Source of the DNA: Bacteroidaceae bacterium
GTDB taxonomy: Bacteria; Bacteroidota; Bacteroidia; Bacteroidales; Bacteroidaceae
Assembly: GCA_024398435.1 (NCBI GenBank)
Contig: JAKSJD010000002.1
Location: forward strand, 1 to 64,000
Reading direction: 5' to 3'
DNA length: 64,000 nt
Shown here: positions 1-64,000 of the stretch, one piece after another
Position numbering within the stretch: the first letter of the stretch is position 1
How the letters are laid out: the number at the start of each line of letters is the position of its first letter
Translations under genes and position numbers: made by a program
Notes under the pieces: model-generated
Database searches by the model: none
Told to the model about the DNA's origin: nothing
The model's input: only the letters and a program-made list of their open reading frames with translations

Positions 1-217
1 TCGTATACTTGTTGCTGTCGCTACTCACTACATAGGCCTTGTACCAAATGGTTTCACCCATGAAGTAACCAGTATTGTCGAAGTGGAGGTAGACATTCTC
101 CTGTGGCAACACCTCATTGAATCTCAATGCATGATGGGCCAGCGACTGAATTGTCTGGGCATGAACCATTGAGTTTCCTAGAATAAATGGAATCAACAGC
201 ATAAGTAACATTTTCAT
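1..217 (-). CDS. N-terminal part of exported MG2-like envelope protein (runs off left edge)
   Basis: Only the first 72 codons are in the window; the gene continues beyond base 1. The start is the ATG at 217 (Met-Lys-Met), followed by a hydrophobic signal peptide ending near VHAQ. The mature start has the motif YLHFDNTGYF with a following GE, which occurs almost unchanged in the 877-residue protein at 18995-21628. The two are therefore paralogues of a Bacteroidota family with macroglobulin-like MG2 and carboxypeptidase-regulatory-like beta domains. The role of the family is poorly defined; a cell-envelope location is inferred from the signal peptide. It lies downstream of the leader-module gene at 308-1048 in the same orientation, 90 bases away. 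Confidence 0.75.
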   Translation of the reverse strand, partial: MKMLLMLLIPFILGNSMVHAQTIQSLAHHALRFNEVLPQENVYLHFDNTGYFMGETIWYKAYVVSSDSNKYT

Positions 218-307
218 AAGCGCTATTCTATAATTGCTTCCTACTTGTATGATGATGTAAGGAAATTTGATTTTTGTAACTTATACAATTTTAGTTATTA
301 AATAATA

Positions 308-1048
308 TTAACTATATATTATCGTTTTATGATGCCAATTTATATCTGCTGGAGATGAAGTATTGCTACACACAATTGCTATTTCGTTTATTACTTCATC
401 AACTCCGTGATTATTTCGTATCAAAAAAGAAGTTCCTAAACTAAAACAATGGGTGTTAGAAAGTTGTTCTACTTTTATTGCTCCTGCAATTTTTATTTGG
501 TCTTCAAATGATTGACTTTTTGTAGTTAAGAAGAAATACACATCCTGTGTTACATCTGTATTGGCCTGCCATAGGGTATTAATAGAAATTACCACGTTGT
601 TTTCTATATAACTAATGGTTACATTTATGTACATATTGTATAATCCGATACCATCACAAAGTATATGGTCACGTTTTATTACTATAAAAGACGAGAGTAG
701 TTCATTAAAACTTGTATCTGATAATATCAAATTACTTATATCGCTCATATTGTATATATTGTTTATATAATTTGATATGTTGCTGTATTCACTTCCCCAA
801 AGTGATGTATTTACGAAAATAGCGGCATACGGCCCATCTTCAGGTTGATCATCCATGTGCAATACAAATTGATTTTTACCAATATAATGTCCATTGACAA
901 ATCCACCATTCCACATGTTAGATATTAAAAGGTAAATAAATTCTAGCACAGTGTAATTAGTACTAGCCGCTTTCTGCATCTCAGATTTCGACAATACTAG
1001 ACTTCCGTTGTTTAATTCAGATTCTGAATAATTGCTAAGTTCTTGCAT
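308..1048 (-). CDS. Divergent leader-module protein, body unknown
   Basis: A 246-residue protein with no recognised enzymatic domain. Its N-terminal part contains YTVLEFIYLL followed by MWNGGFVNGHYIG (about residues 33-57). This lines up with the ENPYT...W.GGFVEGMGYL module of the four other leader proteins in this island and makes it the most divergent member. It lacks the basic MAKVIKK-like start and the serine-rich linker. The rest is predicted to be beta-rich from its alternating hydrophobic pattern, with cysteines at scattered positions. It starts 2 bases after the stop of the GT14/methyltransferase gene at 1051-2514, so the two are probably cotranscribed from the promoter at 2546-2578. 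Family membership is inferred from motif order, not from a database match. Confidence 0.6.
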   Translation of the reverse strand: MQELSNYSESELNNGSLVLSKSEMQKAASTNYTVLEFIYLLISNMWNGGFVNGHYIGKNQFVLHMDDQPEDGPYAAIFVNTSLWGSEYSNISNYINNIYNMSDISNLILSDTSFNELLSSFIVIKRDHILCDGIGLYNMYINVTISYIENNVVISINTLWQANTDVTQDVYFFLTTKSQSFEDQIKIAGAIKVEQLSNTHCFSLGTSFLIRNNHGVDEVINEIAIVCSNTSSPADINWHHKTIIYS

Positions 1049-1050
1049 AA

Positions 1051-2514
1051 TTAATATGTTTTAAAGGTTTGAGATAAATAATTTTTATTTTCAAAGACGA
1101 AAATCTTTCCATACATTGGTGCGGTAAATGTCATGTACATTGACATTGCTTGGTTAAAGATATAATTATTATTAATAATAATATGCTTCAGTTGTTGCAC
1201 AACATTGTCATATTTTGTATGTTTACAATCTATACTAATTATAATGCATTTTGAAGCAAAGGTTATCAAATTGTTGAGTGCTTGGTCTAATAAATTGCCT
1301 GGTATGTATTCAAGGACATTTAAGCAGGTAACTAACTCATAAGTTTCTATTATATTAAACGGCTGTGTAAGGTCAAAACATTCACAAGGCTTATCGTTAA
1401 CGGCTAATAATAACGAAGAGAGTTTTGGTGTATATTTGTTTGTATCAAAACCTACTGCACGAATTTTGCGACGCCTAAGTGCTGCTACCATAAAACCAGC
1501 GCCACAACCAGCATCTAAAACTGTATGTAAATTTTGCCATTGGCAATATTTATGAATAGCAATTGATATTTGTTCATTATATTTATATTTCAAGAATCCA
1601 TTATATTCCCACCCTCCGTTTGGCATGGAAATAACAGGAGAATCTACAAGCAAATATGTATCTAATGCCTTAATTAATGAATCACAATATGGGATAGCCA
1701 TTTTACGGGCAAACAAACTCTCCGACTCAGCCAACAAATGAAAATGTTCTATACCTAGATTACTTGGTTTGTTATTGTTTTCAAATCTCCATCTAATATA
1801 CCTATAATTTATAGGCATTATTTTATCAAACTGAAGGTTTTCTAAGATAGTTTGAATATATGTTTCTTCAGGGGCGAATGTAAATTCCATTCGTCGATAG
1901 AAAGCTTTATGCTTTTTATGATACTCTATTAACTTTATGAAGCTTTCACGAGTTATACTAAACCATTGTGAACCACAATATAGATATTTGAATTGATCTG
2001 GGATTCTTCTTTTTATACCAACATTTTGTTGCCATTTGATAAATTTTTGCAACCAAGATGACATACGTTGATTCTGTTTTTGAAAATCATAAGGATAATA
2101 GTATTGATATCTTTTATAAGTCTGTTCGCTCCCTCGCATGCTTGGGAACATTTGGCATGCTATATAACTAATATCATTAGAGTTTTCGAAAAAATGGTAC
2201 CAATATTCAAATGGCTTAATAGGATAATCTTGCCCACTATGTAGGTGAATATAATCTACATCATCGCGTTTGTATACTTCTTTCAATAAATACATTTCGC
2301 ATTTAAGCATGCTCATGCCTCCCCAATGAACACGATATTTTCGAGAAACGAAAACAACGTTTGGCTCACTTTTTATCGTATCAAGTAATTCCTTTGAAAT
2401 CTTTGCTCCTTTATCAATATGAATGTATATATAACAATCATGTTGAAAATACTCTATCAAATGAGGCAGATTTTCTAAATCCTTATGAGCTAATATGATT
2501 ATTGCATGCTTCAT
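1051..2514 (-). CDS. GT14-type (core-2/I-branching, xylosyltransferase family) glycosyltransferase fused to SAM methyltransferase
   Basis: A 487-residue two-domain protein. Residues 1 to about 285 form a GT14-type glycosyltransferase: an AIIILAHKD start, SGQDYP at 93-98, GSQWF at 181-185 and PEETY at 215-219 are the conserved positions of core-2/I-branching and protein O-xylosyltransferase enzymes. Residues from about 300 form a class I methyltransferase with motif I VLDAGCGAGF at 332-341. There is no signal peptide, so it should act in the cytoplasm. The paralogue at 10020-11483 has exactly the same length. The gene has its own copy of the island promoter just upstream and is followed after 2 bases by a leader-module gene. 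I infer that it glycosylates either a leader-module protein or a surface glycan and then methylates the sugar; the acceptor is not shown. Confidence 0.85.
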   Translation of the reverse strand: MKHAIIILAHKDLENLPHLIEYFQHDCYIYIHIDKGAKISKELLDTIKSEPNVVFVSRKYRVHWGGMSMLKCEMYLLKEVYKRDDVDYIHLHSGQDYPIKPFEYWYHFFENSNDISYIACQMFPSMRGSEQTYKRYQYYYPYDFQKQNQRMSSWLQKFIKWQQNVGIKRRIPDQFKYLYCGSQWFSITRESFIKLIEYHKKHKAFYRRMEFTFAPEETYIQTILENLQFDKIMPINYRYIRWRFENNNKPSNLGIEHFHLLAESESLFARKMAIPYCDSLIKALDTYLLVDSPVISMPNGGWEYNGFLKYKYNEQISIAIHKYCQWQNLHTVLDAGCGAGFMVAALRRRKIRAVGFDTNKYTPKLSSLLLAVNDKPCECFDLTQPFNIIETYELVTCLNVLEYIPGNLLDQALNNLITFASKCIIISIDCKHTKYDNVVQQLKHIIINNNYIFNQAMSMYMTFTAPMYGKIFVFENKNYLSQTFKTY

Positions 2515-2544
2515 CTTTTTTACTTTTAAAAAATAATTTCGAGC

Positions 2545-2660
2545 GCAAAGATAATAAAACTATTTAAACACCACCAAATTTTTTGAGGAGAAATAGTAAA
2601 CAGAAAGTAAACATTCTAATATAACAACCTGACAATCAATGCATTGTCTTGTGAATGTTT
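2545..2660. repeat. 116-bp promoter-region repeat, copy 1
   Basis: This segment matches 16667-16782 over 116 bases with three mismatches. It contains the complete promoter, the left arm with two AGTAAACA half-sites, and the spacer. Homology stops abruptly inside what would be the right arm of the inverted repeat: after GAATGTTT this copy diverges, whereas the 16667 copy continues into a perfect right arm. This copy therefore has only half of the palindrome. Confidence 0.9.
2546..2578 (-). promoter_or_regulatory. Promoter of the GT14/leader operon (copy 1 of duplicated promoter)
   Basis: On the minus strand the -7 element TATCTTTG is at 2553-2546 and the -33 element TTTG at 2578-2575, separated by 21 bases, which fits the Bacteroidota sigma-ABfr consensus. 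The expected start of transcription is near 2539, giving a leader of about 25 bases to the ATG at 2514. The same promoter sits upstream of the UXS gene at 16668-16700. Confidence 0.8.
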
Positions 2661-2672
2661 TATAGTGAACTG

Positions 2673-3560
2673 TTATTCTCCTGCTTCCTTGAGCATGTCA
2701 TCCACTAAATTCACTATTCTATAGTCATCGCTTCTGAATTGCTGTTTCATTTTATTTCGGATATTTGAAACACCTGGAGTGTCGCGCAACGACCAGATAC
2801 TCATATACAATATTGATTTCGATTCCTTGCCCCTTCTGTTCTGCCAGTAGACCAACTCATCAAACATCCGTGATTCTCTCGAGGTTACCAGATTTGCACG
2901 GGCTCTGTCGATATCAAAAAATCGCTTGTACACATCATACGACTCACCTATCACACCTCGTTCCTTTTGTTCGTTCTTCAATAGGTAGTCATGTGTGGGT
3001 TTATAGGATGTTTGACCTATGGCACACCGCATCAGAGAATCTACCAGATGATATTCCCCGTCATACGATGGCAGAATGCCATAATCATAATCCAGTCCGT
3101 ATATCCTTACTTTTTGCTCGGAACGACAGTTGTAGTCTCGTATTTCCGACAGAAGAAGCATCATGGTCGAAGTTTCTATGTTATATTGATTGCAATACAC
3201 TCCGAGATATTTTTCCACATCATGTGCCGTGGTATGATTGTCGCCGACTACATATCTGTCACATATCATTGCCACGAATGCATTCATGTCGAAGTATAGC
3301 GTTGAATACTGACCTGTATTTACCAGCCATTTGATGAGTACCAACGACCAATAGCTCTCCACATTGTTCTGCTGGGTTGGGTTTACAATACACAACAGGC
3401 GTTCTTGTCTGTCCGAAGCCTTCACAATGTCCTTGGCTTGTTCGAGGAATGGTCTGTCGGCCGAAGCATTATCCATGCTTGGCAATGGTGCAGTCACCTC
3501 TTGTGCATGGAGGTCGAAAGTGAAGCATGCCAATAATAAAACAAAATAACTAATTCTCAT
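2673..3560 (-). CDS. Exported protein, possibly distantly erythromycin-esterase-like
   Basis: 295 residues with a signal peptide (cleavage near LHAQ, residue 20) and no membrane segments after it. The arrangement YWSLVLIKWLV, then STLYFDMNAFV, then VRIYGLDYDYG resembles the framework of EreA-type folds (helix with Glu/Lys, beta strand, N.Y region), but I do not see the conserved catalytic histidine and glutamate pair, so enzymatic activity is doubtful. It is clearly related to the lipoprotein at 6358-7362: both have a YS..YFD/YLD..A segment, then I/V-RGISY or YGLDY, then GDSYD/GESYDVYKR. It starts 6 bases after the CHAP leader gene and may be its partner or immunity protein. Confidence 0.55.
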   Translation of the reverse strand: MRISYFVLLLACFTFDLHAQEVTAPLPSMDNASADRPFLEQAKDIVKASDRQERLLCIVNPTQQNNVESYWSLVLIKWLVNTGQYSTLYFDMNAFVAMICDRYVVGDNHTTAHDVEKYLGVYCNQYNIETSTMMLLLSEIRDYNCRSEQKVRIYGLDYDYGILPSYDGEYHLVDSLMRCAIGQTSYKPTHDYLLKNEQKERGVIGESYDVYKRFFDIDRARANLVTSRESRMFDELVYWQNRRGKESKSILYMSIWSLRDTPGVSNIRNKMKQQFRSDDYRIVNLVDDMLKEAGE

Positions 3561-3566
3561 AAGATA

Positions 3567-4196
3567 TTATTGTTTAGTACGGAATGTAATATTACTCTTA
3601 TCTAAAACATGAAATTGTACCTTATTAGACCAATTTCCAGAAATCAGTTGAACCATCATAGGACTTGATGTTGTAGCAACATATATTCCTACATGTGAAG
3701 AGGAGACACAAGCAAGATCGCCTTGCTGAGGATTAGTTGTCACTTTACCCCATGAGGCCCATTGACTTGCCATGGAATATTTTTTATCAACGTAGCCTGC
3801 TTCTTTATATACGGCAGATACAAATGCTGCACACCATGCAGGAGAAACCACCCCTTCTGAAAGAGTTATTAAATGTTCAGCAACTCCTACATCCATGAGC
3901 CATTTTTTTATAATATTAAATCCATTTGTTCCTGATATATCTATATATGAATTTGCTATGCTGACAATGGTGTTATATTGTGGTTCTGACCCACTACTAC
4001 TTTCGTTTAATCCGTTCATCATCGGCACGATATATCCCATTCCTTCCACATACCCGCCATTCCATGTACCTTTCTCTTGAAATTGTTCCATTTCTGCCTG
4101 AGTAAATGGATTAATTAGTGTCCCCTTCGTAGGGTCAGCACTCTTCTGAGTGACTTGCTCAGTACTTAACTGAACTTTCTTTAAAATTTTAGCCAT
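3567..4196 (-). CDS. Leader-module protein with CHAP/NlpC-like amidase domain
   Basis: 209 residues. Residues 1-10 are the basic start MAKILKKVQL. The leader module runs from about 28 (NPFTQAEM) to 58 and includes TWNGGYVEGMGY at 44-55. A serine-rich linker (ESSSGSE) follows at 65-71. Residues from about 75 form a CHAP-type cysteine amidase or peptidase domain: PAWCAAFVSAVY places the nucleophile at Cys122, SSHVGIYV gives His168, and SGNWSNKV supplies the third catalytic position near Asn188-191. Such domains usually cut peptidoglycan or amide bonds. There is no classical signal peptide, so export would depend on the leader module (inferred). A remnant of an epimerase 3' end lies directly upstream, and an exported protein gene follows after 6 bases. 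Confidence 0.8.
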   Translation of the reverse strand: MAKILKKVQLSTEQVTQKSADPTKGTLINPFTQAEMEQFQEKGTWNGGYVEGMGYIVPMMNGLNESSSGSEPQYNTIVSIANSYIDISGTNGFNIIKKWLMDVGVAEHLITLSEGVVSPAWCAAFVSAVYKEAGYVDKKYSMASQWASWGKVTTNPQQGDLACVSSSHVGIYVATTSSPMMVQLISGNWSNKVQFHVLDKSNITFRTKQ

Positions 4197-4250
4197 AAGT
4201 GATAAAATAATTATTAGTAATTTATTTGTTTTGAATTGTTTTTACAATGT

Positions 4251-4367
4251 TTATTTGAAGTACTCATTAGCTAGTTTCAGTCCTTCATCCAAAGGAACCA
4301 ATGGTTTCCGTCGTAGAATGGTTCTTACCAAAGTGATGCCAGGTTGATGATGAATGCATGCAAAGGG
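4251..4367 (-). pseudogene. Remnant of the C-terminus of a UXS-like sugar-nucleotide epimerase
   Basis: The stretch upstream of the CHAP leader gene is open on the minus strand for 38 codons. It reads GITLVRTIL, RRKPLVPLDEGLKLANEYFK, stop. This aligns residue for residue with the end of the intact UXS gene at 15669-16631 (DISLATTML, then [19 protein letters not shown]). No start and no N-terminal domains are present, so it is a 3' remnant of a diverged epimerase gene. Its position directly ahead of a leader gene repeats the arrangement seen at 13251 and 15669. Confidence 0.75.
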
Positions 4368-4448
4368 TTATTGTGCTGTTGCATCAAATATACTGAAGAG
4401 CCACATAAGAGTCGGAACCAACTATGAGGAAATCACATTTTGTCAAAG

Positions 4449-5204
4449 CTACGAATATGGTGGATTTTTTATTGGATGATAGAGCATATCGGCCAGTTCC
4501 ACATTGACGGTCAGCTTGAGGTGTGACATTGTCTGCTTATTATAGAACACTTTCTGACGAATGGAGTTTTCTTCTACGACTCCCATGTCTGCCATACTGT
4601 ATTTATGATAATTCACCGCCGATGGTATGACCACCTCTGCATGGCCACGCCATCCATCTGACATGAGTTCGTGCAAGCCAATCAGGGCACGGCGTGATAT
4701 TCTATATATGGGGCAGAAAGCTTTCATACACTGTGAAATTTCAATGTGATAATTGGAGGTATACAGACTGCTCCACCACGGCCAGTGTATTTCATCATGA
4801 TAATGTGAAATATATGAAGCTACCAAGTCTGTTTTTTTATCATGATAATAATCAAATAAAGATGTCCAAGATCCGTTAAAGATTACGTCATCTTCTACAA
4901 CCCAATAGAAGTCATAGGTTGGACAAATACGAAAATAATCAAGCAGAGGAAAATGAGCATTACCTGGTATCAGACTATTTCCCATAGCAAAATATCCAAG
5001 ATTTGTCAAGATACTATCAGTGAATACATGTACTTTCGTTATGCTTTGCAATTTTTTCAATATGTCTGCAGAATCATATTCTGGTTTACGATGAAACAGA
5101 ACATGGCAGTCGGTTGTCTCCGAAACCGCGTCCATCAAATGCGCTAACTTACTGCATAAGGCACTGTCTGCTCCGTATGTTAATAATAATACTACCTGCC
5201 GCAT
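4449..5204 (-). CDS. Glycosyltransferase, DUF3405-like
   Basis: 251 residues, cytoplasmic. The sequence FYWVVEDDVIFNGSW (EDD at 104-106) is an acidic nucleotide-sugar binding motif of the GT-A type, and the overall layout (N-terminal VVLLLTYG strand, LDYFRICP, WVVEDDV, then IYRISRRAL) resembles the DUF3405 group of bacterial glycosyltransferases. Donor and acceptor are unknown. Its neighbours suggest galactofuranose or xylose chemistry: glf ends 10 bases upstream, and the pair is probably cotranscribed. After its stop come about 80 bases of non-coding DNA and then the epimerase remnant. Family assignment is moderate, but a glycosyltransferase role is well supported by context. Confidence 0.7.
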   Translation of the reverse strand: MRQVVLLLTYGADSALCSKLAHLMDAVSETTDCHVLFHRKPEYDSADILKKLQSITKVHVFTDSILTNLGYFAMGNSLIPGNAHFPLLDYFRICPTYDFYWVVEDDVIFNGSWTSLFDYYHDKKTDLVASYISHYHDEIHWPWWSSLYTSNYHIEISQCMKAFCPIYRISRRALIGLHELMSDGWRGHAEVVIPSAVNYHKYSMADMGVVEENSIRQKVFYNKQTMSHLKLTVNVELADMLYHPIKNPPYS

Positions 5205-5214
5205 ATCAAAAAGA

Positions 5215-6342
5215 TTATTTGTTATTTATTTTCTCACTTAAATAGAATTTAGCCATTGCACTTGCTATCACTTCATCCATATTAACATAACTATATGTAG
5301 CAAGTCTTCCTCCAAATATTATATTTGTTTCTTGATTTGCTAAAGTCAGGTATCTCTCATATAGTTGGGAATTACGTATGTCGTTGATGGGATAAAATGG
5401 TTCACAGTCATTGCCCAAAAGAGGGTATTCTCGAGTTATGACTGTCAGAGGAGAGTTTAATGATGTGAAATTGTTGATATCAAAATGCTTATGCTCGACT
5501 ATTCTAGTGTATGGAACATCATGTGTTGTATAATTGATAATTGCATTGCCTTGATAATTACCCGTATGTAGCAATTCATGCTCAAAATGCAGGCTTCGAT
5601 ACTCTAAATGCCCCATACGATAATCATAGAATTCATCAATGGGCCCTGTATACACAATTGTGCTTGCTTGGGAATCCCAAAAACTCTTGTTTTCAAGATA
5701 ATCACATCCCGTTCTGCATTCTATATCCTTTAGCAGTCCATTGACCAATCTGTCATACCCACCTTCAGGGATTCCTTGGTACAGGTCTTTGAAATAGTTG
5801 TTGTTATAGGTCAACCGAACAGGCAATCTTTTGATAATGAATGCAGGAAGTTCCGTACACTTTCTGCCCCATTGTTTCTCCGTGTATTCCTTAATGAGCA
5901 ATTCATATATGTCTCGTCCGACAAGTTTCAAGGCTTGTTCTTCCAAATTGTGTGGTTCAATATTCCTATATTCCGCACACTCTGTTTCCAGTTTATGTTT
6001 TGCTTCTTCTGGTGTTGTGACTCCCCATATCTGATAGAAGGTATTCATGTTAAAAGGTAGATTGAATAGTTTTCCTTTAGCATTGGCGATGGTGCTAAGC
6101 GTAAACCGATTCATGTTTACGATAGATGTAACTAGATTCCATACATCTTGGTTAGAAGTATGAAAAATATGTGGACCATACCAATGTACACATATACCTT
6201 CCATCTCTTTGCAATAAACATTGCCGCCTAAATGTGGCCTTCGATCAATGACCAAACAACGTTTTCCACGCTGCTTTGCCAAATATGCAAATGTAGAACC
6301 GAAAAGGCCCGAGCCCACAATTAAATAGTCATAAGGTTTCAT
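5215..6342 (-). CDS. glf: UDP-galactopyranose mutase
   Basis: 375 residues, the usual family length. This flavoenzyme converts UDP-galactopyranose to UDP-galactofuranose in the cytoplasm. The N-terminal FAD-binding motif YLIVGSGLFGS is at residues 6-16 with the GGNVY segment at 39-43. The family signatures HWYGPHIFHTSN and YTEKQWGRKC are present, as is the C-terminal FGGRLATYSYVNMDEVI segment that closes the FAD site. It lies between the lipoprotein gene at 6358 (15-base gap) and a glycosyltransferase gene, so galactofuranose is probably a building block of the glycan made by this island. Identification is firm. Confidence 0.95.
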   Translation of the reverse strand: MKPYDYLIVGSGLFGSTFAYLAKQRGKRCLVIDRRPHLGGNVYCKEMEGICVHWYGPHIFHTSNQDVWNLVTSIVNMNRFTLSTIANAKGKLFNLPFNMNTFYQIWGVTTPEEAKHKLETECAEYRNIEPHNLEEQALKLVGRDIYELLIKEYTEKQWGRKCTELPAFIIKRLPVRLTYNNNYFKDLYQGIPEGGYDRLVNGLLKDIECRTGCDYLENKSFWDSQASTIVYTGPIDEFYDYRMGHLEYRSLHFEHELLHTGNYQGNAIINYTTHDVPYTRIVEHKHFDINNFTSLNSPLTVITREYPLLGNDCEPFYPINDIRNSQLYERYLTLANQETNIIFGGRLATYSYVNMDEVIASAMAKFYLSEKINNK

Positions 6343-6357
6343 GAATTATGTTTATTG

Positions 6358-7362
6358 TTACTGGGGAGTTCCACCACCTGTTGTACTCTTCCATTGCTCA
6401 TACTCCAGATTTTGTATTTGAGAATGGTCGGGATCGTCCAATATATTATACACTACATACTGATTCGTAGAGAATTCATTTTCAAACAATAGTCTGAACG
6501 AAGTGACTCCGGCTTCCTTGCGCATCTGAATAGGACCTAAGTAAACAATGGCTTTTTCGTCTGCGTCCTGCTTTGAATAGCTATACATGAAATCTTCAAA
6601 CTTGTGATAATCATAATCACTCATTTTATCATAAGTTTTGTTTTCGTTGGCCAACCTTCGCTCTACTATTCGCTTGTAAATGTCATAGCTATCTCCAATA
6701 TCCTTCTTCAGCTGTGCCTCATTCTTCTCCAGATATTCATTGAATTCAACATAATCAGCATGATGTGTTCGACGATCATGCTCGAACTGAATAGTAAGAA
6801 ACCTGTCAACCAATTCCTTTTGCTTGCTGTATTTATCACCTATTGGAAAAAGCAACTCGGTAAATTCATAACTTATTCCTCTTATGGATATTTTCTTCGA
6901 CAATTTGGTATTTATCCATTTCAAACACTCCATAAACCTAAAAATTTTATCACGTTCCATATACCATCTCTTGTCGTACTCAGGGAACTGATGAAGGTCG
7001 TCTAACGAAACATTGTTTTCACCTTTGATATAATCATCATAGACCATGCCCAACAATGCAGGGACATCAAGATAGATTACGGAGTAATTGCCCGACAGAG
7101 CCATGTTCTCTAAAAGCCTGACACAACGAACCTGTTCCAAATCATAATACATCGTAGGATTTGCCATCAGCACGACCTTTAAGTCTTCACTCGGATTCAT
7201 GAGTTCGTCCCTTGAACATTTCGGTGTAGAATCTAGGTATGCATGAACTATACACTCAGATTTTGGACGTATTGATTCCGACTCATTCGGTTTGTCTCCA
7301 TTTTGACTGCATGCAAGAAACAACAGGCACACACATGACCACAAGCTTAATATTCTATTCAT
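6358..7362 (-). CDS. Lipoprotein, paralogue of the 2673-3560 protein
   Basis: 334 residues. The signal peptide ends in a lipobox (LFLACSQ, lipidated Cys18), so the protein is membrane anchored. The body is charged and mainly helical. It shares ordered landmarks with the exported protein at 2673-3560: YSVIYLDVPALLGMVYDDYI, ISIRGISYEF, then GDSYDIYKR. A distant erythromycin-esterase-type fold is possible, but the catalytic residues are not evident. The C-terminus is low-complexity (TTGGGTPQ). It sits between the 367-residue exported protein and glf. Its function is not known; an immunity or envelope-partner role is only a guess from the repeated pairing of such genes with leader genes. Confidence 0.55.
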   Translation of the reverse strand: MNRILSLWSCVCLLFLACSQNGDKPNESESIRPKSECIVHAYLDSTPKCSRDELMNPSEDLKVVLMANPTMYYDLEQVRCVRLLENMALSGNYSVIYLDVPALLGMVYDDYIKGENNVSLDDLHQFPEYDKRWYMERDKIFRFMECLKWINTKLSKKISIRGISYEFTELLFPIGDKYSKQKELVDRFLTIQFEHDRRTHHADYVEFNEYLEKNEAQLKKDIGDSYDIYKRIVERRLANENKTYDKMSDYDYHKFEDFMYSYSKQDADEKAIVYLGPIQMRKEAGVTSFRLLFENEFSTNQYVVYNILDDPDHSQIQNLEYEQWKSTTGGGTPQ

Positions 7363-7452
7363 AGTTCTATTGATTTTAATTAATAATTTCCTGTTCTAAG
7401 TGTTGATGAATTTACTACCCATGCCGTTTCTTGCTTTCATATTCTATCTGTT

Positions 7453-8556
7453 TTATTGAATGGCAATTGTTCCATCTTGATTAATTGTATAACAATGAAT
7501 TAGCACATGTTGATGATTTGTATTTGGGATTATATTGTCAGTTGCAATAGTTTTATTTTTTTGAACAACGTTTAACGTATGGTTGCTTGTAGGTGGCAAG
7601 TATTCCAAGAATAAAGTGTCATTTTCTTTTCCTACGGAACAAGAATCAATCAATTGGCCTTTCGTGTTGTAAGTCAGAATATACGGCATTGCATAAGGTT
7701 CCTCATTGCGAGGCGTGTCACACACTTTGGTTGCAAACATGATGTATGTCTTGGCATATTTGGTGTATTTCCCAGCAATCCAATATGTCCCATCTTGGCC
7801 TATATCAGACGAATCAATAAATTTCCATGATTCGTAATAACCAATTTCGTTTTTCTCATTATTTTGTTTAAAACAATCTTTAGAGAAAACGGAATCGTCG
7901 GAATATGAAAAGTGAGACACGAAATCATTGAATTTGATTCTCTTGGCTGGTGCATATTGTGCTGCAACGATCATATTTTGGGGACTTCCCTTTTGGGTAC
8001 ATAGTATTTTCCCATTGCTGTCTATGTCATAATGCGTTGTCATGGCTACATATTTCAATGGCCAATACTTTGTGTAGTTGGCATAATCTCTGAACTTTGC
8101 ATATTTTGCTACAATACGCTTATTTTTAATCTCTGCTTTTATTTGGGTAGAATCCGTAATTCCATCTGCCCCCACAACCTTTGCATCAATCAATTGCTTA
8201 TCCTTGCTGCATGTAGCCACAACGAGCAGACATGTAATATCTTCCATTGCGATGTTACGGTTTTCTTCGTAATAATAGCAACGGGCAAAGCACACATCAT
8301 ACTTCTCTCCAACAACAATTGCACCAGGCTTCCACCCCATAGGCTTTATTAAGCAATAATCATCCCCCAACATATTTGTAGTCAAGCCTAATTCGAGGGA
8401 AGGAGTTGTAAACAAAATGTTGTCAAACAAAGACTCCTTATCTGCATTGCCATTCCATTCCTGGAATTCTTCAGTATGGATTGTCGTGGCCAAGCAATAT
8501 AAGGGCATTACCATGGTAATTGCACACAATATATTAAGTTTTAATGTCATCTTCAT
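7453..8556 (-). CDS. Exported protein of unknown function
   Basis: 367 residues with an N-terminal signal peptide (hydrophobic core LNILCAITMVMPLYCLA). I do not recognise a domain. The mature part is beta-rich, with several cysteines (CFARCYYYEE, CLLVVATC) that could form disulfides, and ends in a repeated strand pattern (HVLIHCYTINQDGTIAIQ). It starts 19 bases after the stop of the C39-type leader gene, repeating the arrangement of a leader gene followed at once by an exported protein. A partner or immunity function is possible, but nothing in the sequence proves it. Confidence 0.5.
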   Translation of the reverse strand: MKMTLKLNILCAITMVMPLYCLATTIHTEEFQEWNGNADKESLFDNILFTTPSLELGLTTNMLGDDYCLIKPMGWKPGAIVVGEKYDVCFARCYYYEENRNIAMEDITCLLVVATCSKDKQLIDAKVVGADGITDSTQIKAEIKNKRIVAKYAKFRDYANYTKYWPLKYVAMTTHYDIDSNGKILCTQKGSPQNMIVAAQYAPAKRIKFNDFVSHFSYSDDSVFSKDCFKQNNEKNEIGYYESWKFIDSSDIGQDGTYWIAGKYTKYAKTYIMFATKVCDTPRNEEPYAMPYILTYNTKGQLIDSCSVGKENDTLFLEYLPPTSNHTLNVVQKNKTIATDNIIPNTNHQHVLIHCYTINQDGTIAIQ

Positions 8557-8575
8557 AAAGAGAACAATTGAATAG

Positions 8576-9271
8576 TTAATTATTATTTCTTATACTTACT
8601 ACAATATATTGACTAGCAGAATTCATGCAATATGCTGAAGATACCAATCTTTGATTACTTATAGTAAAAATATTTTCATCACTTGTTCCCCTAGATCTGT
8701 TTGAGGTAGCAGGATCATAATAATAATATCCAGTGCTTCTATTGCCTCCAACAATAATCACAAAATGATCAGTAGCTTGGTCCTGCCATGCAGATCCTGT
8801 GGAATGTCCGTTTTTATAATCAACACCAACTATTATAGGATGACTTAAGGCCAACTGACTATCAAGGTAATTTAGCCCATTATTGAAATATGCAGATGAT
8901 GACATCGCACGCCCATTTGCGTCATAATTGCACATCAATATTTCGCCACCACTGTTTGAACATCCGGCACTATTTAACATTTCTCTGCATCGAATTAAAC
9001 AGCCTGCAGGTTCAGATGCTTTATAAGGGCTAAACTGGGAAATAGTAAGTACTTTGTCGTTTTCTGGGCCTTGACTACTAATATAACTTGCGGTTATTAA
9101 AACCTCAGGAATACCATAAAGATATCCGCATCCTTCCACAAAGCCTTCAATCCAACTGCCTTGTTCACACAAATATAGGTACTCTTCCCATGTATAAGGA
9201 TTTTCTTCTGTACCTTTATCGCCAATACTCATAGGAGCGCCCAATTTAATTTTCTTAATAATATTAGTCAT
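8576..9271 (-). CDS. Leader-module protein with C39-like cysteine peptidase domain
   Basis: 231 residues. It starts with the basic MTNIIKKIKL, followed by ENPYTWEEY at 23-31 and SWIEGFVEGCGYLYG at 39-53, the shared leader module with GG replaced by EG. The body looks like a papain-fold C39-type domain: SEPAGCLIRCREML (candidate nucleophile Cys91 or Cys95), a central helix, PIIVGVDY at 145-152, TDHFVIIVGG with His169, and YYYDPAT with Asp186. C39-like domains cut peptide bonds, often next to Gly-Gly. The protein could be an effector or, alternatively, process leader-module proteins; the first fits better because it carries the module itself. The DUF4422 gene lies 45 bases upstream and an exported protein gene 19 bases downstream. 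Confidence 0.75.
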   Translation of the reverse strand: MTNIIKKIKLGAPMSIGDKGTEENPYTWEEYLYLCEQGSWIEGFVEGCGYLYGIPEVLITASYISSQGPENDKVLTISQFSPYKASEPAGCLIRCREMLNSAGCSNSGGEILMCNYDANGRAMSSSAYFNNGLNYLDSQLALSHPIIVGVDYKNGHSTGSAWQDQATDHFVIIVGGNRSTGYYYYDPATSNRSRGTSDENIFTISNQRLVSSAYCMNSASQYIVVSIRNNN

Positions 9272-9316
9272 AACTTATATTGATTGAAAGATGATTGTTT
9301 TTGAAATTAAATGGTA

Positions 9317-10012
9317 CTAATCATAATATCCTAATCTCTGTTTGAAACTCTTCACTACGACAGCATCCAAATGATTAACTATGAAACAGCTGATAAGTCG
9401 CTCTGCCAAGAATGAAACGGCTCGTTGCTGATAATCTACATTGTCGTGTGGGAAATCTCTTTCTGCCTTCATGCGATAGTTCTGGGGGTCCTTATTGAGT
9501 CCATGTCTATGATCAAACTCAAAAAGAACAGGAAAAAGAAAGTTGCAGAGACGGTCAAAATCCTCCCACTGCATTATAAAACAACAGAAAGGTATGAATA
9601 TTCCATCATTGAGCATATAAGCCGAATAAGCATTTCCTTTGCCATAGAAATCATCAAGTATGTCCACGATGTCATCATAGTCGTGGTAATTATGAGCATC
9701 CTTGTAATGCCTGTATACTGATGCCATGCGCTGCACATGCAGGACTTGACATTCCCCTTTGTCAAGAGCAATAAAATGCATGAATCGTCGCCTATAATGG
9801 CAAAATCCAACATACTGACTCTTTACTTTGTTTTTCCATACCCAATACATCGTCGTCATCTCAGAATAGAATGCATTCAGGTGGTTGATGTTCTCTCCAT
9901 CCACATTGGAAGCATTTCCCTTAAACAGACGGTACACATCATCCTCCTTCAGTCCGTATTCCTCTATCTGACGGTCGTCATGATAAGTTATCCAAATCTG
10001 TAGTTCTTGCAT
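9317..10012 (-). CDS. DUF4422-type glycosyltransferase
   Basis: 231 residues, soluble. The family signature is clear: ITYHDDR near the start, LNAFYSEMTTMYWVWKN at 45-61, YVGFCHYRRRF at 67-77, and the C-terminal segment DYQQRAVSFLAERL. DUF4422 proteins occur in capsule and O-antigen loci and are regarded as glycosyltransferases. It begins 7 bases after the stop of the second GT14/methyltransferase fusion, so both should be cotranscribed and probably act in sequence on the same acceptor. Donor sugar unknown. Confidence 0.85.
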   Translation of the reverse strand: MQELQIWITYHDDRQIEEYGLKEDDVYRLFKGNASNVDGENINHLNAFYSEMTTMYWVWKNKVKSQYVGFCHYRRRFMHFIALDKGECQVLHVQRMASVYRHYKDAHNYHDYDDIVDILDDFYGKGNAYSAYMLNDGIFIPFCCFIMQWEDFDRLCNFLFPVLFEFDHRHGLNKDPQNYRMKAERDFPHDNVDYQQRAVSFLAERLISCFIVNHLDAVVVKSFKQRLGYYD

Positions 10013-10019
10013 ATTGCGT

Positions 10020-11483
10020 TCAATTATTTTTTTTTACGAAAATAACATATTTTTTATTTCCCATATTCAGTTCCTTCAACTGGCGGTTAAGAAGAGGATC
10101 AGGAAAAAAATTCACCTCTGACATCATAGATACCATATCCTTCTCGATATGACAAGTAATAGGCAATGCAGAAATATGCTTACCTTCATACCAATTCAAC
10201 AGAACATATCTGTCCGACAACTTCGCCAATTTCTTCACCGCTTTTGTGATTTGTTCTGCTGGTATATAGGGTAGTACATCCTTGCAAAGCACTAGTCCGA
10301 ACGGACTCTCCGTCTCCAACTCATCATCCAGCAAGTCGGCTTGCACACATAACTCCTGATCTTTATCTATTAGACGGGCCGACAGTTCCTCCGTATATGG
10401 ATTGGCGTCAAATCCCACAGCAGCAATATGCTGTTCCCTTAGTATTGCCACATCCATGCCACAACCACACCCTACATCCAACACCGAATCTACACCTGTC
10501 AGTTGACACAGCTTGACAACAGCTGTTATATAGTCCCTGGAATATCCATATGCTTTGTAGCCATCATATTCCCATCCACCGTTCGGCATCGCTTTCAAAG
10601 GCTGCTTGTCATAAACGAAATACTTATCCAACACTTCTATTATCTCATTGCTGACAGGCATTTCCATTTTCCTAGCAAAAACACATGGCCTTTCCACCAA
10701 GTATCTCAGATGATGGACATCCAGATTGGCAGGATTGTTGCCGTTTTCATACTTCATGCGGATGAAACGAAAATTTGTGAACAGTATATCCTTTCCTTTC
10801 TTTAGATTCACCAATACCGTTGCCGTGTACATCTCCTCCGGAGCAAACGTCATCCACATACGCCAATACAGCATGGGATGGCGGCGAGTGTAATCGACAA
10901 TCATCTGAGTAGACTTGCGCGTGATTGAAAACCATTGGGAGCAACCATACAGATGATCAAATTGTTTTGGCAACGAGCGCTTAATGTTGTACTTGCGTTG
11001 AAAGTGAAGAATTTGATACATCTTGCTCCTTGCCTTGTATCGAGTGGAAAAGCAATCGTAAGGGTAATAGTACTGCAAACGCTGATACGTGTTCCGTTCC
11101 CAGTTTATGTGAGGCAAATGAATATATTGCAGACAGTCTTTCTCTTTATATTGTTCGAAGAACATAAGAAATTCGTCCAACGACATCGTTGGGTAGTCTT
11201 GACCACTGATAAGATGCACGTATTCCGCATCACATCGTTTCAGCACCTCACGCATCATGAACATCTGGCAACGCAGCATACTGAATCCACCCCAGTTCAC
11301 ATCGAACTTCTGATATACCCTAATCACTTGAGGGAACGCCTCTAAACGTTCCCTCTCTTCCTTGCTCATCTTAAACTTCTTGTCTAAGTGGATAAACACA
11401 TAACAGTCATGGATGAAGTACTCCACTAAATGGCAGAGTTGCGCCATGTTCTTATGTGCCATGATTATGATTGAATGCTGCAT
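10020..11483 (-). CDS. Second GT14-type glycosyltransferase/methyltransferase fusion
   Basis: 487 residues when begun at the ATG at 11483 (MQHSIIIMAHKN). This start is preferred over an upstream in-frame ATG at 11534 because it gives exactly the length and N-terminus of the paralogue at 1051-2514. SGQDYP is at 93-98, and QWFSITR and APEEMY follow in the expected order. The methyltransferase half has motif I VLDVGCGCGM near 332. The two copies are clearly homologous along the full length but strongly diverged, suggesting related acceptors or sugars. GT14 includes the protein O-xylosyltransferases, which matters because a UDP-xylose synthase gene lies in the same island. The 263 bases upstream hold no gene and no obvious promoter. 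Confidence 0.85.
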   Translation of the reverse strand: MQHSIIIMAHKNMAQLCHLVEYFIHDCYVFIHLDKKFKMSKEERERLEAFPQVIRVYQKFDVNWGGFSMLRCQMFMMREVLKRCDAEYVHLISGQDYPTMSLDEFLMFFEQYKEKDCLQYIHLPHINWERNTYQRLQYYYPYDCFSTRYKARSKMYQILHFQRKYNIKRSLPKQFDHLYGCSQWFSITRKSTQMIVDYTRRHPMLYWRMWMTFAPEEMYTATVLVNLKKGKDILFTNFRFIRMKYENGNNPANLDVHHLRYLVERPCVFARKMEMPVSNEIIEVLDKYFVYDKQPLKAMPNGGWEYDGYKAYGYSRDYITAVVKLCQLTGVDSVLDVGCGCGMDVAILREQHIAAVGFDANPYTEELSARLIDKDQELCVQADLLDDELETESPFGLVLCKDVLPYIPAEQITKAVKKLAKLSDRYVLLNWYEGKHISALPITCHIEKDMVSMMSEVNFFPDPLLNRQLKELNMGNKKYVIFVKKNN

Positions 11484-11688
11484 ATATATCTCGTTTTCTT
11501 CAATTGATGATACAATGACTATAACATATTTCAAGAACTTTTGTTAACACTTGTTATTTGTTTTCTAAGATTTTGTTAAGGAATAAACATGGATTTTTAC
11601 CTATTTATGAGTTTTAACGCAAGCAGATGTGAAGCAAATGTCCAATGAAACCATCAAACATATTACAAAAACATCATACATCGCTCTC

Positions 11689-11775
11689 CCTACCATAATA
11701 TCAAGATTGAAATAGTACCATATAACAGCCTATATTATTGCTGAGGTTATTGTTCAACATCCAAAGCAAGACGCA
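11689..11775. repeat. 87-bp repeat (SUMF-like gene end plus 3' flank), copy 1
   Basis: Matches 13340-13426 with a single mismatch. It spans the last codons of the SUMF-like gene and about 58 bases downstream of its stop. Because the rest of the two SUMF-like genes has diverged much further, the two ends look recently copied or exchanged. Confidence 0.9.
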
Positions 11776-12565
11776 ATCCCGTTCCAAATGTTATCATTGC
11801 GGGATCTTTATATCTCCATAATGTTTGATTTATCTCCTGCATTACGGCACTATTATAGAACGATCCCCCACATATAGGTATGGATTTCGCATTATTAGGT
11901 TCATGATGAATATTAGAAGAATCGGATTCATAATAATCATGTCCATCACTGCATATTTCATCTACATTGCCACTCATATCATAAATACCCAGCTCGTTAG
12001 GCTTTTTTGCTGAAACTTCATGTATTCGACAATCGCTATTACCAAGATACCACCCGACTTCGTCTATATTGTTACTACCTGAGTATATATAACCTTTACT
12101 TTTGTTACCTCCCTTAGCTGCAAATTTCCATTCCGCTTCTGTTGGCTTACGAAAATGCAAACCAGTGAGTTGGTTTAATTTTGAAATAAAAACATCGAAT
12201 GTATTTTGAGTACAATCATACATGGGATAATTCGGTGCTAATATATGGTAAAACCTTCCCGTGATATTACCTTCAATGGACAGATTGTAACTAATAGCTT
12301 TAATGCAATAATCTTTATATTCTTCTGGCATTACAGCAGCCCACAATGCTTGTGTAACTTCTGTTTCTCCAATCATAAAAGAGTCGATTTTCGTATTTTT
12401 CTTTTGCCTATTGTTTTTGATGTTACTATCCTCAATAATATCTGTCTCTCCTTCAACAAAAATCATATTGAATTCGAATCCGCCAACTCTAATTTGTTTA
12501 TTCGATTGGGCATATATGTTGATTATCGGTAACATTACGATTAGCATTATAATTCTTTTTTTCAT
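11747..12565 (-). CDS. Exported SUMF/FGE-sulfatase-fold protein (copy 2)
   Basis: 272 residues from the ATG at 12565 (MKKRIIMLIVML, signal peptide to INIYAQ). The body has the formylglycine-generating-enzyme/C-type-lectin-like fold: FMIGETEVTQALW, FRKPTEAEWKFAAKGG, GIYDMSGNVDEICSDG, CGGSFYNS and GTGLRLALD. The pair of active-site cysteines of true formylglycine-generating enzymes near the C-terminus is absent (NQTLWRYKDPAM is found there), so it is probably a non-catalytic binding or structural member, as are many Bacteroidota homologues. It begins 7 bases after leader gene A. The last 10 codons and downstream flank are nearly identical to those of the SUMF-like gene at 13398. Confidence 0.75.
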   Translation of the reverse strand: MKKRIIMLIVMLPIINIYAQSNKQIRVGGFEFNMIFVEGETDIIEDSNIKNNRQKKNTKIDSFMIGETEVTQALWAAVMPEEYKDYCIKAISYNLSIEGNITGRFYHILAPNYPMYDCTQNTFDVFISKLNQLTGLHFRKPTEAEWKFAAKGGNKSKGYIYSGSNNIDEVGWYLGNSDCRIHEVSAKKPNELGIYDMSGNVDEICSDGHDYYESDSSNIHHEPNNAKSIPICGGSFYNSAVMQEINQTLWRYKDPAMITFGTGLRLALDVEQ

Positions 12566-12572
12566 ACAAAAA

Positions 12573-13226
12573 TTATTCATTAATTTCAAAATTTGGATTA
12601 TATATATCATCTGTTTTATAACCTCTATGATGAACCAACATATTGTTACCATTAATATTCTCATACGTAGACCACGTATAATTGAATGTCAAATTGATAC
12701 AATAATGATTTTTTCTAATTTTTTTCCAATTTGTATTACATGGGCCCTCCCATTGGGGGTCAATTATATTGTTAAGATTAATTGTTGGGCTCGCATTTAA
12801 TAAATCTTTTCTTACATCTATACTTTCAATATTAATAGTACTACGTATCCAATTAGGTATGTTATTACTAAAATTACCTGTGTATCCAGGATTCCATCTA
12901 TAATGCACAGTTGCAACTATGCCATCAGTTAATATTATATCTTGGGATGAGATAGTGCCGTGAGAGCCATCTAAATAAATACCAACATAAAAATCCATAT
13001 CATCAGTATCCCCAATTACGATTTCGCTACTACTTGATCCAACTCCAATTGTTGACGGAGGCAAATACCCCATGCCTTCAACAAATCCACCTGGCCACGT
13101 TCCATCTCCAAATGTGGTCATTTCTTCTTGAGTGTAAGGATTTTCTGGTGTTCCTTTCAGTACTGCTTCGTTAACCTCTGTGCTAGATTCAGCACTAAGA
13201 TTCATTTTCTTAATTACTTTTGCCAT
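12573..13226 (-). CDS. Leader-module protein A, body unknown
   Basis: 217 residues from the ATG at 13226 (MAKVIKKMNL); the three extra upstream codons would need a TTG start. The leader module is complete: GTPENPYTQEEM at 25-36, then GTWPGGFVEGMGYLPP at 42-57, followed by GVGSSSS at 61-67. Residues 1-67 are identical to those of leader protein B at 15025-15636, and the DNA is identical too, but the bodies after SSSS share nothing. The body here is beta-rich (IVATVHYRWNPGYTG, CINLTFNYTW) with two cysteines (CNTNW and YCIN) and unknown function. Copied epimerase-tail DNA lies just upstream, and a SUMF-like gene follows after 7 bases. Confidence 0.75.
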   Translation of the reverse strand: MAKVIKKMNLSAESSTEVNEAVLKGTPENPYTQEEMTTFGDGTWPGGFVEGMGYLPPSTIGVGSSSSEIVIGDTDDMDFYVGIYLDGSHGTISSQDIILTDGIVATVHYRWNPGYTGNFSNNIPNWIRSTINIESIDVRKDLLNASPTINLNNIIDPQWEGPCNTNWKKIRKNHYCINLTFNYTWSTYENINGNNMLVHHRGYKTDDIYNPNFEINE

Positions 13227-13341
13227 AATACTCAATTTTAAAAAGTTAATAATATGAATTACGCCGATATTGGCTTATGTATTTCTTTAAAGTATTCAAT
13301 AGTACTCTTTAATCCTTCTTCTAAACCAATTTTTGGCTTCC
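13027..13341. repeat. 315-bp leader cassette repeat, copy 1
   Basis: Matches 15437-15751 over 315 bases with three mismatches, all in the epimerase-tail part. It contains codons 1-67 of leader protein A, the 25-base spacer, and the last 28 or so codons of a UXS-type gene without the rest of that gene. Its right end abuts, with a 2-base overlap, the 87-bp SUMF-end repeat at 13340-13426, so the locus is a mosaic of two copied blocks. Confidence 0.95.
13251..13340 (-). pseudogene. Truncated copy of the UXS gene 3' end
   Basis: On the minus strand this encodes the last codons of UXS ([11 protein letters not shown] region to the stop) and is almost identical to 15661-15750. No upstream coding part is present. 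It sits between the SUMF-like gene at 13398 and leader gene A, so it cannot be expressed as an enzyme. It is best read as a recombination footprint carried along with the leader cassette. Confidence 0.9.
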
Positions 13342-13426
13342 TACCATAATATCAAGATTGAAATAGTACCATATAACAGCCTATATTATTGCTGAGGTTA
13401 TTGTTCAGCATCCAAAGCAAGACGCA
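13340..13426. repeat. 87-bp repeat (SUMF-like gene end plus 3' flank), copy 2
   Basis: Second copy of the segment at 11689-11775, one mismatch. It covers the end of the SUMF-like gene at 13398-14240 and its downstream flank, and then runs directly into the copied epimerase tail. Confidence 0.9.
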
Positions 13427-14240
13427 TACCAATATACATAAATGTTGTATTTGGAGTATCGGATATATGTAGTCTAAGAAAAGAATTTCTACAAACTTCA
13501 TCATTATGCATATAGCTTCCACCCCGCGCAACTTTTTCTTCTCCACTTATCGGACCTTGAGGATTATTTATTGGTGATTCTTTATAATAATTCTCATCAT
13601 ACCAATCATTGCACAATTCAAAGACGTTGCCGCTCATATCATAAAGACCTAGTTCGTTGGATTTTTTTGTGGCAACTTCATGAACCAGGCGGCCACTATT
13701 ATTTTTATACCATGCAATCTCATCAATATTATTGCTACCAGAATATATATATCCAATGCTTTTGTTCCCTCCTCTTGCTGCAAATTCCCATTCAGCTTCT
13801 GTAGGGAATCGAAAATGCATTCCTGAAAGCGCATTAAGTTTATCTATAAATTGTTTGTATTTACCCCAACTATAGAAATACATAGGATAATTATCTCCAA
13901 ATTGATCTTGAACTACAATGCCAATAGAATCAATACTATTCATTGCATCTCTTTCTTTTGTATATTTTGCATAATCTTCAGGCATTATTGCTTTAAACAA
14001 TCCCTGTGTCACCTCAGTTTCGCCAATGAAATAACTATGTAATGTTACCTCGTGTGAAGGCTTTGAGTTTTCAAATGCTTCATCTTGCTCTTCTGAAGTA
14101 CCCCCCATATTATATTTTCCACCTTCTACCAAAATCATATTGAATTCAATACCATTGATATTAAATGCCTTTTTGGCTTGAGGGTTAGCTTTTATCGATA
14201 ATAGGGATATAACGATTAATATCATACATTTTTTATTCAT
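13398..14240 (-). CDS. Exported SUMF/FGE-sulfatase-fold protein (copy 1)
   Basis: 280 residues with a signal peptide (MILIVISLLSI, cleavage near ANPQA). Ordered family motifs: FNMILVEGGKYNMGG, YFIGETEVTQGLF, FRFPTEAEWEFAARGG, GLYDMSGNVFELCNDW, VARGGSY and IGMRLALD. It keeps the NMGG start and WDEW-like acidic segment better than copy 2. One cysteine lies near the C-terminus (DEVCRNSF) but not the pair needed for formylglycine formation, so a catalytic role is unlikely. Such proteins often bind ligands or act in the envelope. Directly upstream lies another short copy of an epimerase tail (14276-14354). Confidence 0.8.
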   Translation of the reverse strand: MNKKCMILIVISLLSIKANPQAKKAFNINGIEFNMILVEGGKYNMGGTSEEQDEAFENSKPSHEVTLHSYFIGETEVTQGLFKAIMPEDYAKYTKERDAMNSIDSIGIVVQDQFGDNYPMYFYSWGKYKQFIDKLNALSGMHFRFPTEAEWEFAARGGNKSIGYIYSGSNNIDEIAWYKNNSGRLVHEVATKKSNELGLYDMSGNVFELCNDWYDENYYKESPINNPQGPISGEEKVARGGSYMHNDEVCRNSFLRLHISDTPNTTFMYIGMRLALDAEQ

Positions 14241-14275
14241 ACTAAATTGTTTTGTGTAAAACTTGGATCATTGTG

Positions 14276-14354
14276 TTCTATAAAGTATTCAATAGTACTC
14301 TTTAATCCTTCTTCTAAACTGATTTTTGGCTTCCAACCATTAAGCATAGTTGTA
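14276..14354 (-). pseudogene. Short copy of the UXS gene 3' end
   Basis: 79 bases matching 15693-15771 of the intact UXS gene with few mismatches, and lacking both the stop-proximal codons and the rest of the gene. It lies between the lipoprotein gene at 14411 and the SUMF-like gene start at 14240. Together with 13251-13340 and the diverged 4251-4367 remnant it is one of three orphan epimerase tails in the island. Confidence 0.85.
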
Positions 14355-14410
14355 TGGCTTATTCATTACAAAAAGATGTATATTAGATACATTGAAAACT
14401 ATAGAATTAT

Positions 14411-15016
14411 TCAAGGAACTCTATATTTATTAATTAATCTACGATTAACTTTATCATATATAAATGTTTTAGATATATATCCGTTATTTTCTCCGTTATT
14501 TATCTCATATTTAAATTCAAAGGTTAGTGTTCCATTGCTATTAATAAGATTACAATTAATGGATTCATATATTTTGCTTTTGTTTACCGAACAAAAAATA
14601 CGGTCTTTTGTGTTCAGTACATCAAGTACATCATCGTATTTATCAGATTTTGTGATGTAATCGTTCCATTTATTTCCTATAACTGGAGTTAGTGCTTTTA
14701 CAAAAGCAAAGGCACTGATATCATCTTCCACAATAAATTGGTTTGTGTTAAATTTATACAACCAACTAGTTTTATCAAGTTGTTGAATAAATTCTATGTC
14801 TTTATAAACAGAATCACAAATGGATTGAAATGATTCAGTTTTTGCCATATGCTTTGCTTTAATTATATTTGTATATGCATTTTCAAAATCTCCCATGTTT
14901 AATGCAACTTGGGAGTTTATGAGTTCATTGTACCCATCATTTTTGCAGCATCCATATAATATATAAACAATACAAATTAATAGCATTGTTGTTAAATAAT
15001 TATTTTGTTTTTCCAT
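14411..15016 (-). CDS. Small lipoprotein of unknown function
   Basis: 201 residues. The signal peptide ends in a lipobox (ILYGC, Cys23), giving a lipid-anchored protein. The mature part starts with a helical, tetratricopeptide-like pair (SQVALNMGDFENAYTNIIKA), followed by a beta-rich C-terminal half (TLTFEFKYEINN). I do not recognise the family. It begins 8 bases after leader gene B, matching the pairing of each leader gene with a following exported protein. An immunity or anchoring role for protein B is inferred only from position. Confidence 0.6.
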   Translation of the reverse strand: MEKQNNYLTTMLLICIVYILYGCCKNDGYNELINSQVALNMGDFENAYTNIIKAKHMAKTESFQSICDSVYKDIEFIQQLDKTSWLYKFNTNQFIVEDDISAFAFVKALTPVIGNKWNDYITKSDKYDDVLDVLNTKDRIFCSVNKSKIYESINCNLINSNGTLTFEFKYEINNGENNGYISKTFIYDKVNRRLINKYRVP

Positions 15017-15024
15017 AATATATA

Positions 15025-15636
15025 TTACGCGATAGGAAATAATTGAATTGTATTAGTACCACCTATAAAACCGATAAAGGAATCTCCTCCATTATAACAT
15101 ATTGTTAGCAATATCGAAACATTTCCTGAAGCGGGTAAATTAATTGTACAAGACCCTAATGGTTTATGTCCTGTTGCGTATACCAAAGATTGAGGTATTA
15201 CCAAAATTGCTTCATGAATTATATTATTATTTCGCATAATTTTAACGTAACCTGTATACTTAAGGGTGTCTGTAAATGGAGGAACAATTTCTGCAGAAAC
15301 AAATACGCTATTACCAGTAAATTTAATAGTTGTATTGAGCCCATAACTTCCTAAAAGGCCAAAACCTTCGGCAAATATGTAGTTTAATTGTAAGTTGGAT
15401 TTAGTAAATGTGCCCTGAGGATATACGTATTGATTACTACTACTTGATCCAACTCCAATTGTTGACGGAGGCAAATACCCCATGCCTTCAACAAATCCAC
15501 CTGGCCACGTTCCATCTCCAAATGTGGTCATTTCTTCTTGAGTGTAAGGATTTTCTGGTGTTCCTTTCAGTACTGCTTCGTTAACCTCTGTGCTAGATTC
15601 AGCACTAAGATTCATTTTCTTAATTACTTTTGCCAT
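15025..15636 (-). CDS. Leader-module protein B, body unknown
   Basis: 203 residues from the ATG at 15636. Residues 1-67, including ENPYTQEEM, TWPGGFVEGMGY and the GVGSSSS linker, are identical to leader protein A. The body (from NQYVYPQG) is different, hydrophobic and beta-rich (TTIKFTGNSVFVSAEIV, SGNVSILLTICYNGG), and ends in IQLFPIA. It could be a small beta-sandwich. It begins 32 bases after the UXS stop, so it is probably expressed from the UXS promoter, and it is followed after 8 bases by a lipoprotein gene. Function unknown. Confidence 0.75.
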   Translation of the reverse strand: MAKVIKKMNLSAESSTEVNEAVLKGTPENPYTQEEMTTFGDGTWPGGFVEGMGYLPPSTIGVGSSSSNQYVYPQGTFTKSNLQLNYIFAEGFGLLGSYGLNTTIKFTGNSVFVSAEIVPPFTDTLKYTGYVKIMRNNNIIHEAILVIPQSLVYATGHKPLGSCTINLPASGNVSILLTICYNGGDSFIGFIGGTNTIQLFPIA

Positions 15637-15751
15637 AATACTCAATTTTAAAAAGTTAATAATATGAATTACGCCGATATTGGCTTATGTATTTCTTTAA
15701 AGTATTCAATTGTACCCTTTAATCCTTCTTCTAAACCGATTTTTGGCTTCC
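15437..15751. repeat. 315-bp leader cassette repeat, copy 2 (at the intact UXS gene)
   Basis: Counterpart of 13027-13341. Here the epimerase tail is joined to the full UXS gene, so this is likely the donor or ancestral context. The block begins exactly in the serine codons of the leader linker, which marks the switch point between a constant N-terminus and a variable body. Confidence 0.95.
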
Positions 15752-16631
15752 AACCATTAAGCATAGTTGTAGCTAAAGAAATATCAGGTCGTCGACATTT
15801 AGGGTCGTCAATAGGCATGGGATGAGTTTCTAATTTAGATGGTGAATTAGTGAGTTGCAATATCATTTCAGCTAATTCTAGAATTGAATATTCATCGGGG
15901 TTGCCTATGTTTACCGGGCCTGTGAAATCATCGGATGTCTGCATCATCTTAGATATGCCTGACAGCAAATCATCAATATACTGAAAACTGCGGGTTTGGC
16001 GGCCATCTCCGTATATAGTAATATCGTCGCCTCTCAATGCTTGAACGATAAAATTTGATATAACCCTACCATCATCCACTCTCATGTTTGGGCCATAGGT
16101 GTTGAAAATCCTAATAATCTTTACCTTTGTTCCAAATTGCCTATGGTAGTCCATACATAAACTTTCTGCGCATCTCTTTCCTTCGTCATAACATGCTCGT
16201 ATTCCAATTGGATTTACATTACCCCAATAGTTTTCTGATTGAGGATGTATTTCGGCATCTCCATATACTTCACTTGTAGAAGCTTGTAAAAAAGTACAAT
16301 GATTATTTTCTGCTAGATTTAACAGGTTCATTGTTCCGATTACACTTGTCTTGATGGTTTGTATAGGTTGAGCTTGATAATCTTTGGGTGAAGCAGGACA
16401 AGCTAGATTATATATTTCATTAAGATGTCCATCATATTTAAATGGATATATGATATCGTGTTTAATAAATGTGTATCCTGGATACTTCAACAATGATTCT
16501 ATATTATTTAATTGACCAGTGTGTAGGTTGTCTATACAAATGACTTTATGACCGTCATCCAATAAACGACGGCAAAGGTGTGAACCAACAAACCCAGCTC
16601 CTCCGGCAACTAATATTTCCTTTTGCTTCAT
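15669..16631 (-). CDS. uxs: UDP-glucuronate decarboxylase (UDP-xylose synthase)
   Basis: 320 residues. NAD-dependent short-chain epimerase-fold enzyme that decarboxylates UDP-glucuronate to UDP-xylose in the cytoplasm. Seen: Rossmann motif GGAGFVG at 10-16, NLACPASP at 75-82, the catalytic ASTSEVYG segment near 118-124, and [17 protein letters not shown] at 137-153 with Tyr148 and Lys152; this last signature is typical of the decarboxylases as opposed to other epimerases. The start at 16631 places the Rossmann motif as in the family and leaves a 30-base leader; an in-frame ATG at 16652 would leave only 9. It heads the island operon and should supply UDP-xylose to a transferase such as the GT14 proteins. 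Confidence 0.9.
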
Positions 16632-16666
16632 AAACAAACACGTTCTTTCCATTTAGATAAAACGTT

Positions 16667-16782
16667 GCAAAGATAATAAAACTATTTAAACACCACCAAA
16701 TTTTTTGAGGAGAAAAAGTAAACAGAAAGTAAACATTCTAATATAACAACCTTACAATCAATGTATTGTCTTGTGAATGTTT
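16667..16782. repeat. 116-bp promoter-region repeat, copy 2
   Basis: Partner of 2545-2660 (three mismatches in 116 bases). In this copy the palindrome next to the promoter is complete. Confidence 0.9.
16668..16700 (-). promoter_or_regulatory. Promoter of the UXS-led operon (copy 2 of duplicated promoter)
   Basis: Minus-strand TATCTTTG at 16675-16668 and TTTG at 16700-16697 with a 21-base spacer. Expected transcription start near 16661. Identical in layout to the promoter at 2546-2578. Immediately upstream lies the inverted repeat at 16713-16800. Confidence 0.85.
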
Positions 16783-16800
16783 ACTTTCTGTTTACTTTTT
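16713..16800. promoter_or_regulatory. Perfect 26-bp inverted repeat with paired AGTAAACA half-sites upstream of the promoter
   Basis: The arms 16713-16738 and 16775-16800 are exact reverse complements, separated by a 36-base spacer. Each arm holds two AGTAAACA motifs spaced 11 bases apart, so there are four half-sites in mirror arrangement. The block ends about 12 bases upstream of the -33 element, a natural place for a regulator to bind. Alternatives are a recombinase target or a long hairpin ending transcription from upstream. Confidence 0.7.
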
Positions 16801-16911
16801 TGCAAGAGATATTAATGTGGAAAAGTTATAAAAGTGCAAAAGGGAAAAGACGGATTAGATTTTATATATAATATTAATATAATATAATGTGAGTGTTTTA
16901 ATAGAAAAAAA

Positions 16912-19002
16912 TTATAATTTCCAAGACAAACATACTTGAATATCCTCCTTGTGGTTGGCATCAATGAGCTCGAGTGCCGTACCGATGGTGTCGCGGTTGA
17001 AATAGATTGTGGAGGATGCTCTGAATGAAAGGAAAATGTTTCGCATGATTGGTGTTGAACCTGTGATACATGTACGGATTCCATGCCATGCATAGGCCGA
17101 CATTCCCATTGCGTATGGAAGTGTTGGTTCGTAATCGTAGAGGCGCGATGCATAACTGTCGGTATTGAACCATGCAAACAATAGATTCAGTTTGCGCTTT
17201 TTCTGAATGTCTGTCCATCCCACTTGCTCTGAAAGGAGCAAACCATGTTCCATGTCGGCTGTTGGGTCGAAAGCAAAGAGCATGTTGGCTGATGTCTTGA
17301 ATGTAAAATGATTGCCTACTTGCTGTTTCCATTGCAGACGAATGGTTTGGTTGGTGAAGTAGCAAAGACTTGTAGTGTCAATATGTTCCGAGAGTCGGCA
17401 ATCGGCTTGCTTTGTCTTTATCTTGTATTTGCAGATGAACGATGTACGTTCATTCGGAGTGTAGTCAACTCTTATGAGTGCATCAATTCCTTTTGAACCG
17501 GCATCAGCACCATACCTTTTCCATGGGAAATAAAATCCATCGGCATAGGCCTCTACTCTCACTTGGCTGGATAGGATTGTGGAAAGTCCGAGATAGAGTC
17601 CATGCTCATTTTGAGTGTTGGAGCCCTCTCCAAAACTTCGTCCATACATTGTGGCATAGTCTTTTGCATAATATCGATGAATGGCTCGGAGATTGGTGTA
17701 ACTGTTGAGCGGAAGGGTCAGCTGGTTGACTGTTGCAATGCTTCCGATTCCAGTAACGGCCGTTTCGCCTGTAAGGGAGAATTGACGGCTTAGATATGAG
17801 TAATATGCACTGAAAGCTGAGAAATCAGTACCATGAAGCGATGTCTTTCTGTATTCGGTGGAAGGTGTGTTGCTTTTCGGAAGCAGAGGAATGGAAAGGT
17901 GAGTGTATGTGGCGTTTGCTCCAATGCGGAATCCCGACTGAATGTATTCGATGCTGCCTCCGAGAGACGTTTCAGAGAGATTTCCTTTCTTGCTTTTCTC
18001 GAGATTGGTGCGGTGGAGTCCGTCGGTTTTGAGTGAAGAGATGGCATTTGTATCTGTTCGGAGGGTTCCGTCAGTCTTTCGATAGGAAGCCCATGCAGTG
18101 AGTAGGATTTTGCGCTCAAACGTGTTCCAAAGGTTGAGTTCGGCAGCAATGCCTCGCATTCGTTTTCCTTCCGACATTCCAGTGTGGGGAGTGATTCCTC
18201 GGTTGGAATAGACGGAGTTGTTGGTGAATTGCATCGATTTTCCGAAGGAGAGTCCGTTCGAAAGAGTGAGGCCCATTCCGCGGGATACTTTGTAGTCGCC
18301 TACTATGAGTTTACTGACTGGACCAAGATTCTTCAATTGGGCATAGGCTGCAATATAGTCGATTCCCGTTTCGCCTGCATCGTGTTCCATCTGAAGGCCT
18401 GCTCGGAATCGGTCGGCATGGTCAAACCGCAGACGGAGATTGTTGTAGGAGTTGTAGCCTTGGTAGTAGCCATTGGGATGGGCTTTCATCTCTTCGCTGC
18501 TTTTGTCGCGGTAGCCTTCTTTCGTATAAAGGGGAATATCGGTACGAAACATTGCCTCAAAGTGGTTCCGCTTGGTAGTGGGATGGTAAGTATCTACACG
18601 ACTTACATTGGTGAAGAGCATCAATCGCATGCGAGTGAGATAGTCGATGGAACGGATGGCCATAAGTTCGCCCATCGAGCGAATCGAACCATAGCGGCGG
18701 ACATAGGCAAGGATGTCGCTCACTTGCTGTTCTGAGATAAAGGGCAAACGGGAGAGGGATTCCGAGTCGGTAGTGTTGAGGTCGATTGGGTTGGAATGGA
18801 GTTCTTCAAGCATGTCGATAAGTTCTTGAAGACTCTCATCGCCTTCGCCTTCATATTCGTCGCCCCTGTTTTCAATCCATTCCTCACACACTCCCTGCAT
18901 ATAGTCGTCGAACGACAGTGGTTGCTGCCCGTTGGCCGAGAAGCAATGAATCATCAGGAGAAAAACTCCACAAATTATATATCTCACCATGAGTTTATTC
19001 AT
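16912..19002 (-). CDS. Helix-hairpin-helix outer-membrane-type protein
   Basis: 696 residues with a signal peptide (cleavage near SANGQQ). After an acidic stretch, residues from about 70 to 135 hold two helix-hairpin-helix-like units (NPIDLNTTDSESLSRLPFI and YGSIRSMGELMAI). The rest is a long succession of amphipathic strands with aromatic ends and a C-terminal strand ending VCLSWKL, typical of an outer-membrane beta-barrel. This is a common Bacteroidota family without a proven role. The ATG overlaps the stop of the MG2-like gene upstream by 8 bases, so the two are cotranscribed and translationally coupled. It closes the more conventional chromosome region next to the AT-rich island. Confidence 0.8.
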   Translation of the reverse strand: MNKLMVRYIICGVFLLMIHCFSANGQQPLSFDDYMQGVCEEWIENRGDEYEGEGDESLQELIDMLEELHSNPIDLNTTDSESLSRLPFISEQQVSDILAYVRRYGSIRSMGELMAIRSIDYLTRMRLMLFTNVSRVDTYHPTTKRNHFEAMFRTDIPLYTKEGYRDKSSEEMKAHPNGYYQGYNSYNNLRLRFDHADRFRAGLQMEHDAGETGIDYIAAYAQLKNLGPVSKLIVGDYKVSRGMGLTLSNGLSFGKSMQFTNNSVYSNRGITPHTGMSEGKRMRGIAAELNLWNTFERKILLTAWASYRKTDGTLRTDTNAISSLKTDGLHRTNLEKSKKGNLSETSLGGSIEYIQSGFRIGANATYTHLSIPLLPKSNTPSTEYRKTSLHGTDFSAFSAYYSYLSRQFSLTGETAVTGIGSIATVNQLTLPLNSYTNLRAIHRYYAKDYATMYGRSFGEGSNTQNEHGLYLGLSTILSSQVRVEAYADGFYFPWKRYGADAGSKGIDALIRVDYTPNERTSFICKYKIKTKQADCRLSEHIDTTSLCYFTNQTIRLQWKQQVGNHFTFKTSANMLFAFDPTADMEHGLLLSEQVGWTDIQKKRKLNLLFAWFNTDSYASRLYDYEPTLPYAMGMSAYAWHGIRTCITGSTPIMRNIFLSFRASSTIYFNRDTIGTALELIDANHKEDIQVCLSWKL

Positions 19003-21628
19003 TCACTACCACACGTCCGTCTTCAGTGAGTCCTTCGGCAGAGATGAACATCTCGCGGCAGGATGAGTTGTTGAAGAATTCAATGGTAGCTCGTCCGCGG
19101 TTGTCGGTCTTGATATTAGGAGCCCAGAAGATGGTGCGTCGGAAGTCTTCCATCGGTGGCATGATGCTATAGTCTTCCATCTCAAAGGCAGTTGGTACGT
19201 TAAAGCCTTCGAAGTGGGTGCGTCGAAGTCCCTTTTCCTTTGAATAGAAGAGGGGATGGCGATAAACGAAGAAGATGACAGCATTAATGTTTTCCAAACC
19301 TGTAGCCTGAATGATATGGGCTATGGATTTGAAGTCTTCGGAAATATATACCGACTTGGCTTCATCAAGGTATTCAGGTATTTCCACCACTCCGGTCATG
19401 TTGTTGGTGCCAAACACATCGATTGTTTGGTGTTTCGACTTTGGAAGGCCGGAGATGCCAAAAATTGTATTGTCGATAATCCAAATAATTGGTCGGTTGT
19501 TGTAGGTGGTATGTTCAGCAGATACTCGGAGATCGCCAATCCTGGTGACTTGATCGTCTTCGAGATTGCGTTCAAATTCAAATACAGGCAGACGCGATTC
19601 GAGCCATTCGTAGAATCGTGGTGTCGGTTCGCCGAGGTCGGCTGCTTTATCTGCATCGTCATCACAATTGTAGCGAAGTACGGAATGATTTTGTGCTCCT
19701 TCTTCATCAAACCATGTGACACGCATCTCACCAAGAATCCTTCTTGCCTTCACCTTGACAGTAGGCAGCAAGTGGTTCTTCTTTGTTATCGATACATGTT
19801 CGTCATCTTCTTGCTGTTCAGGAATATCAGTTCCTGGGGTGAAGTTGGCTCCAGGGAGAGAGAAGAGGCGAGTTTCGTTGGGATAGAGATATCGGGTAGC
19901 AGGCGAGAAGTGGCGGTCGATTCCGATGGTGTAGTTCTGAGCCTTGTCATTTTTCTTCGACATCATCTGGAGCGACCATTCGCCCTCAACATCAGGCACG
20001 ATATATGTGTAGCGACCAATGCTGTCGGTTGTGAGTGTTCCTTCGATTACTTCGCCCTTGCGGTTGTATAGATAGGAAGTGATTTGAACATCGTCGGGAG
20101 AATATTTCTTGCGAGGCGACTTGATTTGTCCGAAGAGGTAGAGCTTATCTTCAATTGGTTGCTTGAGTTCGAAAGGTTCGGCTCCTGCCATAATGGTGAA
20201 ATCGTATCGGCGCCAACCTTGAATGAGCATTAACATATCGGCAGCACGGCGATGAGTGTCATCATCCGACTCGAAATAGTATTCAGGATGGTCGATATAT
20301 CCTTTCACTTCGCTTGAGAGCAGCATCCATGTCTTCATATTGCCTTCGGCTCCGCCTGTCATGGTAGCTGCGTCGATTGCAGAGAGTGAGATGGATGTGT
20401 TTGGTTCGCTTTGCAGGCGGAAGGTGACAGGGCAGCAAGGTGTGAGGCGAGTAGTTGTTGAAGTTATCTTGATGCTATCGATTTCGGAAGGGTCGGGATA
20501 GATGAAGAAGAGTCGTTCTGCCTGAATTTTTCCATCACTGTCGAACACGGTGAGCTGGTTAACTCCATCAGGAAGTACGAATCGATTGAATGTGAGATGG
20601 ATGAGATTGCTGGCAGTCATGGTGTCGCATTCGATGATTGTGCCATTGTGCATCATAGCATATCCGAGCAATTTTCCTTGCATACCGAGTGAACAACGGA
20701 TATCAGCTTCGATGTCTATCTCACCGAGGGTGTTGAGTGTAAGTACCGTACCATCTGCACGAGGTGTAGGCAGAGGGTATTGCTTGTCTTTATCCTTATG
20801 ATTCTTCACCACAGCGTAGTATGTATGGCCTGCTTGAGGGGTGAATTCAAAGATTCCGCGTCCGAGGGTGTCGGTCGAGATTGTGGCTACCGTGTTTTTC
20901 TTCTCATCCTGAATGGTACCGGTAGTAACCACCTTTGCTCCGTTTTCATCAGTGATAGTGAATGCCACCTTGCTCTTCAATCCGTTTACAAGGTCGCCGC
21001 CTTCAGGATAGAACTTCACCGACATTGCGTGGGTATATGTATCAATGATGAGGCTATCATCATCTACTCGCACGCTTGGGAGACGCTTTCTGTAGCTGAA
21101 TTGGTCGAGTTCCATTCGGCTGTAGTCGCCTTCCTTTCGTGGAGCCTTGAAGATTGGCAGTACTCGGGAAAAACAAGCATGAGTGCCCCAGTTGGTCATG
21201 TAGCGGGTGTAGGCACGGATTTCATAGAAACCAGTAGTCATAATGCTGTCGACCTTGATATCGCCTTCAGCCTCTCCATCCACAATTCTCAGTTTTCTGC
21301 TCTCTTCCACATCGCCAGTTGGGTTGATAAGTTCAACATAAAGCACATGACTGAGGTCGGTAGGTTTTTGTGTGTCGCAGCGCATTACATAAGCCTTGAA
21401 GCGTATGATTTCACCCTTGAAGTAGCCAGTGTTGTCGAAGTGGAGATACACTTTCTCCTGAGGCGAATAGAGGTTAAACCGCATAGCCTTTTCCAAATAT
21501 GATTGGATTGGAGCTACAGGATTGAGTTCGACAGAATCGACCTGAGCCATAGCCATTTTAGCTGAGATAGCGAAGAGAATCAGTGTCAGCCAAAGCGACG
21601 CGTATCTAATATTTTGAAAAGGTTTCAT
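18995..21628 (-). CDS. Exported MG2/carboxypeptidase-regulatory-like envelope protein
   Basis: 877 residues with a signal peptide (MAMAQ). The N-terminal domain (PQEKVYLHFDNTGYFKGE at about 55-72, then a strand-rich MG2-like region to about 170) resembles macroglobulin-family beta domains. Further beta domains follow, including FYPEGGDLVNGLKSKVAF near 210-227. Near residue 640 there is a segment resembling a TonB-receptor plug (VKVKARRILGEM, then NRPIIWIIDNTIFG). The C-terminus is DNRGRATIEFFNNSS followed by a short beta tail. Likely periplasmic or surface. It is paralogous to the truncated gene at the left edge of the window, so the accessory island lies between two related genes. Confidence 0.75.
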   Translation of the reverse strand: MKPFQNIRYASLWLTLILFAISAKMAMAQVDSVELNPVAPIQSYLEKAMRFNLYSPQEKVYLHFDNTGYFKGEIIRFKAYVMRCDTQKPTDLSHVLYVELINPTGDVEESRKLRIVDGEAEGDIKVDSIMTTGFYEIRAYTRYMTNWGTHACFSRVLPIFKAPRKEGDYSRMELDQFSYRKRLPSVRVDDDSLIIDTYTHAMSVKFYPEGGDLVNGLKSKVAFTITDENGAKVVTTGTIQDEKKNTVATISTDTLGRGIFEFTPQAGHTYYAVVKNHKDKDKQYPLPTPRADGTVLTLNTLGEIDIEADIRCSLGMQGKLLGYAMMHNGTIIECDTMTASNLIHLTFNRFVLPDGVNQLTVFDSDGKIQAERLFFIYPDPSEIDSIKITSTTTRLTPCCPVTFRLQSEPNTSISLSAIDAATMTGGAEGNMKTWMLLSSEVKGYIDHPEYYFESDDDTHRRAADMLMLIQGWRRYDFTIMAGAEPFELKQPIEDKLYLFGQIKSPRKKYSPDDVQITSYLYNRKGEVIEGTLTTDSIGRYTYIVPDVEGEWSLQMMSKKNDKAQNYTIGIDRHFSPATRYLYPNETRLFSLPGANFTPGTDIPEQQEDDEHVSITKKNHLLPTVKVKARRILGEMRVTWFDEEGAQNHSVLRYNCDDDADKAADLGEPTPRFYEWLESRLPVFEFERNLEDDQVTRIGDLRVSAEHTTYNNRPIIWIIDNTIFGISGLPKSKHQTIDVFGTNNMTGVVEIPEYLDEAKSVYISEDFKSIAHIIQATGLENINAVIFFVYRHPLFYSKEKGLRRTHFEGFNVPTAFEMEDYSIMPPMEDFRRTIFWAPNIKTDNRGRATIEFFNNSSCREMFISAEGLTEDGRVVVNE

Positions 21629-21665
21629 TCTATGCCTAATGATTTATGCATCAAATTTTGTTTTG

Positions 21666-21673
21666 CAAAGATA
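21666..21673 (-). promoter_or_regulatory. Candidate -7 element for the MG2/HhH gene pair
   Basis: TATCTTTG on the minus strand, 38 bases before the ATG at 21628. No clean -33 element at the usual distance, so only the -7 is supported. Confidence 0.5.
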
Positions 21674-21757
21674 GTGCAAATCGAGCGAAATAGAAAAGAA
21701 AAATCAAAAAAAGTTATGTTTTTGTTTCGGAGTGCAGCGTATTATAAAAATTATGCG

Positions 21758-21765
21758 TATATTTG
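21758..21765 (+). promoter_or_regulatory. Candidate -7 element for kduI-kduD
   Basis: TATATTTG matches TAnnTTTG and lies 46 bases before the kduI ATG. The -33 element is not clear, and regulation by a uronate-responsive factor cannot be read from the sequence. Confidence 0.45.
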
Positions 21766-21810
21766 CCAATGAAAAAAATTTGATAATCACATTATATAAT
21801 AAATACACAC

Positions 21811-22653
21811 ATGAAAACTAATTATGAAATCCGCTATGCGGCACATCCAGAGGATGCGAAAAACTATGACACTAAACGCCTTCGTCGTGATTTCCTTATC
21901 GAAAAGGTTTTTGCAGCTGACGAGGTAAACTTGGTTTATTCAATGTACGACCGTATGATTGTAGGTGGTGCAATGCCTGTAGCCGAAGCGCTCAAGCTCG
22001 AAGCTATTGACCCACTGAAGGCTCCTTTCTTCACAACTCGACGTGAGGTGGGAATCTTTAATGTAGGAGGTTCTGGCAAGGTGAAAGTAGGTAACGAAAC
22101 TTTTGAACTTGGATATAAGGAAGCTCTCTATATCGGTCGTGGTGACCGTGATGTTGTGTTCATGAGCGACTGCAGCGAAAAGCCTGCAAAGTTTTATATC
22201 AACTCAACTACTGCTCACAAGGAATATCCTTGTAAGAAAGTGACTAAGGCCGATGCCGACATTCTTGCACTTGGAACTCTCGAAGACAGTAACGACCGTG
22301 TAATCAATCGCATGATTGTACAGAAAACTCTCGATAGTTGCCAACTTCAGATGGGTATGACCGAACTGAAACCAGGAAGTGTTTGGAATACAATGCCAGC
22401 TCATATCCACAGTCGCCGAATGGAGGCTTATTTCTATTTCGAAGTACCAGAAGACCAAGCTGTATGCCATTTCATGGGTGAAATTGAAGAAACACGTCAC
22501 ATCTGGATGAAGGGTGATCAAGCTGTATTGAGCCCAGAATGGTCAATCCACTCTGCTGCTGCTACTCACAACTATACTTTCATTTGGGGTATGGGTGGTG
22601 AGAACCAGGACTATGGCGACCAAGACTTCTATAAGATTACGGATTTGAAATAA
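21811..22653 (+). CDS. kduI: 5-keto-4-deoxyuronate isomerase
   Basis: 280 residues, the standard length. This cupin-fold metal enzyme isomerises 5-keto-4-deoxyuronate (the open form of unsaturated uronate from pectin or glycosaminoglycan lyases) to 2,5-diketo-3-deoxygluconate in the cytoplasm. Seen: the N-terminal NYEIRYAAHPEDAKNYDT segment, GGSGKVKVGNETFELGYKEALYIGRGD, and the metal-binding MPAHIHSRRMEAYFYFE (His-x-His and Glu) with a further His at WSIHSAAATHNYTFIWG. kduD follows 23 bases downstream in the same direction, so they form one unit. Identification is firm. Confidence 0.97.
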   Translation: MKTNYEIRYAAHPEDAKNYDTKRLRRDFLIEKVFAADEVNLVYSMYDRMIVGGAMPVAEALKLEAIDPLKAPFFTTRREVGIFNVGGSGKVKVGNETFELGYKEALYIGRGDRDVVFMSDCSEKPAKFYINSTTAHKEYPCKKVTKADADILALGTLEDSNDRVINRMIVQKTLDSCQLQMGMTELKPGSVWNTMPAHIHSRRMEAYFYFEVPEDQAVCHFMGEIEETRHIWMKGDQAVLSPEWSIHSAAATHNYTFIWGMGGENQDYGDQDFYKITDLK

Positions 22654-22676
22654 TTAACACACAAAAAGATAAGAAT

Positions 22677-23474
22677 ATGAATATGTTTTCACTCGAAGGT
22701 AAGAATGCATGGATTACAGGTGCGTCTTACGGAATCGGATTCAACATTGCAAAGGCATTCGTTGCAGCTGGAATCAAGACTATCGTGTTCAATGATATAA
22801 ACGAAGAACTTCTTGCCCGTGGTTATGCCAACTATAAGGAAGCAGGAATCGAGAATGTGAAGGGATATGTTTGCGACGTTACAAAAGAAGACGATGTGAA
22901 GGCTCTCGTGGATAAAATCCATGAAGAAGTAGGTCAAATCGACATCCTTGTAAACAATGCCGGAATCATTAAGCGCATTCCAATGCACGAGATGAAGCGT
23001 GCTGAATTCCAGCAAGTTATCGATATCGACCTCGTTGGTCCTTTCATTGTTTCTTCAGCTGTTTTGCCAGAGATGATGGAACGCAGAGAGGGTAAGATTA
23101 TCAATATCTGTTCGATGATGTCGGAACTCGGTCGTGAGACAGTTAGTGCTTATGCTGCTGCGAAGGGTGGATTGAAGATGCTCACTCGCAATATTTGTTC
23201 AGAATATGGCGAATACAATATCCAGTGCAACGGTATTGGTCCTGGTTATATAGCTACTCCTCAGACAGCTCCTCTGCGTGAGCCACAACCTGACGGAAGC
23301 CGTCATCCATTCGATTCATTCATTTGTGCAAAGACTCCAGCAGGACGTTGGCTCGAACCATCTGAACTTGGAGGTCCTGCTGTGTTCCTTGCTTCTCATG
23401 CAAGTGATGCAGTCAATGGCCACATACTTTATGTTGACGGTGGAATCCTTGCCTACATTGGTAAGCAGCCTTAA
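22677..23474 (+). CDS. kduD: 2-dehydro-3-deoxy-D-gluconate 5-dehydrogenase
   Basis: 265 residues, short-chain dehydrogenase. It reduces 2,5-diketo-3-deoxygluconate to 2-keto-3-deoxygluconate with NAD(P)H. Seen: nucleotide-binding motif TGASYGIGF (about 15-23), NNAGI near 95, catalytic Ser in ICSMMSELG, and YAAAKGG with the Tyr-x-x-x-Lys pair. The C-terminus ends in VDGGILAYIGKQP, as is usual for KduD. Directly downstream of kduI and closed by a strong terminator. Confidence 0.95.
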   Translation: MNMFSLEGKNAWITGASYGIGFNIAKAFVAAGIKTIVFNDINEELLARGYANYKEAGIENVKGYVCDVTKEDDVKALVDKIHEEVGQIDILVNNAGIIKRIPMHEMKRAEFQQVIDIDLVGPFIVSSAVLPEMMERREGKIINICSMMSELGRETVSAYAAAKGGLKMLTRNICSEYGEYNIQCNGIGPGYIATPQTAPLREPQPDGSRHPFDSFICAKTPAGRWLEPSELGGPAVFLASHASDAVNGHILYVDGGILAYIGKQP

Positions 23475-23498
23475 TGTGATAATTTCTAATAAATGATA

Positions 23499-23538
23499 AA
23501 AGCCTGCGACACATTTCAATGTGTGTTACAGGCTTTTT
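23499..23538 (+). terminator. Intrinsic terminator after kduD
   Basis: Stem formed by AGCCTG..ACACATT and AATGTGT..CAGGCT with a 2-base loop, followed by a run of T. The preceding run of A makes it work on the other strand too, for the converging GH43 gene. Confidence 0.85.
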
Positions 23539-23562
23539 TATTGCTGAAAGGTTGATGGATTG

Positions 23563-25191
23563 TTATTTCCTACATAATTCTACATCATCTATCCTGCACT
23601 GAGCATTGGCAGGACCTTCAAAATGGAAACCAATGATTGCAGAATTACCTTTTATCGTCGCATCCATTTCATGTGATTCCCAATTTTCTGAAGAAGTATT
23701 GACATTCAGGTTGAAAGTTTTGCCACCTGTCGTCACAAACGCCTTCACGACCTTCATTTCCTTGTCTTTCTTAATCTTGAATCGCAGTACATATTTGCCA
23801 TTATCGAATGGAATGTAGGTCTCGGATTTTATTTCCTGACTTACTTCACGAACAAACGGAATGATATCAGTGGCAAGCAGGCTCATCTTGCCTACTACAA
23901 ATTCTTCATCAGCTTCTGAATTGCCTATATTGAGCTTAATTCCATTGCCGAAATCGTTACCCACAGGTGAACCTTGTATAAAAGTGGTTGTCCATCCCGT
24001 AAGCACGTCCTGACGAGGTTTCGTAGGTTCAGGAATCAGTCGGCGGTCGGCTTCGAAACTGCCATTCTTCACAAAGTTGTTGTTGTCGGAAACATGCCAA
24101 TCGAGTGTGGCAGGGCAGAGTTTCCATGCACTCATGCTATTGAAAATAGGTGTGCCATCGTTTTCAAATGACATTGGAACTACTTGATTGTATCCCAATC
24201 CATTGTTAGCAAAATTAGCCCATCGATCACCATAGTACAAGATTAATTCCTTGCCATCTTTTCCTTTGAGATTAGCAAAGAATCCTGTCTGTGTAACATG
24301 TGAGAAATCGGCTTCGCATCCTTTGGTCACGAGCATATTGTTTTCTGGCAAATATGGTCCGTAGATGTTGTTGCTGACAAGATAGTAGGCAAATGAGCAA
24401 TCCCATCCATAAATGTTGGAGGCATAGAGATAGTACTTTCCATAGTGCTTGAACATACAGTTACCTTCTCTGCTTTCTCCGTTAAACACTTGCTTGCATG
24501 TGAGCAAATTAATGCTATCGGTATGTTCATCTATACCAATTTCGGAAATGTAGGTTCTGTTTCGTCCTTTGGCATTTGAATATACAAGATAAGGAATGTG
24601 AGTGTCGGGGTCGACAAATACGGTTTGGTCGCCAGAGTTTGGAGTACCGCAAAGTGATGTCATAATTATGTTGCGGTATTTCTTGAAAGGTCCTTTTGGC
24701 GAATCCGATGTGCAGATGAGGACACTGTTGTTTTGTTGCATTAAGAGTACATATTTCTTTATATCTTTAAGGTAGCCGACTCCAAGTCTGCCAAGCCATC
24801 CGCCCCATCTTCTGCCTCCGTTGGCTTCCTCGGCAGTAAGTACGTCTGCTTCTTCGTGCCAATTTACCATATCGGTTGATGAATAGCAACTTACGGAAAC
24901 AAATGTGTTGCCTCCATATTTCTTGCGCGGATATTCCCTATATTGTTCAGCTTCTTTATAATGGTTGCCATACCAATAGTATGTAGGTTGGCCATTGTCT
25001 GGGTTTTCAAATAGGAAGATACCGCCACCTTGGCTGTATATTGGTTTGCCTTCAACTGTATTCCAGAAGCAATCGTTTTTTATTTCGAAATATTCATTTT
25101 GTGCAAGGCAAAAAGAGGAAACGATAAGTCCGGCTGACAAGAAAACAATCTTTGCCTTAAAGCCGAATTGAAAATTGTGGAATGATATCAT
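23563..25191 (-). CDS. Exported GH43-type glycosidase with C-terminal carbohydrate-binding-like domain
   Basis: 542 residues with a signal peptide (VSSFCLAQ). Residues from about 45 to 370 form a five-bladed beta-propeller of the GH43 kind: YSQGGGIFLF at 52-61 and YYWYG at 71-75, SSTDMVNW at 105-111, and the putative general acid in ESREGNCMFKHYGKYYLYAS near Glu242. At the first position canonical GH43 enzymes have an Asp base; here SQGGG resembles the AHGGG form of exo-galactanase-like subfamilies that lack that Asp. A C-terminal beta-sandwich starts at about 375 (FVKNGSFEADRR). Likely substrate: galactan, arabinan or a pectin side chain; the exact sugar cannot be read. The nearby kduID genes fit pectin use. 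Confidence 0.75.
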   Translation of the reverse strand: MISFHNFQFGFKAKIVFLSAGLIVSSFCLAQNEYFEIKNDCFWNTVEGKPIYSQGGGIFLFENPDNGQPTYYWYGNHYKEAEQYREYPRKKYGGNTFVSVSCYSSTDMVNWHEEADVLTAEEANGGRRWGGWLGRLGVGYLKDIKKYVLLMQQNNSVLICTSDSPKGPFKKYRNIIMTSLCGTPNSGDQTVFVDPDTHIPYLVYSNAKGRNRTYISEIGIDEHTDSINLLTCKQVFNGESREGNCMFKHYGKYYLYASNIYGWDCSFAYYLVSNNIYGPYLPENNMLVTKGCEADFSHVTQTGFFANLKGKDGKELILYYGDRWANFANNGLGYNQVVPMSFENDGTPIFNSMSAWKLCPATLDWHVSDNNNFVKNGSFEADRRLIPEPTKPRQDVLTGWTTTFIQGSPVGNDFGNGIKLNIGNSEADEEFVVGKMSLLATDIIPFVREVSQEIKSETYIPFDNGKYVLRFKIKKDKEMKVVKAFVTTGGKTFNLNVNTSSENWESHEMDATIKGNSAIIGFHFEGPANAQCRIDDVELCRK

Positions 25192-25228
25192 ATATTACGG
25201 ATTAGAAATTAATAATAAGTTAGTGGTG

Positions 25229-25236
25229 CAAAGGTA
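25229..25236 (-). promoter_or_regulatory. Candidate -7 element for the GH43 gene
   Basis: TACCTTTG on the minus strand, about 38 bases before the start codon; -33 element weak. Confidence 0.5.
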
Positions 25237-25349
25237 ATAATTATTTTTTAAAGGAAAATATCGAGTAAATATATTTATGTCAAAGGAATAATATTTTTGC
25301 GGTTTCTATCGTATTTTTTAATTTTATAGACAAATTTTCGAATATATAC

Positions 25350-25379
25350 TTGTTAATTCTTAATAAATTCGTATCTTTG
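25350..25379 (+). promoter_or_regulatory. Promoter of the frdCAB operon with structured leader
   Basis: TTG at 25350-25352, 19 bases, then TATCTTTG at 25372-25379, a full consensus match. The roughly 90-base leader that follows contains a short hairpin (TCCACC at 25400-25405 pairing with GGTGGA at 25409-25414, extended by GGC and GCC), long for this group and possibly involved in mRNA stability. Confidence 0.85.
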
Positions 25380-25475
25380 CACCTTTGAATGGCTTAGTGT
25401 CCACCTTTGGTGGATGGCCGATGAAGGCAGAATCCTAAAAAATTTTAAATAATAATCAATTAAAACAAAACATTT

Positions 25476-26153
25476 ATGTGGTTAGTTAAATCATCAATCG
25501 GAAGAAAACTCGTGATGTCTGTAACAGGCATTTGCTTGGTTCTCTTCCTCACCTTCCACGGATGTATGAATGTAGTGGCTCTGTTCAGCGGAGACGCTTA
25601 CAATACAATCTGTGAACTCTTGGGAGCCAACTGGTATGCAATCGTTGCAACTCTCGGTTTGGCAGCATTGGCAGTTATTCACATCATCTACGCGTTCATC
25701 CTTACATTCCAAAACCGTAAGGCTCGCGGTAGTGAGAAGTATGCTGTGACAAGCAAGCCAAAGACAGTGGAATGGGCAAGTCAGAACATGCTCGTACTCG
25801 GTATCATCGTAGTGCTTGGTCTTATCCTCCACCTCTATGATTTCTGGTACAACATGATGTTTGCTGAACTCACAGGTGCAGTAAGTGCAGTTGCTGAACC
25901 ATCTGACGGATTTGCCTTCATCAAGTACACATTCGGCAATCCAGTATTCGCAGCCCTCTACATAGTATGGCTCGTTGCAATCTGGTTCCACCTCACTCAC
26001 GGTTTCTGGTCAGCTCTCCAGACAATCGGTTGGAGCGGACATGTATGGTTCAACCGTTGGAAAGTCATCGGCAACATCTATGTAACTCTTATTATGTTGC
26101 TTTTCGTTGCTGTTGTTGTTGCATTCGCATTCGGAATTGCTCCAAGCCTCTAA
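25476..26153 (+). CDS. frdC: Fumarate reductase/succinate dehydrogenase cytochrome b subunit
   Basis: 225 residues with five membrane helices (about 12-35, 52-78, 100-125, 155-180, 195-220). It anchors the fumarate reductase complex in the inner membrane and carries heme b and the menaquinone site; histidines in the helices (FHGCMN, VIHIIY, ILHLYDFW, FHLTHGFW) are candidate ligands. The Bacteroidota enzyme has a single large anchor of this type. First gene of frdCAB, with 51 bases to frdA. Main role: terminal step of anaerobic fumarate respiration that leads to succinate and propionate. Confidence 0.93.
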   Translation: MWLVKSSIGRKLVMSVTGICLVLFLTFHGCMNVVALFSGDAYNTICELLGANWYAIVATLGLAALAVIHIIYAFILTFQNRKARGSEKYAVTSKPKTVEWASQNMLVLGIIVVLGLILHLYDFWYNMMFAELTGAVSAVAEPSDGFAFIKYTFGNPVFAALYIVWLVAIWFHLTHGFWSALQTIGWSGHVWFNRWKVIGNIYVTLIMLLFVAVVVAFAFGIAPSL

Positions 26154-26204
26154 TAATCTCAGCGTGAATTTAATAATCAATAGATAAAAATAGAATATAA
26201 CACT

Positions 26205-28184
26205 ATGACAACTATAAATTCAAGAATACCAGAAGGTCCAGTAGCTGAGAAATGGAGCAACTACAAGGCTCACCAGCGCTTGGTTAACCCAAAGAACAAA
26301 CTTAAGTTGGATGTTATCGTCGTAGGTACTGGTTTGGCAGGTGCAAGTGCTGCTGCAAGTCTCGGCGAAATGGGCTTCAACGTGCTCAACTTCTGCATCC
26401 AGGACTCTCCACGCCGTGCTCACTCAATCGCAGCACAGGGTGGTATCAATGCAGCTAAGAACTATCAGAACGACGGCGACTCAATCTATCGCCTCTTCTA
26501 TGATACAGTTAAGGGTGGTGACTATCGTGCTCGCGAAGCAAATGTCTATCGTTTGGCAGAAGTCAGCAACTCAATCATCGACCAGTGTGTGGCTCAGGGC
26601 GTTCCATTCGCTCGCGAATATGGTGGTTTGCTTGCTAACCGTTCATTCGGTGGTGCTCAGGTAAGCCGTACATTCTATGCAAAGGGTCAGACAGGTCAGC
26701 AGCTTCTCCTCGGTGCCTACAGTGCTCTCTCTGCACAGGTACAGGCTGGAAAGGTAAAGCTCTACACTCGTTATGAAATGCTTGATGTCGTTATTATCGA
26801 CGGTAAGGCTCGCGGTATCATCGCAAAGAACCTCGTAACTGGTAAGCTCGAGCGCTTCACTGCAAATGCAGTAGTTATCGCAACAGGTGGATACGGAAAC
26901 ACATACTTCCTTTCTACAAATGCAATGGGTTGCAACTGTTCAGCTGCAATGAGTTGCTACCGCAAGGGTGCTTACTTTGCAAATCCTTCATACGTTCAGA
27001 TTCACCCAACTTGTATCCCAGTTCATGGAGACAAGCAGTCGAAGCTCACTCTTATGTCAGAGTCACTTCGTAACGACGGTCGTATTTGGGTACCAAAGAA
27101 GCTCGAAGATGCAAAGGCACTTCAGGAAGGTACAAAGCAAGGTTGGGATATTCCAGAGGAAGACCGCGACTACTATCTCGAGCGCCGCTATCCTGCATTC
27201 GGTAACCTCGTCCCACGTGACGTTGCCAGCCGTGCAGCTAAGGAGCGTTGCGATAAGGGCTTCGGTGTAAACAACACAGGTCTTGCCGTATTCCTTGATT
27301 TCAGTGAGTCAATCCAGCGCCTCGGCATCGATATCGTTCGCCAGCGTTATGGCAACCTCTTCGATATGTATGAGGAAATCACAGACGTGAACCCAGGTGA
27401 AAAGGTAAAGACTGTTGATGGCATCGACTACTACAAGCCAATGATGATTTTCCCTGCTATCCACTATACAATGGGTGGTATTTGGGTTGACTATGAACTT
27501 CAGACATCAATCCCTGGACTCTTCGCAATCGGTGAATGTAACTTCTCTGACCACGGTGCAAACCGTCTCGGTGCAAGTGCTCTTATGCAAGGTCTTGCTG
27601 ATGGTTACTTCGTACTTCCTTACACAATTCAGAACTACTTGGCTGACCAGTCAATCTGGCCTCGTCTCAGTACAGATATGCCTGAATTCGACGAAGCAGA
27701 GAAGGCAGTGGATGCTCGTATCGAAAAGCTCATGAACATCAAGGGTAAGCGTTCTGTTGATTCAATCCATAAGGAACTCGGTCATATCTGCTGGGAATAC
27801 ATCGGTATGGGCCGTACAGCTGAAGGTTTGAAGGAAGGTATCAAGAAGATTGAAGAACTCCGCAAGGAATTCGATTCAAACCTCTTCATCCCTGGAACAA
27901 GAGAAGGCCTCAATGTCGAACTCGACAAGGCAGTTCACCTCGATGACTTCCTCACAATGGGTAAGCTCATCGCTTATGATGCACTCAGCCGTAACGAAAG
28001 CTGTGGTGGTCACTTCCGCGAAGAATATCAGACAGAAGAAGGCGAAGCAAAGCGCGACGACGAAAACTTCTTCTATGTAGGATGTTGGGAATACCAAGGC
28101 TCTGATGAAAAGGAACCTACTCTCATCAAGGAACCACTTGAATACGAAGCTATCAAGGTACAAACTCGTAACTATAAAAACTAA
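26205..28184 (+). CDS. frdA: Fumarate reductase/succinate dehydrogenase flavoprotein subunit
   Basis: 659 residues. Catalytic subunit with covalently bound FAD. Seen: dinucleotide motif [12 protein letters not shown] near 42-53, [12 protein letters not shown] around 75-86 (FAD-linked His), HPTCIPVHG, substrate-site residues in the [10 protein letters not shown] region and [19 protein letters not shown] near 455-473. Length and motifs match the Bacteroidota fumarate reductase. It transfers electrons to or from the iron-sulfur subunit encoded 6 bases downstream. Confidence 0.96.
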
Positions 28185-28190
28185 CAGAAT

Positions 28191-28949
28191 ATGGCAAAGA
28201 ATATAAGCTTTACAATAAAGTACTGGAAGCAGAACGGACCTAAGGATAAGGGTCACTTCGATTCACACGAGATGAAGAACATTCCAGACGATACTTCTTT
28301 CCTTGAAATGCTTGATATCCTCAACGAGGAACTCATCGAGGAAGGTAAGGAACCATTCGTATTCGACCACGACTGTCGCGAAGGCATCTGCGGTATGTGC
28401 TCACTCTATATCAACGGTACTCCTCACGGAAAGACAGAACGCGGAGCAACTACTTGTCAGCTCTACATGCGTCGATTCAACGATGGCGACACTATCACAG
28501 TAGAACCTTGGCGTAGTGCTGGTTTCCCAGTAATCAAGGACTGTATGGTCGATCGTTCAGCATTCGATAAGATTATGCAGGCAGGTGGTTATGTAAGTGT
28601 TCGCACTGGTGCTCCACAGGATGCCAATGCAATACTTATCCCTAAGCAGAATGCCGATGAGGCAATGGATTGTGCAAGTTGCATCGGTTGTGGTGCTTGT
28701 GTTGCTGCTTGTAAGAACGGTAGTGCAATGCTCTTCGTTTCAAGTAAGGTAAGCCAGCTCGCACTTCTTCCTCAGGGTCGTCCAGAAGCCGCAAAGCGTG
28801 CTAAAGCAATGGTTGCAAAGATGGATGAACTCGGATTCGGTAACTGTACAAACACACGTGCTTGTGAGGCAGTTTGCCCTAAGTGTGAAACTATCGCAAA
28901 CATTGCTCGTCTCAACCGCGAGTTCCTCAAGGCAAAGTTCGCTGAATAA
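28191..28949 (+). CDS. frdB: Fumarate reductase/succinate dehydrogenase iron-sulfur subunit
   Basis: 252 residues. Three clusters can be placed: [2Fe-2S] in [19 protein letters not shown] with a later TTCQLY, [4Fe-4S] in [14 protein letters not shown], and [3Fe-4S] in [17 protein letters not shown]. It relays electrons between FrdA and the membrane anchor. Last gene of the operon, closed by a hairpin with T-run at 28979-29019. Confidence 0.96.
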
Positions 28950-28978
28950 TCTCAAAGATTATACACTATTGATTTATT

Positions 28979-29019
28979 GGCAAGTCGGGACGGATGTTCT
29001 CGGCTTGTCATGTTTTTTA
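28979..29019 (+). terminator. Terminator of the frdCAB operon
   Basis: GGCAAGTCGGGA (28979-28990) pairs with TCTCGGCTTGTC (28998-29009) using three G-U pairs, followed by ATGTTTTTT. Confidence 0.8.
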
Positions 29020-29047
29020 TAATAGTTGAGTCAAAGCAATTGCTGAA

Positions 29048-29087
29048 GAAAAACAAAAAGCCACTATGGAAAAGTCCACAGCGGCTA
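29048..29087 (-). terminator. Terminator of the small lipoprotein gene
   Basis: On the minus strand AGCCGCTGTGGA pairs with TCCATAGTGGCT (two G-U pairs) around a CTTT loop, followed by TTTTGTTTTT. Confidence 0.85.
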
Positions 29088-29124
29088 ATTATGGTATAGA
29101 AACGTAACTTGTTCTATGTGTAGC

Positions 29125-29394
29125 TTATTTGTTTCTTGCGGCTTTTTGAGCTTCGCGAATAGCTTCAGCAACCTTTATTTGGTCTTCCTCGCTAAAAGAG
29201 TCGTACCATTCCTGTTGCTCTTTTTGAACTTGCTTGAGTGTTTCAAAGTCGCCCTTTTCTGCGGCTTCAGCTATGCGCTCTACAAATTCCGTTGCTTTGC
29301 CTTCAATGTCGTCAGAGCTTGAAGCATTACCTGAACAACCTACCATAGTTGCGCCGGCAAGGACGATAGCTGCTGTCAAAAATAAATGTTTCAT
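29125..29394 (-). CDS. Small helical lipoprotein
   Basis: 89 residues. Signal peptide with a lipobox (MVGCSG, Cys20), then about 65 residues of highly charged, helix-forming sequence (KATEFVERIAEAAEKGDFETLKQVQKEQQEW). Its own promoter (TATCTTTG at 29508-29501 on the minus strand) and its own terminator make it a single-gene unit. Similar small charged lipoproteins are common in Bacteroidota; a role in the envelope is probable but unspecified. Confidence 0.75.
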   Translation of the reverse strand: MKHLFLTAAIVLAGATMVGCSGNASSSDDIEGKATEFVERIAEAAEKGDFETLKQVQKEQQEWYDSFSEEDQIKVAEAIREAQKAARNK

Positions 29395-29731
29395 ACTAAT
29401 TATTGGTTATGTTAGGTTCTTTTATTCGTTTTCACTGTCCGAACCAGCAGAACCTATTATCTGATTCGTACAATGTAGCGTTTTAGTTTTAGTTCGGAGG
29501 CAAAGATACGAATTTTATCCGAAATACAATGCTCACAATATCAAAATCAGTAAGATAGGCATAAAAAATAACGAAAATACTAAGTGAAAAGTTGAAAACG
29601 CTTTGAGATGTACAATTTACAATTTAGAATGTACAATTCTAAGGAAAACGATAGGTTGATAAGTCAAAATCTTAACTAATTCTGCATCCTGCATTTTGCA
29701 TCCTGCATTTTTTTGTATCTTTGCACCCACA
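29395..29731. other. Intergenic region between lipoprotein and GT4 genes
   Basis: Contains the lipoprotein promoter (minus strand, -7 at 29501-29508, TTG at 29529-29527, spacer 18), a degenerate TACAATTT-type repeat at 29608-29640, a direct repeat of GCATCCTGCATTTT at 29684-29711, and the -7 element of the GT4 gene (TATCTTTG, 29716-29723). No gene seen. Confidence 0.75.
29695..29723 (+). promoter_or_regulatory. Promoter of the GT4-GT2 pair, near-leaderless
   Basis: TTTG at 29695-29698 and TATCTTTG at 29716-29723 (17-base spacer, slightly short). Transcription should begin around 29730, and the ATG is at 29732. The mRNA would have almost no 5' leader. This also rules out an upstream in-frame start at 29696. 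Confidence 0.7.
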
Positions 29732-30979
29732 ATGCACGTACTGATAGTCAACACTTCGGAAAGAATCGGTGGAGCAGCCATTGCTGCCAACCGATTGATG
29801 GAAGCCCTGAAAGCCAATGGCGTCAAGGCTCGAATGCTCGTGAGAGACAAGCAGACAAGTTCGATGACCGTGAGCAGCATTCCTTCGTCGTGGTTGCTTC
29901 CGTTGAAGTTTGTATGGGAGCGATTCGTCATTTTCCTTGCCAACGGATTGAAGAAGCGGAATATCTTCCAAGTGGATATAGCTAATACAGGTACAGACAT
30001 TACTGATTCGTTTGAGTTTGAGCAAGCTGACATCATTCATCTTCATTGGGTAAATCAGGGTTTCCTGTCGATGAAGAATCTGAATAAGATTGCCGATTCA
30101 GGCAAACCAGTGGTTATCACAATGCACGATATGTGGTATTTCACGGGTATTTGCCACTATTCAGGCAATTGCCACAAATATGAGGTTGGATGCAACCATT
30201 GCCCATTGCTCACGAATGGTGGCTATGGAAAGGATTGGGCTCAGCGTGTGTTTGAGCAGAAGATGGATATGCTCCGTGGCCGTCGTGTGGCTTTCATTGG
30301 TTGCAGTCGGTGGATAAGCGATTTGGCTCAGCAGAGCGTATTGACTCAGGGCCAGTTTGTGATGAACATTCCGAATGCCATCGATACAAAGGTGTTCCGA
30401 AAGACAGATAAGACGGAGGCACGTCGCAAATGGAATCTCCCAACTGAAGGCCGACTCATACTCTTCGGTTCGCAACGAATCACAGATGAACGAAAGGGTT
30501 TCCGCCATTTGGCCGAAGCCTTGAAGATAATCAATAAGAGCGGTGAAAAACTCTCTCTCATTGTGCTTGGAAGTCAGTCGGAAGCCGTGAAGAACCAGAT
30601 TCCCTATGACGTCTATCCAATAGACTACATCAGCAATGAGCATGATATTATAGAACTCTACAATGCTGCCGATCTTTATGTTACCTCATCGCTTCAGGAC
30701 AATTTGCCAAACACCATCGTTGAGGCAATGGCTTGTGGCACACCTTGTGTGGGCTTCAATGTAGGAGGCATTCCAGAGATGATCGACCATAAGGCGAATG
30801 GCTATGTGGCTCACTATAAGGATGCGGAAGACTTTGCACGGGGCATTATGTGGTGTCTCAATGCAGAAAACTACTCTCGCCTCTGCTCGGCTGCATACGA
30901 AAAGGCAATCAACACCTATAGCCAAGATGTGATTGCCCACAAATATATCGAAGTGTATAACATGATGCTCGAACAATGA
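29732..30979 (+). CDS. GT4 family glycosyltransferase
   Basis: 415 residues from the ATG at 29732 (MHVLIVNTSERIGG). GT-B fold: the N-terminal glycine-rich loop SERIGGAAIAANRL, ADIIHLHWVNQG near 105, IPNAIDTKVF near 215, LYNAADLYVTSSLQDNLPN and EAMACGTPCVGFNVGGIPEMI near 330-350 with the conserved Glu. A cytoplasmic enzyme transferring a sugar from a nucleotide donor, probably for exopolysaccharide or lipopolysaccharide. Its stop overlaps the start of the GT2 gene by 4 bases, so they are translated together. Sugar and acceptor unknown. Confidence 0.88.
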   Translation: MHVLIVNTSERIGGAAIAANRLMEALKANGVKARMLVRDKQTSSMTVSSIPSSWLLPLKFVWERFVIFLANGLKKRNIFQVDIANTGTDITDSFEFEQADIIHLHWVNQGFLSMKNLNKIADSGKPVVITMHDMWYFTGICHYSGNCHKYEVGCNHCPLLTNGGYGKDWAQRVFEQKMDMLRGRRVAFIGCSRWISDLAQQSVLTQGQFVMNIPNAIDTKVFRKTDKTEARRKWNLPTEGRLILFGSQRITDERKGFRHLAEALKIINKSGEKLSLIVLGSQSEAVKNQIPYDVYPIDYISNEHDIIELYNAADLYVTSSLQDNLPNTIVEAMACGTPCVGFNVGGIPEMIDHKANGYVAHYKDAEDFARGIMWCLNAENYSRLCSAAYEKAINTYSQDVIAHKYIEVYNMMLEQ

Positions 30980-31728
30980 ACACACCCCGTCTATCCATAA
31001 TTACAGTGACATACAATGCTGCCTCCACTTTGGAACGAACTCTCCAAAGTGTGGAAAAGCAGGGATTCCGTTTGTTTGTGGAGCATCTCATCATCGACGG
31101 AGCATCAAAAGATGCCACTCTTGCCATTGCTGAGGCTTACAAGGAGCGCAATGCCGATATGGACATAACGATTGTCAGCGAGCGTGATAAGGGCCTTTAC
31201 GATGCAATGAACAAGGGATTGCACATGGCCAAGGGAGAGTTTATATGTTTTCTCAATGCAGGTGATAAACTCCATGCTGACGACACTATCGAACAGATTT
31301 TCGGAGTGCGTCCAGCTGATGATAAGGCAGGCGTGATATATGGTCAGACAGACATTGTCAATGCCAACGGAGAGTTTCTCCACAAGCGTCGCCTGACGCC
31401 TCCAACTCTTCTCACATGGAAATCGTTTGAATGGGGAATGCTCGTTTGCCATCAGTCGTTCTATGCCCGTCGAAGCTTTTGTGTCGACTATGACACTCAG
31501 TATCGCTTTTCGGCCGATGTTGATTGGTGTATAAAGATTCTGAAACGATGTGAGGATGAGGGATTCACTACCGAATACCACAGTGAGGTGTTTACCGATT
31601 ATCTCGATGAGGGAATGACCACACGCAACCATCGTGCTTCACTCATTGAACGTTTCAAGGTGATGAGCAGCCACTACGGTTTCCTATCTACTGTCTGGCA
31701 CCATTTCCTTTTTATTTTCCGCAAGTAA
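30976..31728 (+). CDS. GT2 family glycosyltransferase
   Basis: 250 residues, GT-A fold: LSIITVTYNAASTLERTL at the N-terminus, HLIIDGASKDAT, ISERDKGLYDAMNKGLHMAKGEF and FLNAGD (DXD-equivalent), then a C-terminal helical part. Similar enzymes with the SERDKGLYDAMNKG motif act in polysaccharide assembly. Overlaps GT4 by 4 bases at its start and overlaps the converging ybeY gene by 17 bases at its end. Confidence 0.88.
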   Translation: MNTPRLSIITVTYNAASTLERTLQSVEKQGFRLFVEHLIIDGASKDATLAIAEAYKERNADMDITIVSERDKGLYDAMNKGLHMAKGEFICFLNAGDKLHADDTIEQIFGVRPADDKAGVIYGQTDIVNANGEFLHKRRLTPPTLLTWKSFEWGMLVCHQSFYARRSFCVDYDTQYRFSADVDWCIKILKRCEDEGFTTEYHSEVFTDYLDEGMTTRNHRASLIERFKVMSSHYGFLSTVWHHFLFIFRK

Positions 31729-32140
31729 AGTCGTAATCTGCAAGTGCTTTATTTTCAGCAGCTTCCATGATTTCGCGTTCGCCCGGACCTTTGTCATTGA
31801 TACCACAAAGGTGGAGAATGCCATGGATGATTACGCGATGAAGTTCTTCCTCATAGGTTGTGTGTTGTTCCTCTGAATTCGAGCGAACGGTATCGAGACT
31901 TATGAAGAGGTCGCCGCTGATAGTAGAGCCAGTTGTGTAGTCGAATGTGATGATATCAGTGTAGTAGTCGTGCTGAAGATATTGGCGGTTTACCTCTATG
32001 ATTCGGTCGTCATTGCAAAAGATGTAGGCGATTTCTCCCACCTTCTTGCCATAGGTCGAAGCCACACGCTTCACCCATGCCGTCACTTCGCGTCGACGGA
32101 TTTGTGGCAGTGCCACTCCATCAGTTTGATAACTTATCAT
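31712..32140 (-). CDS. ybeY: Endoribonuclease YbeY
   Basis: 142 residues. Single-strand-specific metal-dependent RNase needed for 16S rRNA maturation and ribosome quality control. The zinc motif is HGILHLCGINDKGPGE: the first two histidines are conserved, and ND-K replaces the YDH of proteobacterial enzymes, a form I also associate with Bacteroidota. FCNDDRIIEVNRQYLQHDYYTDIITF is the usual central segment. The start overlaps the end of the upstream protease gene by 20 bases, so the two are coupled. Confidence 0.9.
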   Translation of the reverse strand: MISYQTDGVALPQIRRREVTAWVKRVASTYGKKVGEIAYIFCNDDRIIEVNRQYLQHDYYTDIITFDYTTGSTISGDLFISLDTVRSNSEEQHTTYEEELHRVIIHGILHLCGINDKGPGEREIMEAAENKALADYDFTCGK

Positions 32141-33740
32141 TGTATTCCTCCGTCTTGATTACCTTTATTCCTCGCTGATAGATATCATTGATTTCGTTCA
32201 CGATTTCGTGGTATTCGCTGATTTCCCAAATGTCGCGTGCAATGAGTCCTTTCAACTGCAACTTGAGCAGAGGCATTGTCTCTTGCCAGTCGGAATCAGG
32301 ATATTCTACTTTTGCCTTTGCTGCGCAATCCTTCAAGATGTTGATTGCATCTTCTCCCACTTCAAAGTTCTTCTTGAAGTCGTCAAAGTGCTTGTATTGC
32401 TTCTTGAGAGCCTTGCGGTTTTGGTCGATATACTTCATGTTTGTCTGTGTGAGACAACTCTTTACGAGCAGTTCGCGATAGAGGCGAGTCATGATTGTAG
32501 TGTCGAGAGGCACATAGATGTCGGGCATGATTCCGCCTGCGGCATATACCGTACGATGATTCTTGAGAGTGGAGAATCGGAGTGAATCGGCAAAGTGGAT
32601 GCTGTCTGCATTTGTGAGTTCGCCACTGTCGAGACGCTTCTGAAGGTCCTTGTTGTAATCCGTGCCCTGTCCCTTCTCATAAGGCTTCTGAATGCATCGA
32701 CCTGATGGGCTGTAGTAGTGAGCAATAGTGAGTCGGACCATCGAACCATCTGGGAAGTCGATTGGGCGCTGAACGAGGCCTTTACCGAATGAGCGTCGAC
32801 CGATGACGACACCGCGGTCGTTGTCCTGAATGGCTCCCGAAACGATTTCGGATGCACTGGCAGTGTAGCTGTCGATAAGTACCACGACCTTACCTGTGCG
32901 AAGTCGGCCCTGTCCGTCGGCCTTATAGTCGTGGCGAGGCATTGCGCGTCCTTCGGTGAATACAATCATATCGCCGGCTTCGAGGAATTCGTTCGAAATC
33001 TCCACGGCAGCCGAGAGATAGCCACCGCCATTGCCCTGAAGGTCGAGCACGAGGTCGGTCATTCCCTTGTCCTTGAGCATCTTCACAGCTTCTACGAATT
33101 CGTCGTGAGTGTTCTGTGCAAAGTTGGTGATGCGGATGTAGCCTGTTGTGGCATCAATCATATATTTTGCATCGATTGAATATACAGGAATCTTATCGCG
33201 TGTGACGGTGAAATCGTGGATTCCCTTCACTCCCTGACGCATAACGCCGAGTTTTACCTTTGAGCCCTTTGGACCTCTGAGGCGTGCCTTGATGTCGTCG
33301 GTTGTGAGTTTCTGTCCTGCTATCGAACTATCGTTGACGAATACCACACGGTCGCCTGCCATGATGCCCACTTTCTCAGAAGGGCCGCCACTCACTGGCT
33401 GCACCACCACGAGTGTGTCTTCCACCATGTTGTACTGAATGCCAATGCCCTCGAAATTGCCTTTCAGCGGTTCGGTCAGTGCCTGAACTTCCTTTGCAGG
33501 GGTATAGACAGAGTGAGGGTCGAGTTCCTTCAGCATGCCCTTGATGGCATCTTCCACGAGTTTGTCTTCGTTCACTGAATCGACATAAATCTGACGGATG
33601 GCCGATTCGGCAAGTACTAGTTTGTTGATTGGGTTGTTGGCCAAAGCCTTCATCATGTTGGTGTTGGCATTGTTTTGGTTTTGTGCAATAGCTACTGAAG
33701 CCACAGCCAACGCTCCTATAATTGTAAAAATCTTTTTCAT
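32121..33740 (-). CDS. S41 family C-terminal processing peptidase
   Basis: 539 residues, exported (signal peptide to VAIAQ). Order: N-terminal helical part, PDZ domain at about 90-175 (FEGIGIQYNMVEDTLVVV, AGDRVVFVND), then the S41 catalytic core with DLQGNGGGYLSAA at 233-245, YTASASEIVSGA (Ser297) and RRSFGKGLVQ (Lys320) forming the Ser/Lys dyad, and a C-terminal helical extension. Tail-specific protease acting in the periplasm, typically trimming envelope proteins. Encoded between coaD (7-base gap) and ybeY. Confidence 0.92.
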   Translation of the reverse strand: MKKIFTIIGALAVASVAIAQNQNNANTNMMKALANNPINKLVLAESAIRQIYVDSVNEDKLVEDAIKGMLKELDPHSVYTPAKEVQALTEPLKGNFEGIGIQYNMVEDTLVVVQPVSGGPSEKVGIMAGDRVVFVNDSSIAGQKLTTDDIKARLRGPKGSKVKLGVMRQGVKGIHDFTVTRDKIPVYSIDAKYMIDATTGYIRITNFAQNTHDEFVEAVKMLKDKGMTDLVLDLQGNGGGYLSAAVEISNEFLEAGDMIVFTEGRAMPRHDYKADGQGRLRTGKVVVLIDSYTASASEIVSGAIQDNDRGVVIGRRSFGKGLVQRPIDFPDGSMVRLTIAHYYSPSGRCIQKPYEKGQGTDYNKDLQKRLDSGELTNADSIHFADSLRFSTLKNHRTVYAAGGIMPDIYVPLDTTIMTRLYRELLVKSCLTQTNMKYIDQNRKALKKQYKHFDDFKKNFEVGEDAINILKDCAAKAKVEYPDSDWQETMPLLKLQLKGLIARDIWEISEYHEIVNEINDIYQRGIKVIKTEEYNDKLSN

Positions 33741-33747
33741 TTATTTA

Positions 33748-34206
33748 TTAATCTAATGTATATGGAAGGAACCGACTTACGTCTTTTCCGTATGAAAGTA
33801 ATTCTCGGATGAGGCTTGAACTGACGGCCGAATATTCTTCATCACTGAAGAGGAGCACTGTCTCAATGCCCGAGAGTCGGCGGTTCATGTCGGCCATTTG
33901 TTTCTCGTATTCAAAGTCGATGATGCTGCGAACACCTTTTACTATGAAGCTTGCACCCACTTCCTTGGCAAAGTCGGCAGTAAGGCCATTGTAGCTCTTC
34001 ACGCTTACGGCTGGATTGTCGGCATACACTCGGTTGATGAATTCGATGCGTTTCTCGAGCGGGAACATCGTATGCTTGTTGACGTTTACTCCAATGCCTA
34101 CCACCACTTCGTCGGCAATCGCCAAGGCACGGTCGACTATTTGTTTATGGCCCATTGTGAAGGGGTCGAATGTGCCTGTAAAGAGTGCTATTTTCTTTTC
34201 TTTCAT
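33748..34206 (-). CDS. coaD: Pantetheine-phosphate adenylyltransferase
   Basis: 152 residues from the ATG at 34206 (MKEKKIALFTGTFDPFTMGH), which matches the family N-terminus; an upstream in-frame ATG at 34227 adds seven residues not seen in homologues. Transfers AMP from ATP to 4'-phosphopantetheine, the penultimate step of coenzyme A synthesis. Seen: TGTFDPFTMGH (T/HxGH nucleotidyl-transfer motif), FIVKGVRSIIDFEYEKQMADMNRRL and YSAVSSSLIREL. Confidence 0.95.
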   Translation of the reverse strand: MKEKKIALFTGTFDPFTMGHKQIVDRALAIADEVVVGIGVNVNKHTMFPLEKRIEFINRVYADNPAVSVKSYNGLTADFAKEVGASFIVKGVRSIIDFEYEKQMADMNRRLSGIETVLLFSDEEYSAVSSSLIRELLSYGKDVSRFLPYTLD

Positions 34207-34261
34207 ATTTCGAATCTTATTAGTCAACCGGTCAACGAGTCAACAAGATCCAGATGGGGGA

Positions 34262-36223
34262 CTACTCTTCACTCAGTGGAGTGTCTTCCTCTGGCTTGTC
34301 TTCTTCGAATACGAGGTTGTTGATGATGAAGTTCTGACGTTCAGGAGTGTTCTTGCCCATGTAGTATTCGAGCAATTCCTTCACCTGGTCGGTCTTGCGA
34401 AGTGTCACTTGTTCGAGGCGTATGTCAGGACCGATGAAATTGCGGAACTCATCAGGTGAAATCTCTCCCAGACCTTTGAATCGTGTGATTTCAGGGTCGG
34501 GACCTAGTGTCTGAATGGCTTTCTGGCGCTCGTCGTCGCTGTAGCAATACATTGTCACGAAGTCGCCCTTGTCCAATTTGCCATCGGCTGTGAGTTGGTT
34601 GATAACGTCTTTCTTGATGCGTTTCTTGCGGTTGCGCACTCGGAAGAGAGGTGTCTGCAAGATGTGTACATGTCCCTTGCGAACGAGTTCGGGGAAGAAC
34701 TGCAGGAAGAAGGTAATCATGAGCAGGCGGATGTGCATACCGTCGACATCGGCATCGGTTGCCACAATCACTTTGTTGTATCTCAATCCATCGATTCCGT
34801 CCTCAATGTTGAGTGCGGCTTGAAGGAGGTTGAATTCCTCGTTTTCATACACCACTTTCTTTGTAAGGCCGAATGAGTTGAGCGGTTTTCCACGAAGTGA
34901 GAACACTGCCTGTGTCTCCACATCGCGGCTCTTCGTGATACTTCCGCTTGCAGAGTCGCCCTCGGTGATGAAAATGCAGCTTTCTTCCTTTCTGTCGCCC
35001 TTCGAGTCGTTAAGGTGGATGCGGCAGTCGCGTAGTTTCTTGTTGTGGAGGTTGGCCTTCTTTGCACGTTCGCGGGCAAGTTTCGTCACTCCCGCAATGG
35101 CCTTTCGTTCCCTTTCATTGTCGGCAATCTTCTTCTGGATGGCCTCGGCAATGTCGGGATTCTTGTGGAGGTAGTTGTCCACCTCGTTCTTTATGAAGTC
35201 GCCTACAAACTTATTGACGCTGATTCCACCGTCGGGTTCCATTGTGAGCGAACCGAGCTTAATCTTTGTCTGACTTTCAAACTGTGGTTCCTGCACATTG
35301 ATTGCGATGGCAGCAATGATTCCGTAGCGAATGTCGCCAAAGTCGTAGTTCTTGTTGAAGAATTCCTTGATTGTGCGGGCGATATGTTCCTTGAACGCAC
35401 TTTGGTGGGTGCCTCCCTGTATGGTGTTTTGTCCGTTGACGAACGAATAGTATTCCTCTCCGTGCTGTCGGTCGGTATGGGTGAAGGCAATTTCGATGTC
35501 CTCGCCCTTGAGGTGGACGATAGGATAGAGAATCTCCACGTCGATGGAGTCGGTCAGCAAGTCCTTCAATCCGTTGCGCGACGTGATTCGTCGGTTGTTG
35601 TAGTAGATTTCGAGACCTGTGTTGAGGTAGGTATAGTTGCGGAGCATGGTCTCCACAAATTCCGTCTGGAACTTATAGTTGAGGAACAGGGTGTCGTCGG
35701 GTTTGAAGTAGATGAAAGTTCCGTTCTCTTCCTGAGAAGGTTCGGTAGAGTCGCTCTTGAGGATACCTCTCTCAAACTTGGCCGTTCTGACCGTTCCCTC
35801 GCGATAACTCCTCACCTCGAATTGGCTGCTGAGGGCATTCACGGCTTTTGTGCCGACACCATTGAGGCCGACACTCTTCTTGAAAGCCTTCGAGTCGTAT
35901 TTTCCTCCCGTGTTGAGCATACTGACGGCTTCGATCATCTTGCCTTGAGGAATGCCTCGACCGAAGTCGCGCACGCTGACAGCCAAGTTGTCGTGAATCT
36001 CGATTTCGATGCGTTTGCCCGCATTCATCTTGAATTCATCTATTGAGTTGTCGATAATTTCCTTGAGCAGCACATAGATACCGTCTTCCTGGTGCGAACC
36101 GTCGCCGAGGCGGCCGATGTACATACCAGGTCGGGTGCGGACATGATCCATATCGCTCAGGTGGCGTATGTTGTCGTCGGTATATTCAACTGTTGTTATC
36201 GTTTCTTTTATCTGTTCGTCCAT
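34262..36223 (-). CDS. parE: DNA topoisomerase IV subunit B
   Basis: 653 residues, the usual size of the type IV B subunit. GHKL ATPase domain with [10 protein letters not shown] near 54-63 and DFGRGIP, then [14 protein letters not shown]; transducer domain; TOPRIM domain with [13 protein letters not shown] and [15 protein letters not shown]-terminal [14 protein letters not shown]. Decatenates chromosomes together with subunit A (encoded elsewhere). GyrB is usually longer or has different C-terminal spacing, hence ParE. The gene lies in a run of housekeeping genes, 12 bases after the acetyltransferase-like gene upstream. Confidence 0.9.
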
Positions 36224-36235
36224 TTGTAAAGTATA

Positions 36236-37366
36236 CTATATTGATTTCTTAAAGCATCTGCGGCGCTTGTGCTGACGACGCTCAAAGTAGATCCATTGCG
36301 ACTGCACCTTTTGGTTGAGTTCGAGTTCTGGATTGGTTTCAACAAACTTGTAGCCCTCACGGATGAAGATAGGCAGCAAGTCGTGGAAGAGGATTGCATT
36401 CACTCCCTTGCCCTGATATTCAGGTTTTACGGCCACGAGCATAAGGTCGAGTGTGTCGGGCTTCTGCCATTTGATAGCCTTCAGCAAGTGCCACCAACCC
36501 ATTGGGAACAACTTGCCCTTTGCCTTCTGCAATGCTTTCGAGAGCGATGGCATCGAAATTCCCACAGCTACGAGTGTTCCGTCGCTTTCCGTGATAAGGC
36601 TGACGAGTTTCAGGTCGCAGAAAGGCAGGTAAGCTTTCACATATTGGTCGATTTGCTTGTCGCTCAGTTCAGAATAGCCGAAGAGAGGCTTGAAGGCAGC
36701 ATTGATCACCTGGAATATCTGTTGGCCATACTGGCGTGCAATCTCCTTGTGGGAAGTGAATTTCTTGATTTCCAAGCCATATTTCCTCATCACTATTTCG
36801 GCAATGCGAGTCATGCGCTCTGGCACTTCCTTTGGCACCTGAATCGACATCTCCACCCAGTCGGCATCTTTCTCAAATCCGAGAGCTTCCATGTGTTGAG
36901 GATAGTAAGGGTAGTTGTAGATAGTGGCGTTAGTGCTGAGTTCGTCGAATCCCTCCACGAGCATTCCCTCTGCATCCATATCCGTAAATCCGAGAGGTCC
37001 CTGCATTTCGGTCATTCCCTTCGCCTTTCCCCAATTCTCCACAGCTTCGAGAAGGGCTTGGCTCACTTCGCGGTCGTCGATGAAGTCGATATAGCCAAAC
37101 CGAACCATCTTCTGCCCCCAAGTCGAGTTGGCCTTGTTGTTGATGATTCCGGCAATGCGGCCAACTAATTTTCCGTCCTTATAGGCAAGGAAATACACTG
37201 CTTCGCAGAATTCCATAGCTGCATTCTTGTCAGTGAACGTGTCGAGCATATCCTCATAGAGGTCGGGCACAGAGTAAGGATTGTCCTTATAGAGTTCGTA
37301 GTTGAAGCGGATGAACCGTTTAAGGTCCTTCTTGCATTCCACTTTCTTGATGATTACGTTTCCCAT
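36236..37366 (-). CDS. GNAT-fold N-acetyltransferase-like protein
   Basis: 376 residues from the ATG at 37366 (MGNVIIKKVECKKDL), chosen over the ATG ten codons upstream because it begins directly at the first conserved strand. Large two-part acyltransferase-like protein: FIRFNYELYKDNPYSVPDL, then VGRIAGIINNKAN, MQGPLGFTDMDAEGMLVEGFD, and near the C-terminus LMLVAVKPEYQGKGVNAILFHDLLPIFI, which resembles the acetyl-CoA-binding motif A of GNAT proteins. The substrate is unknown. It is widespread in Bacteroidales next to housekeeping genes. Confidence 0.75.
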   Translation of the reverse strand: MGNVIIKKVECKKDLKRFIRFNYELYKDNPYSVPDLYEDMLDTFTDKNAAMEFCEAVYFLAYKDGKLVGRIAGIINNKANSTWGQKMVRFGYIDFIDDREVSQALLEAVENWGKAKGMTEMQGPLGFTDMDAEGMLVEGFDELSTNATIYNYPYYPQHMEALGFEKDADWVEMSIQVPKEVPERMTRIAEIVMRKYGLEIKKFTSHKEIARQYGQQIFQVINAAFKPLFGYSELSDKQIDQYVKAYLPFCDLKLVSLITESDGTLVAVGISMPSLSKALQKAKGKLFPMGWWHLLKAIKWQKPDTLDLMLVAVKPEYQGKGVNAILFHDLLPIFIREGYKFVETNPELELNQKVQSQWIYFERRQHKRRRCFKKSI

Positions 37367-37624
37367 ATTTTGTTTGGCTTGCGAATAATGCATTCAGTTA
37401 CTTTTTGTTGTTCGAGCTTTGCTCGATATGCAAAGTTACAAACTTTTTCCGACATTTCGTCCCATCGTTAGTGATAATTAACAAAATATCATGCATTTTA
37501 GCTCCAAACTCCCGTGATTTTCACGTTTTCCCCCATCCGTTGCAATCAGGAAAACATTATTTTCCACCATCAGTTTTGTCATTCCTATTGCTTAAAAAGT
37601 CCAACTTCTCAGTTCTAAAATAAT

Positions 37625-37700
37625 AATTATGTACATTGCGGTAAATAATTATGTCAATATTATTAATAATTATGTACAATATTAATATTAATTATGTACA
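37625..37700. repeat. Four phased copies of AATTATGTACA
   Basis: Copies begin at 37625, 37647 (AATTATGTCA), 37668 and 37690, that is every 21-22 bases, two helical turns. GTAC in the centre is palindromic. Probably binding sites for a regulator on one face of the DNA, 190-270 bases upstream of the -7 element. Confidence 0.65.
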
Positions 37701-37894
37701 GTATTTTAGTTTTACTTCTATAGAAAACATAAAATAGTTCCATCGAAAAAAGAAAATGTTTATTGAGAATCAGCATTCCAAACATTGTGCAAGCAACCAA
37801 TTCCTTATACGACCATTTTTCCTTAATCCATTAAACATTATATAAAATGTGTAAAAAAGTTGTTGATAAGCGTTAGCGTTATTGTTTTATTTAT

Positions 37895-37902
37895 TATCTT
37901 TG
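37895..37902 (+). promoter_or_regulatory. -7 element of the metallopeptidase gene
   Basis: TATCTTTG, 36 bases before the ATG. No clear -33 element at 19-21 bases, so expression may need an activator. Confidence 0.6.
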
Positions 37903-37938
37903 CAACGAGAAAATAAATTCAGAACATGAAATGAACTT

Positions 37939-40900
37939 ATGAATATGAAGAAATTACTAACTTTTGTATTATTGGCAATCGGTGCATTATTGAATCTTGC
38001 AGAAGCCAAAAACATGTTTGTCAATGCGTCCCTCGACGATCCTGTCGACTATACAAGCTATATAAAGAACCCAAGTTTCGAGAAAAGCACGAATAATTGG
38101 GTGGTTGAGAACTTAAGCGCACAAACCAATTCTTCGTTCACAAAGAAGGCTGGCACCACTTATATGGAAAAGTGGACAAGCAAGGGTGGCAAGGTGGGCG
38201 ATGCACTGCTCGAACAAACCATCTACGACCTTCCAGTCGGAATGTACGTACTGAAAGCTGCGGCTCAAAACATACAGGAAGGCAGTTCGACAAAGCAGAA
38301 AGGTGCTTGGCTGTTTGTCAATCTCGCAACAGAGAATGTATATTCAGCCAACGACTATTCCATCACATTCGTAAATATCGAACAGGAAGTCAAAATCGGA
38401 TTCAAGGCCGAAGGTGCTACAGGCAACTGGATAGCATGCGACAACTTCCGACTCGACTATGTGGGTGGAACGCTTGAAGACTTCCAACAGGAAATGCAGA
38501 AATACATCGACAATGCTGAAACCTATGCCGCACAGAAGATGCAACAATCGATGGCTGAAACGCTGAATAACGCGATTTCATCGGCAAAAGCCGAACTTGC
38601 AAAGGGTAGCGATACATCTGGCTATCCAAAGGCTGCAACCACTCTCCGCAAGGCTACGGAGCAAGCAAAAATCTCCATTCAGGCTTACGAAGACCTTCAG
38701 GCAGCCATAGATAATGCAGTGAAGAATTATGGCGACGGTAGCCTCGAAGGAGCCGACGAATTCCTTGCTGCCATCAATCAGGCAAAGGCCGTGAATGACG
38801 ACCTCAACTCTTCACTCGAAGCATTGGCCCAGGAAATCGAGAATCTTAATAAGGCTGCATTCGCCTACTTGCTCCACAATCCATCTGGAACAGTTCCGAC
38901 AGTCGTGACCGACACCCGATTTGCACGAGGCAACACAATGGCATTCGGCCGTATGTCGTACAGTGGAGTTACTGCTTCAAACATTAAGGAAGTTGGTTTC
39001 TGCTGGAGCGAGGACAAGAACCCAACCGTTCTCGACAACCGCACTACTGAATACATCAACCACAGTGGCAAGATATTCAAGATGACTGGCTTGAAACCAG
39101 CAACCATTTATTATGCCCGTGCTTATGTCATCACAACGAAATATGCCGTTGGCTATGGTGAGCCAATCAAGATTATTACCTTGCCAAAGGCTGACATCGC
39201 TTGGTCGTACAACGGTGGCGGAGATGCTGCCACTAACAACCGCCTCATCAATGCTTGTAAAACGGCTTTCGACTACTATTGGAGCAACCTCACAAGCATT
39301 CGGGGATATCACGTGACCGTCAACTACAATTCGGGAGTGCCAACAGCCGAATGCAGTTATGGTGGATGGATGAGTGTCGGTTCAAACACTTCATACCAGG
39401 CTCCTGGTACTTTGATGCACGAGGCCAACCATGGTATCGGAGTGGGGCAGATAGACATTTGGAAGGGCGATTCTCCGCTTCGTGAAAACCGAAACAGCGG
39501 CCGCTGGATGGGCGACCGTGCCACTGAATTGCTTTCGTTCTGGGATAATGTCACACCAACTTACCTGCAAGGTGACAGCCAACACATGTGGCCTTACGGA
39601 ATCAACGGTGCCCATGAAGACGACCATACCGATGCCCTCTATTGCATCAACGGACTTCTCAACCAGGCTATCTGTGAAGACGGACTTATCCCTGTAGGTC
39701 GTTGGAATGGCGGGTTCTGCCTTCCTGCATACGTCTTCAACCATGAAGAAGGTGTCAAGTACTACATCAAGAACGAAAACGAAAAGTTCGGTCTCTACTC
39801 TTCTTATCTCACGGAAGATGCAAGCGGAAAGCTCAAATGGGTGGAAATGTCGGCTGAAGAAGCTGCTGCCAACGACAATGCTGCTTGGTACATCACCTTC
39901 ACCCCTTCGAATCAGTATTACCAGTTCCGCAATGCGGCTACAGGCAAGTATATCACATATTCTGCAGGATTCAAGACAGCCAGCAAGACGACTCCTGCCA
40001 ATAGCGAGAGCTTCCACTTGATGCGTGCAAGAATCGACACGACAATCGGATTTGGCAATGATGCAGTTGCATTCCGAGGCTATTGGATTATCAATGCTGC
40101 AGCCGGAGGAAGCAATCCTCCTACAATGACTGCTGCGGCAAACGGAAACGTAAATGCTTCGAATTTCAGTCTTGAAAACACTGCAACCAATCAGCGCTGG
40201 CTCATTCTCACACAGCAGGAAATCAATAAGTTCGAAAGTGTAGGCACAGGTGCTTATCTCGACCAGTTGAACCAGATGCTGACCAACATCCGCACTCTTG
40301 CCGAAACTCCACACGTGGAGACAACGGAAGGAAGTGATGAAACCGTTGCTGCCGCTCTTGCAGATATCGAAACTCGCAGAGACGGAACAAAGGATGCAAG
40401 TGTGCTATACGACCTTATAGAAGAAACAAAGGCTGCAGGTATCACATTCCTCAGTGGAGTGACTCCAGCATCAATGGATGCTCCATTCGATGTCACATTC
40501 CTCATGAATAATCCTGCAATCGACAACAACGAAGGGTGGTCGGAAGTGCCTACATTCAACTTCTCTTGTGCCGAATTCTATGAATCTACATTCGAATTCA
40601 TCCAGACACTCCCAGGAATGGCCAAGGGTACTTACAAACTCAAGGCTCAGGCATTCCAGCGCCCTGGCAGCTATAGTGATGTTTACAACGATTTCAGCGG
40701 TGGCACAGACAATGTGAATGCTCTCCTCTTGTGTGGTTTAAAGAACAATAAGATAAAGAACATCATGGCCGATGCTTCCGACTCGAAGCTCGGAGGCTCT
40801 GAGGCTACAGTCGGCGGAAAGTATGTTCCTAACAATATGGAGGCTGCAAGCAAGTACTTTGCCAAGGGATTGTACGAAAACGAAGTTGTAGGTGCAGTAC

Positions 40901-41175
40901 TTATCAAGAAGGGCAACCTCAAAGTGGGTATCAAGAGCACGAAGACTGCTTCTTCTTATTGGACAATCTTCGACAACTTCCGCCTCTATTATTATGGTTC
41001 GTACACAGTGGATGAAGTCGCTGCCATCAACGACATAATGGCTGATGACATCGTGACACCTACTCGCTTCAGCAATAAGGTTTACAACCTTCAGGGCATA
41101 CAGGTGGGCACAAGCATCGACGGCCTCCCTGCAGGCCTCTATATCCAGAATGGCAATAAGGTGATGGTGAAATAA
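37939..41175 (+). CDS. Large secreted multidomain HExxH metallopeptidase
   Basis: 1078 residues with a signal peptide. Order: carbohydrate-binding-like sandwich (NPSFEKSTNNWVVEN, about 37-180), helical FIVAR-like segment (about 185-310), fibronectin-like domain (about 315-410), peptidase domain with LMHEANHGIGVG (HEANH at 494-498, zinc site), ricin-like trefoil region (about 610-760, YYIKNENEKFGLYSS), a second binding-like sandwich (about 855-1040), and a C-terminal tail KVYNLQGIQVGTSIDGLPAG ending in KVMVK. Tails of this kind are frequent on secreted Prevotella proteins and resemble type IX secretion signals. HEANH differs from the HExGH of M60 mucinases. Likely a surface protease acting on glycosylated protein; the target is unknown. 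Confidence 0.75.
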   Translation: MNMKKLLTFVLLAIGALLNLAEAKNMFVNASLDDPVDYTSYIKNPSFEKSTNNWVVENLSAQTNSSFTKKAGTTYMEKWTSKGGKVGDALLEQTIYDLPVGMYVLKAAAQNIQEGSSTKQKGAWLFVNLATENVYSANDYSITFVNIEQEVKIGFKAEGATGNWIACDNFRLDYVGGTLEDFQQEMQKYIDNAETYAAQKMQQSMAETLNNAISSAKAELAKGSDTSGYPKAATTLRKATEQAKISIQAYEDLQAAIDNAVKNYGDGSLEGADEFLAAINQAKAVNDDLNSSLEALAQEIENLNKAAFAYLLHNPSGTVPTVVTDTRFARGNTMAFGRMSYSGVTASNIKEVGFCWSEDKNPTVLDNRTTEYINHSGKIFKMTGLKPATIYYARAYVITTKYAVGYGEPIKIITLPKADIAWSYNGGGDAATNNRLINACKTAFDYYWSNLTSIRGYHVTVNYNSGVPTAECSYGGWMSVGSNTSYQAPGTLMHEANHGIGVGQIDIWKGDSPLRENRNSGRWMGDRATELLSFWDNVTPTYLQGDSQHMWPYGINGAHEDDHTDALYCINGLLNQAICEDGLIPVGRWNGGFCLPAYVFNHEEGVKYYIKNENEKFGLYSSYLTEDASGKLKWVEMSAEEAAANDNAAWYITFTPSNQYYQFRNAATGKYITYSAGFKTASKTTPANSESFHLMRARIDTTIGFGNDAVAFRGYWIINAAAGGSNPPTMTAAANGNVNASNFSLENTATNQRWLILTQQEINKFESVGTGAYLDQLNQMLTNIRTLAETPHVETTEGSDETVAAALADIETRRDGTKDASVLYDLIEETKAAGITFLSGVTPASMDAPFDVTFLMNNPAIDNNEGWSEVPTFNFSCAEFYESTFEFIQTLPGMAKGTYKLKAQAFQRPGSYSDVYNDFSGGTDNVNALLLCGLKNNKIKNIMADASDSKLGGSEATVGGKYVPNNMEAASKYFAKGLYENEVVGAVLIKKGNLKVGIKSTKTASSYWTIFDNFRLYYYGSYTVDEVAAINDIMADDIVTPTRFSNKVYNLQGIQVGTSIDGLPAGLYIQNGNKVMVK

Positions 41176-41181
41176 AAGTTC

Positions 41182-41231
41182 CAAGGGTTTCTAGGGATTC
41201 CAAGGGTCTCTAGGGTCCCTAGGGCTTCTAG
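41182..41231. repeat. CTAG array 1 (about 9-base period)
   Basis: CAAG or CTAG units at 41182, 41191, 41201, 41210, 41219 and 41228, each followed by GGG and a pyrimidine-rich stretch. Begins 7 bases after the metallopeptidase stop and ends 19 bases before the U32 start. No hairpin with T-run found. Confidence 0.85.
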
Positions 41232-41250
41232 ATTTAGATAAAAAATAGAT

Positions 41251-42513
41251 ATGTTGAATCGTTCAGATTTAGAATTAATGGCACCAGTAGGTTCTCGCGA
41301 AAACCTATATGCCGCGATTAATGCTGGTGCTAATTCCGTTTATTTTGGCATTGGGAAACTCAATATGCGCTCCCATTCGGCCAATCCGTTTACTATCGAC
41401 GACTTGAAGGAGATTGCACAGATCTGCCATGATCATGGCGTGAAATCCTATCTCACGGTCAATACGATTATCTATGGTGAGGATATCGACACAATGCACG
41501 AAATCATCGATGCTGCCGTTGAGGCTCGCATCTCGGCTGTGATTGCATCCGATGTGGCTGTAATGACCTATTGCCGCAAGGTGGGTATGGAGGTGCATCT
41601 GAGTACACAACTCAATATCTCCAATGCTGAGGCTCTGAAATTCTATGCCCAGTTTGCCGATGTTGTGGTTCTTGCCCGTGAGTTGAATATGTGGCAGGTG
41701 AGTGATATCTATAAGGAGATAGAAAAGCAACACATCTGTGGTCCTTCGGGCAATCCTGTGAAGATTGAGATGTTTTGCCACGGAGCCCTTTGCATGGCTG
41801 TGAGCGGAAAGTGTTATCTAAGTCTTCAGAATGCGGGAAGAAGTGCCAACCGAGGCGAATGTGTGCAGATTTGCCGTCGAGGCTATGAAGTGACCGACCT
41901 TGAAACGGGCAATCAATTGCTTGTGGACAATAAATATATAATGTCGCCAAAGGACTTGAAGACTATCCGTTTCCTCGATATAATGGTCGGAGCCGGTGTG
42001 AGAGTGTTCAAGATTGAAGGTCGTGCCCGTGGCCCTGAATATGTCAATACGGTTGTCCGTGCCTATAATGAGGCTCTCAACTGTGTGTGTGAAGGTACAT
42101 TCACCGATGAGAAGAAGGACGAGTGGGACAACGAATTGGCCCGTGTCTTCAATCGTGGTTTCTGGGATGGATATTATCAAGGCCAAAAGCTCGGCGAATG
42201 GAGCGACACTTATGGCAGTCGTGCCACAGAAAAGAAGGAATATGTGGGCAAGTGCATTAAGTATTTCTCACGCCTTGGTGTGGCCGAAATCCTGATAGAG
42301 AATTCTGTGTTGAAGTTGGGTGATAAGATTCTGATTACGGGTGTTACCACAGGTGCTTTGGAACTCACCGTCAGTGAGATGCGATACGATTTGAAACCTG
42401 TAAGCGAGGCCATCCGAGGCCATCGTGTTTCGATTCCTGTAAGTGAGAAAGTCCGACCAAACGATAAACTTTATGTCCTCCAGTCGCGTGACCTCACCCA
42501 GATGGAAGAATAA
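41251..42513 (+). CDS. U32 family peptidase-like protein, probable tRNA hydroxylation factor
   Basis: 420 residues. N-terminal TIM-barrel-like half: LELMAPVGSRENLYAAINAGANSVYFG, KSYLTVNTIIYGED, EVHLSTQLNISN. Then the U32 signature EMFCHGALCMAVSGKCYLS, with further cysteines in GECVQICRRGYE and KIEGRARGPEYV. C-terminal beta domain to LYVLQSRD. U32 proteins were called collagenases, but the characterised bacterial members (TrhP, RlhA) are needed for prephenate-linked hydroxylation of tRNA or 23S rRNA; which of these applies here cannot be decided. Flanked on both sides by CTAG arrays. Confidence 0.85.
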   Translation: MLNRSDLELMAPVGSRENLYAAINAGANSVYFGIGKLNMRSHSANPFTIDDLKEIAQICHDHGVKSYLTVNTIIYGEDIDTMHEIIDAAVEARISAVIASDVAVMTYCRKVGMEVHLSTQLNISNAEALKFYAQFADVVVLARELNMWQVSDIYKEIEKQHICGPSGNPVKIEMFCHGALCMAVSGKCYLSLQNAGRSANRGECVQICRRGYEVTDLETGNQLLVDNKYIMSPKDLKTIRFLDIMVGAGVRVFKIEGRARGPEYVNTVVRAYNEALNCVCEGTFTDEKKDEWDNELARVFNRGFWDGYYQGQKLGEWSDTYGSRATEKKEYVGKCIKYFSRLGVAEILIENSVLKLGDKILITGVTTGALELTVSEMRYDLKPVSEAIRGHRVSIPVSEKVRPNDKLYVLQSRDLTQMEE

Positions 42514-42519
42514 AAATAC

Positions 42520-42586
42520 CAAGAGTTTCTAGGCTTCCTAGCATTCCTAGGCTTCCTAGGGTCTCTAGAGTTCCTAAGGCTTCTAG
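42520..42586. repeat. CTAG array 2 (exact 9-base period)
   Basis: Units at 42520 (CAAG), 42529, 42538, 42547, 42556, 42565 (CTAG), 42574 (CTAA) and 42583 (CTAG), exactly every 9 bases. Begins 7 bases after the U32 stop, in the same register relative to the stop as array 1. Confidence 0.9.
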
Positions 42587-42591
42587 ATAAT

Positions 42592-42627
42592 AAAATAGGA
42601 CAACCAATCGGCTGTCCTATTTTTATT
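42592..42627 (+). terminator. Bidirectional terminator between U32 and GH127 genes
   Basis: AAAATAGGACA pairs with TGTCCTATTTTTA across a short loop (CCAATCGG), giving A- and T-runs on both sides. It serves the two converging genes. Confidence 0.85.
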
Positions 42628-42650
42628 TTGGATTCAAATTTTGGCTGAGT

Positions 42651-45137
42651 TTATTTTACACTCCATTCAAATACTCCGGCTGAGAGGTCTTCGAAGAATG
42701 TCACTTCGAGTTTGAGGCTTGAAGTCTTTACAGGTTCGAACGAACAAGTGCAGGCAATGCCCTTGTCTGTTGGATAGCCTGAAGGGTTCTTCACTTCTGC
42801 CCATTCGCCAGCGTCAGTCTTGTAATAGAGTTTCCATGATTTTGGGACCTTGCATCCCTGCCAAGGCTGGTCGTCATACCAATAAACAGTACTTGTACTT
42901 ACCGTTGTTGGTTCCTTGAATTCGTATGCAAGCCATTCAGTTCCGCCATTCTCTGGCCACCAGTGAGTGTAAGGAATGCTGCGGTCGTCTGGTCCTGATG
43001 GGATGAGACGGTCGTTGATGGAACTGAGTGAAGATATGCGCTTTGATGTCTGAATCTTCGACTGAGATGCGATTGTTGGTGGGAGTGATGGCTTTGAAGC
43101 ACTGAGGTCGATTGGGAGCCATACCGACATGTTGCCCGAACCACGGTGAGCCCATGCATAATAAGGGATGAGTGTGAGACGCTCATCGATTGTGCGGAGT
43201 TTACCATCGTCAGTGAATTTGAGTGTCTGAGCATCAGTTACGAGTGTCTGTACGTTTGTACTGGCGATTTCCTTGTTGCCGAGAGTGAACTTAGGTTCTT
43301 GATTGAGAAGGCAAGAAAGAACATCGCATGTGTTGTCTGGCCATTCAGCGCAATATACCAATGGACCGCGTTCGATACAAGCATGTCCCTTATCGGCTGA
43401 TACCTTACCATTAGCCTTCACAACGCGTGCGTCCATGTCGAAATGAACGTCAACCTTATCGCCTGATTTCCATTTGCGGTCGATTACGAAGTAGCCATCC
43501 TTGAGTTCGCTCTTCACTTCCTGACCGTTTACCTTGATTGTGTAGCCAAGGTTCTTTCCGTCAGAATAGTAGTAGAGGTCGCTTGGAACCACTTGTCCGC
43601 GTACCCATCCAGGAATACGGATATTGAGAGCAAACTGACCAGGAGCCTTCTTTACAGTCATCTTGATGTCGCCATCCCATGGGTAGTTGGTTTCCTGAAC
43701 GAGAGTAACCTTCTTGCCACCCACCTTCACGTTAGTTTCGTTTCCTGCGAAGAGGTTAACATAGAGGCTGTTGTCCTTGACTGCATAGATATACTGAGGG
43801 AAAGAAGGGATGAAACGAGCTGCATTTGAAGGACAGCAAGCACATCCGAACCATGCCTGGCGCTGATGCTGACCCATTGATTGGAGTGGGTTTGGATAGA
43901 AGAACTTTCCGCCATCGATTGAGATGCCACTGAGTACGCCATTGTAGAGAGTGCGTTCGAGGGCATCATAGTATTTGCTTTCTCCGTGGAGGAGGAAGAG
44001 GCGGTAGTTGAGGTAAACCTGAGCAATTGCAGCACAAGTTTCACAATAAGCCGACATGTTAGGCAATTCGTAGTTGTCGCCGAATGCCTCACCGCTTGAT
44101 GTAGCACCTACACCACCGGTTACATAATATTTCTTACCTACTATATTTTCCCAAATGCGGTCGATGGCATTGATATAGGCAGTGTCGCCTGTGAGGGCAG
44201 CAACGTCAGCCATACCTGCATACATGTAACCTGCACGCACTGCATGACCCACAGCTTCATCTTGCTGAAGTACTGGCTTGTGGCTCTGTGCATATTCATC
44301 GATTTTGTGAAGATATCCGTCGTTGTCATACATTCCGCCACGCTGACGCTTCCAGTTAGGGTCAACTTGTCCACGTTGGTCGAGGAAGTATTTAGCCTGC
44401 TCAAGATATTTCTTATCACCTGTGGCAGTATAGAGTTTTGCAAGTCCCATCTCAGCGATTTGGTGACCTGGAACCACCTTTGCCTGACCTGGTTTGTTGC
44501 CTACTTCCTTGCATACGCAATCTGCATAGCGCTTTGCGATGTTGAGGAGGGTTGTCTTGCCTGTAGCATTGTAGTGAGCCACAGCAGCTTCGCAGAGGTG
44601 ACCGAGGTTGTAGAATTCGTGGCTGAGGTCCTCAACGAGTTGCCAACGCTTTGTACCAGCCCACTGGTGAGGCTTTTCAGGGTTTTGTGTGCGGGCAGTG
44701 TAAAGGTATCCGTCAGGTTCCTGAGCCGATGCTATGATAGCGATGACGCTGTCGCAATACTTATCAATAGGAGTACCGTTGATAAGGGCATTAGGATAGG
44801 TCTGCATCAGATAACTTGCACCTTCGAGAGTTTTGTAAGGGTCTGTGTCATCAAAAGAATAACCCATAGTTACACGGAAAGTCTTGCTTGGATCCTTGAT
44901 GTGTTCGGCAGCCTGTTCAAAGTTCTTGTAGCGGCTTTCTTCCTCACACTTGCTGAAAGCGAGAGGTATAGTTACCTCGCGACTTGCCTGGAGGCGTTGT
45001 CCCCAGAAAGTGTTTGGAGTGACCTTTACGGCAGTGAAAGGCACCGGAGTGATTGGATAGCCCGATTTGTCGCTTTGGGCTTGAGCACCTATTGCTGCCA
45101 CGAAGGCGAGCAATGCGAAAGTGATTAATTTTTTCAT
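42651..45137 (-). CDS. GH127 family beta-L-arabinofuranosidase
   Basis: 828 residues with a signal peptide (AAIGAQAQ). Alpha/alpha-barrel catalytic domain of the former DUF1680 type. The zinc-cysteine active site is visible: CETCAAIAQ near 365 (Glu and Cys ligands) and FGCACCPSN near 430 (ligand and nucleophile cysteines). Also typical: ITPVPFTAVKVTPNTFWGQRL and GGVGATSSGEAFGDNYELPN. The C-terminal part (from about 700) adds a beta-sandwich of the discoidin or carbohydrate-binding kind. Releases arabinofuranose from plant arabinans or glycoproteins in the periplasm or at the surface. GH146 is a close alternative family. Confidence 0.87.
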   Translation of the reverse strand: MKKLITFALLAFVAAIGAQAQSDKSGYPITPVPFTAVKVTPNTFWGQRLQASREVTIPLAFSKCEEESRYKNFEQAAEHIKDPSKTFRVTMGYSFDDTDPYKTLEGASYLMQTYPNALINGTPIDKYCDSVIAIIASAQEPDGYLYTARTQNPEKPHQWAGTKRWQLVEDLSHEFYNLGHLCEAAVAHYNATGKTTLLNIAKRYADCVCKEVGNKPGQAKVVPGHQIAEMGLAKLYTATGDKKYLEQAKYFLDQRGQVDPNWKRQRGGMYDNDGYLHKIDEYAQSHKPVLQQDEAVGHAVRAGYMYAGMADVAALTGDTAYINAIDRIWENIVGKKYYVTGGVGATSSGEAFGDNYELPNMSAYCETCAAIAQVYLNYRLFLLHGESKYYDALERTLYNGVLSGISIDGGKFFYPNPLQSMGQHQRQAWFGCACCPSNAARFIPSFPQYIYAVKDNSLYVNLFAGNETNVKVGGKKVTLVQETNYPWDGDIKMTVKKAPGQFALNIRIPGWVRGQVVPSDLYYYSDGKNLGYTIKVNGQEVKSELKDGYFVIDRKWKSGDKVDVHFDMDARVVKANGKVSADKGHACIERGPLVYCAEWPDNTCDVLSCLLNQEPKFTLGNKEIASTNVQTLVTDAQTLKFTDDGKLRTIDERLTLIPYYAWAHRGSGNMSVWLPIDLSASKPSLPPTIASQSKIQTSKRISSLSSINDRLIPSGPDDRSIPYTHWWPENGGTEWLAYEFKEPTTVSTSTVYWYDDQPWQGCKVPKSWKLYYKTDAGEWAEVKNPSGYPTDKGIACTCSFEPVKTSSLKLEVTFFEDLSAGVFEWSVK

Positions 45138-45247
45138 AAGTGAAAATTTTAAAAGATTAGTATAAATTATGTTTCCTATTATTTAATTCTCCATTATTCA
45201 TTTTATATTGACTACGTCGAACTGAAGTTTCTACATTCTCCATTCCA

Positions 45248-48118
45248 TTAATGAGCTTCCAGCCAATTGGTGCCCCATCCACAGTCGGCGACGAGAGGTA
45301 CGCTCATCTCGAAAGCGTGTTCCATTTCATAGACCACCATTTCCTGGAGTCGTTCCTTCTCCTCAGGCACTACATTGAAGTTGAGTTCGTCGTGTACCTG
45401 CAGAATCATCTTAGATTTGAAGCCTTCCTTTTCGAGTCGTTGGTCGATTCGTGCCATTGCCACCTTTATGATATCAGCGGCAGTACCTTGAATCGGAGCA
45501 TTGATGGCATTTCGTTCGGCATAGCCTCTGACAACGGCATTATGGCTATTAATATCGGGCAGATGGAGTCGTCGGCCGAAGAGGGTTTCGGTGAATCCCT
45601 TCTCGCGAGCCATCTCTATGGATTTGTCCATATATTCCTTCACCTTTGGATAAGTGGCAAAGTATTCCTCGATGAGTTCCTTTGCCTCTCCGCGGCTCAC
45701 TTGCATTCGTTCTGCCAATCCAAAGGTGGTGATGCCATAGATAATTCCAAAGTTGGCTGTCTTGGCTTTTCGTCGTTGGTCGCTTGTGATTTCCTCAATA
45801 GGGCGTTTGAATATCTTTGCCGCAGTGGCAGCGTGGATGTCGTGGCCCTCGTTGAAGGCATCAATCATATTTTGGTCGCCACTAAGATGGGCCATGATTC
45901 GTAGTTCGATCTGTGAATAGTCGGCCGAGAAGAATTCGTTGCCCTCATCTGGAATAAATGCCTTGCGCACTTCCTTTCCGTTTTCGTCGCGGATAGGGAT
46001 GTTCTGGAGGTTTGGATTGCTCGAGCTCAATCTGCCAGTAGCCGTCACAGCCTGATTATACGAAGTGTGGATGTGTCCGGTGCGCTCGTTGATGAGCAGA
46101 GGCAGGGCATCGATATAGGTCGAGAGCAGTTTCTTGTAGCCTCTGTGGTCGAGGATTTTCTCGATGATAGGGTGTTTGCCCTTGAGGCTTTGCAGCACTT
46201 CTTCCGAAGTGACGTATTGTCCGGTCTTGGTCTTTTTGGCTTTCTCCACGATTTTCATCTTGTCGAACAAAATCTCGCCCACTTGCTTTGGAGAAGAGAT
46301 ATTGAAGTCGGTTCCGGCCAATTCGTAGATTTCCTTCTCTATTTCCAGCATCTTGGCAGAGAAGTCCCTTGATGTTTCTTTCAATGCGTCAGTATCGATG
46401 CGTGCACCATTGAGTTCCATGTGGGCAAGGACAGGCACGAGAGGCATTTCCACATTGGCAAAGAGGTCGAAGAGGTTTTCTTTTCGGAGTTCGGCTTCGA
46501 GGATATTCTTCAGTCGGAGCGTCACGTCGGCATCTTCGGCAGCATAGTCGCACACAATGGCCGGTGCCACATCGCGCATCGAGAGTTGGTTCTTGCCTTT
46601 CTGTCCGATGAGTTCCTCGATGTGGATGGTTTGGTAGCCCAGATAAACCTCAGCCAGATAATCCATATTGTGGTGCATCTCTGGTTTGAGGATATAGTGG
46701 GCAATCATCGTGTCGAAAATCTTGCCGCGGAGACGGATTCCGTAACCAGCCAACACGAGCATATCGTATTTGATATTCTGACCTATCTTGAGAGTCGATT
46801 CGTCTTCATAAACTGGGCGGAGCAATTCCACCACCTCCTGAGCCTTTTCCCTTGTTTCGGGAATCGGAATATAATATGCCTCACCTTCCTTCAGGGCAAA
46901 ACTGCAACCAACCAATTCGGCATTCATGGCCTCTGTGCTTGTGGTTTCGGTGTCGAGACAAATCATCTCGATGCCCTTCGTTTTCCCGATGAAATAGGCA
47001 ATTTTAGCATTTGTATCGAGTAGGTGATATGTGTGAGGAATGTCGTTGAGAGTCTTGTAACTTGCCGAACCGAAGAGACTATCAGATGCAGGATTATTTT
47101 GGTTATCGGTTAACGGTTCACGGTTATCGGTTAACGGTTGACTTGCTTGCCCAAATCCAAAGAGGTCAAGTTGTCCGTCGGTACGAGGTGCAGGTTGTGG
47201 CGTTGGTTTGGCAGTGGATGCAGGAGCTTTTGGAGCTGCCGCATCGCCCAAAATGCGTTGGAGCAAAGTACGGAATTCCAGTTCTTCGAATACGGTTCTC
47301 AGTCGGTCGGCATCGATAGGTTTGCGGCCGAGGAGGTTGAGGTCGAGGTCGATAGGCACGTCGGTCTTTATCGTGACGAGCATCTTCGAGAATCTGATTC
47401 CCTCCTTGTTTTCCTCCACCTTCTTGCCAAGTGCACCCTTGATTTCGCCCGAGCGTTCGAGCATTGATTCGATACTGCCGAATTCGTTGATGAGTTTCAC
47501 GGCAGTCTTCTCGCCCACACCGGGGCATCCAGGCACATTGTCGGCAGCATCGCCCATTAGTCCGAGCAAGTCGATTACCTGTTCAGTTGAGCTGATTCCG
47601 TATTTCTCGCAGATTTCCTTTGGTCCGAGAATGTCGAATCCCGATGATCCATGCTGAGGGCGAAGCATCTTCACGTTTTCGTCCACCAATTGGCCATAGT
47701 CCTTATCAGGAGTCATCATATATGTGAGTATATCGCCAATCTGCGAAGCCTTTGTGGCAAGAGTGCCAATCACGTCGTCGGCCTCATAGCCAGCCACTTC
47801 GAGAATCGGAATGCGGTAAGCCTCGAGAATCTGCTTTATGTAAGGCACGGCAATGCGAATATCTTCAGGCGTAGCTTCGCGCTGAGCCTTGTATTCGGGG
47901 TAAATCTCATGTCGGAACGTACCGCCCTTTGGGTCGAATGCCACACCGATGAAATCGGGATTTTCCTTCTTCAGTACTTCCTCAAGCGAGTTGACGAATC
48001 CGAAGATGGCCGATGTGTTCATTCGCTTGCTGTTGATGCGAGGCGAACGAATCAGTGCGTAGTAGGCCCTGTAGATGAGAGCGTAAGCGTCGAGCAGTAT
48101 GAGTTTTCTTTGTGCCAT
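45248..48118 (-). CDS. polA: DNA polymerase I
   Basis: 956 residues. Domains: 5'-3' nuclease (1 to about 290, with YEADDVIGTLA and LMGDAADNVPGCPGVGEKTA), an interdomain linker, 3'-5' exonuclease (from about 385, LDTETTSTEAMNAELVG, acidic residues retained, so proofreading is likely), and the polymerase domain with TGRLSSSNPNLQNIP, DYSQIELRIMAHLSGD near 731, RRKAKTANFGIIYG and VHDELNFNV near 911. The linker contains an in-frame duplication, QPLTDNREPLTDNQ, encoded by repeated GGTTATCGGTTAACGGTT-type DNA at about 47101-47145. Located 32 bases downstream of the GH2 gene and possibly read from its promoter. Confidence 0.97.
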   Translation of the reverse strand: MAQRKLILLDAYALIYRAYYALIRSPRINSKRMNTSAIFGFVNSLEEVLKKENPDFIGVAFDPKGGTFRHEIYPEYKAQREATPEDIRIAVPYIKQILEAYRIPILEVAGYEADDVIGTLATKASQIGDILTYMMTPDKDYGQLVDENVKMLRPQHGSSGFDILGPKEICEKYGISSTEQVIDLLGLMGDAADNVPGCPGVGEKTAVKLINEFGSIESMLERSGEIKGALGKKVEENKEGIRFSKMLVTIKTDVPIDLDLNLLGRKPIDADRLRTVFEELEFRTLLQRILGDAAAPKAPASTAKPTPQPAPRTDGQLDLFGFGQASQPLTDNREPLTDNQNNPASDSLFGSASYKTLNDIPHTYHLLDTNAKIAYFIGKTKGIEMICLDTETTSTEAMNAELVGCSFALKEGEAYYIPIPETREKAQEVVELLRPVYEDESTLKIGQNIKYDMLVLAGYGIRLRGKIFDTMIAHYILKPEMHHNMDYLAEVYLGYQTIHIEELIGQKGKNQLSMRDVAPAIVCDYAAEDADVTLRLKNILEAELRKENLFDLFANVEMPLVPVLAHMELNGARIDTDALKETSRDFSAKMLEIEKEIYELAGTDFNISSPKQVGEILFDKMKIVEKAKKTKTGQYVTSEEVLQSLKGKHPIIEKILDHRGYKKLLSTYIDALPLLINERTGHIHTSYNQAVTATGRLSSSNPNLQNIPIRDENGKEVRKAFIPDEGNEFFSADYSQIELRIMAHLSGDQNMIDAFNEGHDIHAATAAKIFKRPIEEITSDQRRKAKTANFGIIYGITTFGLAERMQVSRGEAKELIEEYFATYPKVKEYMDKSIEMAREKGFTETLFGRRLHLPDINSHNAVVRGYAERNAINAPIQGTAADIIKVAMARIDQRLEKEGFKSKMILQVHDELNFNVVPEEKERLQEMVVYEMEHAFEMSVPLVADCGWGTNWLEAH

Positions 48119-48150
48119 TATTCAGAGTTTGGTGAGTTGTATGGCCAAGT

Positions 48151-51100
48151 CTATTTGATTGGCTTGATGGTAATCACGCGGTTGTAAGCAGTTGGTTTTG
48201 CCTTGTATTCCTCGAGCACATAGACTGCTGTACAGCCCACACCTGTAGTGTTGTAGTCGAGGTTGAGGGTGTAGCGGTCCTTCATAGGTTGCAACTGATA
48301 AGTGTACATACTCTTTGTGAGGTTGTCGGTTGCAAACTGATATGCGTTGAAGTTGAAGAATTGGTCCATTGCGATCTGAACTCCCTGTCCTTCCTTGTTT
48401 TTGAGTTGGAGGTAACGGATGTCGGTGCGCAGAGCATGGTCCTGAGGCATGATATAAGGTTCGTACATGTCTTTCACTGTCTTGCTCCAAACGCCTACAG
48501 GATAGCCAGTCTTGCGGTCAGGATAGTTTTCCTCTGGTCCGCGTCCATACCATGTGACATTGTCGAAATCGTTTGAAACCATAGTTGTGAAACCGATGCG
48601 AGGGAGCAATTCTGGGAGTCGTCCCTGTGGGCTCATGTGGTTTTCGATTTCCATGGTTCCGTCGTCACCGAAGCGGTAAGTGTAGTCGATGGTGTAGCCA
48701 GCCTTAAGAGTTCCACGGATATAGGCATCGAGATTTCCTTCTCTTGCAACGCCCACCTGTACGATTTGGCGTACTCTGACGATGGTTTCCTTACCATTTT
48801 GTTCGAGGATGGTGTAGACAGGAGTTGCACCCACCTTGTCCAATCCATTTGTATAGAAGAGAGTAGCCACCTGTGCTCCATAGCCTTCGGCTCTACCGCC
48901 ATTCACGCGGAATGAGTTCCAGTTGTCGGATTCGTTTGAGAGAGGTGCTCTCCAGAGGTTGAATGTGAGAGGGTTGGTCAATACTTGCTTGCCGCCTACA
49001 GCCACTTCTTCCAGGTTGCCTGTCTTCTTGCTGATGGTATAGGCAAAGCCTTCACCGCTGATGCGGATTTGCTGGTCGTTTTCGTCGACCTTGAGTGAAG
49101 AAGAGAGTACTGGAGCCTTTGGCAGAGGTTGGTTCCAAGCTGTGAGTTCGAGTTGGTCCCAAGCCACTTCGTGACCCTTCTTTGCCCAAATCTGGTCGTT
49201 CTTGAGCGAAGCTGTAACCATAACTCTGTATTCCTTACCAGCCACGATTGCAGGTTTGTGGTAAGGTATGCTTACAATCTGCTTTTGCTGTGGACCCACG
49301 TTTATGTTCAGGTTGCCCTGTTCAATTACGTCGCCATCGGCCTGAAGCATCCATTTGAATTCGTATTGAGAAAGGTCGGAGAAGAAGAGGCGGTTGGTCA
49401 CTTCAGCCTCGCCTGTTTCGGAATTGATAAGTCGGAAACTTACAGGTTGTGTGGTCCATTTCATCTGGCGCATCTCAGGTTGAGGAGTGCGGTCGGGCCA
49501 GATGCTGCCGTAAGAGCGGGTTGTCACTCCATAGGTGAAGTAAGTGCCTTCGTCGCCTGCACCGTCGAATGTGAGATATAGCAATGCATCTTCAGGTTTT
49601 CCTTCTCCGTCGGCAAGGCATTTGCCATAGATGGCCACGTTGTCCATCTCGGCTTCAGCTGTATAGACAGTGTGAGTTTCCGAACCGTGTGAAGCCTCGA
49701 TGCGGCCGATGTTTATAGAGTAAGGGTAGTTGTCCATATTGGCATTTCCCTGTCGGCCTCTCATGTCGGATGCAGTTGTCGTTTCCTGTGCCAGCAACTT
49801 GCCGTCGATATAGAGTTTCATTTCCTTTCCGTCCCACGAAGCAGTCACATGGTGCCATTTGTCTTTCCAGTCGGCAGGGAGTTGAGCTTCAGCATTGAAC
49901 TGTCTGCCTGCATGGAGGAAGAATCTCAGGGTGTTTTCGCCTCTCTGCACCACTCCGAACTGTGCATTGCCCTTTGTGATGTAAGGTGCACCTTCCTGAG
50001 CTCCGCAGAGTCGGCCTGGCTTCACGTCGAAACTGATAGTGAGGGCTTGACCTGTGAGTTCGAGTTGGTCCTGACGATATACTTCCACCCATTCCTCGTG
50101 GCCACTGAGCTTGAGCACGCCTTTCTCCACTTTTGAGTAGCCCATGAGGTGGGCAGGAGTGTTGTAAGGCGAACTGTCCTTGACAGGGCGGATGTGGTCG
50201 GTAAGTCCAGGGCTGACAAAGTCCCAGATGGCACCGCCCATTACTCTTGGATGGCGTCGGATTACTTCCCAATAGTCGTCGAGTGCACCGCAGCCATTAC
50301 CAGCCACGGAGATGTATTCGTCCATGAATGAAGGGCGAGGGTCTTCCGATTCAGGAGTCATGGCTGTGTTGGCTTCCAGTTCGTAAGAAGTAGGATAGCG
50401 TGGACCTATGATGTCTTCTGCAGGATGTGAATATCCATTGCCGCCATACATGAAATAGCGTGTGTGGTCGTATTTCTTACCTTCTTTCACTACCTCTGTG
50501 ATGTTCTGTCCCTCACCGCTTTCGTTGCCGGCACTCCAGAAGAGTATGCACGGATGGTTTCTGTCGCGAAGCACCATTTGGCGCACTCTCTCGAGATACA
50601 TTGGTCGGAACGATTCCATCGATGAAACGTGTTCTGTGGCGTGAGCTTCCACTCCGGCTTCGTCGATGATGTAGAGACCGTATTCGTCGGCCAGTTCGAG
50701 GTATTTATTTACTGGTGGATAGTGTGAGATGCGCACTGCATTGAAGTTGTGCTGCTTCAGTATTTCCATGTCCTTGCGGATGGTTGCCTCGTTCATGGTG
50801 TGTCCCAAGTCAGGATGTTGCATGTGAGAATTTGTGGCATTCACCTTGATTGGCTGACCGTTGAGGTAGAACACCTGATGGCGGATTTCTGTCTCCTTGA
50901 ATCCCATCTTGCTTGGAATCTGCTGGATGGTCTTTCCGTTCTGGTCGAGAAGTTCGATATTGAGCGAGTAGAGATTAGGAGTTTCGCAAGTCCATTTCTT
51001 AGGGTTGTCGACAGTCGAAGCGAAGTTGAGCGATTTCTTTCCGTTGCCGCTCACTCCAAATGCTTCCGACTTCATTTCCTTGACGGTCTTTCCATCGGCA

Positions 51101-51900
51101 TCAGAAAGAGTGGCACGCACTGAATAGTTTCCTTCAGCACCTTCGTAGCTCTTCACGTCTACAGCTATGTTCAGTTCTGCATTGCGGTAGTTGTCGTCGA
51201 GATCCGTTGTCACATACCAGTCGAACAATCGAGTCTTAGGAGTGGCATAGAGAGTCACATCGTCGAAAATACCAGCCAAGCGCCAATAGTCCTGACCTTC
51301 GAGATAGTATCCGTCGCTGTATTTCACCACCCACACGGCAATCGAGTTCTTGCCTGGTTTGATATATTTAGTCACATCATATTCGGCAGGTTCCTGTCCG
51401 CCCTCGTTGTAGCCCACTTCCTGTCCGTTAATCCAAACGAACGAAGCACTCTGGGTCTTCTCCAAACGGAGGAACACCTGCTGGCCTTTCCAGTTGGCAG
51501 GCACTGAGAATGTGCGGCGATAGGCACCCGTAGGGTTGTAGTCGCGAGGCACGAAAGGCACGTTGGCACGGAATGGCGAAGCCACATTGCGGAAAATAGG
51601 GTCGCCGAAGCCCTCCATCTCCCAGTTGCTTGGCACGTTGATAAGGCTCCACTTGCCATCGTTGAATCCTGGCTTGAAGAAGTCGGAAGGAATTCCCTCA
51701 GGAGTTTCGGCAAAGAAGAACTTCCACTTTCCGTTGAGTGATATGTGGTTGTCGGCCAGGTAGTAGGCATGTCCCTCTTCCTGATTCAGTTCGAACACGT
51801 TAAGGTCTTCAATGTACTTATACACATTGTCCAAGAACTGAGCCTTCATCTGTGATGAAGCCACAGTCATAAGCATTAACAAGGTAAAAAATTTATTCAT
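48151..51900 (-). CDS. Exported GH2 beta-galactosidase with inserted LamG-like domain
   Basis: 1249 residues with a signal peptide (MTVASSQMKAQ). LacZ-type order: sugar-binding sandwich (WEMEGFGDPIFRNV, PTGAYRRTF), immunoglobulin-like domain, catalytic barrel with the acid/base in ILFWSAGNESGEGQN near 458 and the nucleophile in SFMDEYISVAGNGCGALDDYW near 528. Unlike E. coli LacZ, a LamG/concanavalin-like sandwich is inserted at about 613-760 (LTISFDVKPGRLCG, WHHVTASWDGKEMKLYIDGK). The C-terminal part is the small-chain domain (SDNWNSFRVNGGR, FTTMVSNDFDNVTWYGRGPEENYPDR). It removes terminal beta-galactose from glycans. Confidence 0.9.
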   Translation of the reverse strand: MNKFFTLLMLMTVASSQMKAQFLDNVYKYIEDLNVFELNQEEGHAYYLADNHISLNGKWKFFFAETPEGIPSDFFKPGFNDGKWSLINVPSNWEMEGFGDPIFRNVASPFRANVPFVPRDYNPTGAYRRTFSVPANWKGQQVFLRLEKTQSASFVWINGQEVGYNEGGQEPAEYDVTKYIKPGKNSIAVWVVKYSDGYYLEGQDYWRLAGIFDDVTLYATPKTRLFDWYVTTDLDDNYRNAELNIAVDVKSYEGAEGNYSVRATLSDADGKTVKEMKSEAFGVSGNGKKSLNFASTVDNPKKWTCETPNLYSLNIELLDQNGKTIQQIPSKMGFKETEIRHQVFYLNGQPIKVNATNSHMQHPDLGHTMNEATIRKDMEILKQHNFNAVRISHYPPVNKYLELADEYGLYIIDEAGVEAHATEHVSSMESFRPMYLERVRQMVLRDRNHPCILFWSAGNESGEGQNITEVVKEGKKYDHTRYFMYGGNGYSHPAEDIIGPRYPTSYELEANTAMTPESEDPRPSFMDEYISVAGNGCGALDDYWEVIRRHPRVMGGAIWDFVSPGLTDHIRPVKDSSPYNTPAHLMGYSKVEKGVLKLSGHEEWVEVYRQDQLELTGQALTISFDVKPGRLCGAQEGAPYITKGNAQFGVVQRGENTLRFFLHAGRQFNAEAQLPADWKDKWHHVTASWDGKEMKLYIDGKLLAQETTTASDMRGRQGNANMDNYPYSINIGRIEASHGSETHTVYTAEAEMDNVAIYGKCLADGEGKPEDALLYLTFDGAGDEGTYFTYGVTTRSYGSIWPDRTPQPEMRQMKWTTQPVSFRLINSETGEAEVTNRLFFSDLSQYEFKWMLQADGDVIEQGNLNINVGPQQKQIVSIPYHKPAIVAGKEYRVMVTASLKNDQIWAKKGHEVAWDQLELTAWNQPLPKAPVLSSSLKVDENDQQIRISGEGFAYTISKKTGNLEEVAVGGKQVLTNPLTFNLWRAPLSNESDNWNSFRVNGGRAEGYGAQVATLFYTNGLDKVGATPVYTILEQNGKETIVRVRQIVQVGVAREGNLDAYIRGTLKAGYTIDYTYRFGDDGTMEIENHMSPQGRLPELLPRIGFTTMVSNDFDNVTWYGRGPEENYPDRKTGYPVGVWSKTVKDMYEPYIMPQDHALRTDIRYLQLKNKEGQGVQIAMDQFFNFNAYQFATDNLTKSMYTYQLQPMKDRYTLNLDYNTTGVGCTAVYVLEEYKAKPTAYNRVITIKPIK

Positions 51901-51926
51901 AACTGTTGATTTTTATATTTGCCCTT

Positions 51927-51934
51927 CAAAGGTA
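51927..51934 (-). promoter_or_regulatory. -7 element of the GH2 gene
   Basis: TACCTTTG on the minus strand, 27 bases upstream of the ATG, preceded by a weak TTTC at about the -33 position. Confidence 0.55.
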
Positions 51935-52094
51935 CGGAAAAAAACCGAAAGTGAAAAATATTTTATCAATAATTTGTATTATAAATAAAAAGATTGTGGA
52001 TTTAGGGTGCAGAGTGTAGAAACTACAGTCGTCCGAGCGAATCGGTGAGTCCCCTTTTTAAGGAGTCATCTCCTCAAATAGCGAACGAAAAAAA

Positions 52095-52262
52095 TTTGAA
52101 AAATTTGATTTATTTGGTAAGCCTCTTCGTGATGGTATGATACCACAAAAACAAAAAATTTGATATACCTAAATATTTTTATAATATATATTATATAATA
52201 ATATATATTATAAGGCATAGTATGCGAAGGCTTACCAAATAAATCAAATAAATCAAATTTTT
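52095..52262. repeat. AT-rich inverted-repeat element
   Basis: Part of the 956-base gap between the GH2 and BASS genes. The left arm (52101-52129) and right arm (52225-52260) share the 21-base palindromic match GGCTTACCAAATAAATCAAAT and its complement. Each arm carries an internal repeat of AAATTTGA or AAATCAAAT. Inside lie the perfect palindrome TGGTATGATACCA (52133-52145) and an ATAATATATATTAT run. It could be a MITE-like element or a strong DNA hairpin; no coding capacity. Confidence 0.7.
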
Positions 52263-52377
52263 TGAGAGTTATATATTAATATATAAAATGCCGACACGGA
52301 CGGTTTGCTCCACCAAATAAATTCGTGGTATCCGTGCTTTTTTCTGTATGGGTCACGGACCTGTCACCTGACCCACT

Positions 52378-52579
52378 ATGAATAAGATTCAAATCTTTTA
52401 CAAATCCTGAGTTCGGCAAAATCCGGAACAATCACAATGCCCGACGGACAGGTCGGTTTCGTGGGCAAGGATGTTGCAACAATCCTGGAATATGCAAATC
52501 CAACAAAAGCTTGCAGAGTGCATGTTGAAGAGGATGACAAAGGTATGTCCCAACATTGCAAAATGGAGCGAAAAGTAAG
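52378..52579 (+). pseudogene. Broken N-terminal fragment of a BRO-family phage antirepressor
   Basis: The ATG at 52378 starts MNKIQIF; after a frame change comes NPEFGKIR, and after another TITMPDGQVGFVGKDVA, ILEYANPTKACRVHVEEDDKG and MSQHC. In order these are the landmarks of the BRO-N domain found in phage and integrative-element antirepressors (NPEFG.IR, VGKDVA..LGYANP.KA, HVD.DDKG). At least two frameshifts and the lack of the C-terminal domain make it a remnant. A GGGTCA/TGACCC inverted pair (52350-52374) lies immediately ahead of the ATG. Confidence 0.75.
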
Positions 52580-52615
52580 AAAATTTTATAAATATTATAA
52601 ATATTTATAAATATA

Positions 52616-52647
52616 TTTGGTAGATTCAATTTTTTATTGTAACTTTG
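52616..52647 (+). promoter_or_regulatory. Orphan consensus promoter
   Basis: TTTG at 52616-52619, 20 bases, TAACTTTG at 52640-52647: a full consensus match pointing away from the BRO remnant. No convincing plus-strand gene follows; the next real gene is on the other strand. It may drive a small RNA or be left over from the lost mobile element. Confidence 0.6.
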
Positions 52648-52785
52648 CAGTGCTTTTGAGAAACACAGCAAGCCGCGACTCATTGAATTGCTAAACTTGG
52701 GCCCATTGTTAGCAAGAAATGAACGCGCGAACCGCTAAACTTTTTCAACCGAGCAGGCGATACTTGAAAAATACATGTCCTAATT

Positions 52786-52824
52786 GCCAAAAAGAAATGG
52801 CAATCTCTCGTGAGGTCGCCATTT
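52786..52824 (-). terminator. Terminator of the BASS transporter gene
   Basis: On the minus strand AAATGGCGACCTC pairs with GAGATTGCCATTT around an ACGA loop, followed by CTTTTTGG. Confidence 0.8.
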
Positions 52825-52856
52825 CCATATATGTAAGTCTAAACACTACACGCCTA

Positions 52857-53831
52857 TCATTCCTTATTTGCACGTTTGTCGAATTGGTTGAACAGGCCGG
52901 CAAGGATGGTGCCGGAGATAGAGTGCCAGGCACAACTGATGGCGCATGGAACGACAGCCAACGGATAGGTGGCAAGGAAGAAGTTGCTGGCGAGATTCGT
53001 GGCCAATCCAGCATTCTGCATTCCTACCTCGATGCTGATGGTGCGCTTCTTCGCCTTGTTCATCTTGAAGAGGAGTCCTGCCAGATAGCCGGTGATGTAG
53101 CCCAGCGAGTTGTGGAGGAACACTACGATGAATATCCAGAGGAACAGCATGAGTCCGCGTGAAACCAACGAATCGTGAACGGTACTGATCACACCGCCTA
53201 CGATGATGGCAAGGCAGATGACGCTGAATCCGGGCATCACGCTCTGGATGGTTGCGAACACGGTGCGGCGACTGAAATAATAGTTGAGCAACACGCCTAT
53301 GCCCACGGGTATGATTGTTACTATAAAGATGTTCTGAAACATTCCGATGGCATCGATATCGACGCTCTGTCCGGCCAACCACAGCATGAGCAATGGTGTC
53401 ATCACAGGGGCAAGCAATGTGGACGCACAGGTCATGCCCACTGAGAATGCCACATCGCCCTTGCAGAGATACGACATGATGTTGCTCGACACTCCTCCAG
53501 GACTGCAGCCGACGAGCAGAATGCCGATTGCGAGTGCCGTCTCGAGATGGAACACATGGACGAGCATGTAGGCGATGAGTGGCATCAGGATGAACTGTGC
53601 GCAGGCACCTATGAAGATGTCGAGTGGGCGCGAGAAAAGTATCTTGAAATCGTGGGTGGTGAGCGTGAGGCCCATCGTGAGCATTATGAGGCCGAGCACC
53701 ACGGTTTGCAATGTGCCCTTAACCCATAGAAATGTCTCGGGCACGAAGAATGTGAAGATGGCTACAGCTATGACAAACCACGAAGTGTAGGTAGATAGCC
53801 ATCGGCTGATTGTTTGCAGAATCTGTATCAT
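52857..53831 (-). CDS. Bile acid:sodium symporter (BASS) family transporter
   Basis: 324 residues with about nine or ten membrane helices. The family marks are LVGCSPGGVSSNIMSYLCKGDVAFSV near 105-130 and SIEVGMQNAGLATNLASNFF near 265-284, the two crossing helices that bind sodium. Bacterial members take up organic anions such as bile acids, pantoate or keto acids; the substrate here cannot be read. It begins 1 base after the stop of the GH3 gene, so the two are cotranscribed, but a functional tie to glucosides is not obvious. Confidence 0.88.
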   Translation of the reverse strand: MIQILQTISRWLSTYTSWFVIAVAIFTFFVPETFLWVKGTLQTVVLGLIMLTMGLTLTTHDFKILFSRPLDIFIGACAQFILMPLIAYMLVHVFHLETALAIGILLVGCSPGGVSSNIMSYLCKGDVAFSVGMTCASTLLAPVMTPLLMLWLAGQSVDIDAIGMFQNIFIVTIIPVGIGVLLNYYFSRRTVFATIQSVMPGFSVICLAIIVGGVISTVHDSLVSRGLMLFLWIFIVVFLHNSLGYITGYLAGLLFKMNKAKKRTISIEVGMQNAGLATNLASNFFLATYPLAVVPCAISCAWHSISGTILAGLFNQFDKRANKE

Positions 53832-53832
53832 A

Positions 53833-56160
53833 TTACTTGATTTCCATATCTGGACGCATCACATCGTGACACTTGACAACACTGGCTTTACCAAGACGGT
53901 ATGTGGCTGTGCAGCGAGGGTCTTCCACATTGGCAGAGAAATAGAGTGTGTAGGTGCCGGCAGCTGTCTCCCAACTCTGTGTGGCTTCGTTGTAGGAAGC
54001 GAGGTCGTAGAGGCTTACTGGGAATGTGAGTGTCTGGCTCTCGCCCGGACGAAGACTGCGGGTCTTGGCAAACGATTTGAGTTCGCGCTCTGGCTTCTCA
54101 AGGCCGCCTGATGGTGCATTCACATAGAGCTGAACGGCTTCCTTGCCTGCCACCTTGCCTGTGTTGGTCACTGTCACTGCTGCCTCGAATCCGTCTTTTG
54201 TGGCTTTCACCTGTGGACAACTGTAAGCGAAGGTGGTGTAGCTCAAGCCGAATCCGAATGGATAGGAAACGGAGAGGTGCTGAGTGTTGAACCAACGATA
54301 ACCTACATTGAGTCCTTCGGCATGGATGGTGTAGTCGGTATTGCGCTGACCGCCTGCACGCTGTCCGCCACGGGCATTGCCCATTGGCTGAGTGGCGATA
54401 TTAGGGAAGTTGAACGATGATGGGAGGTCGATGAGAGTGTTAGGGAATGTCATTGAGAGTTTGCCTGATGGATTTTCCTTGCCAAGAAGTACGTCGGCCA
54501 CTGAATTGCCGCCTTCCTGTCCTGGCTGCCAAGCCATGAGGATGGCATCTGGCTGACCCTTCCATGATGATGTCTCGATTACATTACCCATATTGAGGAT
54601 TACTACCACGCGCTTGTGCTTCATGTGGTAGGCTTCGCATACATCGCTGATGAGCTGGCGCTCCACTTCAGTGAGGTTGAAGTCATCTGCCAATCGGCGG
54701 TCGCTGCCTTCGCCTGCCTGACGGCCAATGGTGATGAGGGCAATATCCGTCTCATTCGATACTCGCTCAACGAGATTGCGGTTCACTGGCATTTCTGGGA
54801 GTTGTGCCTTGCCCCAGAACCATCCGCCCTGCTGGCGCTCTGCATTCTGACGCATCTGCTGATATACCTTATATTCGGCATAGAGGTCGCTGAGAGTCTT
54901 GTTCACCTTGATTCCCGCATTTGTAAGACCTGTCATGAGGTCGATAGTATAGGCTTTGTTCACATCGCCCGAACCGGTACCTCCGGCTATGAAATCGTAG
55001 GATGTTACGCCGAATACGGCTGCTGAGAGGGTTTCGGCCATTGGGAGTGTCTGACGCTCGTTCTTGAGGAGCACCATGCCTTCAGTGGCTGATTGGCGGG
55101 TTACGGCTGCATGGGCCTGGAGGTCAGGCTTGTTGCTGTACTTGTAACCTTTGAAATGAGGACTCTTCACGATGTATTCGAGGATTCGCTTCACGCAGAT
55201 GTCGAGGTCGGACTCGAGCAAGTCGCCACTCTTCACCTTTGCGAGAATATCGTTGATTTGAGATTGGTTGCCTGGTTCCATAAGGTCGTTGCCGGCATGA
55301 ATCTGTGCTGCCGTGTTGCGAAGGCCTGTCCAGTCGGTCATCACGATGCCCTTAAAGCCCCATTCGTCGCGGAGAATGGTGGTGAGGAGTTCGCGGTTTT
55401 CCTGTGTGAAAGGTCCGTTCACCTTATTGTATGACGACATGATTGTCCAAGGGTTGGCTTCGCGAACGGCAATCTCGAAGCCCTTGAGATAAATCTCGCG
55501 GAGAGCGCGCTGACTGACCACTTCGTTGACTCCCATTCGGTTGGTTTCCTGACTGTTCACTGCAAAGTGTTTCATGCTTACGCCTACGCCCTGGCTCTGA
55601 ACGCCCTTTACATAGGCTGCTGCTATCTTACCTGCAACGAGTGGGTCTTCTGAATAGTATTCGAAATTGCGGCCACAGAGAGGCGAGCGGTGGATATTCA
55701 TACCTGGAGCAAGAAGTACATCACATCCGTATTCGTGGACTTCGTTGCCTATGGCACTACCAACATTCTGCACGAGTTCGGTGTTCCAAGTGCAGGCAAG
55801 AGCCGTACCAACAGGGAATCCGGTTGCATAATATGTGTTGGTGTCACCATTGCGCTTTGGGCTGATTCGAAGGCCTGCAGGGCCGTCGGAAAGCACTGTG
55901 GCAGGAATGCTGAGGCGAGGGATTGGACGGGTTGCACCGGCTGCTCCCGGAACCATATCGGCATGTGCGCCTATCATTCCGTTGTTGGCCGAACCGGCAT
56001 CACCCTGTGCATGGCTATAGCCCACACAGAGGGTTGCCTTCTCCTCGAGAGTCATACTTTTAAGAACTTGGTCGATATTGTCGGCCTTGAGAGTCACTTG
56101 TGCCTGCATCTGTGCCGAACACATGGCGAGCAGAATGGCAGCAATCAGTTGTTGTTTCAT
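53833..56160 (-). CDS. Exported GH3 beta-glucosidase
   Basis: 775 residues with a signal peptide (MCSAQMQAQ). GH3 order: barrel domain with LAPGMNIHRSPLCGRNFEYYSEDP, MKHFAVNSQETNR, and the nucleophile Asp in GIVMTDWTG near 273; alpha/beta sandwich with LLKNERQTLPM and the acid/base region around ITIGRQAGEGSDR; C-terminal fibronectin-like domain (ELKSFAKTRSLRPGESQTL). An asparagine/glutamine-rich GQRAGGQRN insertion precedes the DYTIHAEGLNVGYRWF segment. Cuts terminal beta-glucose or a related sugar in the periplasm. The spacer upstream carries the longest CTAG array. Confidence 0.92.
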   Translation of the reverse strand: MKQQLIAAILLAMCSAQMQAQVTLKADNIDQVLKSMTLEEKATLCVGYSHAQGDAGSANNGMIGAHADMVPGAAGATRPIPRLSIPATVLSDGPAGLRISPKRNGDTNTYYATGFPVGTALACTWNTELVQNVGSAIGNEVHEYGCDVLLAPGMNIHRSPLCGRNFEYYSEDPLVAGKIAAAYVKGVQSQGVGVSMKHFAVNSQETNRMGVNEVVSQRALREIYLKGFEIAVREANPWTIMSSYNKVNGPFTQENRELLTTILRDEWGFKGIVMTDWTGLRNTAAQIHAGNDLMEPGNQSQINDILAKVKSGDLLESDLDICVKRILEYIVKSPHFKGYKYSNKPDLQAHAAVTRQSATEGMVLLKNERQTLPMAETLSAAVFGVTSYDFIAGGTGSGDVNKAYTIDLMTGLTNAGIKVNKTLSDLYAEYKVYQQMRQNAERQQGGWFWGKAQLPEMPVNRNLVERVSNETDIALITIGRQAGEGSDRRLADDFNLTEVERQLISDVCEAYHMKHKRVVVILNMGNVIETSSWKGQPDAILMAWQPGQEGGNSVADVLLGKENPSGKLSMTFPNTLIDLPSSFNFPNIATQPMGNARGGQRAGGQRNTDYTIHAEGLNVGYRWFNTQHLSVSYPFGFGLSYTTFAYSCPQVKATKDGFEAAVTVTNTGKVAGKEAVQLYVNAPSGGLEKPERELKSFAKTRSLRPGESQTLTFPVSLYDLASYNEATQSWETAAGTYTLYFSANVEDPRCTATYRLGKASVVKCHDVMRPDMEIK

Positions 56161-56199
56161 GATTGGTATAAGGGGTTAAGGGTTATTTATTAAGTTTTT

Positions 56200-56312
56200 T
56201 TAGATATCCTAGATAATCTAGGGGGCCTATGGCTTCTAGTTACCCTAGATCTTCTAGTAACCCTAGGGCTTCTAGTTATCCTAGATTTCCCAGAGCCCCC
56301 TAGGGAGCCTGG
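56200..56312. repeat. CTAG array 3 (exact 9-base period, about 13 units)
   Basis: Units at 56200 (TTAG), 56209, 56218, 56227 (CTAT), 56236, 56245, 56254, 56263, 56272, 56281 (CTAG), 56290 (CCAG), 56300 (CTAG) and 56309 (CTGG). Every step is 9 bases except one of 10. It occupies most of the 253-base spacer between the GH3 and ACT genes. Confidence 0.92.
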
Positions 56313-56413
56313 AAATATCTTAGCGAGAAAAGCCACAAGGAACCGGCGATGCCATGAATGAGCGACACTGCCTGGTTCCTTGTGTTTGTGTGTGAGAGAG
56401 GGTATTGGAGCCT

Positions 56414-56842
56414 CTATACTAGTGTGTAGAGATCACGCTCTGCAATGAAGTGCATGTTGTTGAGCATGATGACCTCACGAGTGTGCTCGGCATCGGCAGT
56501 GCGGAAAATCATGATTCCCTTGCCATTGAGCAGGAACGAATAGAGATAAGTGATGCTGATGTTCTCGTTGTCGAAGATTTCGAGAGTGCGAGCCAACTCA
56601 CCCACTTCGTCATTGAGTTCGATTGCAAACACATCGGTCAGTGTGACTGATACCTTTGCGTCTTTCAGTACCTTGTATGCCTTTGCTGGTTCGCTGCAGA
56701 TGATGCGGAAAATTCCGTATTCGACTGTGTCGGCAATGTTGACAGCAAGAAGTTGGATGCCTTCTTCCTTGAGGAGACGGAGAATTCGGAGCATTGTGCC
56801 GCTCTTGTTCTCAATAAATACTGATAACTGCTGAATTGTCAT
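56414..56842 (-). CDS. Tandem ACT-domain protein
   Basis: 142 residues made of two ACT domains: SVFIENKSGTMLRILRLLKEE (1-66) and VFAIELNDEVGELARTLEIF (from about 72). ACT pairs bind amino acids and regulate metabolism. It is the last gene of the aromatic amino acid catabolic operon, 64 bases after the phenylacetate-CoA ligase gene, so it probably senses an aromatic amino acid or its product. No DNA-binding domain is attached. Confidence 0.88.
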   Translation of the reverse strand: MTIQQLSVFIENKSGTMLRILRLLKEEGIQLLAVNIADTVEYGIFRIICSEPAKAYKVLKDAKVSVTLTDVFAIELNDEVGELARTLEIFDNENISITYLYSFLLNGKGIMIFRTADAEHTREVIMLNNMHFIAERDLYTLV

Positions 56843-56843
56843 A

Positions 56844-56890
56844 TTGTTTACTATTTACAGATTTACTATTTACTATTTAGGATTTGATTG
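56844..56890. repeat. TTTACTA short-period repeat between ACT and paaK genes
   Basis: Repeats of TTTACTATT with one-base changes in the intercistronic spacer. Degenerate, no hairpin. Confidence 0.5.
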
Positions 56891-56906
56891 TTCAGAAAGA
56901 AAAAGA

Positions 56907-58217
56907 CTAATACGTCTTGCGGAGGTCTTTCACGCGCACTGCCTTGCCTTCGCTCTTAGGAAGCGAACCGTTGGCAACGAGGCGTACCTTTGGAGTGACG
57001 AGAATTTCGTCCTTGAGCTGGCGTGTGATTTCCCTTGTGAGTTGCTCGAGGCGTGCATAGTCGTCGGTGAAGAGGTTGGAGAGTTCCACTTCGACTGTCA
57101 TCGAGTCGTTGTCGGAAAGGGTTTCGAGAGTGATGAGATAGTCGGTAGCAAGTTCCTTGAACTGCAGGAGAATCTTTTCAATCTGGATAGGGAAGATGTT
57201 CACACCCTTGAGGATAATCATATCGTCGCTTCGGCCCTGCATACGGTCGAGACGCTTATGGTGGCGGCCACAAGGACAATCGCCTGGAAGAATGCGGGTG
57301 AGGTCGCGTGTGCGGTAGCGAAGAAGTGGCATTGCCTCACGGTTGATAGTGGTGAGCACGAGTTCGCCGAGTTCGCCGTCTGGCACTGGTTCAAGTGTCT
57401 CTGGGTCAACAATTTCCACGATATAGTAGTCTTCCCAAATATGAAGGCCGTTCTGTTCCTTACATTCGAAAGCAACACCAGGACCACACATTTCCGACAT
57501 TCCGAATGAGTTGTAAGCCTTCACTCCGAGCATCTGCTCAATGCGCTGGCGCTGGAGTTCGCTGTGAGGCTCGGCTCCGATGATGAGTGTGCGAAGCTTA
57601 GTGTCGCGACGTGGGTCGATGCCTTCCTCCACCATCACTTCGTAAAGGCGTGAAGCATAGGATGGAATGGCATGGAGAGCTGTGGTGCCAAAGTCCTTGA
57701 TGAACTTGAGCTGGCGCTTTGTGTTACCAGCAGCAGCTGGAACTGTGAGCATTCCGAGACGCTCTGCACCATATTGGAATCCAAGTCCACCGGTGAACAT
57801 TCCGTAGCCGGAACTATTCTGGAACACGTCAGTTGGACGAAGACCGACCATGTGAAGACAACGGGCAACGGCATTTGCCCATTCGTCGAGGTCGCGCTGG
57901 GTGTGGAGAATTACGGTTGGATTGCCTGTAGTTCCACTTGATGAATGGAGGCGTACACACTTATCGAGTGGCACTGAAGCAATGCCAAATGGATAAGTGG
58001 AACGAAGGTCCTGCTTTGTAGTGAAAGGAATCTTCTTTAGGTCGTCAAGCGATTGTATGTCCTCAGGTTTTAGACCTATTTCTTCAAAGCGTTGCTTGTA
58101 GAAAGGAGAATTCATACAGTGGCGAACCGTCTGTTGAAGTTTCTCGAGCTGGTAGGCCTCGATTTCCTCGCGGGTCATCAGCTCTTTGTCGGGATGTAGG
58201 TACTGACTTCTGTCCAT
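56907..58217 (-). CDS. paaK: Phenylacetate-CoA ligase (copy 1)
   Basis: 436 residues. AMP-forming adenylating enzyme joining phenylacetate or another arylacetate to coenzyme A, or working in reverse to gain ATP. Seen: LHSSSGTTGNPTVI (ATP loop) near 90-103, NSFGMSEMCGPGVAFEC near 235-251, LLRYRTRDLTRILPGDCPCGR near 300, and RMQGRSDDMIILKGVNIFP near 330. The size is that of the PaaK group. The second copy lies directly upstream in the operon, and the two are clearly paralogous, suggesting different arylacetates (for example phenyl- and indole- or hydroxyphenylacetate). Confidence 0.92.
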   Translation of the reverse strand: MDRSQYLHPDKELMTREEIEAYQLEKLQQTVRHCMNSPFYKQRFEEIGLKPEDIQSLDDLKKIPFTTKQDLRSTYPFGIASVPLDKCVRLHSSSGTTGNPTVILHTQRDLDEWANAVARCLHMVGLRPTDVFQNSSGYGMFTGGLGFQYGAERLGMLTVPAAAGNTKRQLKFIKDFGTTALHAIPSYASRLYEVMVEEGIDPRRDTKLRTLIIGAEPHSELQRQRIEQMLGVKAYNSFGMSEMCGPGVAFECKEQNGLHIWEDYYIVEIVDPETLEPVPDGELGELVLTTINREAMPLLRYRTRDLTRILPGDCPCGRHHKRLDRMQGRSDDMIILKGVNIFPIQIEKILLQFKELATDYLITLETLSDNDSMTVEVELSNLFTDDYARLEQLTREITRQLKDEILVTPKVRLVANGSLPKSEGKAVRVKDLRKTY

Positions 58218-58299
58218 AATAGTTTGTATTTTAGGTTATTCTTTAATCTCTTATCTTCTTTCTTTCTGTAATCTCTAACCTCTAACCTGTAATATTTGA

Positions 58300-59595
58300 T
58301 TACTTCCTGTTGTCAATCACATGACCTGCCTTGCCTTCGCTTCGCTCTATGCTGCCAGGAGGAAGAAGGTCGACCTGTGCAGAGATTGAAAGCACACTGC
58401 GAAGTTTGTCGGCAAGTGCCTTCTTCTTGCGTTCCATTGCAGGGAAGTCGTCGACAAAGTACTCTGGGCGCAACTCAACCTGCACCTTGATGGTGTCGAG
58501 CATTCCGTCGCGATTGACGATGATAAGGTATTGAGGAGCAAACTCTTGAAGGCTGAGGATTACGCTCTCTATCTGACTTGGGAATACATTGATGCCACGG
58601 ATGATGAGCATATCATCGCTTCGGCCAAGGATTCGACCCATTCTGACTGCTGTTCGTCCGCAATCACAACGGCCGTATGTGAGTGTGGTGAGGTCTTTCG
58701 TACGGTAGCGGAGAAGTGGCATTCCTTCCTTTGAGAGAGTGGTGAATACGAGTTCGCCCACTTCGCCCTGACCCACTGGCTTGAGGGTTTCGGTGTTGAT
58801 GAGTTCTGGGAAGTAGTGGTCCTCACAGATATGTGAACCGTGTTGGCACTGGCATTCGTAACTTACGCCAGGACCGGTCACTTCGCTCAATCCATATATA
58901 TTGTAAGCCTTGAGGCCAAGACGCTCCTGAATCTCATCGCGCATGCTCTCGGTCCATGGTTCGGCTCCGAATGCACCTATGCGAAGGCGGATGTCCTTCT
59001 TGTTGATGCCCATCTTCTCCATTGTCTCTGCAAGATAGAGAGCATAGGAAGGAGTGCAGGCAATGCCGGTGACTCCAAGGTCGGTGAGAAGGCGGATGTG
59101 CTTCTCGGTGTTGCCGGTAGATGTAGGGAGAACGGTTGCACCGAAGTTCTCAACGCCATAATGGGCTCCAAGTCCGCCAGTGAACAATCCGTAACCATAA
59201 GCTACAGAGAAGAGGTCGTCGCGTGTGACACCGAATGCAGCCAGACAACGGGCAAACGATTCGCTCCACACTCCAATGTCCTTGCGTGTATAACCTACGA
59301 TGGTAGGCTTGCCAGTCGTTCCACTCGATGCATGGATGCGGACAATCTCACTTTTTGGAGCAGCCTGAAGGCCGAAAGGATAGTTGTCGCGAAGATCTTG
59401 CTTCGTAGTGAAAGGCAACTTCTGGATGTCTTCGATGGTGCGGATATCATCTGGACGGATGTCCATTTCCTGCATCTTGTTGCGATAGAATGGCACATTA
59501 TGATAAACATAGTCCACCACCTTACGCAATCGCTTTCCCTGTAGAGCGCTCATCTCGTCGCGGCTCATACATTCTTTATTTGGATTCCAAATCAC
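58300..59595 (-). CDS. paaK: Phenylacetate-CoA ligase (copy 2)
   Basis: 431 residues, same fold and motifs as copy 1: HASSGTTGKPTIVGYT near 89-104, YNIYGLSEVTGPGVSYEC, RYRTKDLTTLTYGRCDCGR and RILGRSDDMLIIRGINVFP. It begins 80 bases after the aminotransferase stop. The spacer between this gene and copy 1 (58218-58299) contains repeated TCTAACC-like runs and no gene. Confidence 0.92.
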   Translation of the reverse strand: MIWNPNKECMSRDEMSALQGKRLRKVVDYVYHNVPFYRNKMQEMDIRPDDIRTIEDIQKLPFTTKQDLRDNYPFGLQAAPKSEIVRIHASSGTTGKPTIVGYTRKDIGVWSESFARCLAAFGVTRDDLFSVAYGYGLFTGGLGAHYGVENFGATVLPTSTGNTEKHIRLLTDLGVTGIACTPSYALYLAETMEKMGINKKDIRLRIGAFGAEPWTESMRDEIQERLGLKAYNIYGLSEVTGPGVSYECQCQHGSHICEDHYFPELINTETLKPVGQGEVGELVFTTLSKEGMPLLRYRTKDLTTLTYGRCDCGRTAVRMGRILGRSDDMLIIRGINVFPSQIESVILSLQEFAPQYLIIVNRDGMLDTIKVQVELRPEYFVDDFPAMERKKKALADKLRSVLSISAQVDLLPPGSIERSEGKAGHVIDNRK

Positions 59596-59649
59596 CTTAT
59601 TTTCTATTATTTAATATAAAATCTTATTTACTTATTGACCCGTTGACTT

Positions 59650-59664
59650 CCCACTATAAGTGGG
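59650..59664. other. Small intercistronic hairpin
   Basis: CCCACT and AGTGGG around a 3-base loop in the spacer between the aminotransferase and ligase genes. No T-run follows, so it is more likely an mRNA processing or stability hairpin than a terminator. Confidence 0.4.
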
Positions 59665-59675
59665 CAAGGGGTCTT

Positions 59676-60983
59676 CTAATTATTCTCAGCAAATACTTTC
59701 ATACGCTCATCGAGCAAATCGTACTGATTGTCGCGGATGAACGAAGTACAGATACGGAGACCTTGCTGATTGCTTCCCGTAGTGTCGAGAGCAATGGCAC
59801 TCACACCATAATACATCAGTTCGCGCGAAAGCTGACTGCCCGTCATCTGCTTATAACCAATCGTGAAGTAGAATCCATCGGCCAATGGTTCGCCCATGTC
59901 TGTATCATAAACGATGTGGAAACCATGACGGAGGAAAATCTCCTTCAACTTGCCTGCACGTCGACCATATTCGCTGATTTCGCTTCGGAAGTCGTACACT
60001 CCGTCACTGGCAGCCTTGAACATAGCTGCAAGGGCATACTGTGCGCTGTGACTCGTACCACTTGAAAGGGCATAGAGTACGCGATGAATGAATACCGGAC
60101 CAAACTGACCATTGCGGTAACGCTCTTCAAGTGCAGGATAAGAACGATGGTAGAGGCTGTTGCTGATGCAACTGCATGAAATTCGTTCGCCTGCATAGCT
60201 GAATGCCTTGCTGCCGCTTATGAGCAACACGTAATTATCTGTATAGCGTGCCACTGTTGGCTGATAAGGTGGCTCGAATGGAGTGCTGAGGTTCTTGCGG
60301 AAGTCCATGGCAAAATAGGCCAAGTCTTCAAGTACGATTACATCGTATTTTGTAGCCAACTCGCCAATGGTCTTGAGTTCCTCTTCCTGAAGGCAAATCC
60401 AACTTGGATTGTTTGGATTGCTATAGATGATTGCAGCTATATTGCCTTTGCTCAGATAACTCTCCAACTTTGGACCAAGCTTCTCACCACGGAAATCGTA
60501 CACGTCGAATGTTTCGTAAGGTGCTCCCATGACCGTACACTGTTGTTTCTGCACTGGGAAACCAGGGTCGATGAAGAGGATGGTGTTCTTCTTTGGGTCG
60601 GTTTGGTAGCAAGTGAGGAACGAAGCGTATGTGCCTTGCATACTTCCGCATGTAGGTACGCAACCTTCAGGAGCCACATCCACACCTATGAATGCCTTGA
60701 TGAATCGTGATGCTTCTTCCTTGAGTTCGGGAATACCATTGATGTTTGGATAGAGGCGGGCAATTCCGTTTTGAAGTGCTTCTACCTGTGCCTTTACTCC
60801 ATAGGCAGATGGTTGAAGACCAGGAACTCCCATTTCCATCTTAATGAATTCAACGCCCGATTGCTTTTCGGCCATTTGGGCAATTGCCACTACTTCGCGG
60901 ATTGTAGCCTTTGCAAAGTCGGCAATTCCAAAGTCGCTTATGGCCTTGTCGATGAGTTGCTTATTGATTGGAGTTGGTTTCAT
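59676..60983 (-). CDS. Class I/II aminotransferase (probable aromatic amino acid aminotransferase)
   Basis: 435 residues, PLP enzyme. The Lys that binds PLP is in LISGSKAFSYAGERI near 259. Other marks: GCVPTCGSMQGTYASFL, YSNPNNPSWICL (Asn/Pro of the cofactor site) and VLEDLAYFAMDFR. In this operon it should turn phenylalanine, tyrosine or tryptophan into the arylpyruvate used by IorAB. It is followed by the ligase genes and preceded by iorB at 27 bases. Confidence 0.87.
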   Translation of the reverse strand: MKPTPINKQLIDKAISDFGIADFAKATIREVVAIAQMAEKQSGVEFIKMEMGVPGLQPSAYGVKAQVEALQNGIARLYPNINGIPELKEEASRFIKAFIGVDVAPEGCVPTCGSMQGTYASFLTCYQTDPKKNTILFIDPGFPVQKQQCTVMGAPYETFDVYDFRGEKLGPKLESYLSKGNIAAIIYSNPNNPSWICLQEEELKTIGELATKYDVIVLEDLAYFAMDFRKNLSTPFEPPYQPTVARYTDNYVLLISGSKAFSYAGERISCSCISNSLYHRSYPALEERYRNGQFGPVFIHRVLYALSSGTSHSAQYALAAMFKAASDGVYDFRSEISEYGRRAGKLKEIFLRHGFHIVYDTDMGEPLADGFYFTIGYKQMTGSQLSRELMYYGVSAIALDTTGSNQQGLRICTSFIRDNQYDLLDERMKVFAENN

Positions 60984-61010
60984 CGTCTTTGTGTGTTTTG
61001 GTTGTTATCG

Positions 61011-61583
61011 TTATTTGTTGGCAAGTCCGAGGTCGAATGCCTTGAGGTTGGATTCTACCACTGCCTCACCCTTTGATGCGAAAACTCGCTTCACAGCTTC
61101 ACGGAGTTCGTCGGCTGAAAGAATCTCAATGTATGAAGCGGCCATTCCGAGGAGAATCACGTTGGCACCCTTTGGCATCTTCTCTTCCTTTGCAATGGTT
61201 TCGATGTCGAGACGTACCACATTCTTCATTCCGTCGAGTTCGTCCATGAGTTTCTGCTCGTCAGGATAGTTTGGTATGTTGACGAATGGATGTGAACTGG
61301 TCACGATGACTCCGTTTGGCGCAAGATAAGGCACATAGCGAAGGGCTTCCATTGGTTCCATCGCGATGATGAGGTCGGCCTTTCCCTTTGGAATGAGGTC
61401 GCTGTAGATTTCTTCAGTGGAAAGACGGAGATTGCTCTGAACGTCGCCACCTCTTTGGCTCATTCCGTGTACTTCGGCTTGCTTGAGTTGGATGTCAGCC
61501 TTTGTGGCTGCCTCGCCTATGATTGTGGCGATACTGAGGATTCCCTGTCCGCCTACACCTGCAAGTATGATATCTTTTTTCAT
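61011..61583 (-). CDS. iorB: Indolepyruvate ferredoxin oxidoreductase beta subunit
   Basis: 190 residues. The gamma-type pyruvate-oxidoreductase domain: DIILAGVGGQGILSIATIIGEAA at the start, QAEVHGMSQRGGDVQSNLRLS near 35-55. It works with IorA to turn arylpyruvates into arylacetyl-CoA, passing electrons to ferredoxin. The start overlaps the iorA stop by 4 bases. Confidence 0.94.
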   Translation of the reverse strand: MKKDIILAGVGGQGILSIATIIGEAATKADIQLKQAEVHGMSQRGGDVQSNLRLSTEEIYSDLIPKGKADLIIAMEPMEALRYVPYLAPNGVIVTSSHPFVNIPNYPDEQKLMDELDGMKNVVRLDIETIAKEEKMPKGANVILLGMAASYIEILSADELREAVKRVFASKGEAVVESNLKAFDLGLANK

Positions 61584-63187
61584 TTCTGTGCCTCCTTCTT
61601 TTGTTGACGAAGTTTACGAGCATGTGTCTGAATGCATTCACGTCGTGGAATGATTACGCTCACGCCCTTATAGTTGATTTCATCACGTAGTGTCTGGGTG
61701 ATTTCTTCCATATTCTTTGGAAGAGGAACTACCACCTTCACGTGTTCAGGGTCGACTCCAAGACCGAGACAAATCTGCTCGAACTTGTTGGTTCCGGCTG
61801 AATCCTGACCGCCAGTCATTGCTGTGGTGAGGTTGTCGCTTATGATGATTGTGATGTTGGCATTATCGTTGACGGCATCGAGAAGGCCTGTCATTCCTGA
61901 ATGTGTGAATGTAGAGTCGCCAATGACTGCAATTGCTGGGAACACACCTGCATCGGCTGCTCCCTTTGCCATTGTGATTGATGCTCCCATATCCACACAA
62001 CTGTTGATTGCTTGGAATGGAGGCAGAGCTCCGAGTGTGTAGCAACCAATATCTCCGAAAACGCGTGCACCTTCGTATTCGCCTACCACTTGCTTGAGGG
62101 CTGCATAGACGTCTCTGTGTCCGCATCCTTGGCAAAGTGCTGGAGGACGGCCAACTACATTGATTGGGCTGTTGGCAAGTTCTTCTTCTGCTCCATCTGG
62201 TTTGCCGCAAAGACCTGCTGCAACATTATCAGGATTGAGTTCTCCGGTGCGAGGCAGACGACCTGTAAGGCGTCCACTGACTGGATAATCTGCAGAGAGA
62301 ATGCCCTTTACCTGCTCTTCAACGAATGGCTGTCCGTCTTCTACAACGAGGATTTCATCGCTTTCGCTTGCCAATTGCTTCACTGCATCCACTGGAAGTG
62401 GGTACTGAGAAACCTTCAAAACTGAAATGTCCTTCATTCCTGCTTCCATCACATAGTTGTAGCCAATACCGCATGCAATCACACCGAGGCGATTGCGTGA
62501 GATATTCTTGCGCATGTACTTTGATGATTCGGCTGCTTGGAGCAAATCAGGTTGCTTGCTGATGAGGCTTGCATATTGGCGGCGTGCAATGGCTGGAAGG
62601 AGCACCCAGTGTTTGCCTTCATCTGGATTGAAAGCATTCTGGCTTGATGGTTCGCCTACCTTTACGGCTGCACGAGAGTGGGCCAAACGAGTGACTACTC
62701 TCAGCAATACAGGCAACTTCAGTGATTCCGACAACTGGAATGCATCGGCTACCATATCGTAGGCCTCTTGCTGATTGGATGGCTCAAATATAGGAATCAT
62801 GGCAAACTTGCCATAGAATCGGCTGTCTTGTTCGTTTTGCGATGAGTGCATCGAAGGGTCGTCGGCAGCAAGAACTATAAGTCCGCCATTGACGCCTGTA
62901 ACTGCTGAATTGACGAAAGCATCGGCACATACATTCATTCCGACGTGTTTCATACAAACCAAGGCACGCTTGCCGGCATACGACATTCCGAGGGCTGCCT
63001 CCATGGCTGTCTTCTCGTTTGTACACCATCTGCTTCTGATGCCTCTTTCCTTTGCTAAAGGACTGTTTTGGATGAATTCCGTAATCTCCGTTGAAGGAGT
63101 GCCTGGATAGGCATACACGCCTGAAAGACCTGCATGCAATGCTCCGAGGGCAATGGCTTCATCGCCTAACAATAATCTTTTTTCCAT
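61580..63187 (-). CDS. iorA: Indolepyruvate ferredoxin oxidoreductase alpha subunit, without C-terminal ferredoxin domain
   Basis: 535 residues. N-terminal pyrimidine domain (LLLGDEAIALGALHAGLSGVYAYPGTPSTEI), middle transketolase-like part, and the thiamine-diphosphate binding part with LCQGCGHRDVY, FGDIGCYTLGALPPF and AVIGDSTFTHSGMTGLLDAVND. Many IorA proteins end in a two-cluster ferredoxin domain rich in CxxCxxC; this one stops at RRECIQTHARKLRQQ, so electrons must leave through a separate ferredoxin. The start overlaps the stop of the nitrilase-like gene by 22 bases. Confidence 0.93.
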   Translation of the reverse strand: MEKRLLLGDEAIALGALHAGLSGVYAYPGTPSTEITEFIQNSPLAKERGIRSRWCTNEKTAMEAALGMSYAGKRALVCMKHVGMNVCADAFVNSAVTGVNGGLIVLAADDPSMHSSQNEQDSRFYGKFAMIPIFEPSNQQEAYDMVADAFQLSESLKLPVLLRVVTRLAHSRAAVKVGEPSSQNAFNPDEGKHWVLLPAIARRQYASLISKQPDLLQAAESSKYMRKNISRNRLGVIACGIGYNYVMEAGMKDISVLKVSQYPLPVDAVKQLASESDEILVVEDGQPFVEEQVKGILSADYPVSGRLTGRLPRTGELNPDNVAAGLCGKPDGAEEELANSPINVVGRPPALCQGCGHRDVYAALKQVVGEYEGARVFGDIGCYTLGALPPFQAINSCVDMGASITMAKGAADAGVFPAIAVIGDSTFTHSGMTGLLDAVNDNANITIIISDNLTTAMTGGQDSAGTNKFEQICLGLGVDPEHVKVVVPLPKNMEEITQTLRDEINYKGVSVIIPRRECIQTHARKLRQQKKEAQK

Positions 63188-63951
63188 ATTATATCTTTTA
63201 ATGTAGGGAACTTCGTACGGTAGCGGTTGAGCTGATCCATATCGATTTCACCTGTAATTGCACATTCTTTTCCGTCTTCTGGCGATTCGGCCAATATGTG
63301 TCCGTAAGGATGAACTATCTTTGAACCTCCGAAATAAACTCCCCAATCGTCGTTGCCTACACGGCTGCAAGCAGCAACGAAACATTGGTTTTCAATTGCA
63401 CGAGCCGGAATCAGAGTGTCCCAAGCCAATCGGCGGGCAAGTGGCCACTCGGCAGAATAGATGATAAGGTCGTAAAGTGCATTTCCCTCATCGTCCATAC
63501 TGTTTCGGCACCACATTGGGAAACGAAGGTCGTAACAAACTTCAAGCAGAATCTTCACTCCTCTGAATTCTACGATCACTCTTTCTGTACCGGCTGTATA
63601 ATTGTCGGATTCGCCTGCATAGAGGAAGAGGTGGCTCTTGTCGTATGTGGTTACCTTACCATCTGGTTCCACGAAAAACATTCTGTTGTAGAACTTTCCC
63701 CCGTCTTCTATTGCAATACTTCCACAAATGGCTGCGTCCATTTCCTTTGCCTTGCGAATCATCCATTTCACCGTGTCAGTGTCTGCTGGTTCGGCCAACC
63801 CAACTGGCTTGGTGATGAATCCAGTAGAAAACATTTCTGGCAAGAGGTATAAATCGGCACCCGGATTGGCGCTGATGATGCTATCGGCTCTTTCCACATT
63901 GGCTTGAGGATTTGCCCATGCAATATCGTGTTGTACTAATGTTATCTTCAC
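63166..63951 (-). CDS. Nitrilase-superfamily amidase (omega-amidase-like)
   Basis: 261 residues. The Glu-Lys-Cys triad can be placed: LLPEMFSTGF (Glu39), YDKSHLF (Lys105), LLEVCYDLRFP (Cys139). The EMFSTGF and EVCYDLRFP segments resemble the YafV/omega-amidase branch, which hydrolyses alpha-keto amides such as those formed from glutamine by transaminases. As the first gene of the operon it may clear such by-products or act on an arylacetamide. The -7 element TATTTTTG on the minus strand (63980-63973) lies just upstream. Confidence 0.88.
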   Translation of the reverse strand: MKITLVQHDIAWANPQANVERADSIISANPGADLYLLPEMFSTGFITKPVGLAEPADTDTVKWMIRKAKEMDAAICGSIAIEDGGKFYNRMFFVEPDGKVTTYDKSHLFLYAGESDNYTAGTERVIVEFRGVKILLEVCYDLRFPMWCRNSMDDEGNALYDLIIYSAEWPLARRLAWDTLIPARAIENQCFVAACSRVGNDDWGVYFGGSKIVHPYGHILAESPEDGKECAITGEIDMDQLNRYRTKFPTLKDIIWKKDYC

Positions 63952-63972
63952 GTTTTATTTTGTTTGGAATTG

Positions 63973-63980
63973 CAAAAATA
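63973..63980 (-). promoter_or_regulatory. Candidate -7 element of the aromatic amino acid operon
   Basis: TATTTTTG on the minus strand, 22 bases before the ATG at 63951. The -33 element would lie at the window edge. Confidence 0.55.
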
Positions 63981-64000
63981 CAAAAAAATAGTATATTCTC

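What the first reader, a model, noticed from the sequence alone, without database searches (positions are those of the whole stretch)
308..16800. Candidate new system: modular leader proteins embedded in a glycosylation island
Seen: five genes on one strand encode small proteins with unrelated bodies (CHAP, C39-like, three unknown) and one N-terminal module, with an ENPYT-like segment followed by W.GG.VEGMGY or a variant. Around them are two GT14/methyltransferase fusions, DUF4422 and DUF3405-like transferases, glf and uxs. Known: GT14 includes protein O-xylosyltransferases; UXS makes their donor UDP-xylose; Glf makes UDP-galactofuranose. Inferred: the module is a recognition tag that brings diverse proteins to a shared modification and export route, with the sugars placed on the proteins themselves. 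I know of no described system with this combination.
Basis: partly seen in the sequence, partly recalled or inferred. Interest (0 to 1): 0.85.

Follow-up and report, generated by a model that had tools for sequence, protein, structure and literature searches.

The report
Sugar-linked tagged effector gene array
A bacterium related to Bacteroides and Prevotella carries a row of weapon-like proteins that share one short front tag, sit beside likely protective partner proteins, and are interleaved with sugar enzymes, two of which resemble the human enzyme that starts sugar chains on proteins.

Summary
In detail: five − strand genes (308-15645) share an N-terminal module and have unrelated bodies, among two GT14/methyltransferase fusions, DUF4422, a DUF3405-like protein, glf and uxs. 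In relatives the module stays tied to proven or putative sugar transferases: 31 of 36 module loci have one, against 0 of 20 control stretches. Bodies and the next secreted protein travel as pairs: 39 of 45 same-body pairs share a partner family (permutation mean 4.3), an effector/immunity signature; bodies include CHAP and C39-like domains. The GT14 half matches human peptide O-xylosyltransferase XT1 (E 6.7e-27); XT1's catalytic Glu, Arg-Lys pair and hexose-excluding Trp are kept in 24 of 24, D494 is not. GT14-MTases away from modules lie beside C39 exporters in 10 of 15 stretches. The "shared export route" is not supported: several relatives have GG leaders and C39 exporters, but this genome (77.6% complete) shows no C39 exporter, T6SS or contractile sheath. 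Best reading: modular antibacterial effectors, probably glycosylated. Modification, export and toxicity are inferred, not shown.

The parts
308..1048 (-). module protein with unknown body; module about 875-970; any downstream partner lies off the contig
   Evidence: E 1.7e-11
1051..2514 (-). GT14 (xylosyltransferase-like)/methyltransferase fusion
2673..3560 (-). secreted-looking partner of 3567, related to an erythromycin-esterase-family protein of L081 (likely immunity)
3567..4196 (-). module (4023-4127) + CHAP/NlpC-type amidase body
4449..5204 (-). DUF3405-like putative glycosyltransferase
   Evidence: no Pfam hit itself; homologue L061
5215..6342 (-). Glf, UDP-galactopyranose mutase
6358..7362 (-). 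secreted-looking paralogue of the 2673 partner
   Evidence: E 5e-23
7453..8556 (-). secreted-looking partner of 8576 (likely immunity); same family follows the same body in L067
8576..9271 (-). module (9116-9217) + C39-like cysteine protease body
9317..10012 (-). DUF4422 putative glycosyltransferase
10020..11534 (-). GT14/methyltransferase fusion (ATG start at 11483)
11747..12664 (-). FGE-sulfatase-family protein behind 12573 (listed start overlaps 12573; true start probably further downstream)
12573..13235 (-). module (13056-13157) + unknown body (ATG start at 13226)
13027..13347 (-). 321-bp repeat (upstream + module), 98.8% identical to 15437-15757
13398..14240 (-). FGE-sulfatase-family secreted-looking protein
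14411..15016 (-). secreted-looking partner of 15025 (likely immunity)
15025..15645 (-). module (15466-15567) + unknown body (ATG start at 15636)
15437..15757 (-). second copy of the 321-bp module repeat
15669..16652 (-). UXS, UDP-glucuronate decarboxylase (UDP-xylose synthase)

Best explanation
This is an array of modular interbacterial effectors that are probably glycosylated. Each effector has a short N-terminal tag (PYTxxE...WxGG[YF]V...), often a Ser/Gly/Asp-rich linker, and an exchangeable body (amidase, cysteine protease or unknown). The gene behind it usually encodes a secreted cognate partner, most likely immunity. The tag links the effectors to the neighbouring sugar enzymes: UXS supplies UDP-xylose, the XT1-like GT14-methyltransferase fusions put xylose (or a related sugar) on serines and methylate the sugar, and the DUF4422/DUF3405-like enzymes and Glf-made galactofuranose may extend it. 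New effectors arise by copying the tag DNA onto new bodies. Shown: module, bodies, coupling of bodies to partners, co-localisation with glycosyltransferases, XT1-like active site, tag duplication. Inferred: glycosylation, its sites, methylation of the sugar, toxicity, immunity. Unknown: the exporter of this form without a GG leader.
For: Glycosyltransferase (proven or putative) in 31 of 36 module loci vs 0 of 20 control 20-kb stretches of module-bearing genomes. GT14 in 20 of 26 module genomes vs 99 of 373 others, p 3.8e-7. Body-partner concordance 39 of 45 (10,000 permutations: mean 4.3, max 23); without the largest family 11 of 17 (mean 1.6, max 7); hydrophobic N-terminus in 40 of 43 partners, 6 of 49 module proteins. 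Pairs cross locus types: window 3567/2673 recurs in L081, a locus with a GG leader and C39 exporter. C39-like body matches solved C39-like proteins; Tox-PL-C39 is a named polymorphic-toxin domain and Cpe1 a papain-like protease toxin (passages of PMC3482391 and PMC12136450). GT14 half: XT1 E 6.7e-27 vs C2GnT 5.4e-10; E529, R598, K599 and W392 equivalents in 24 of 24. GT14-MTases without a module nearby lie beside C39 exporters in 10 of 15 stretches, GT14-only genes in 0 of 4. L077 joins GG-leader module proteins, GT14-MTase, UXS and C39 exporter. 321-bp tag duplication, with shorter ones in L013, L058, L066, L067.
Confidence: 0.58

Rival explanations
1. The transferases build a surface or capsular glycan, and the effectors only share the island (hitch-hiking), or bind that glycan without being glycosylated.
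For: Glf, UXS, DUF4422 and DUF3405-like enzymes are typical of surface glycan loci (recalled); GT14 is common in the family (119 of 399); the transferase families differ between locus types.
Against: No Pfam hit to a flippase, polymerase or initiating phosphotransferase among the 17 cluster ORFs scanned, though the cluster is cut by the contig end; GT14-MTase fusions often lie beside C39 exporters and GG-leader peptides; the association holds in loci with and without GG leaders.
Confidence: 0.18
2. The module proteins are surface or matrix glycoproteins (a bacterial proteoglycan-like coat), not toxins; the partners are anchors or processing enzymes.
For: Ser/Gly/Asp-rich linkers, XT1-like enzyme with UXS, unknown bodies at 12573 and 15025, FGE-family partners (lectin-like fold recalled).
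Against: Amidase and C39-like protease bodies, partner coupling specific to the body family, and GG-leader/C39 loci in relatives fit effectors better.
Confidence: 0.15
3. The module is a T6SS (or other contractile system) loading tag and the proteins are T6SS effectors.
For: Bfe1-family T6SS effectors begin with a module-like stretch (hhalign probability 87%, pairwise E 4e-6); three of the five matches lie about 9-11 kb from TssC.
Against: TssC in 2 of 26 module genomes vs 30 of 373 others, p 1.0; none in this genome; no phage-type sheath in the 10 module genomes that lack a C39 match; module proteins lie beside C39 exporters in other loci.
Confidence: 0.07

Closest known systems
Polymorphic toxin systems (review PMC3482391; start of abstract and passages seen)
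   Same: Exchangeable toxin bodies including Tox-PL-C39, adjacent immunity genes, recombination of a constant front part with new bodies
   Different: Small proteins with a 35-residue tag, tied to glycosyltransferases; no large carrier such as Rhs or CDI was noticed, and no T6SS found in this genome
Bacteroidales RiPP clusters with PCAT, LanC-like proteins lacking Zn ligands, and CAZymes (PMC10352776; passages seen)
   Same: GG leaders, C39 exporter, divergent LanC-like proteins, glycosyltransferases in some clusters; the type A relatives here look like this
   Different: Its main text has no occurrence of GT14 or erythromycin esterase; here the products are enzyme-sized and paired with cognate partners; the window form has no GG leader and no C39 exporter was found
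Human peptide O-xylosyltransferase XT1 and UXS1 (PMC5992326; passages seen)
   Same: GT-A fold, E529, R598-K599 and W392 equivalents; UDP-xylose supply
   Different: Fused to a methyltransferase, no Xylo_C hit, D494 replaced, acceptor unknown
Glycocins (glycosylated bacteriocins; recalled)
   Same: GG leader, C39 exporter, dedicated glycosyltransferase, immunity
   Different: Glycocins are small peptides with GT2-type enzymes; here enzyme-sized bodies and GT14-MTase
Bfe1-family T6SS effectors of Bacteroides (NCBIfam NF053698)
   Same: A module-like N-terminal stretch
   Different: T6SS-linked; window protein 8576 reaches 14.2 of the 315 bits required

Membership tests
Polymorphic toxin system | constant N-terminal part joined to unrelated C-terminal bodies by recombination | tested here: met
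Polymorphic toxin system | body-specific immunity gene directly downstream | tested here: inconclusive
   body-partner coupling 39 of 45; protection not tested
Polymorphic toxin system | bodies are toxic enzymes | tested here: inconclusive
   CHAP and C39-like domains by homology; no toxicity test
Polymorphic toxin system | a recognisable secretion route | tested here: inconclusive
   C39/GG route in part of the relatives; none found in this 77.6% complete genome
GG-leader/PCAT bacteriocin or RiPP system | double-glycine leader on the product | tested here: not met
   not seen at the N-termini of the window proteins; present in relatives such as L011, L013, L077
GG-leader/PCAT bacteriocin or RiPP system | C39-peptidase ABC exporter | tested here: inconclusive
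   no match in own genome, which is 77.6% complete and whose cluster is cut by the contig end
Peptide O-xylosyltransferase (XT1-like GT14) | GT14 sequence and fold | tested here: met
Peptide O-xylosyltransferase (XT1-like GT14) | active-site set E529, R598, K599, W392, D494 | tested here: inconclusive
   four kept in 24 of 24, D494 not kept in any
Peptide O-xylosyltransferase (XT1-like GT14) | transfers xylose to serine of a protein | not testable with these tools
   needs enzyme assay
T6SS effector | T6SS in the same genome | tested here: not met
   24 of 26 module genomes lack TssC, own genome included; own genome 77.6% complete

The most novel reading that the evidence does not exclude
Bacteroidales run protein O-xylosylation of the kind that starts proteoglycan chains in animals: an XT1-like GT14 fused to a sugar methyltransferase decorates serines of secreted antibacterial effectors, directed by a shared N-terminal tag that several unrelated protein glycosyltransferases can read and that moves between no-leader, C39-exported and T6SS-delivered effectors.
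Probability: 0.3. Interest if true: 0.88.

Novelty: new variant of a known kind. Interest (0 to 1): 0.72.

Why it matters
If true, Bacteroidales carry a class of glycosylated protein effectors, a bacterial counterpart of the enzyme that starts proteoglycan chains, and a portable tag that marks such effectors in genomes. It gives a direct way to find new antibacterial proteins with their immunity partners, and a test case for why a weapon would carry sugars (uptake, stability, self-protection).

Tried and rejected
T6SS route: TssC not linked to the module. eCIS-type sheath: absent from 10 of 10 module genomes without a C39 match. A GT14-module fusion in L063 (8275-10500) first looked like a functional link; it joins at a motif shared by the methyltransferase (DANPYTE) and the module, so it is more likely a recombination or assembly chimera and was not counted as fusion evidence (its body and partner are in the counts). 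L060:11684 (LanC-like start joined to a linker and body; LanC-like by eye) and L068 (module joined to a signal-peptide-like stretch) look similar. The idea 'Ser-Gly repeat = xylosylation site': such repeats were seen mainly in DUF6734-type loci (L071, L072, L076, L082, L083), whose stretches gave no GT14 hit; Ser-Gly is not enriched over composition in linkers.

An RRE-like winged helix at the end of DUF6734: no Pfam support (the typed fragment had its first residues mistyped, so inconclusive). The DUF6734 model is only moderate (pLDDT 73.6, the other four models 53-56). Plasmid and phage collections: no match for one module protein each. Phylum sample: only the own genome of 345.

Rows dropped: from the 36 loci I left out L070 (hit in a 50-aa frame), L009/L010/L014 (same contigs as L056/L057/L055, by equal contig lengths) and L017 (Chloroflexi enzyme without WxGG). 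L080's module hit was not recovered as an ORF, but the locus is in the 36. The 20 control stretches (12 genomes) were placed by hand. The 20 GT14 stretches were picked by eye for frames of about 420-550 aa from a listing that was cut; shorter and longer frames were not examined. One search lost one fusion (L098) to the ORF picker; one search corrected the split to 16 fusions and 4 GT14-only. L086 was then set aside: its GT14-MTase lies about 10 kb from the L065 module protein, so it is not module-free; it does have an exporter. Hence 10 of 15. Without C39: L090, L095, L097 (which has a GG-leader protein), L098, L101. In one search the 'PCAT' control hits (4 of 20) are hits at E 1e-8 to a whole ABC exporter and probably other ABC transporters, so that column is not C39-specific. 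Some loci come from one genome (e.g. L058/L059, L063/L082/L083) and are not independent species. Locus types were assigned by hand.
Full report
Observation. The window is the first 64 kb of contig C12 of a 2.3-Mb, 77.6% complete draft genome, so the cluster is cut at base 1. Its family holds contigs of the same lengths as named Bacteroides pyogenes, Paraprevotella and Bacteroidaceae records, which places it near Bacteroides and Prevotella (inference). Pfam, NCBIfam and PDB searches support GT14 plus methyltransferase (1051, 10020), DUF4422 (9317), GLF (5215), UXS (15669, human UXS1 E 2.4e-107), FGE-family proteins (11747, 13398), a CHAP/NlpC-type body (3567, below Pfam cut-off) and a C39-like body (8576, PDB 9jdd E 3.3e-13). 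In the whole genome the module occurs only here, five times.

The module in relatives. One search gave ten loci in named assemblies, among them Tannerella and Paludibacter; one (Chloroflexi, L017) is not a module by its sequence. In the same genus 3 of 17 genomes have it (E 0.01), in the family 26 of 399 (E 1e-4), in an even phylum sample only the own genome of 345. Alignment of 36 copies keeps E12, W22, G25 and V27 in all rows. In one set of relatives (L011, L012, L013, L015, L065, L077, L079 and others) a GG-type leader ends just before the module, so after C39 cleavage the module would be the mature N-terminus. The window form has a short lysine-rich stretch before the module, and the DUF6734-linked form starts almost directly with it.

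Converse test. Twenty GT14 stretches without a module hit were fetched. Sixteen hold GT14-MTase fusions and four GT14 alone. Setting L086 aside, a C39 exporter lies in the same stretch in 10 of 15 fusions and 0 of 4 GT14-only genes. Several also hold GG-leader, Cys-rich peptides (L087, L089, L091, L093) and radical SAM genes (Pfam-checked in L087 and L091); L091 has GT14-MTase, exporter, radical SAM, Glf and UXS together. GT14-MTase is therefore an enzyme of secreted peptide/protein loci and not only of the module.

Effector and partner. Of 49 module genes, 43 are followed on the same strand by a non-enzyme gene; 40 of these 43 partners have a hydrophobic N-terminus, against 6 of 49 module proteins (crude run test). 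Families of bodies and of partners were clustered independently: 39 of 45 same-body pairs from different loci share the partner family (0 of 10,000 permutations as high; max 23); leaving out the largest family, 11 of 17 (max 7). Pairs cross locus types: window 3567/2673 with L081 (exporter locus), L061 with L079, L072 with L073, L071 with L063 (chimeric ORF). The six discordant pairs are L058:701 vs window 12573, L058:6265 vs L066:372, L066:5962 vs L062:913 and L058:3831, and L084 vs L082 and L083. Type A partners checked in L011, L013 and L081 are erythromycin-esterase-family proteins (PF05139, 4 of 4). The window C39-like body pairs with the 7453 family in L067 as well; L060 holds both families too. 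Papain-like C39-type toxins are known (PMC3482391, PMC12136450; passages).

Recombination. Window genes 12573 and 15025 share 321 bp at 98.8% identity, from upstream sequence through the module, after which the bodies are unrelated; similar shorter tracts occur in L013, L058, L066 and L067. The 60 residues after the module are rich in Ser, Gly and Asp (S 0.144, G 0.149, D 0.079 vs 0.088, 0.099, 0.058 in bodies; 32 proteins).

Export. C39 exporter (E 1e-10): 16 of 26 module genomes vs 111 of 373 others (p 0.0017), but none in this genome or in nine other module genomes, one of them rated 100% complete. TssC: 2 of 26 vs 30 of 373. Contractile sheath: 0 of the 10 without C39. So the export route of the window form is open. 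Bfe1-family T6SS effectors start with a related-looking stretch (hhalign 87%), which hints at a tag used across delivery systems; this is weak.

Literature. The ten searches of the held library listed no description of this combination and no paper naming DUF6734; the two aimed at bacterial GT14 xylosylation listed none. Closest are PMC10352776 and PMC3482391 (passages seen). Subscription papers are mostly not covered.

Verdict. A real, recurrent, modular system: effector-like bodies with cognate partners, a portable N-terminal tag and a strong tie to glycosyltransferases, with XT1-like chemistry likely in the window's subtype. Protein glycosylation is the most economical reading but remains untested.

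Noticed in passing
L087:5995-10807, L089, L091, L093: GT14-MTase beside GG-leader Cys/Asn/Gly-rich small peptides and C39 exporters, with radical SAM enzymes in L087 and L091: apparently a separate glycosylated-RiPP-like class without the module.
   Followed up: partly
L105:1426-2421, L106:1480-2565, L107:1495-2511, L108/L109:814-1752: Bfe1-family T6SS effectors and LysM-like proteins begin with a module-like stretch (EEF...G...GFVxGxGYAF).
   Followed up: partly
L011, L013, L081 (Pfam-checked); L015, L055, L065, L077 by similarity: Erythromycin-esterase-family secreted proteins follow GG-leader module proteins; possibly enzymatic immunity.
   Followed up: partly
L063:8275-10500; L060:11684-12478; L068:9409-10080: Chimeric or decayed ORFs, one joined at a short shared motif, suggesting rapid recombination or draft assembly errors.
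   Followed up: partly
window 16713-16800: 88-bp imperfect inverted repeat upstream of UXS; a 116-bp stretch there (16667-16782) is repeated at 97% upstream of the GT14-MTase at 1051 (2545-2660).
   Followed up: no
window 11686-11775 and 13337-13426; 14276-14354 and 15693-15771: Further repeats at 95-98% identity in the cluster, perhaps shared promoters or recombination tracts.
   Followed up: no
L069, L071, L072, L076, L082, L083, L084: DUF6734 proteins, predicted GT-A fold with an invariant DGD motif, sit beside module proteins, several with Ser-Gly repeats.
   Followed up: partly
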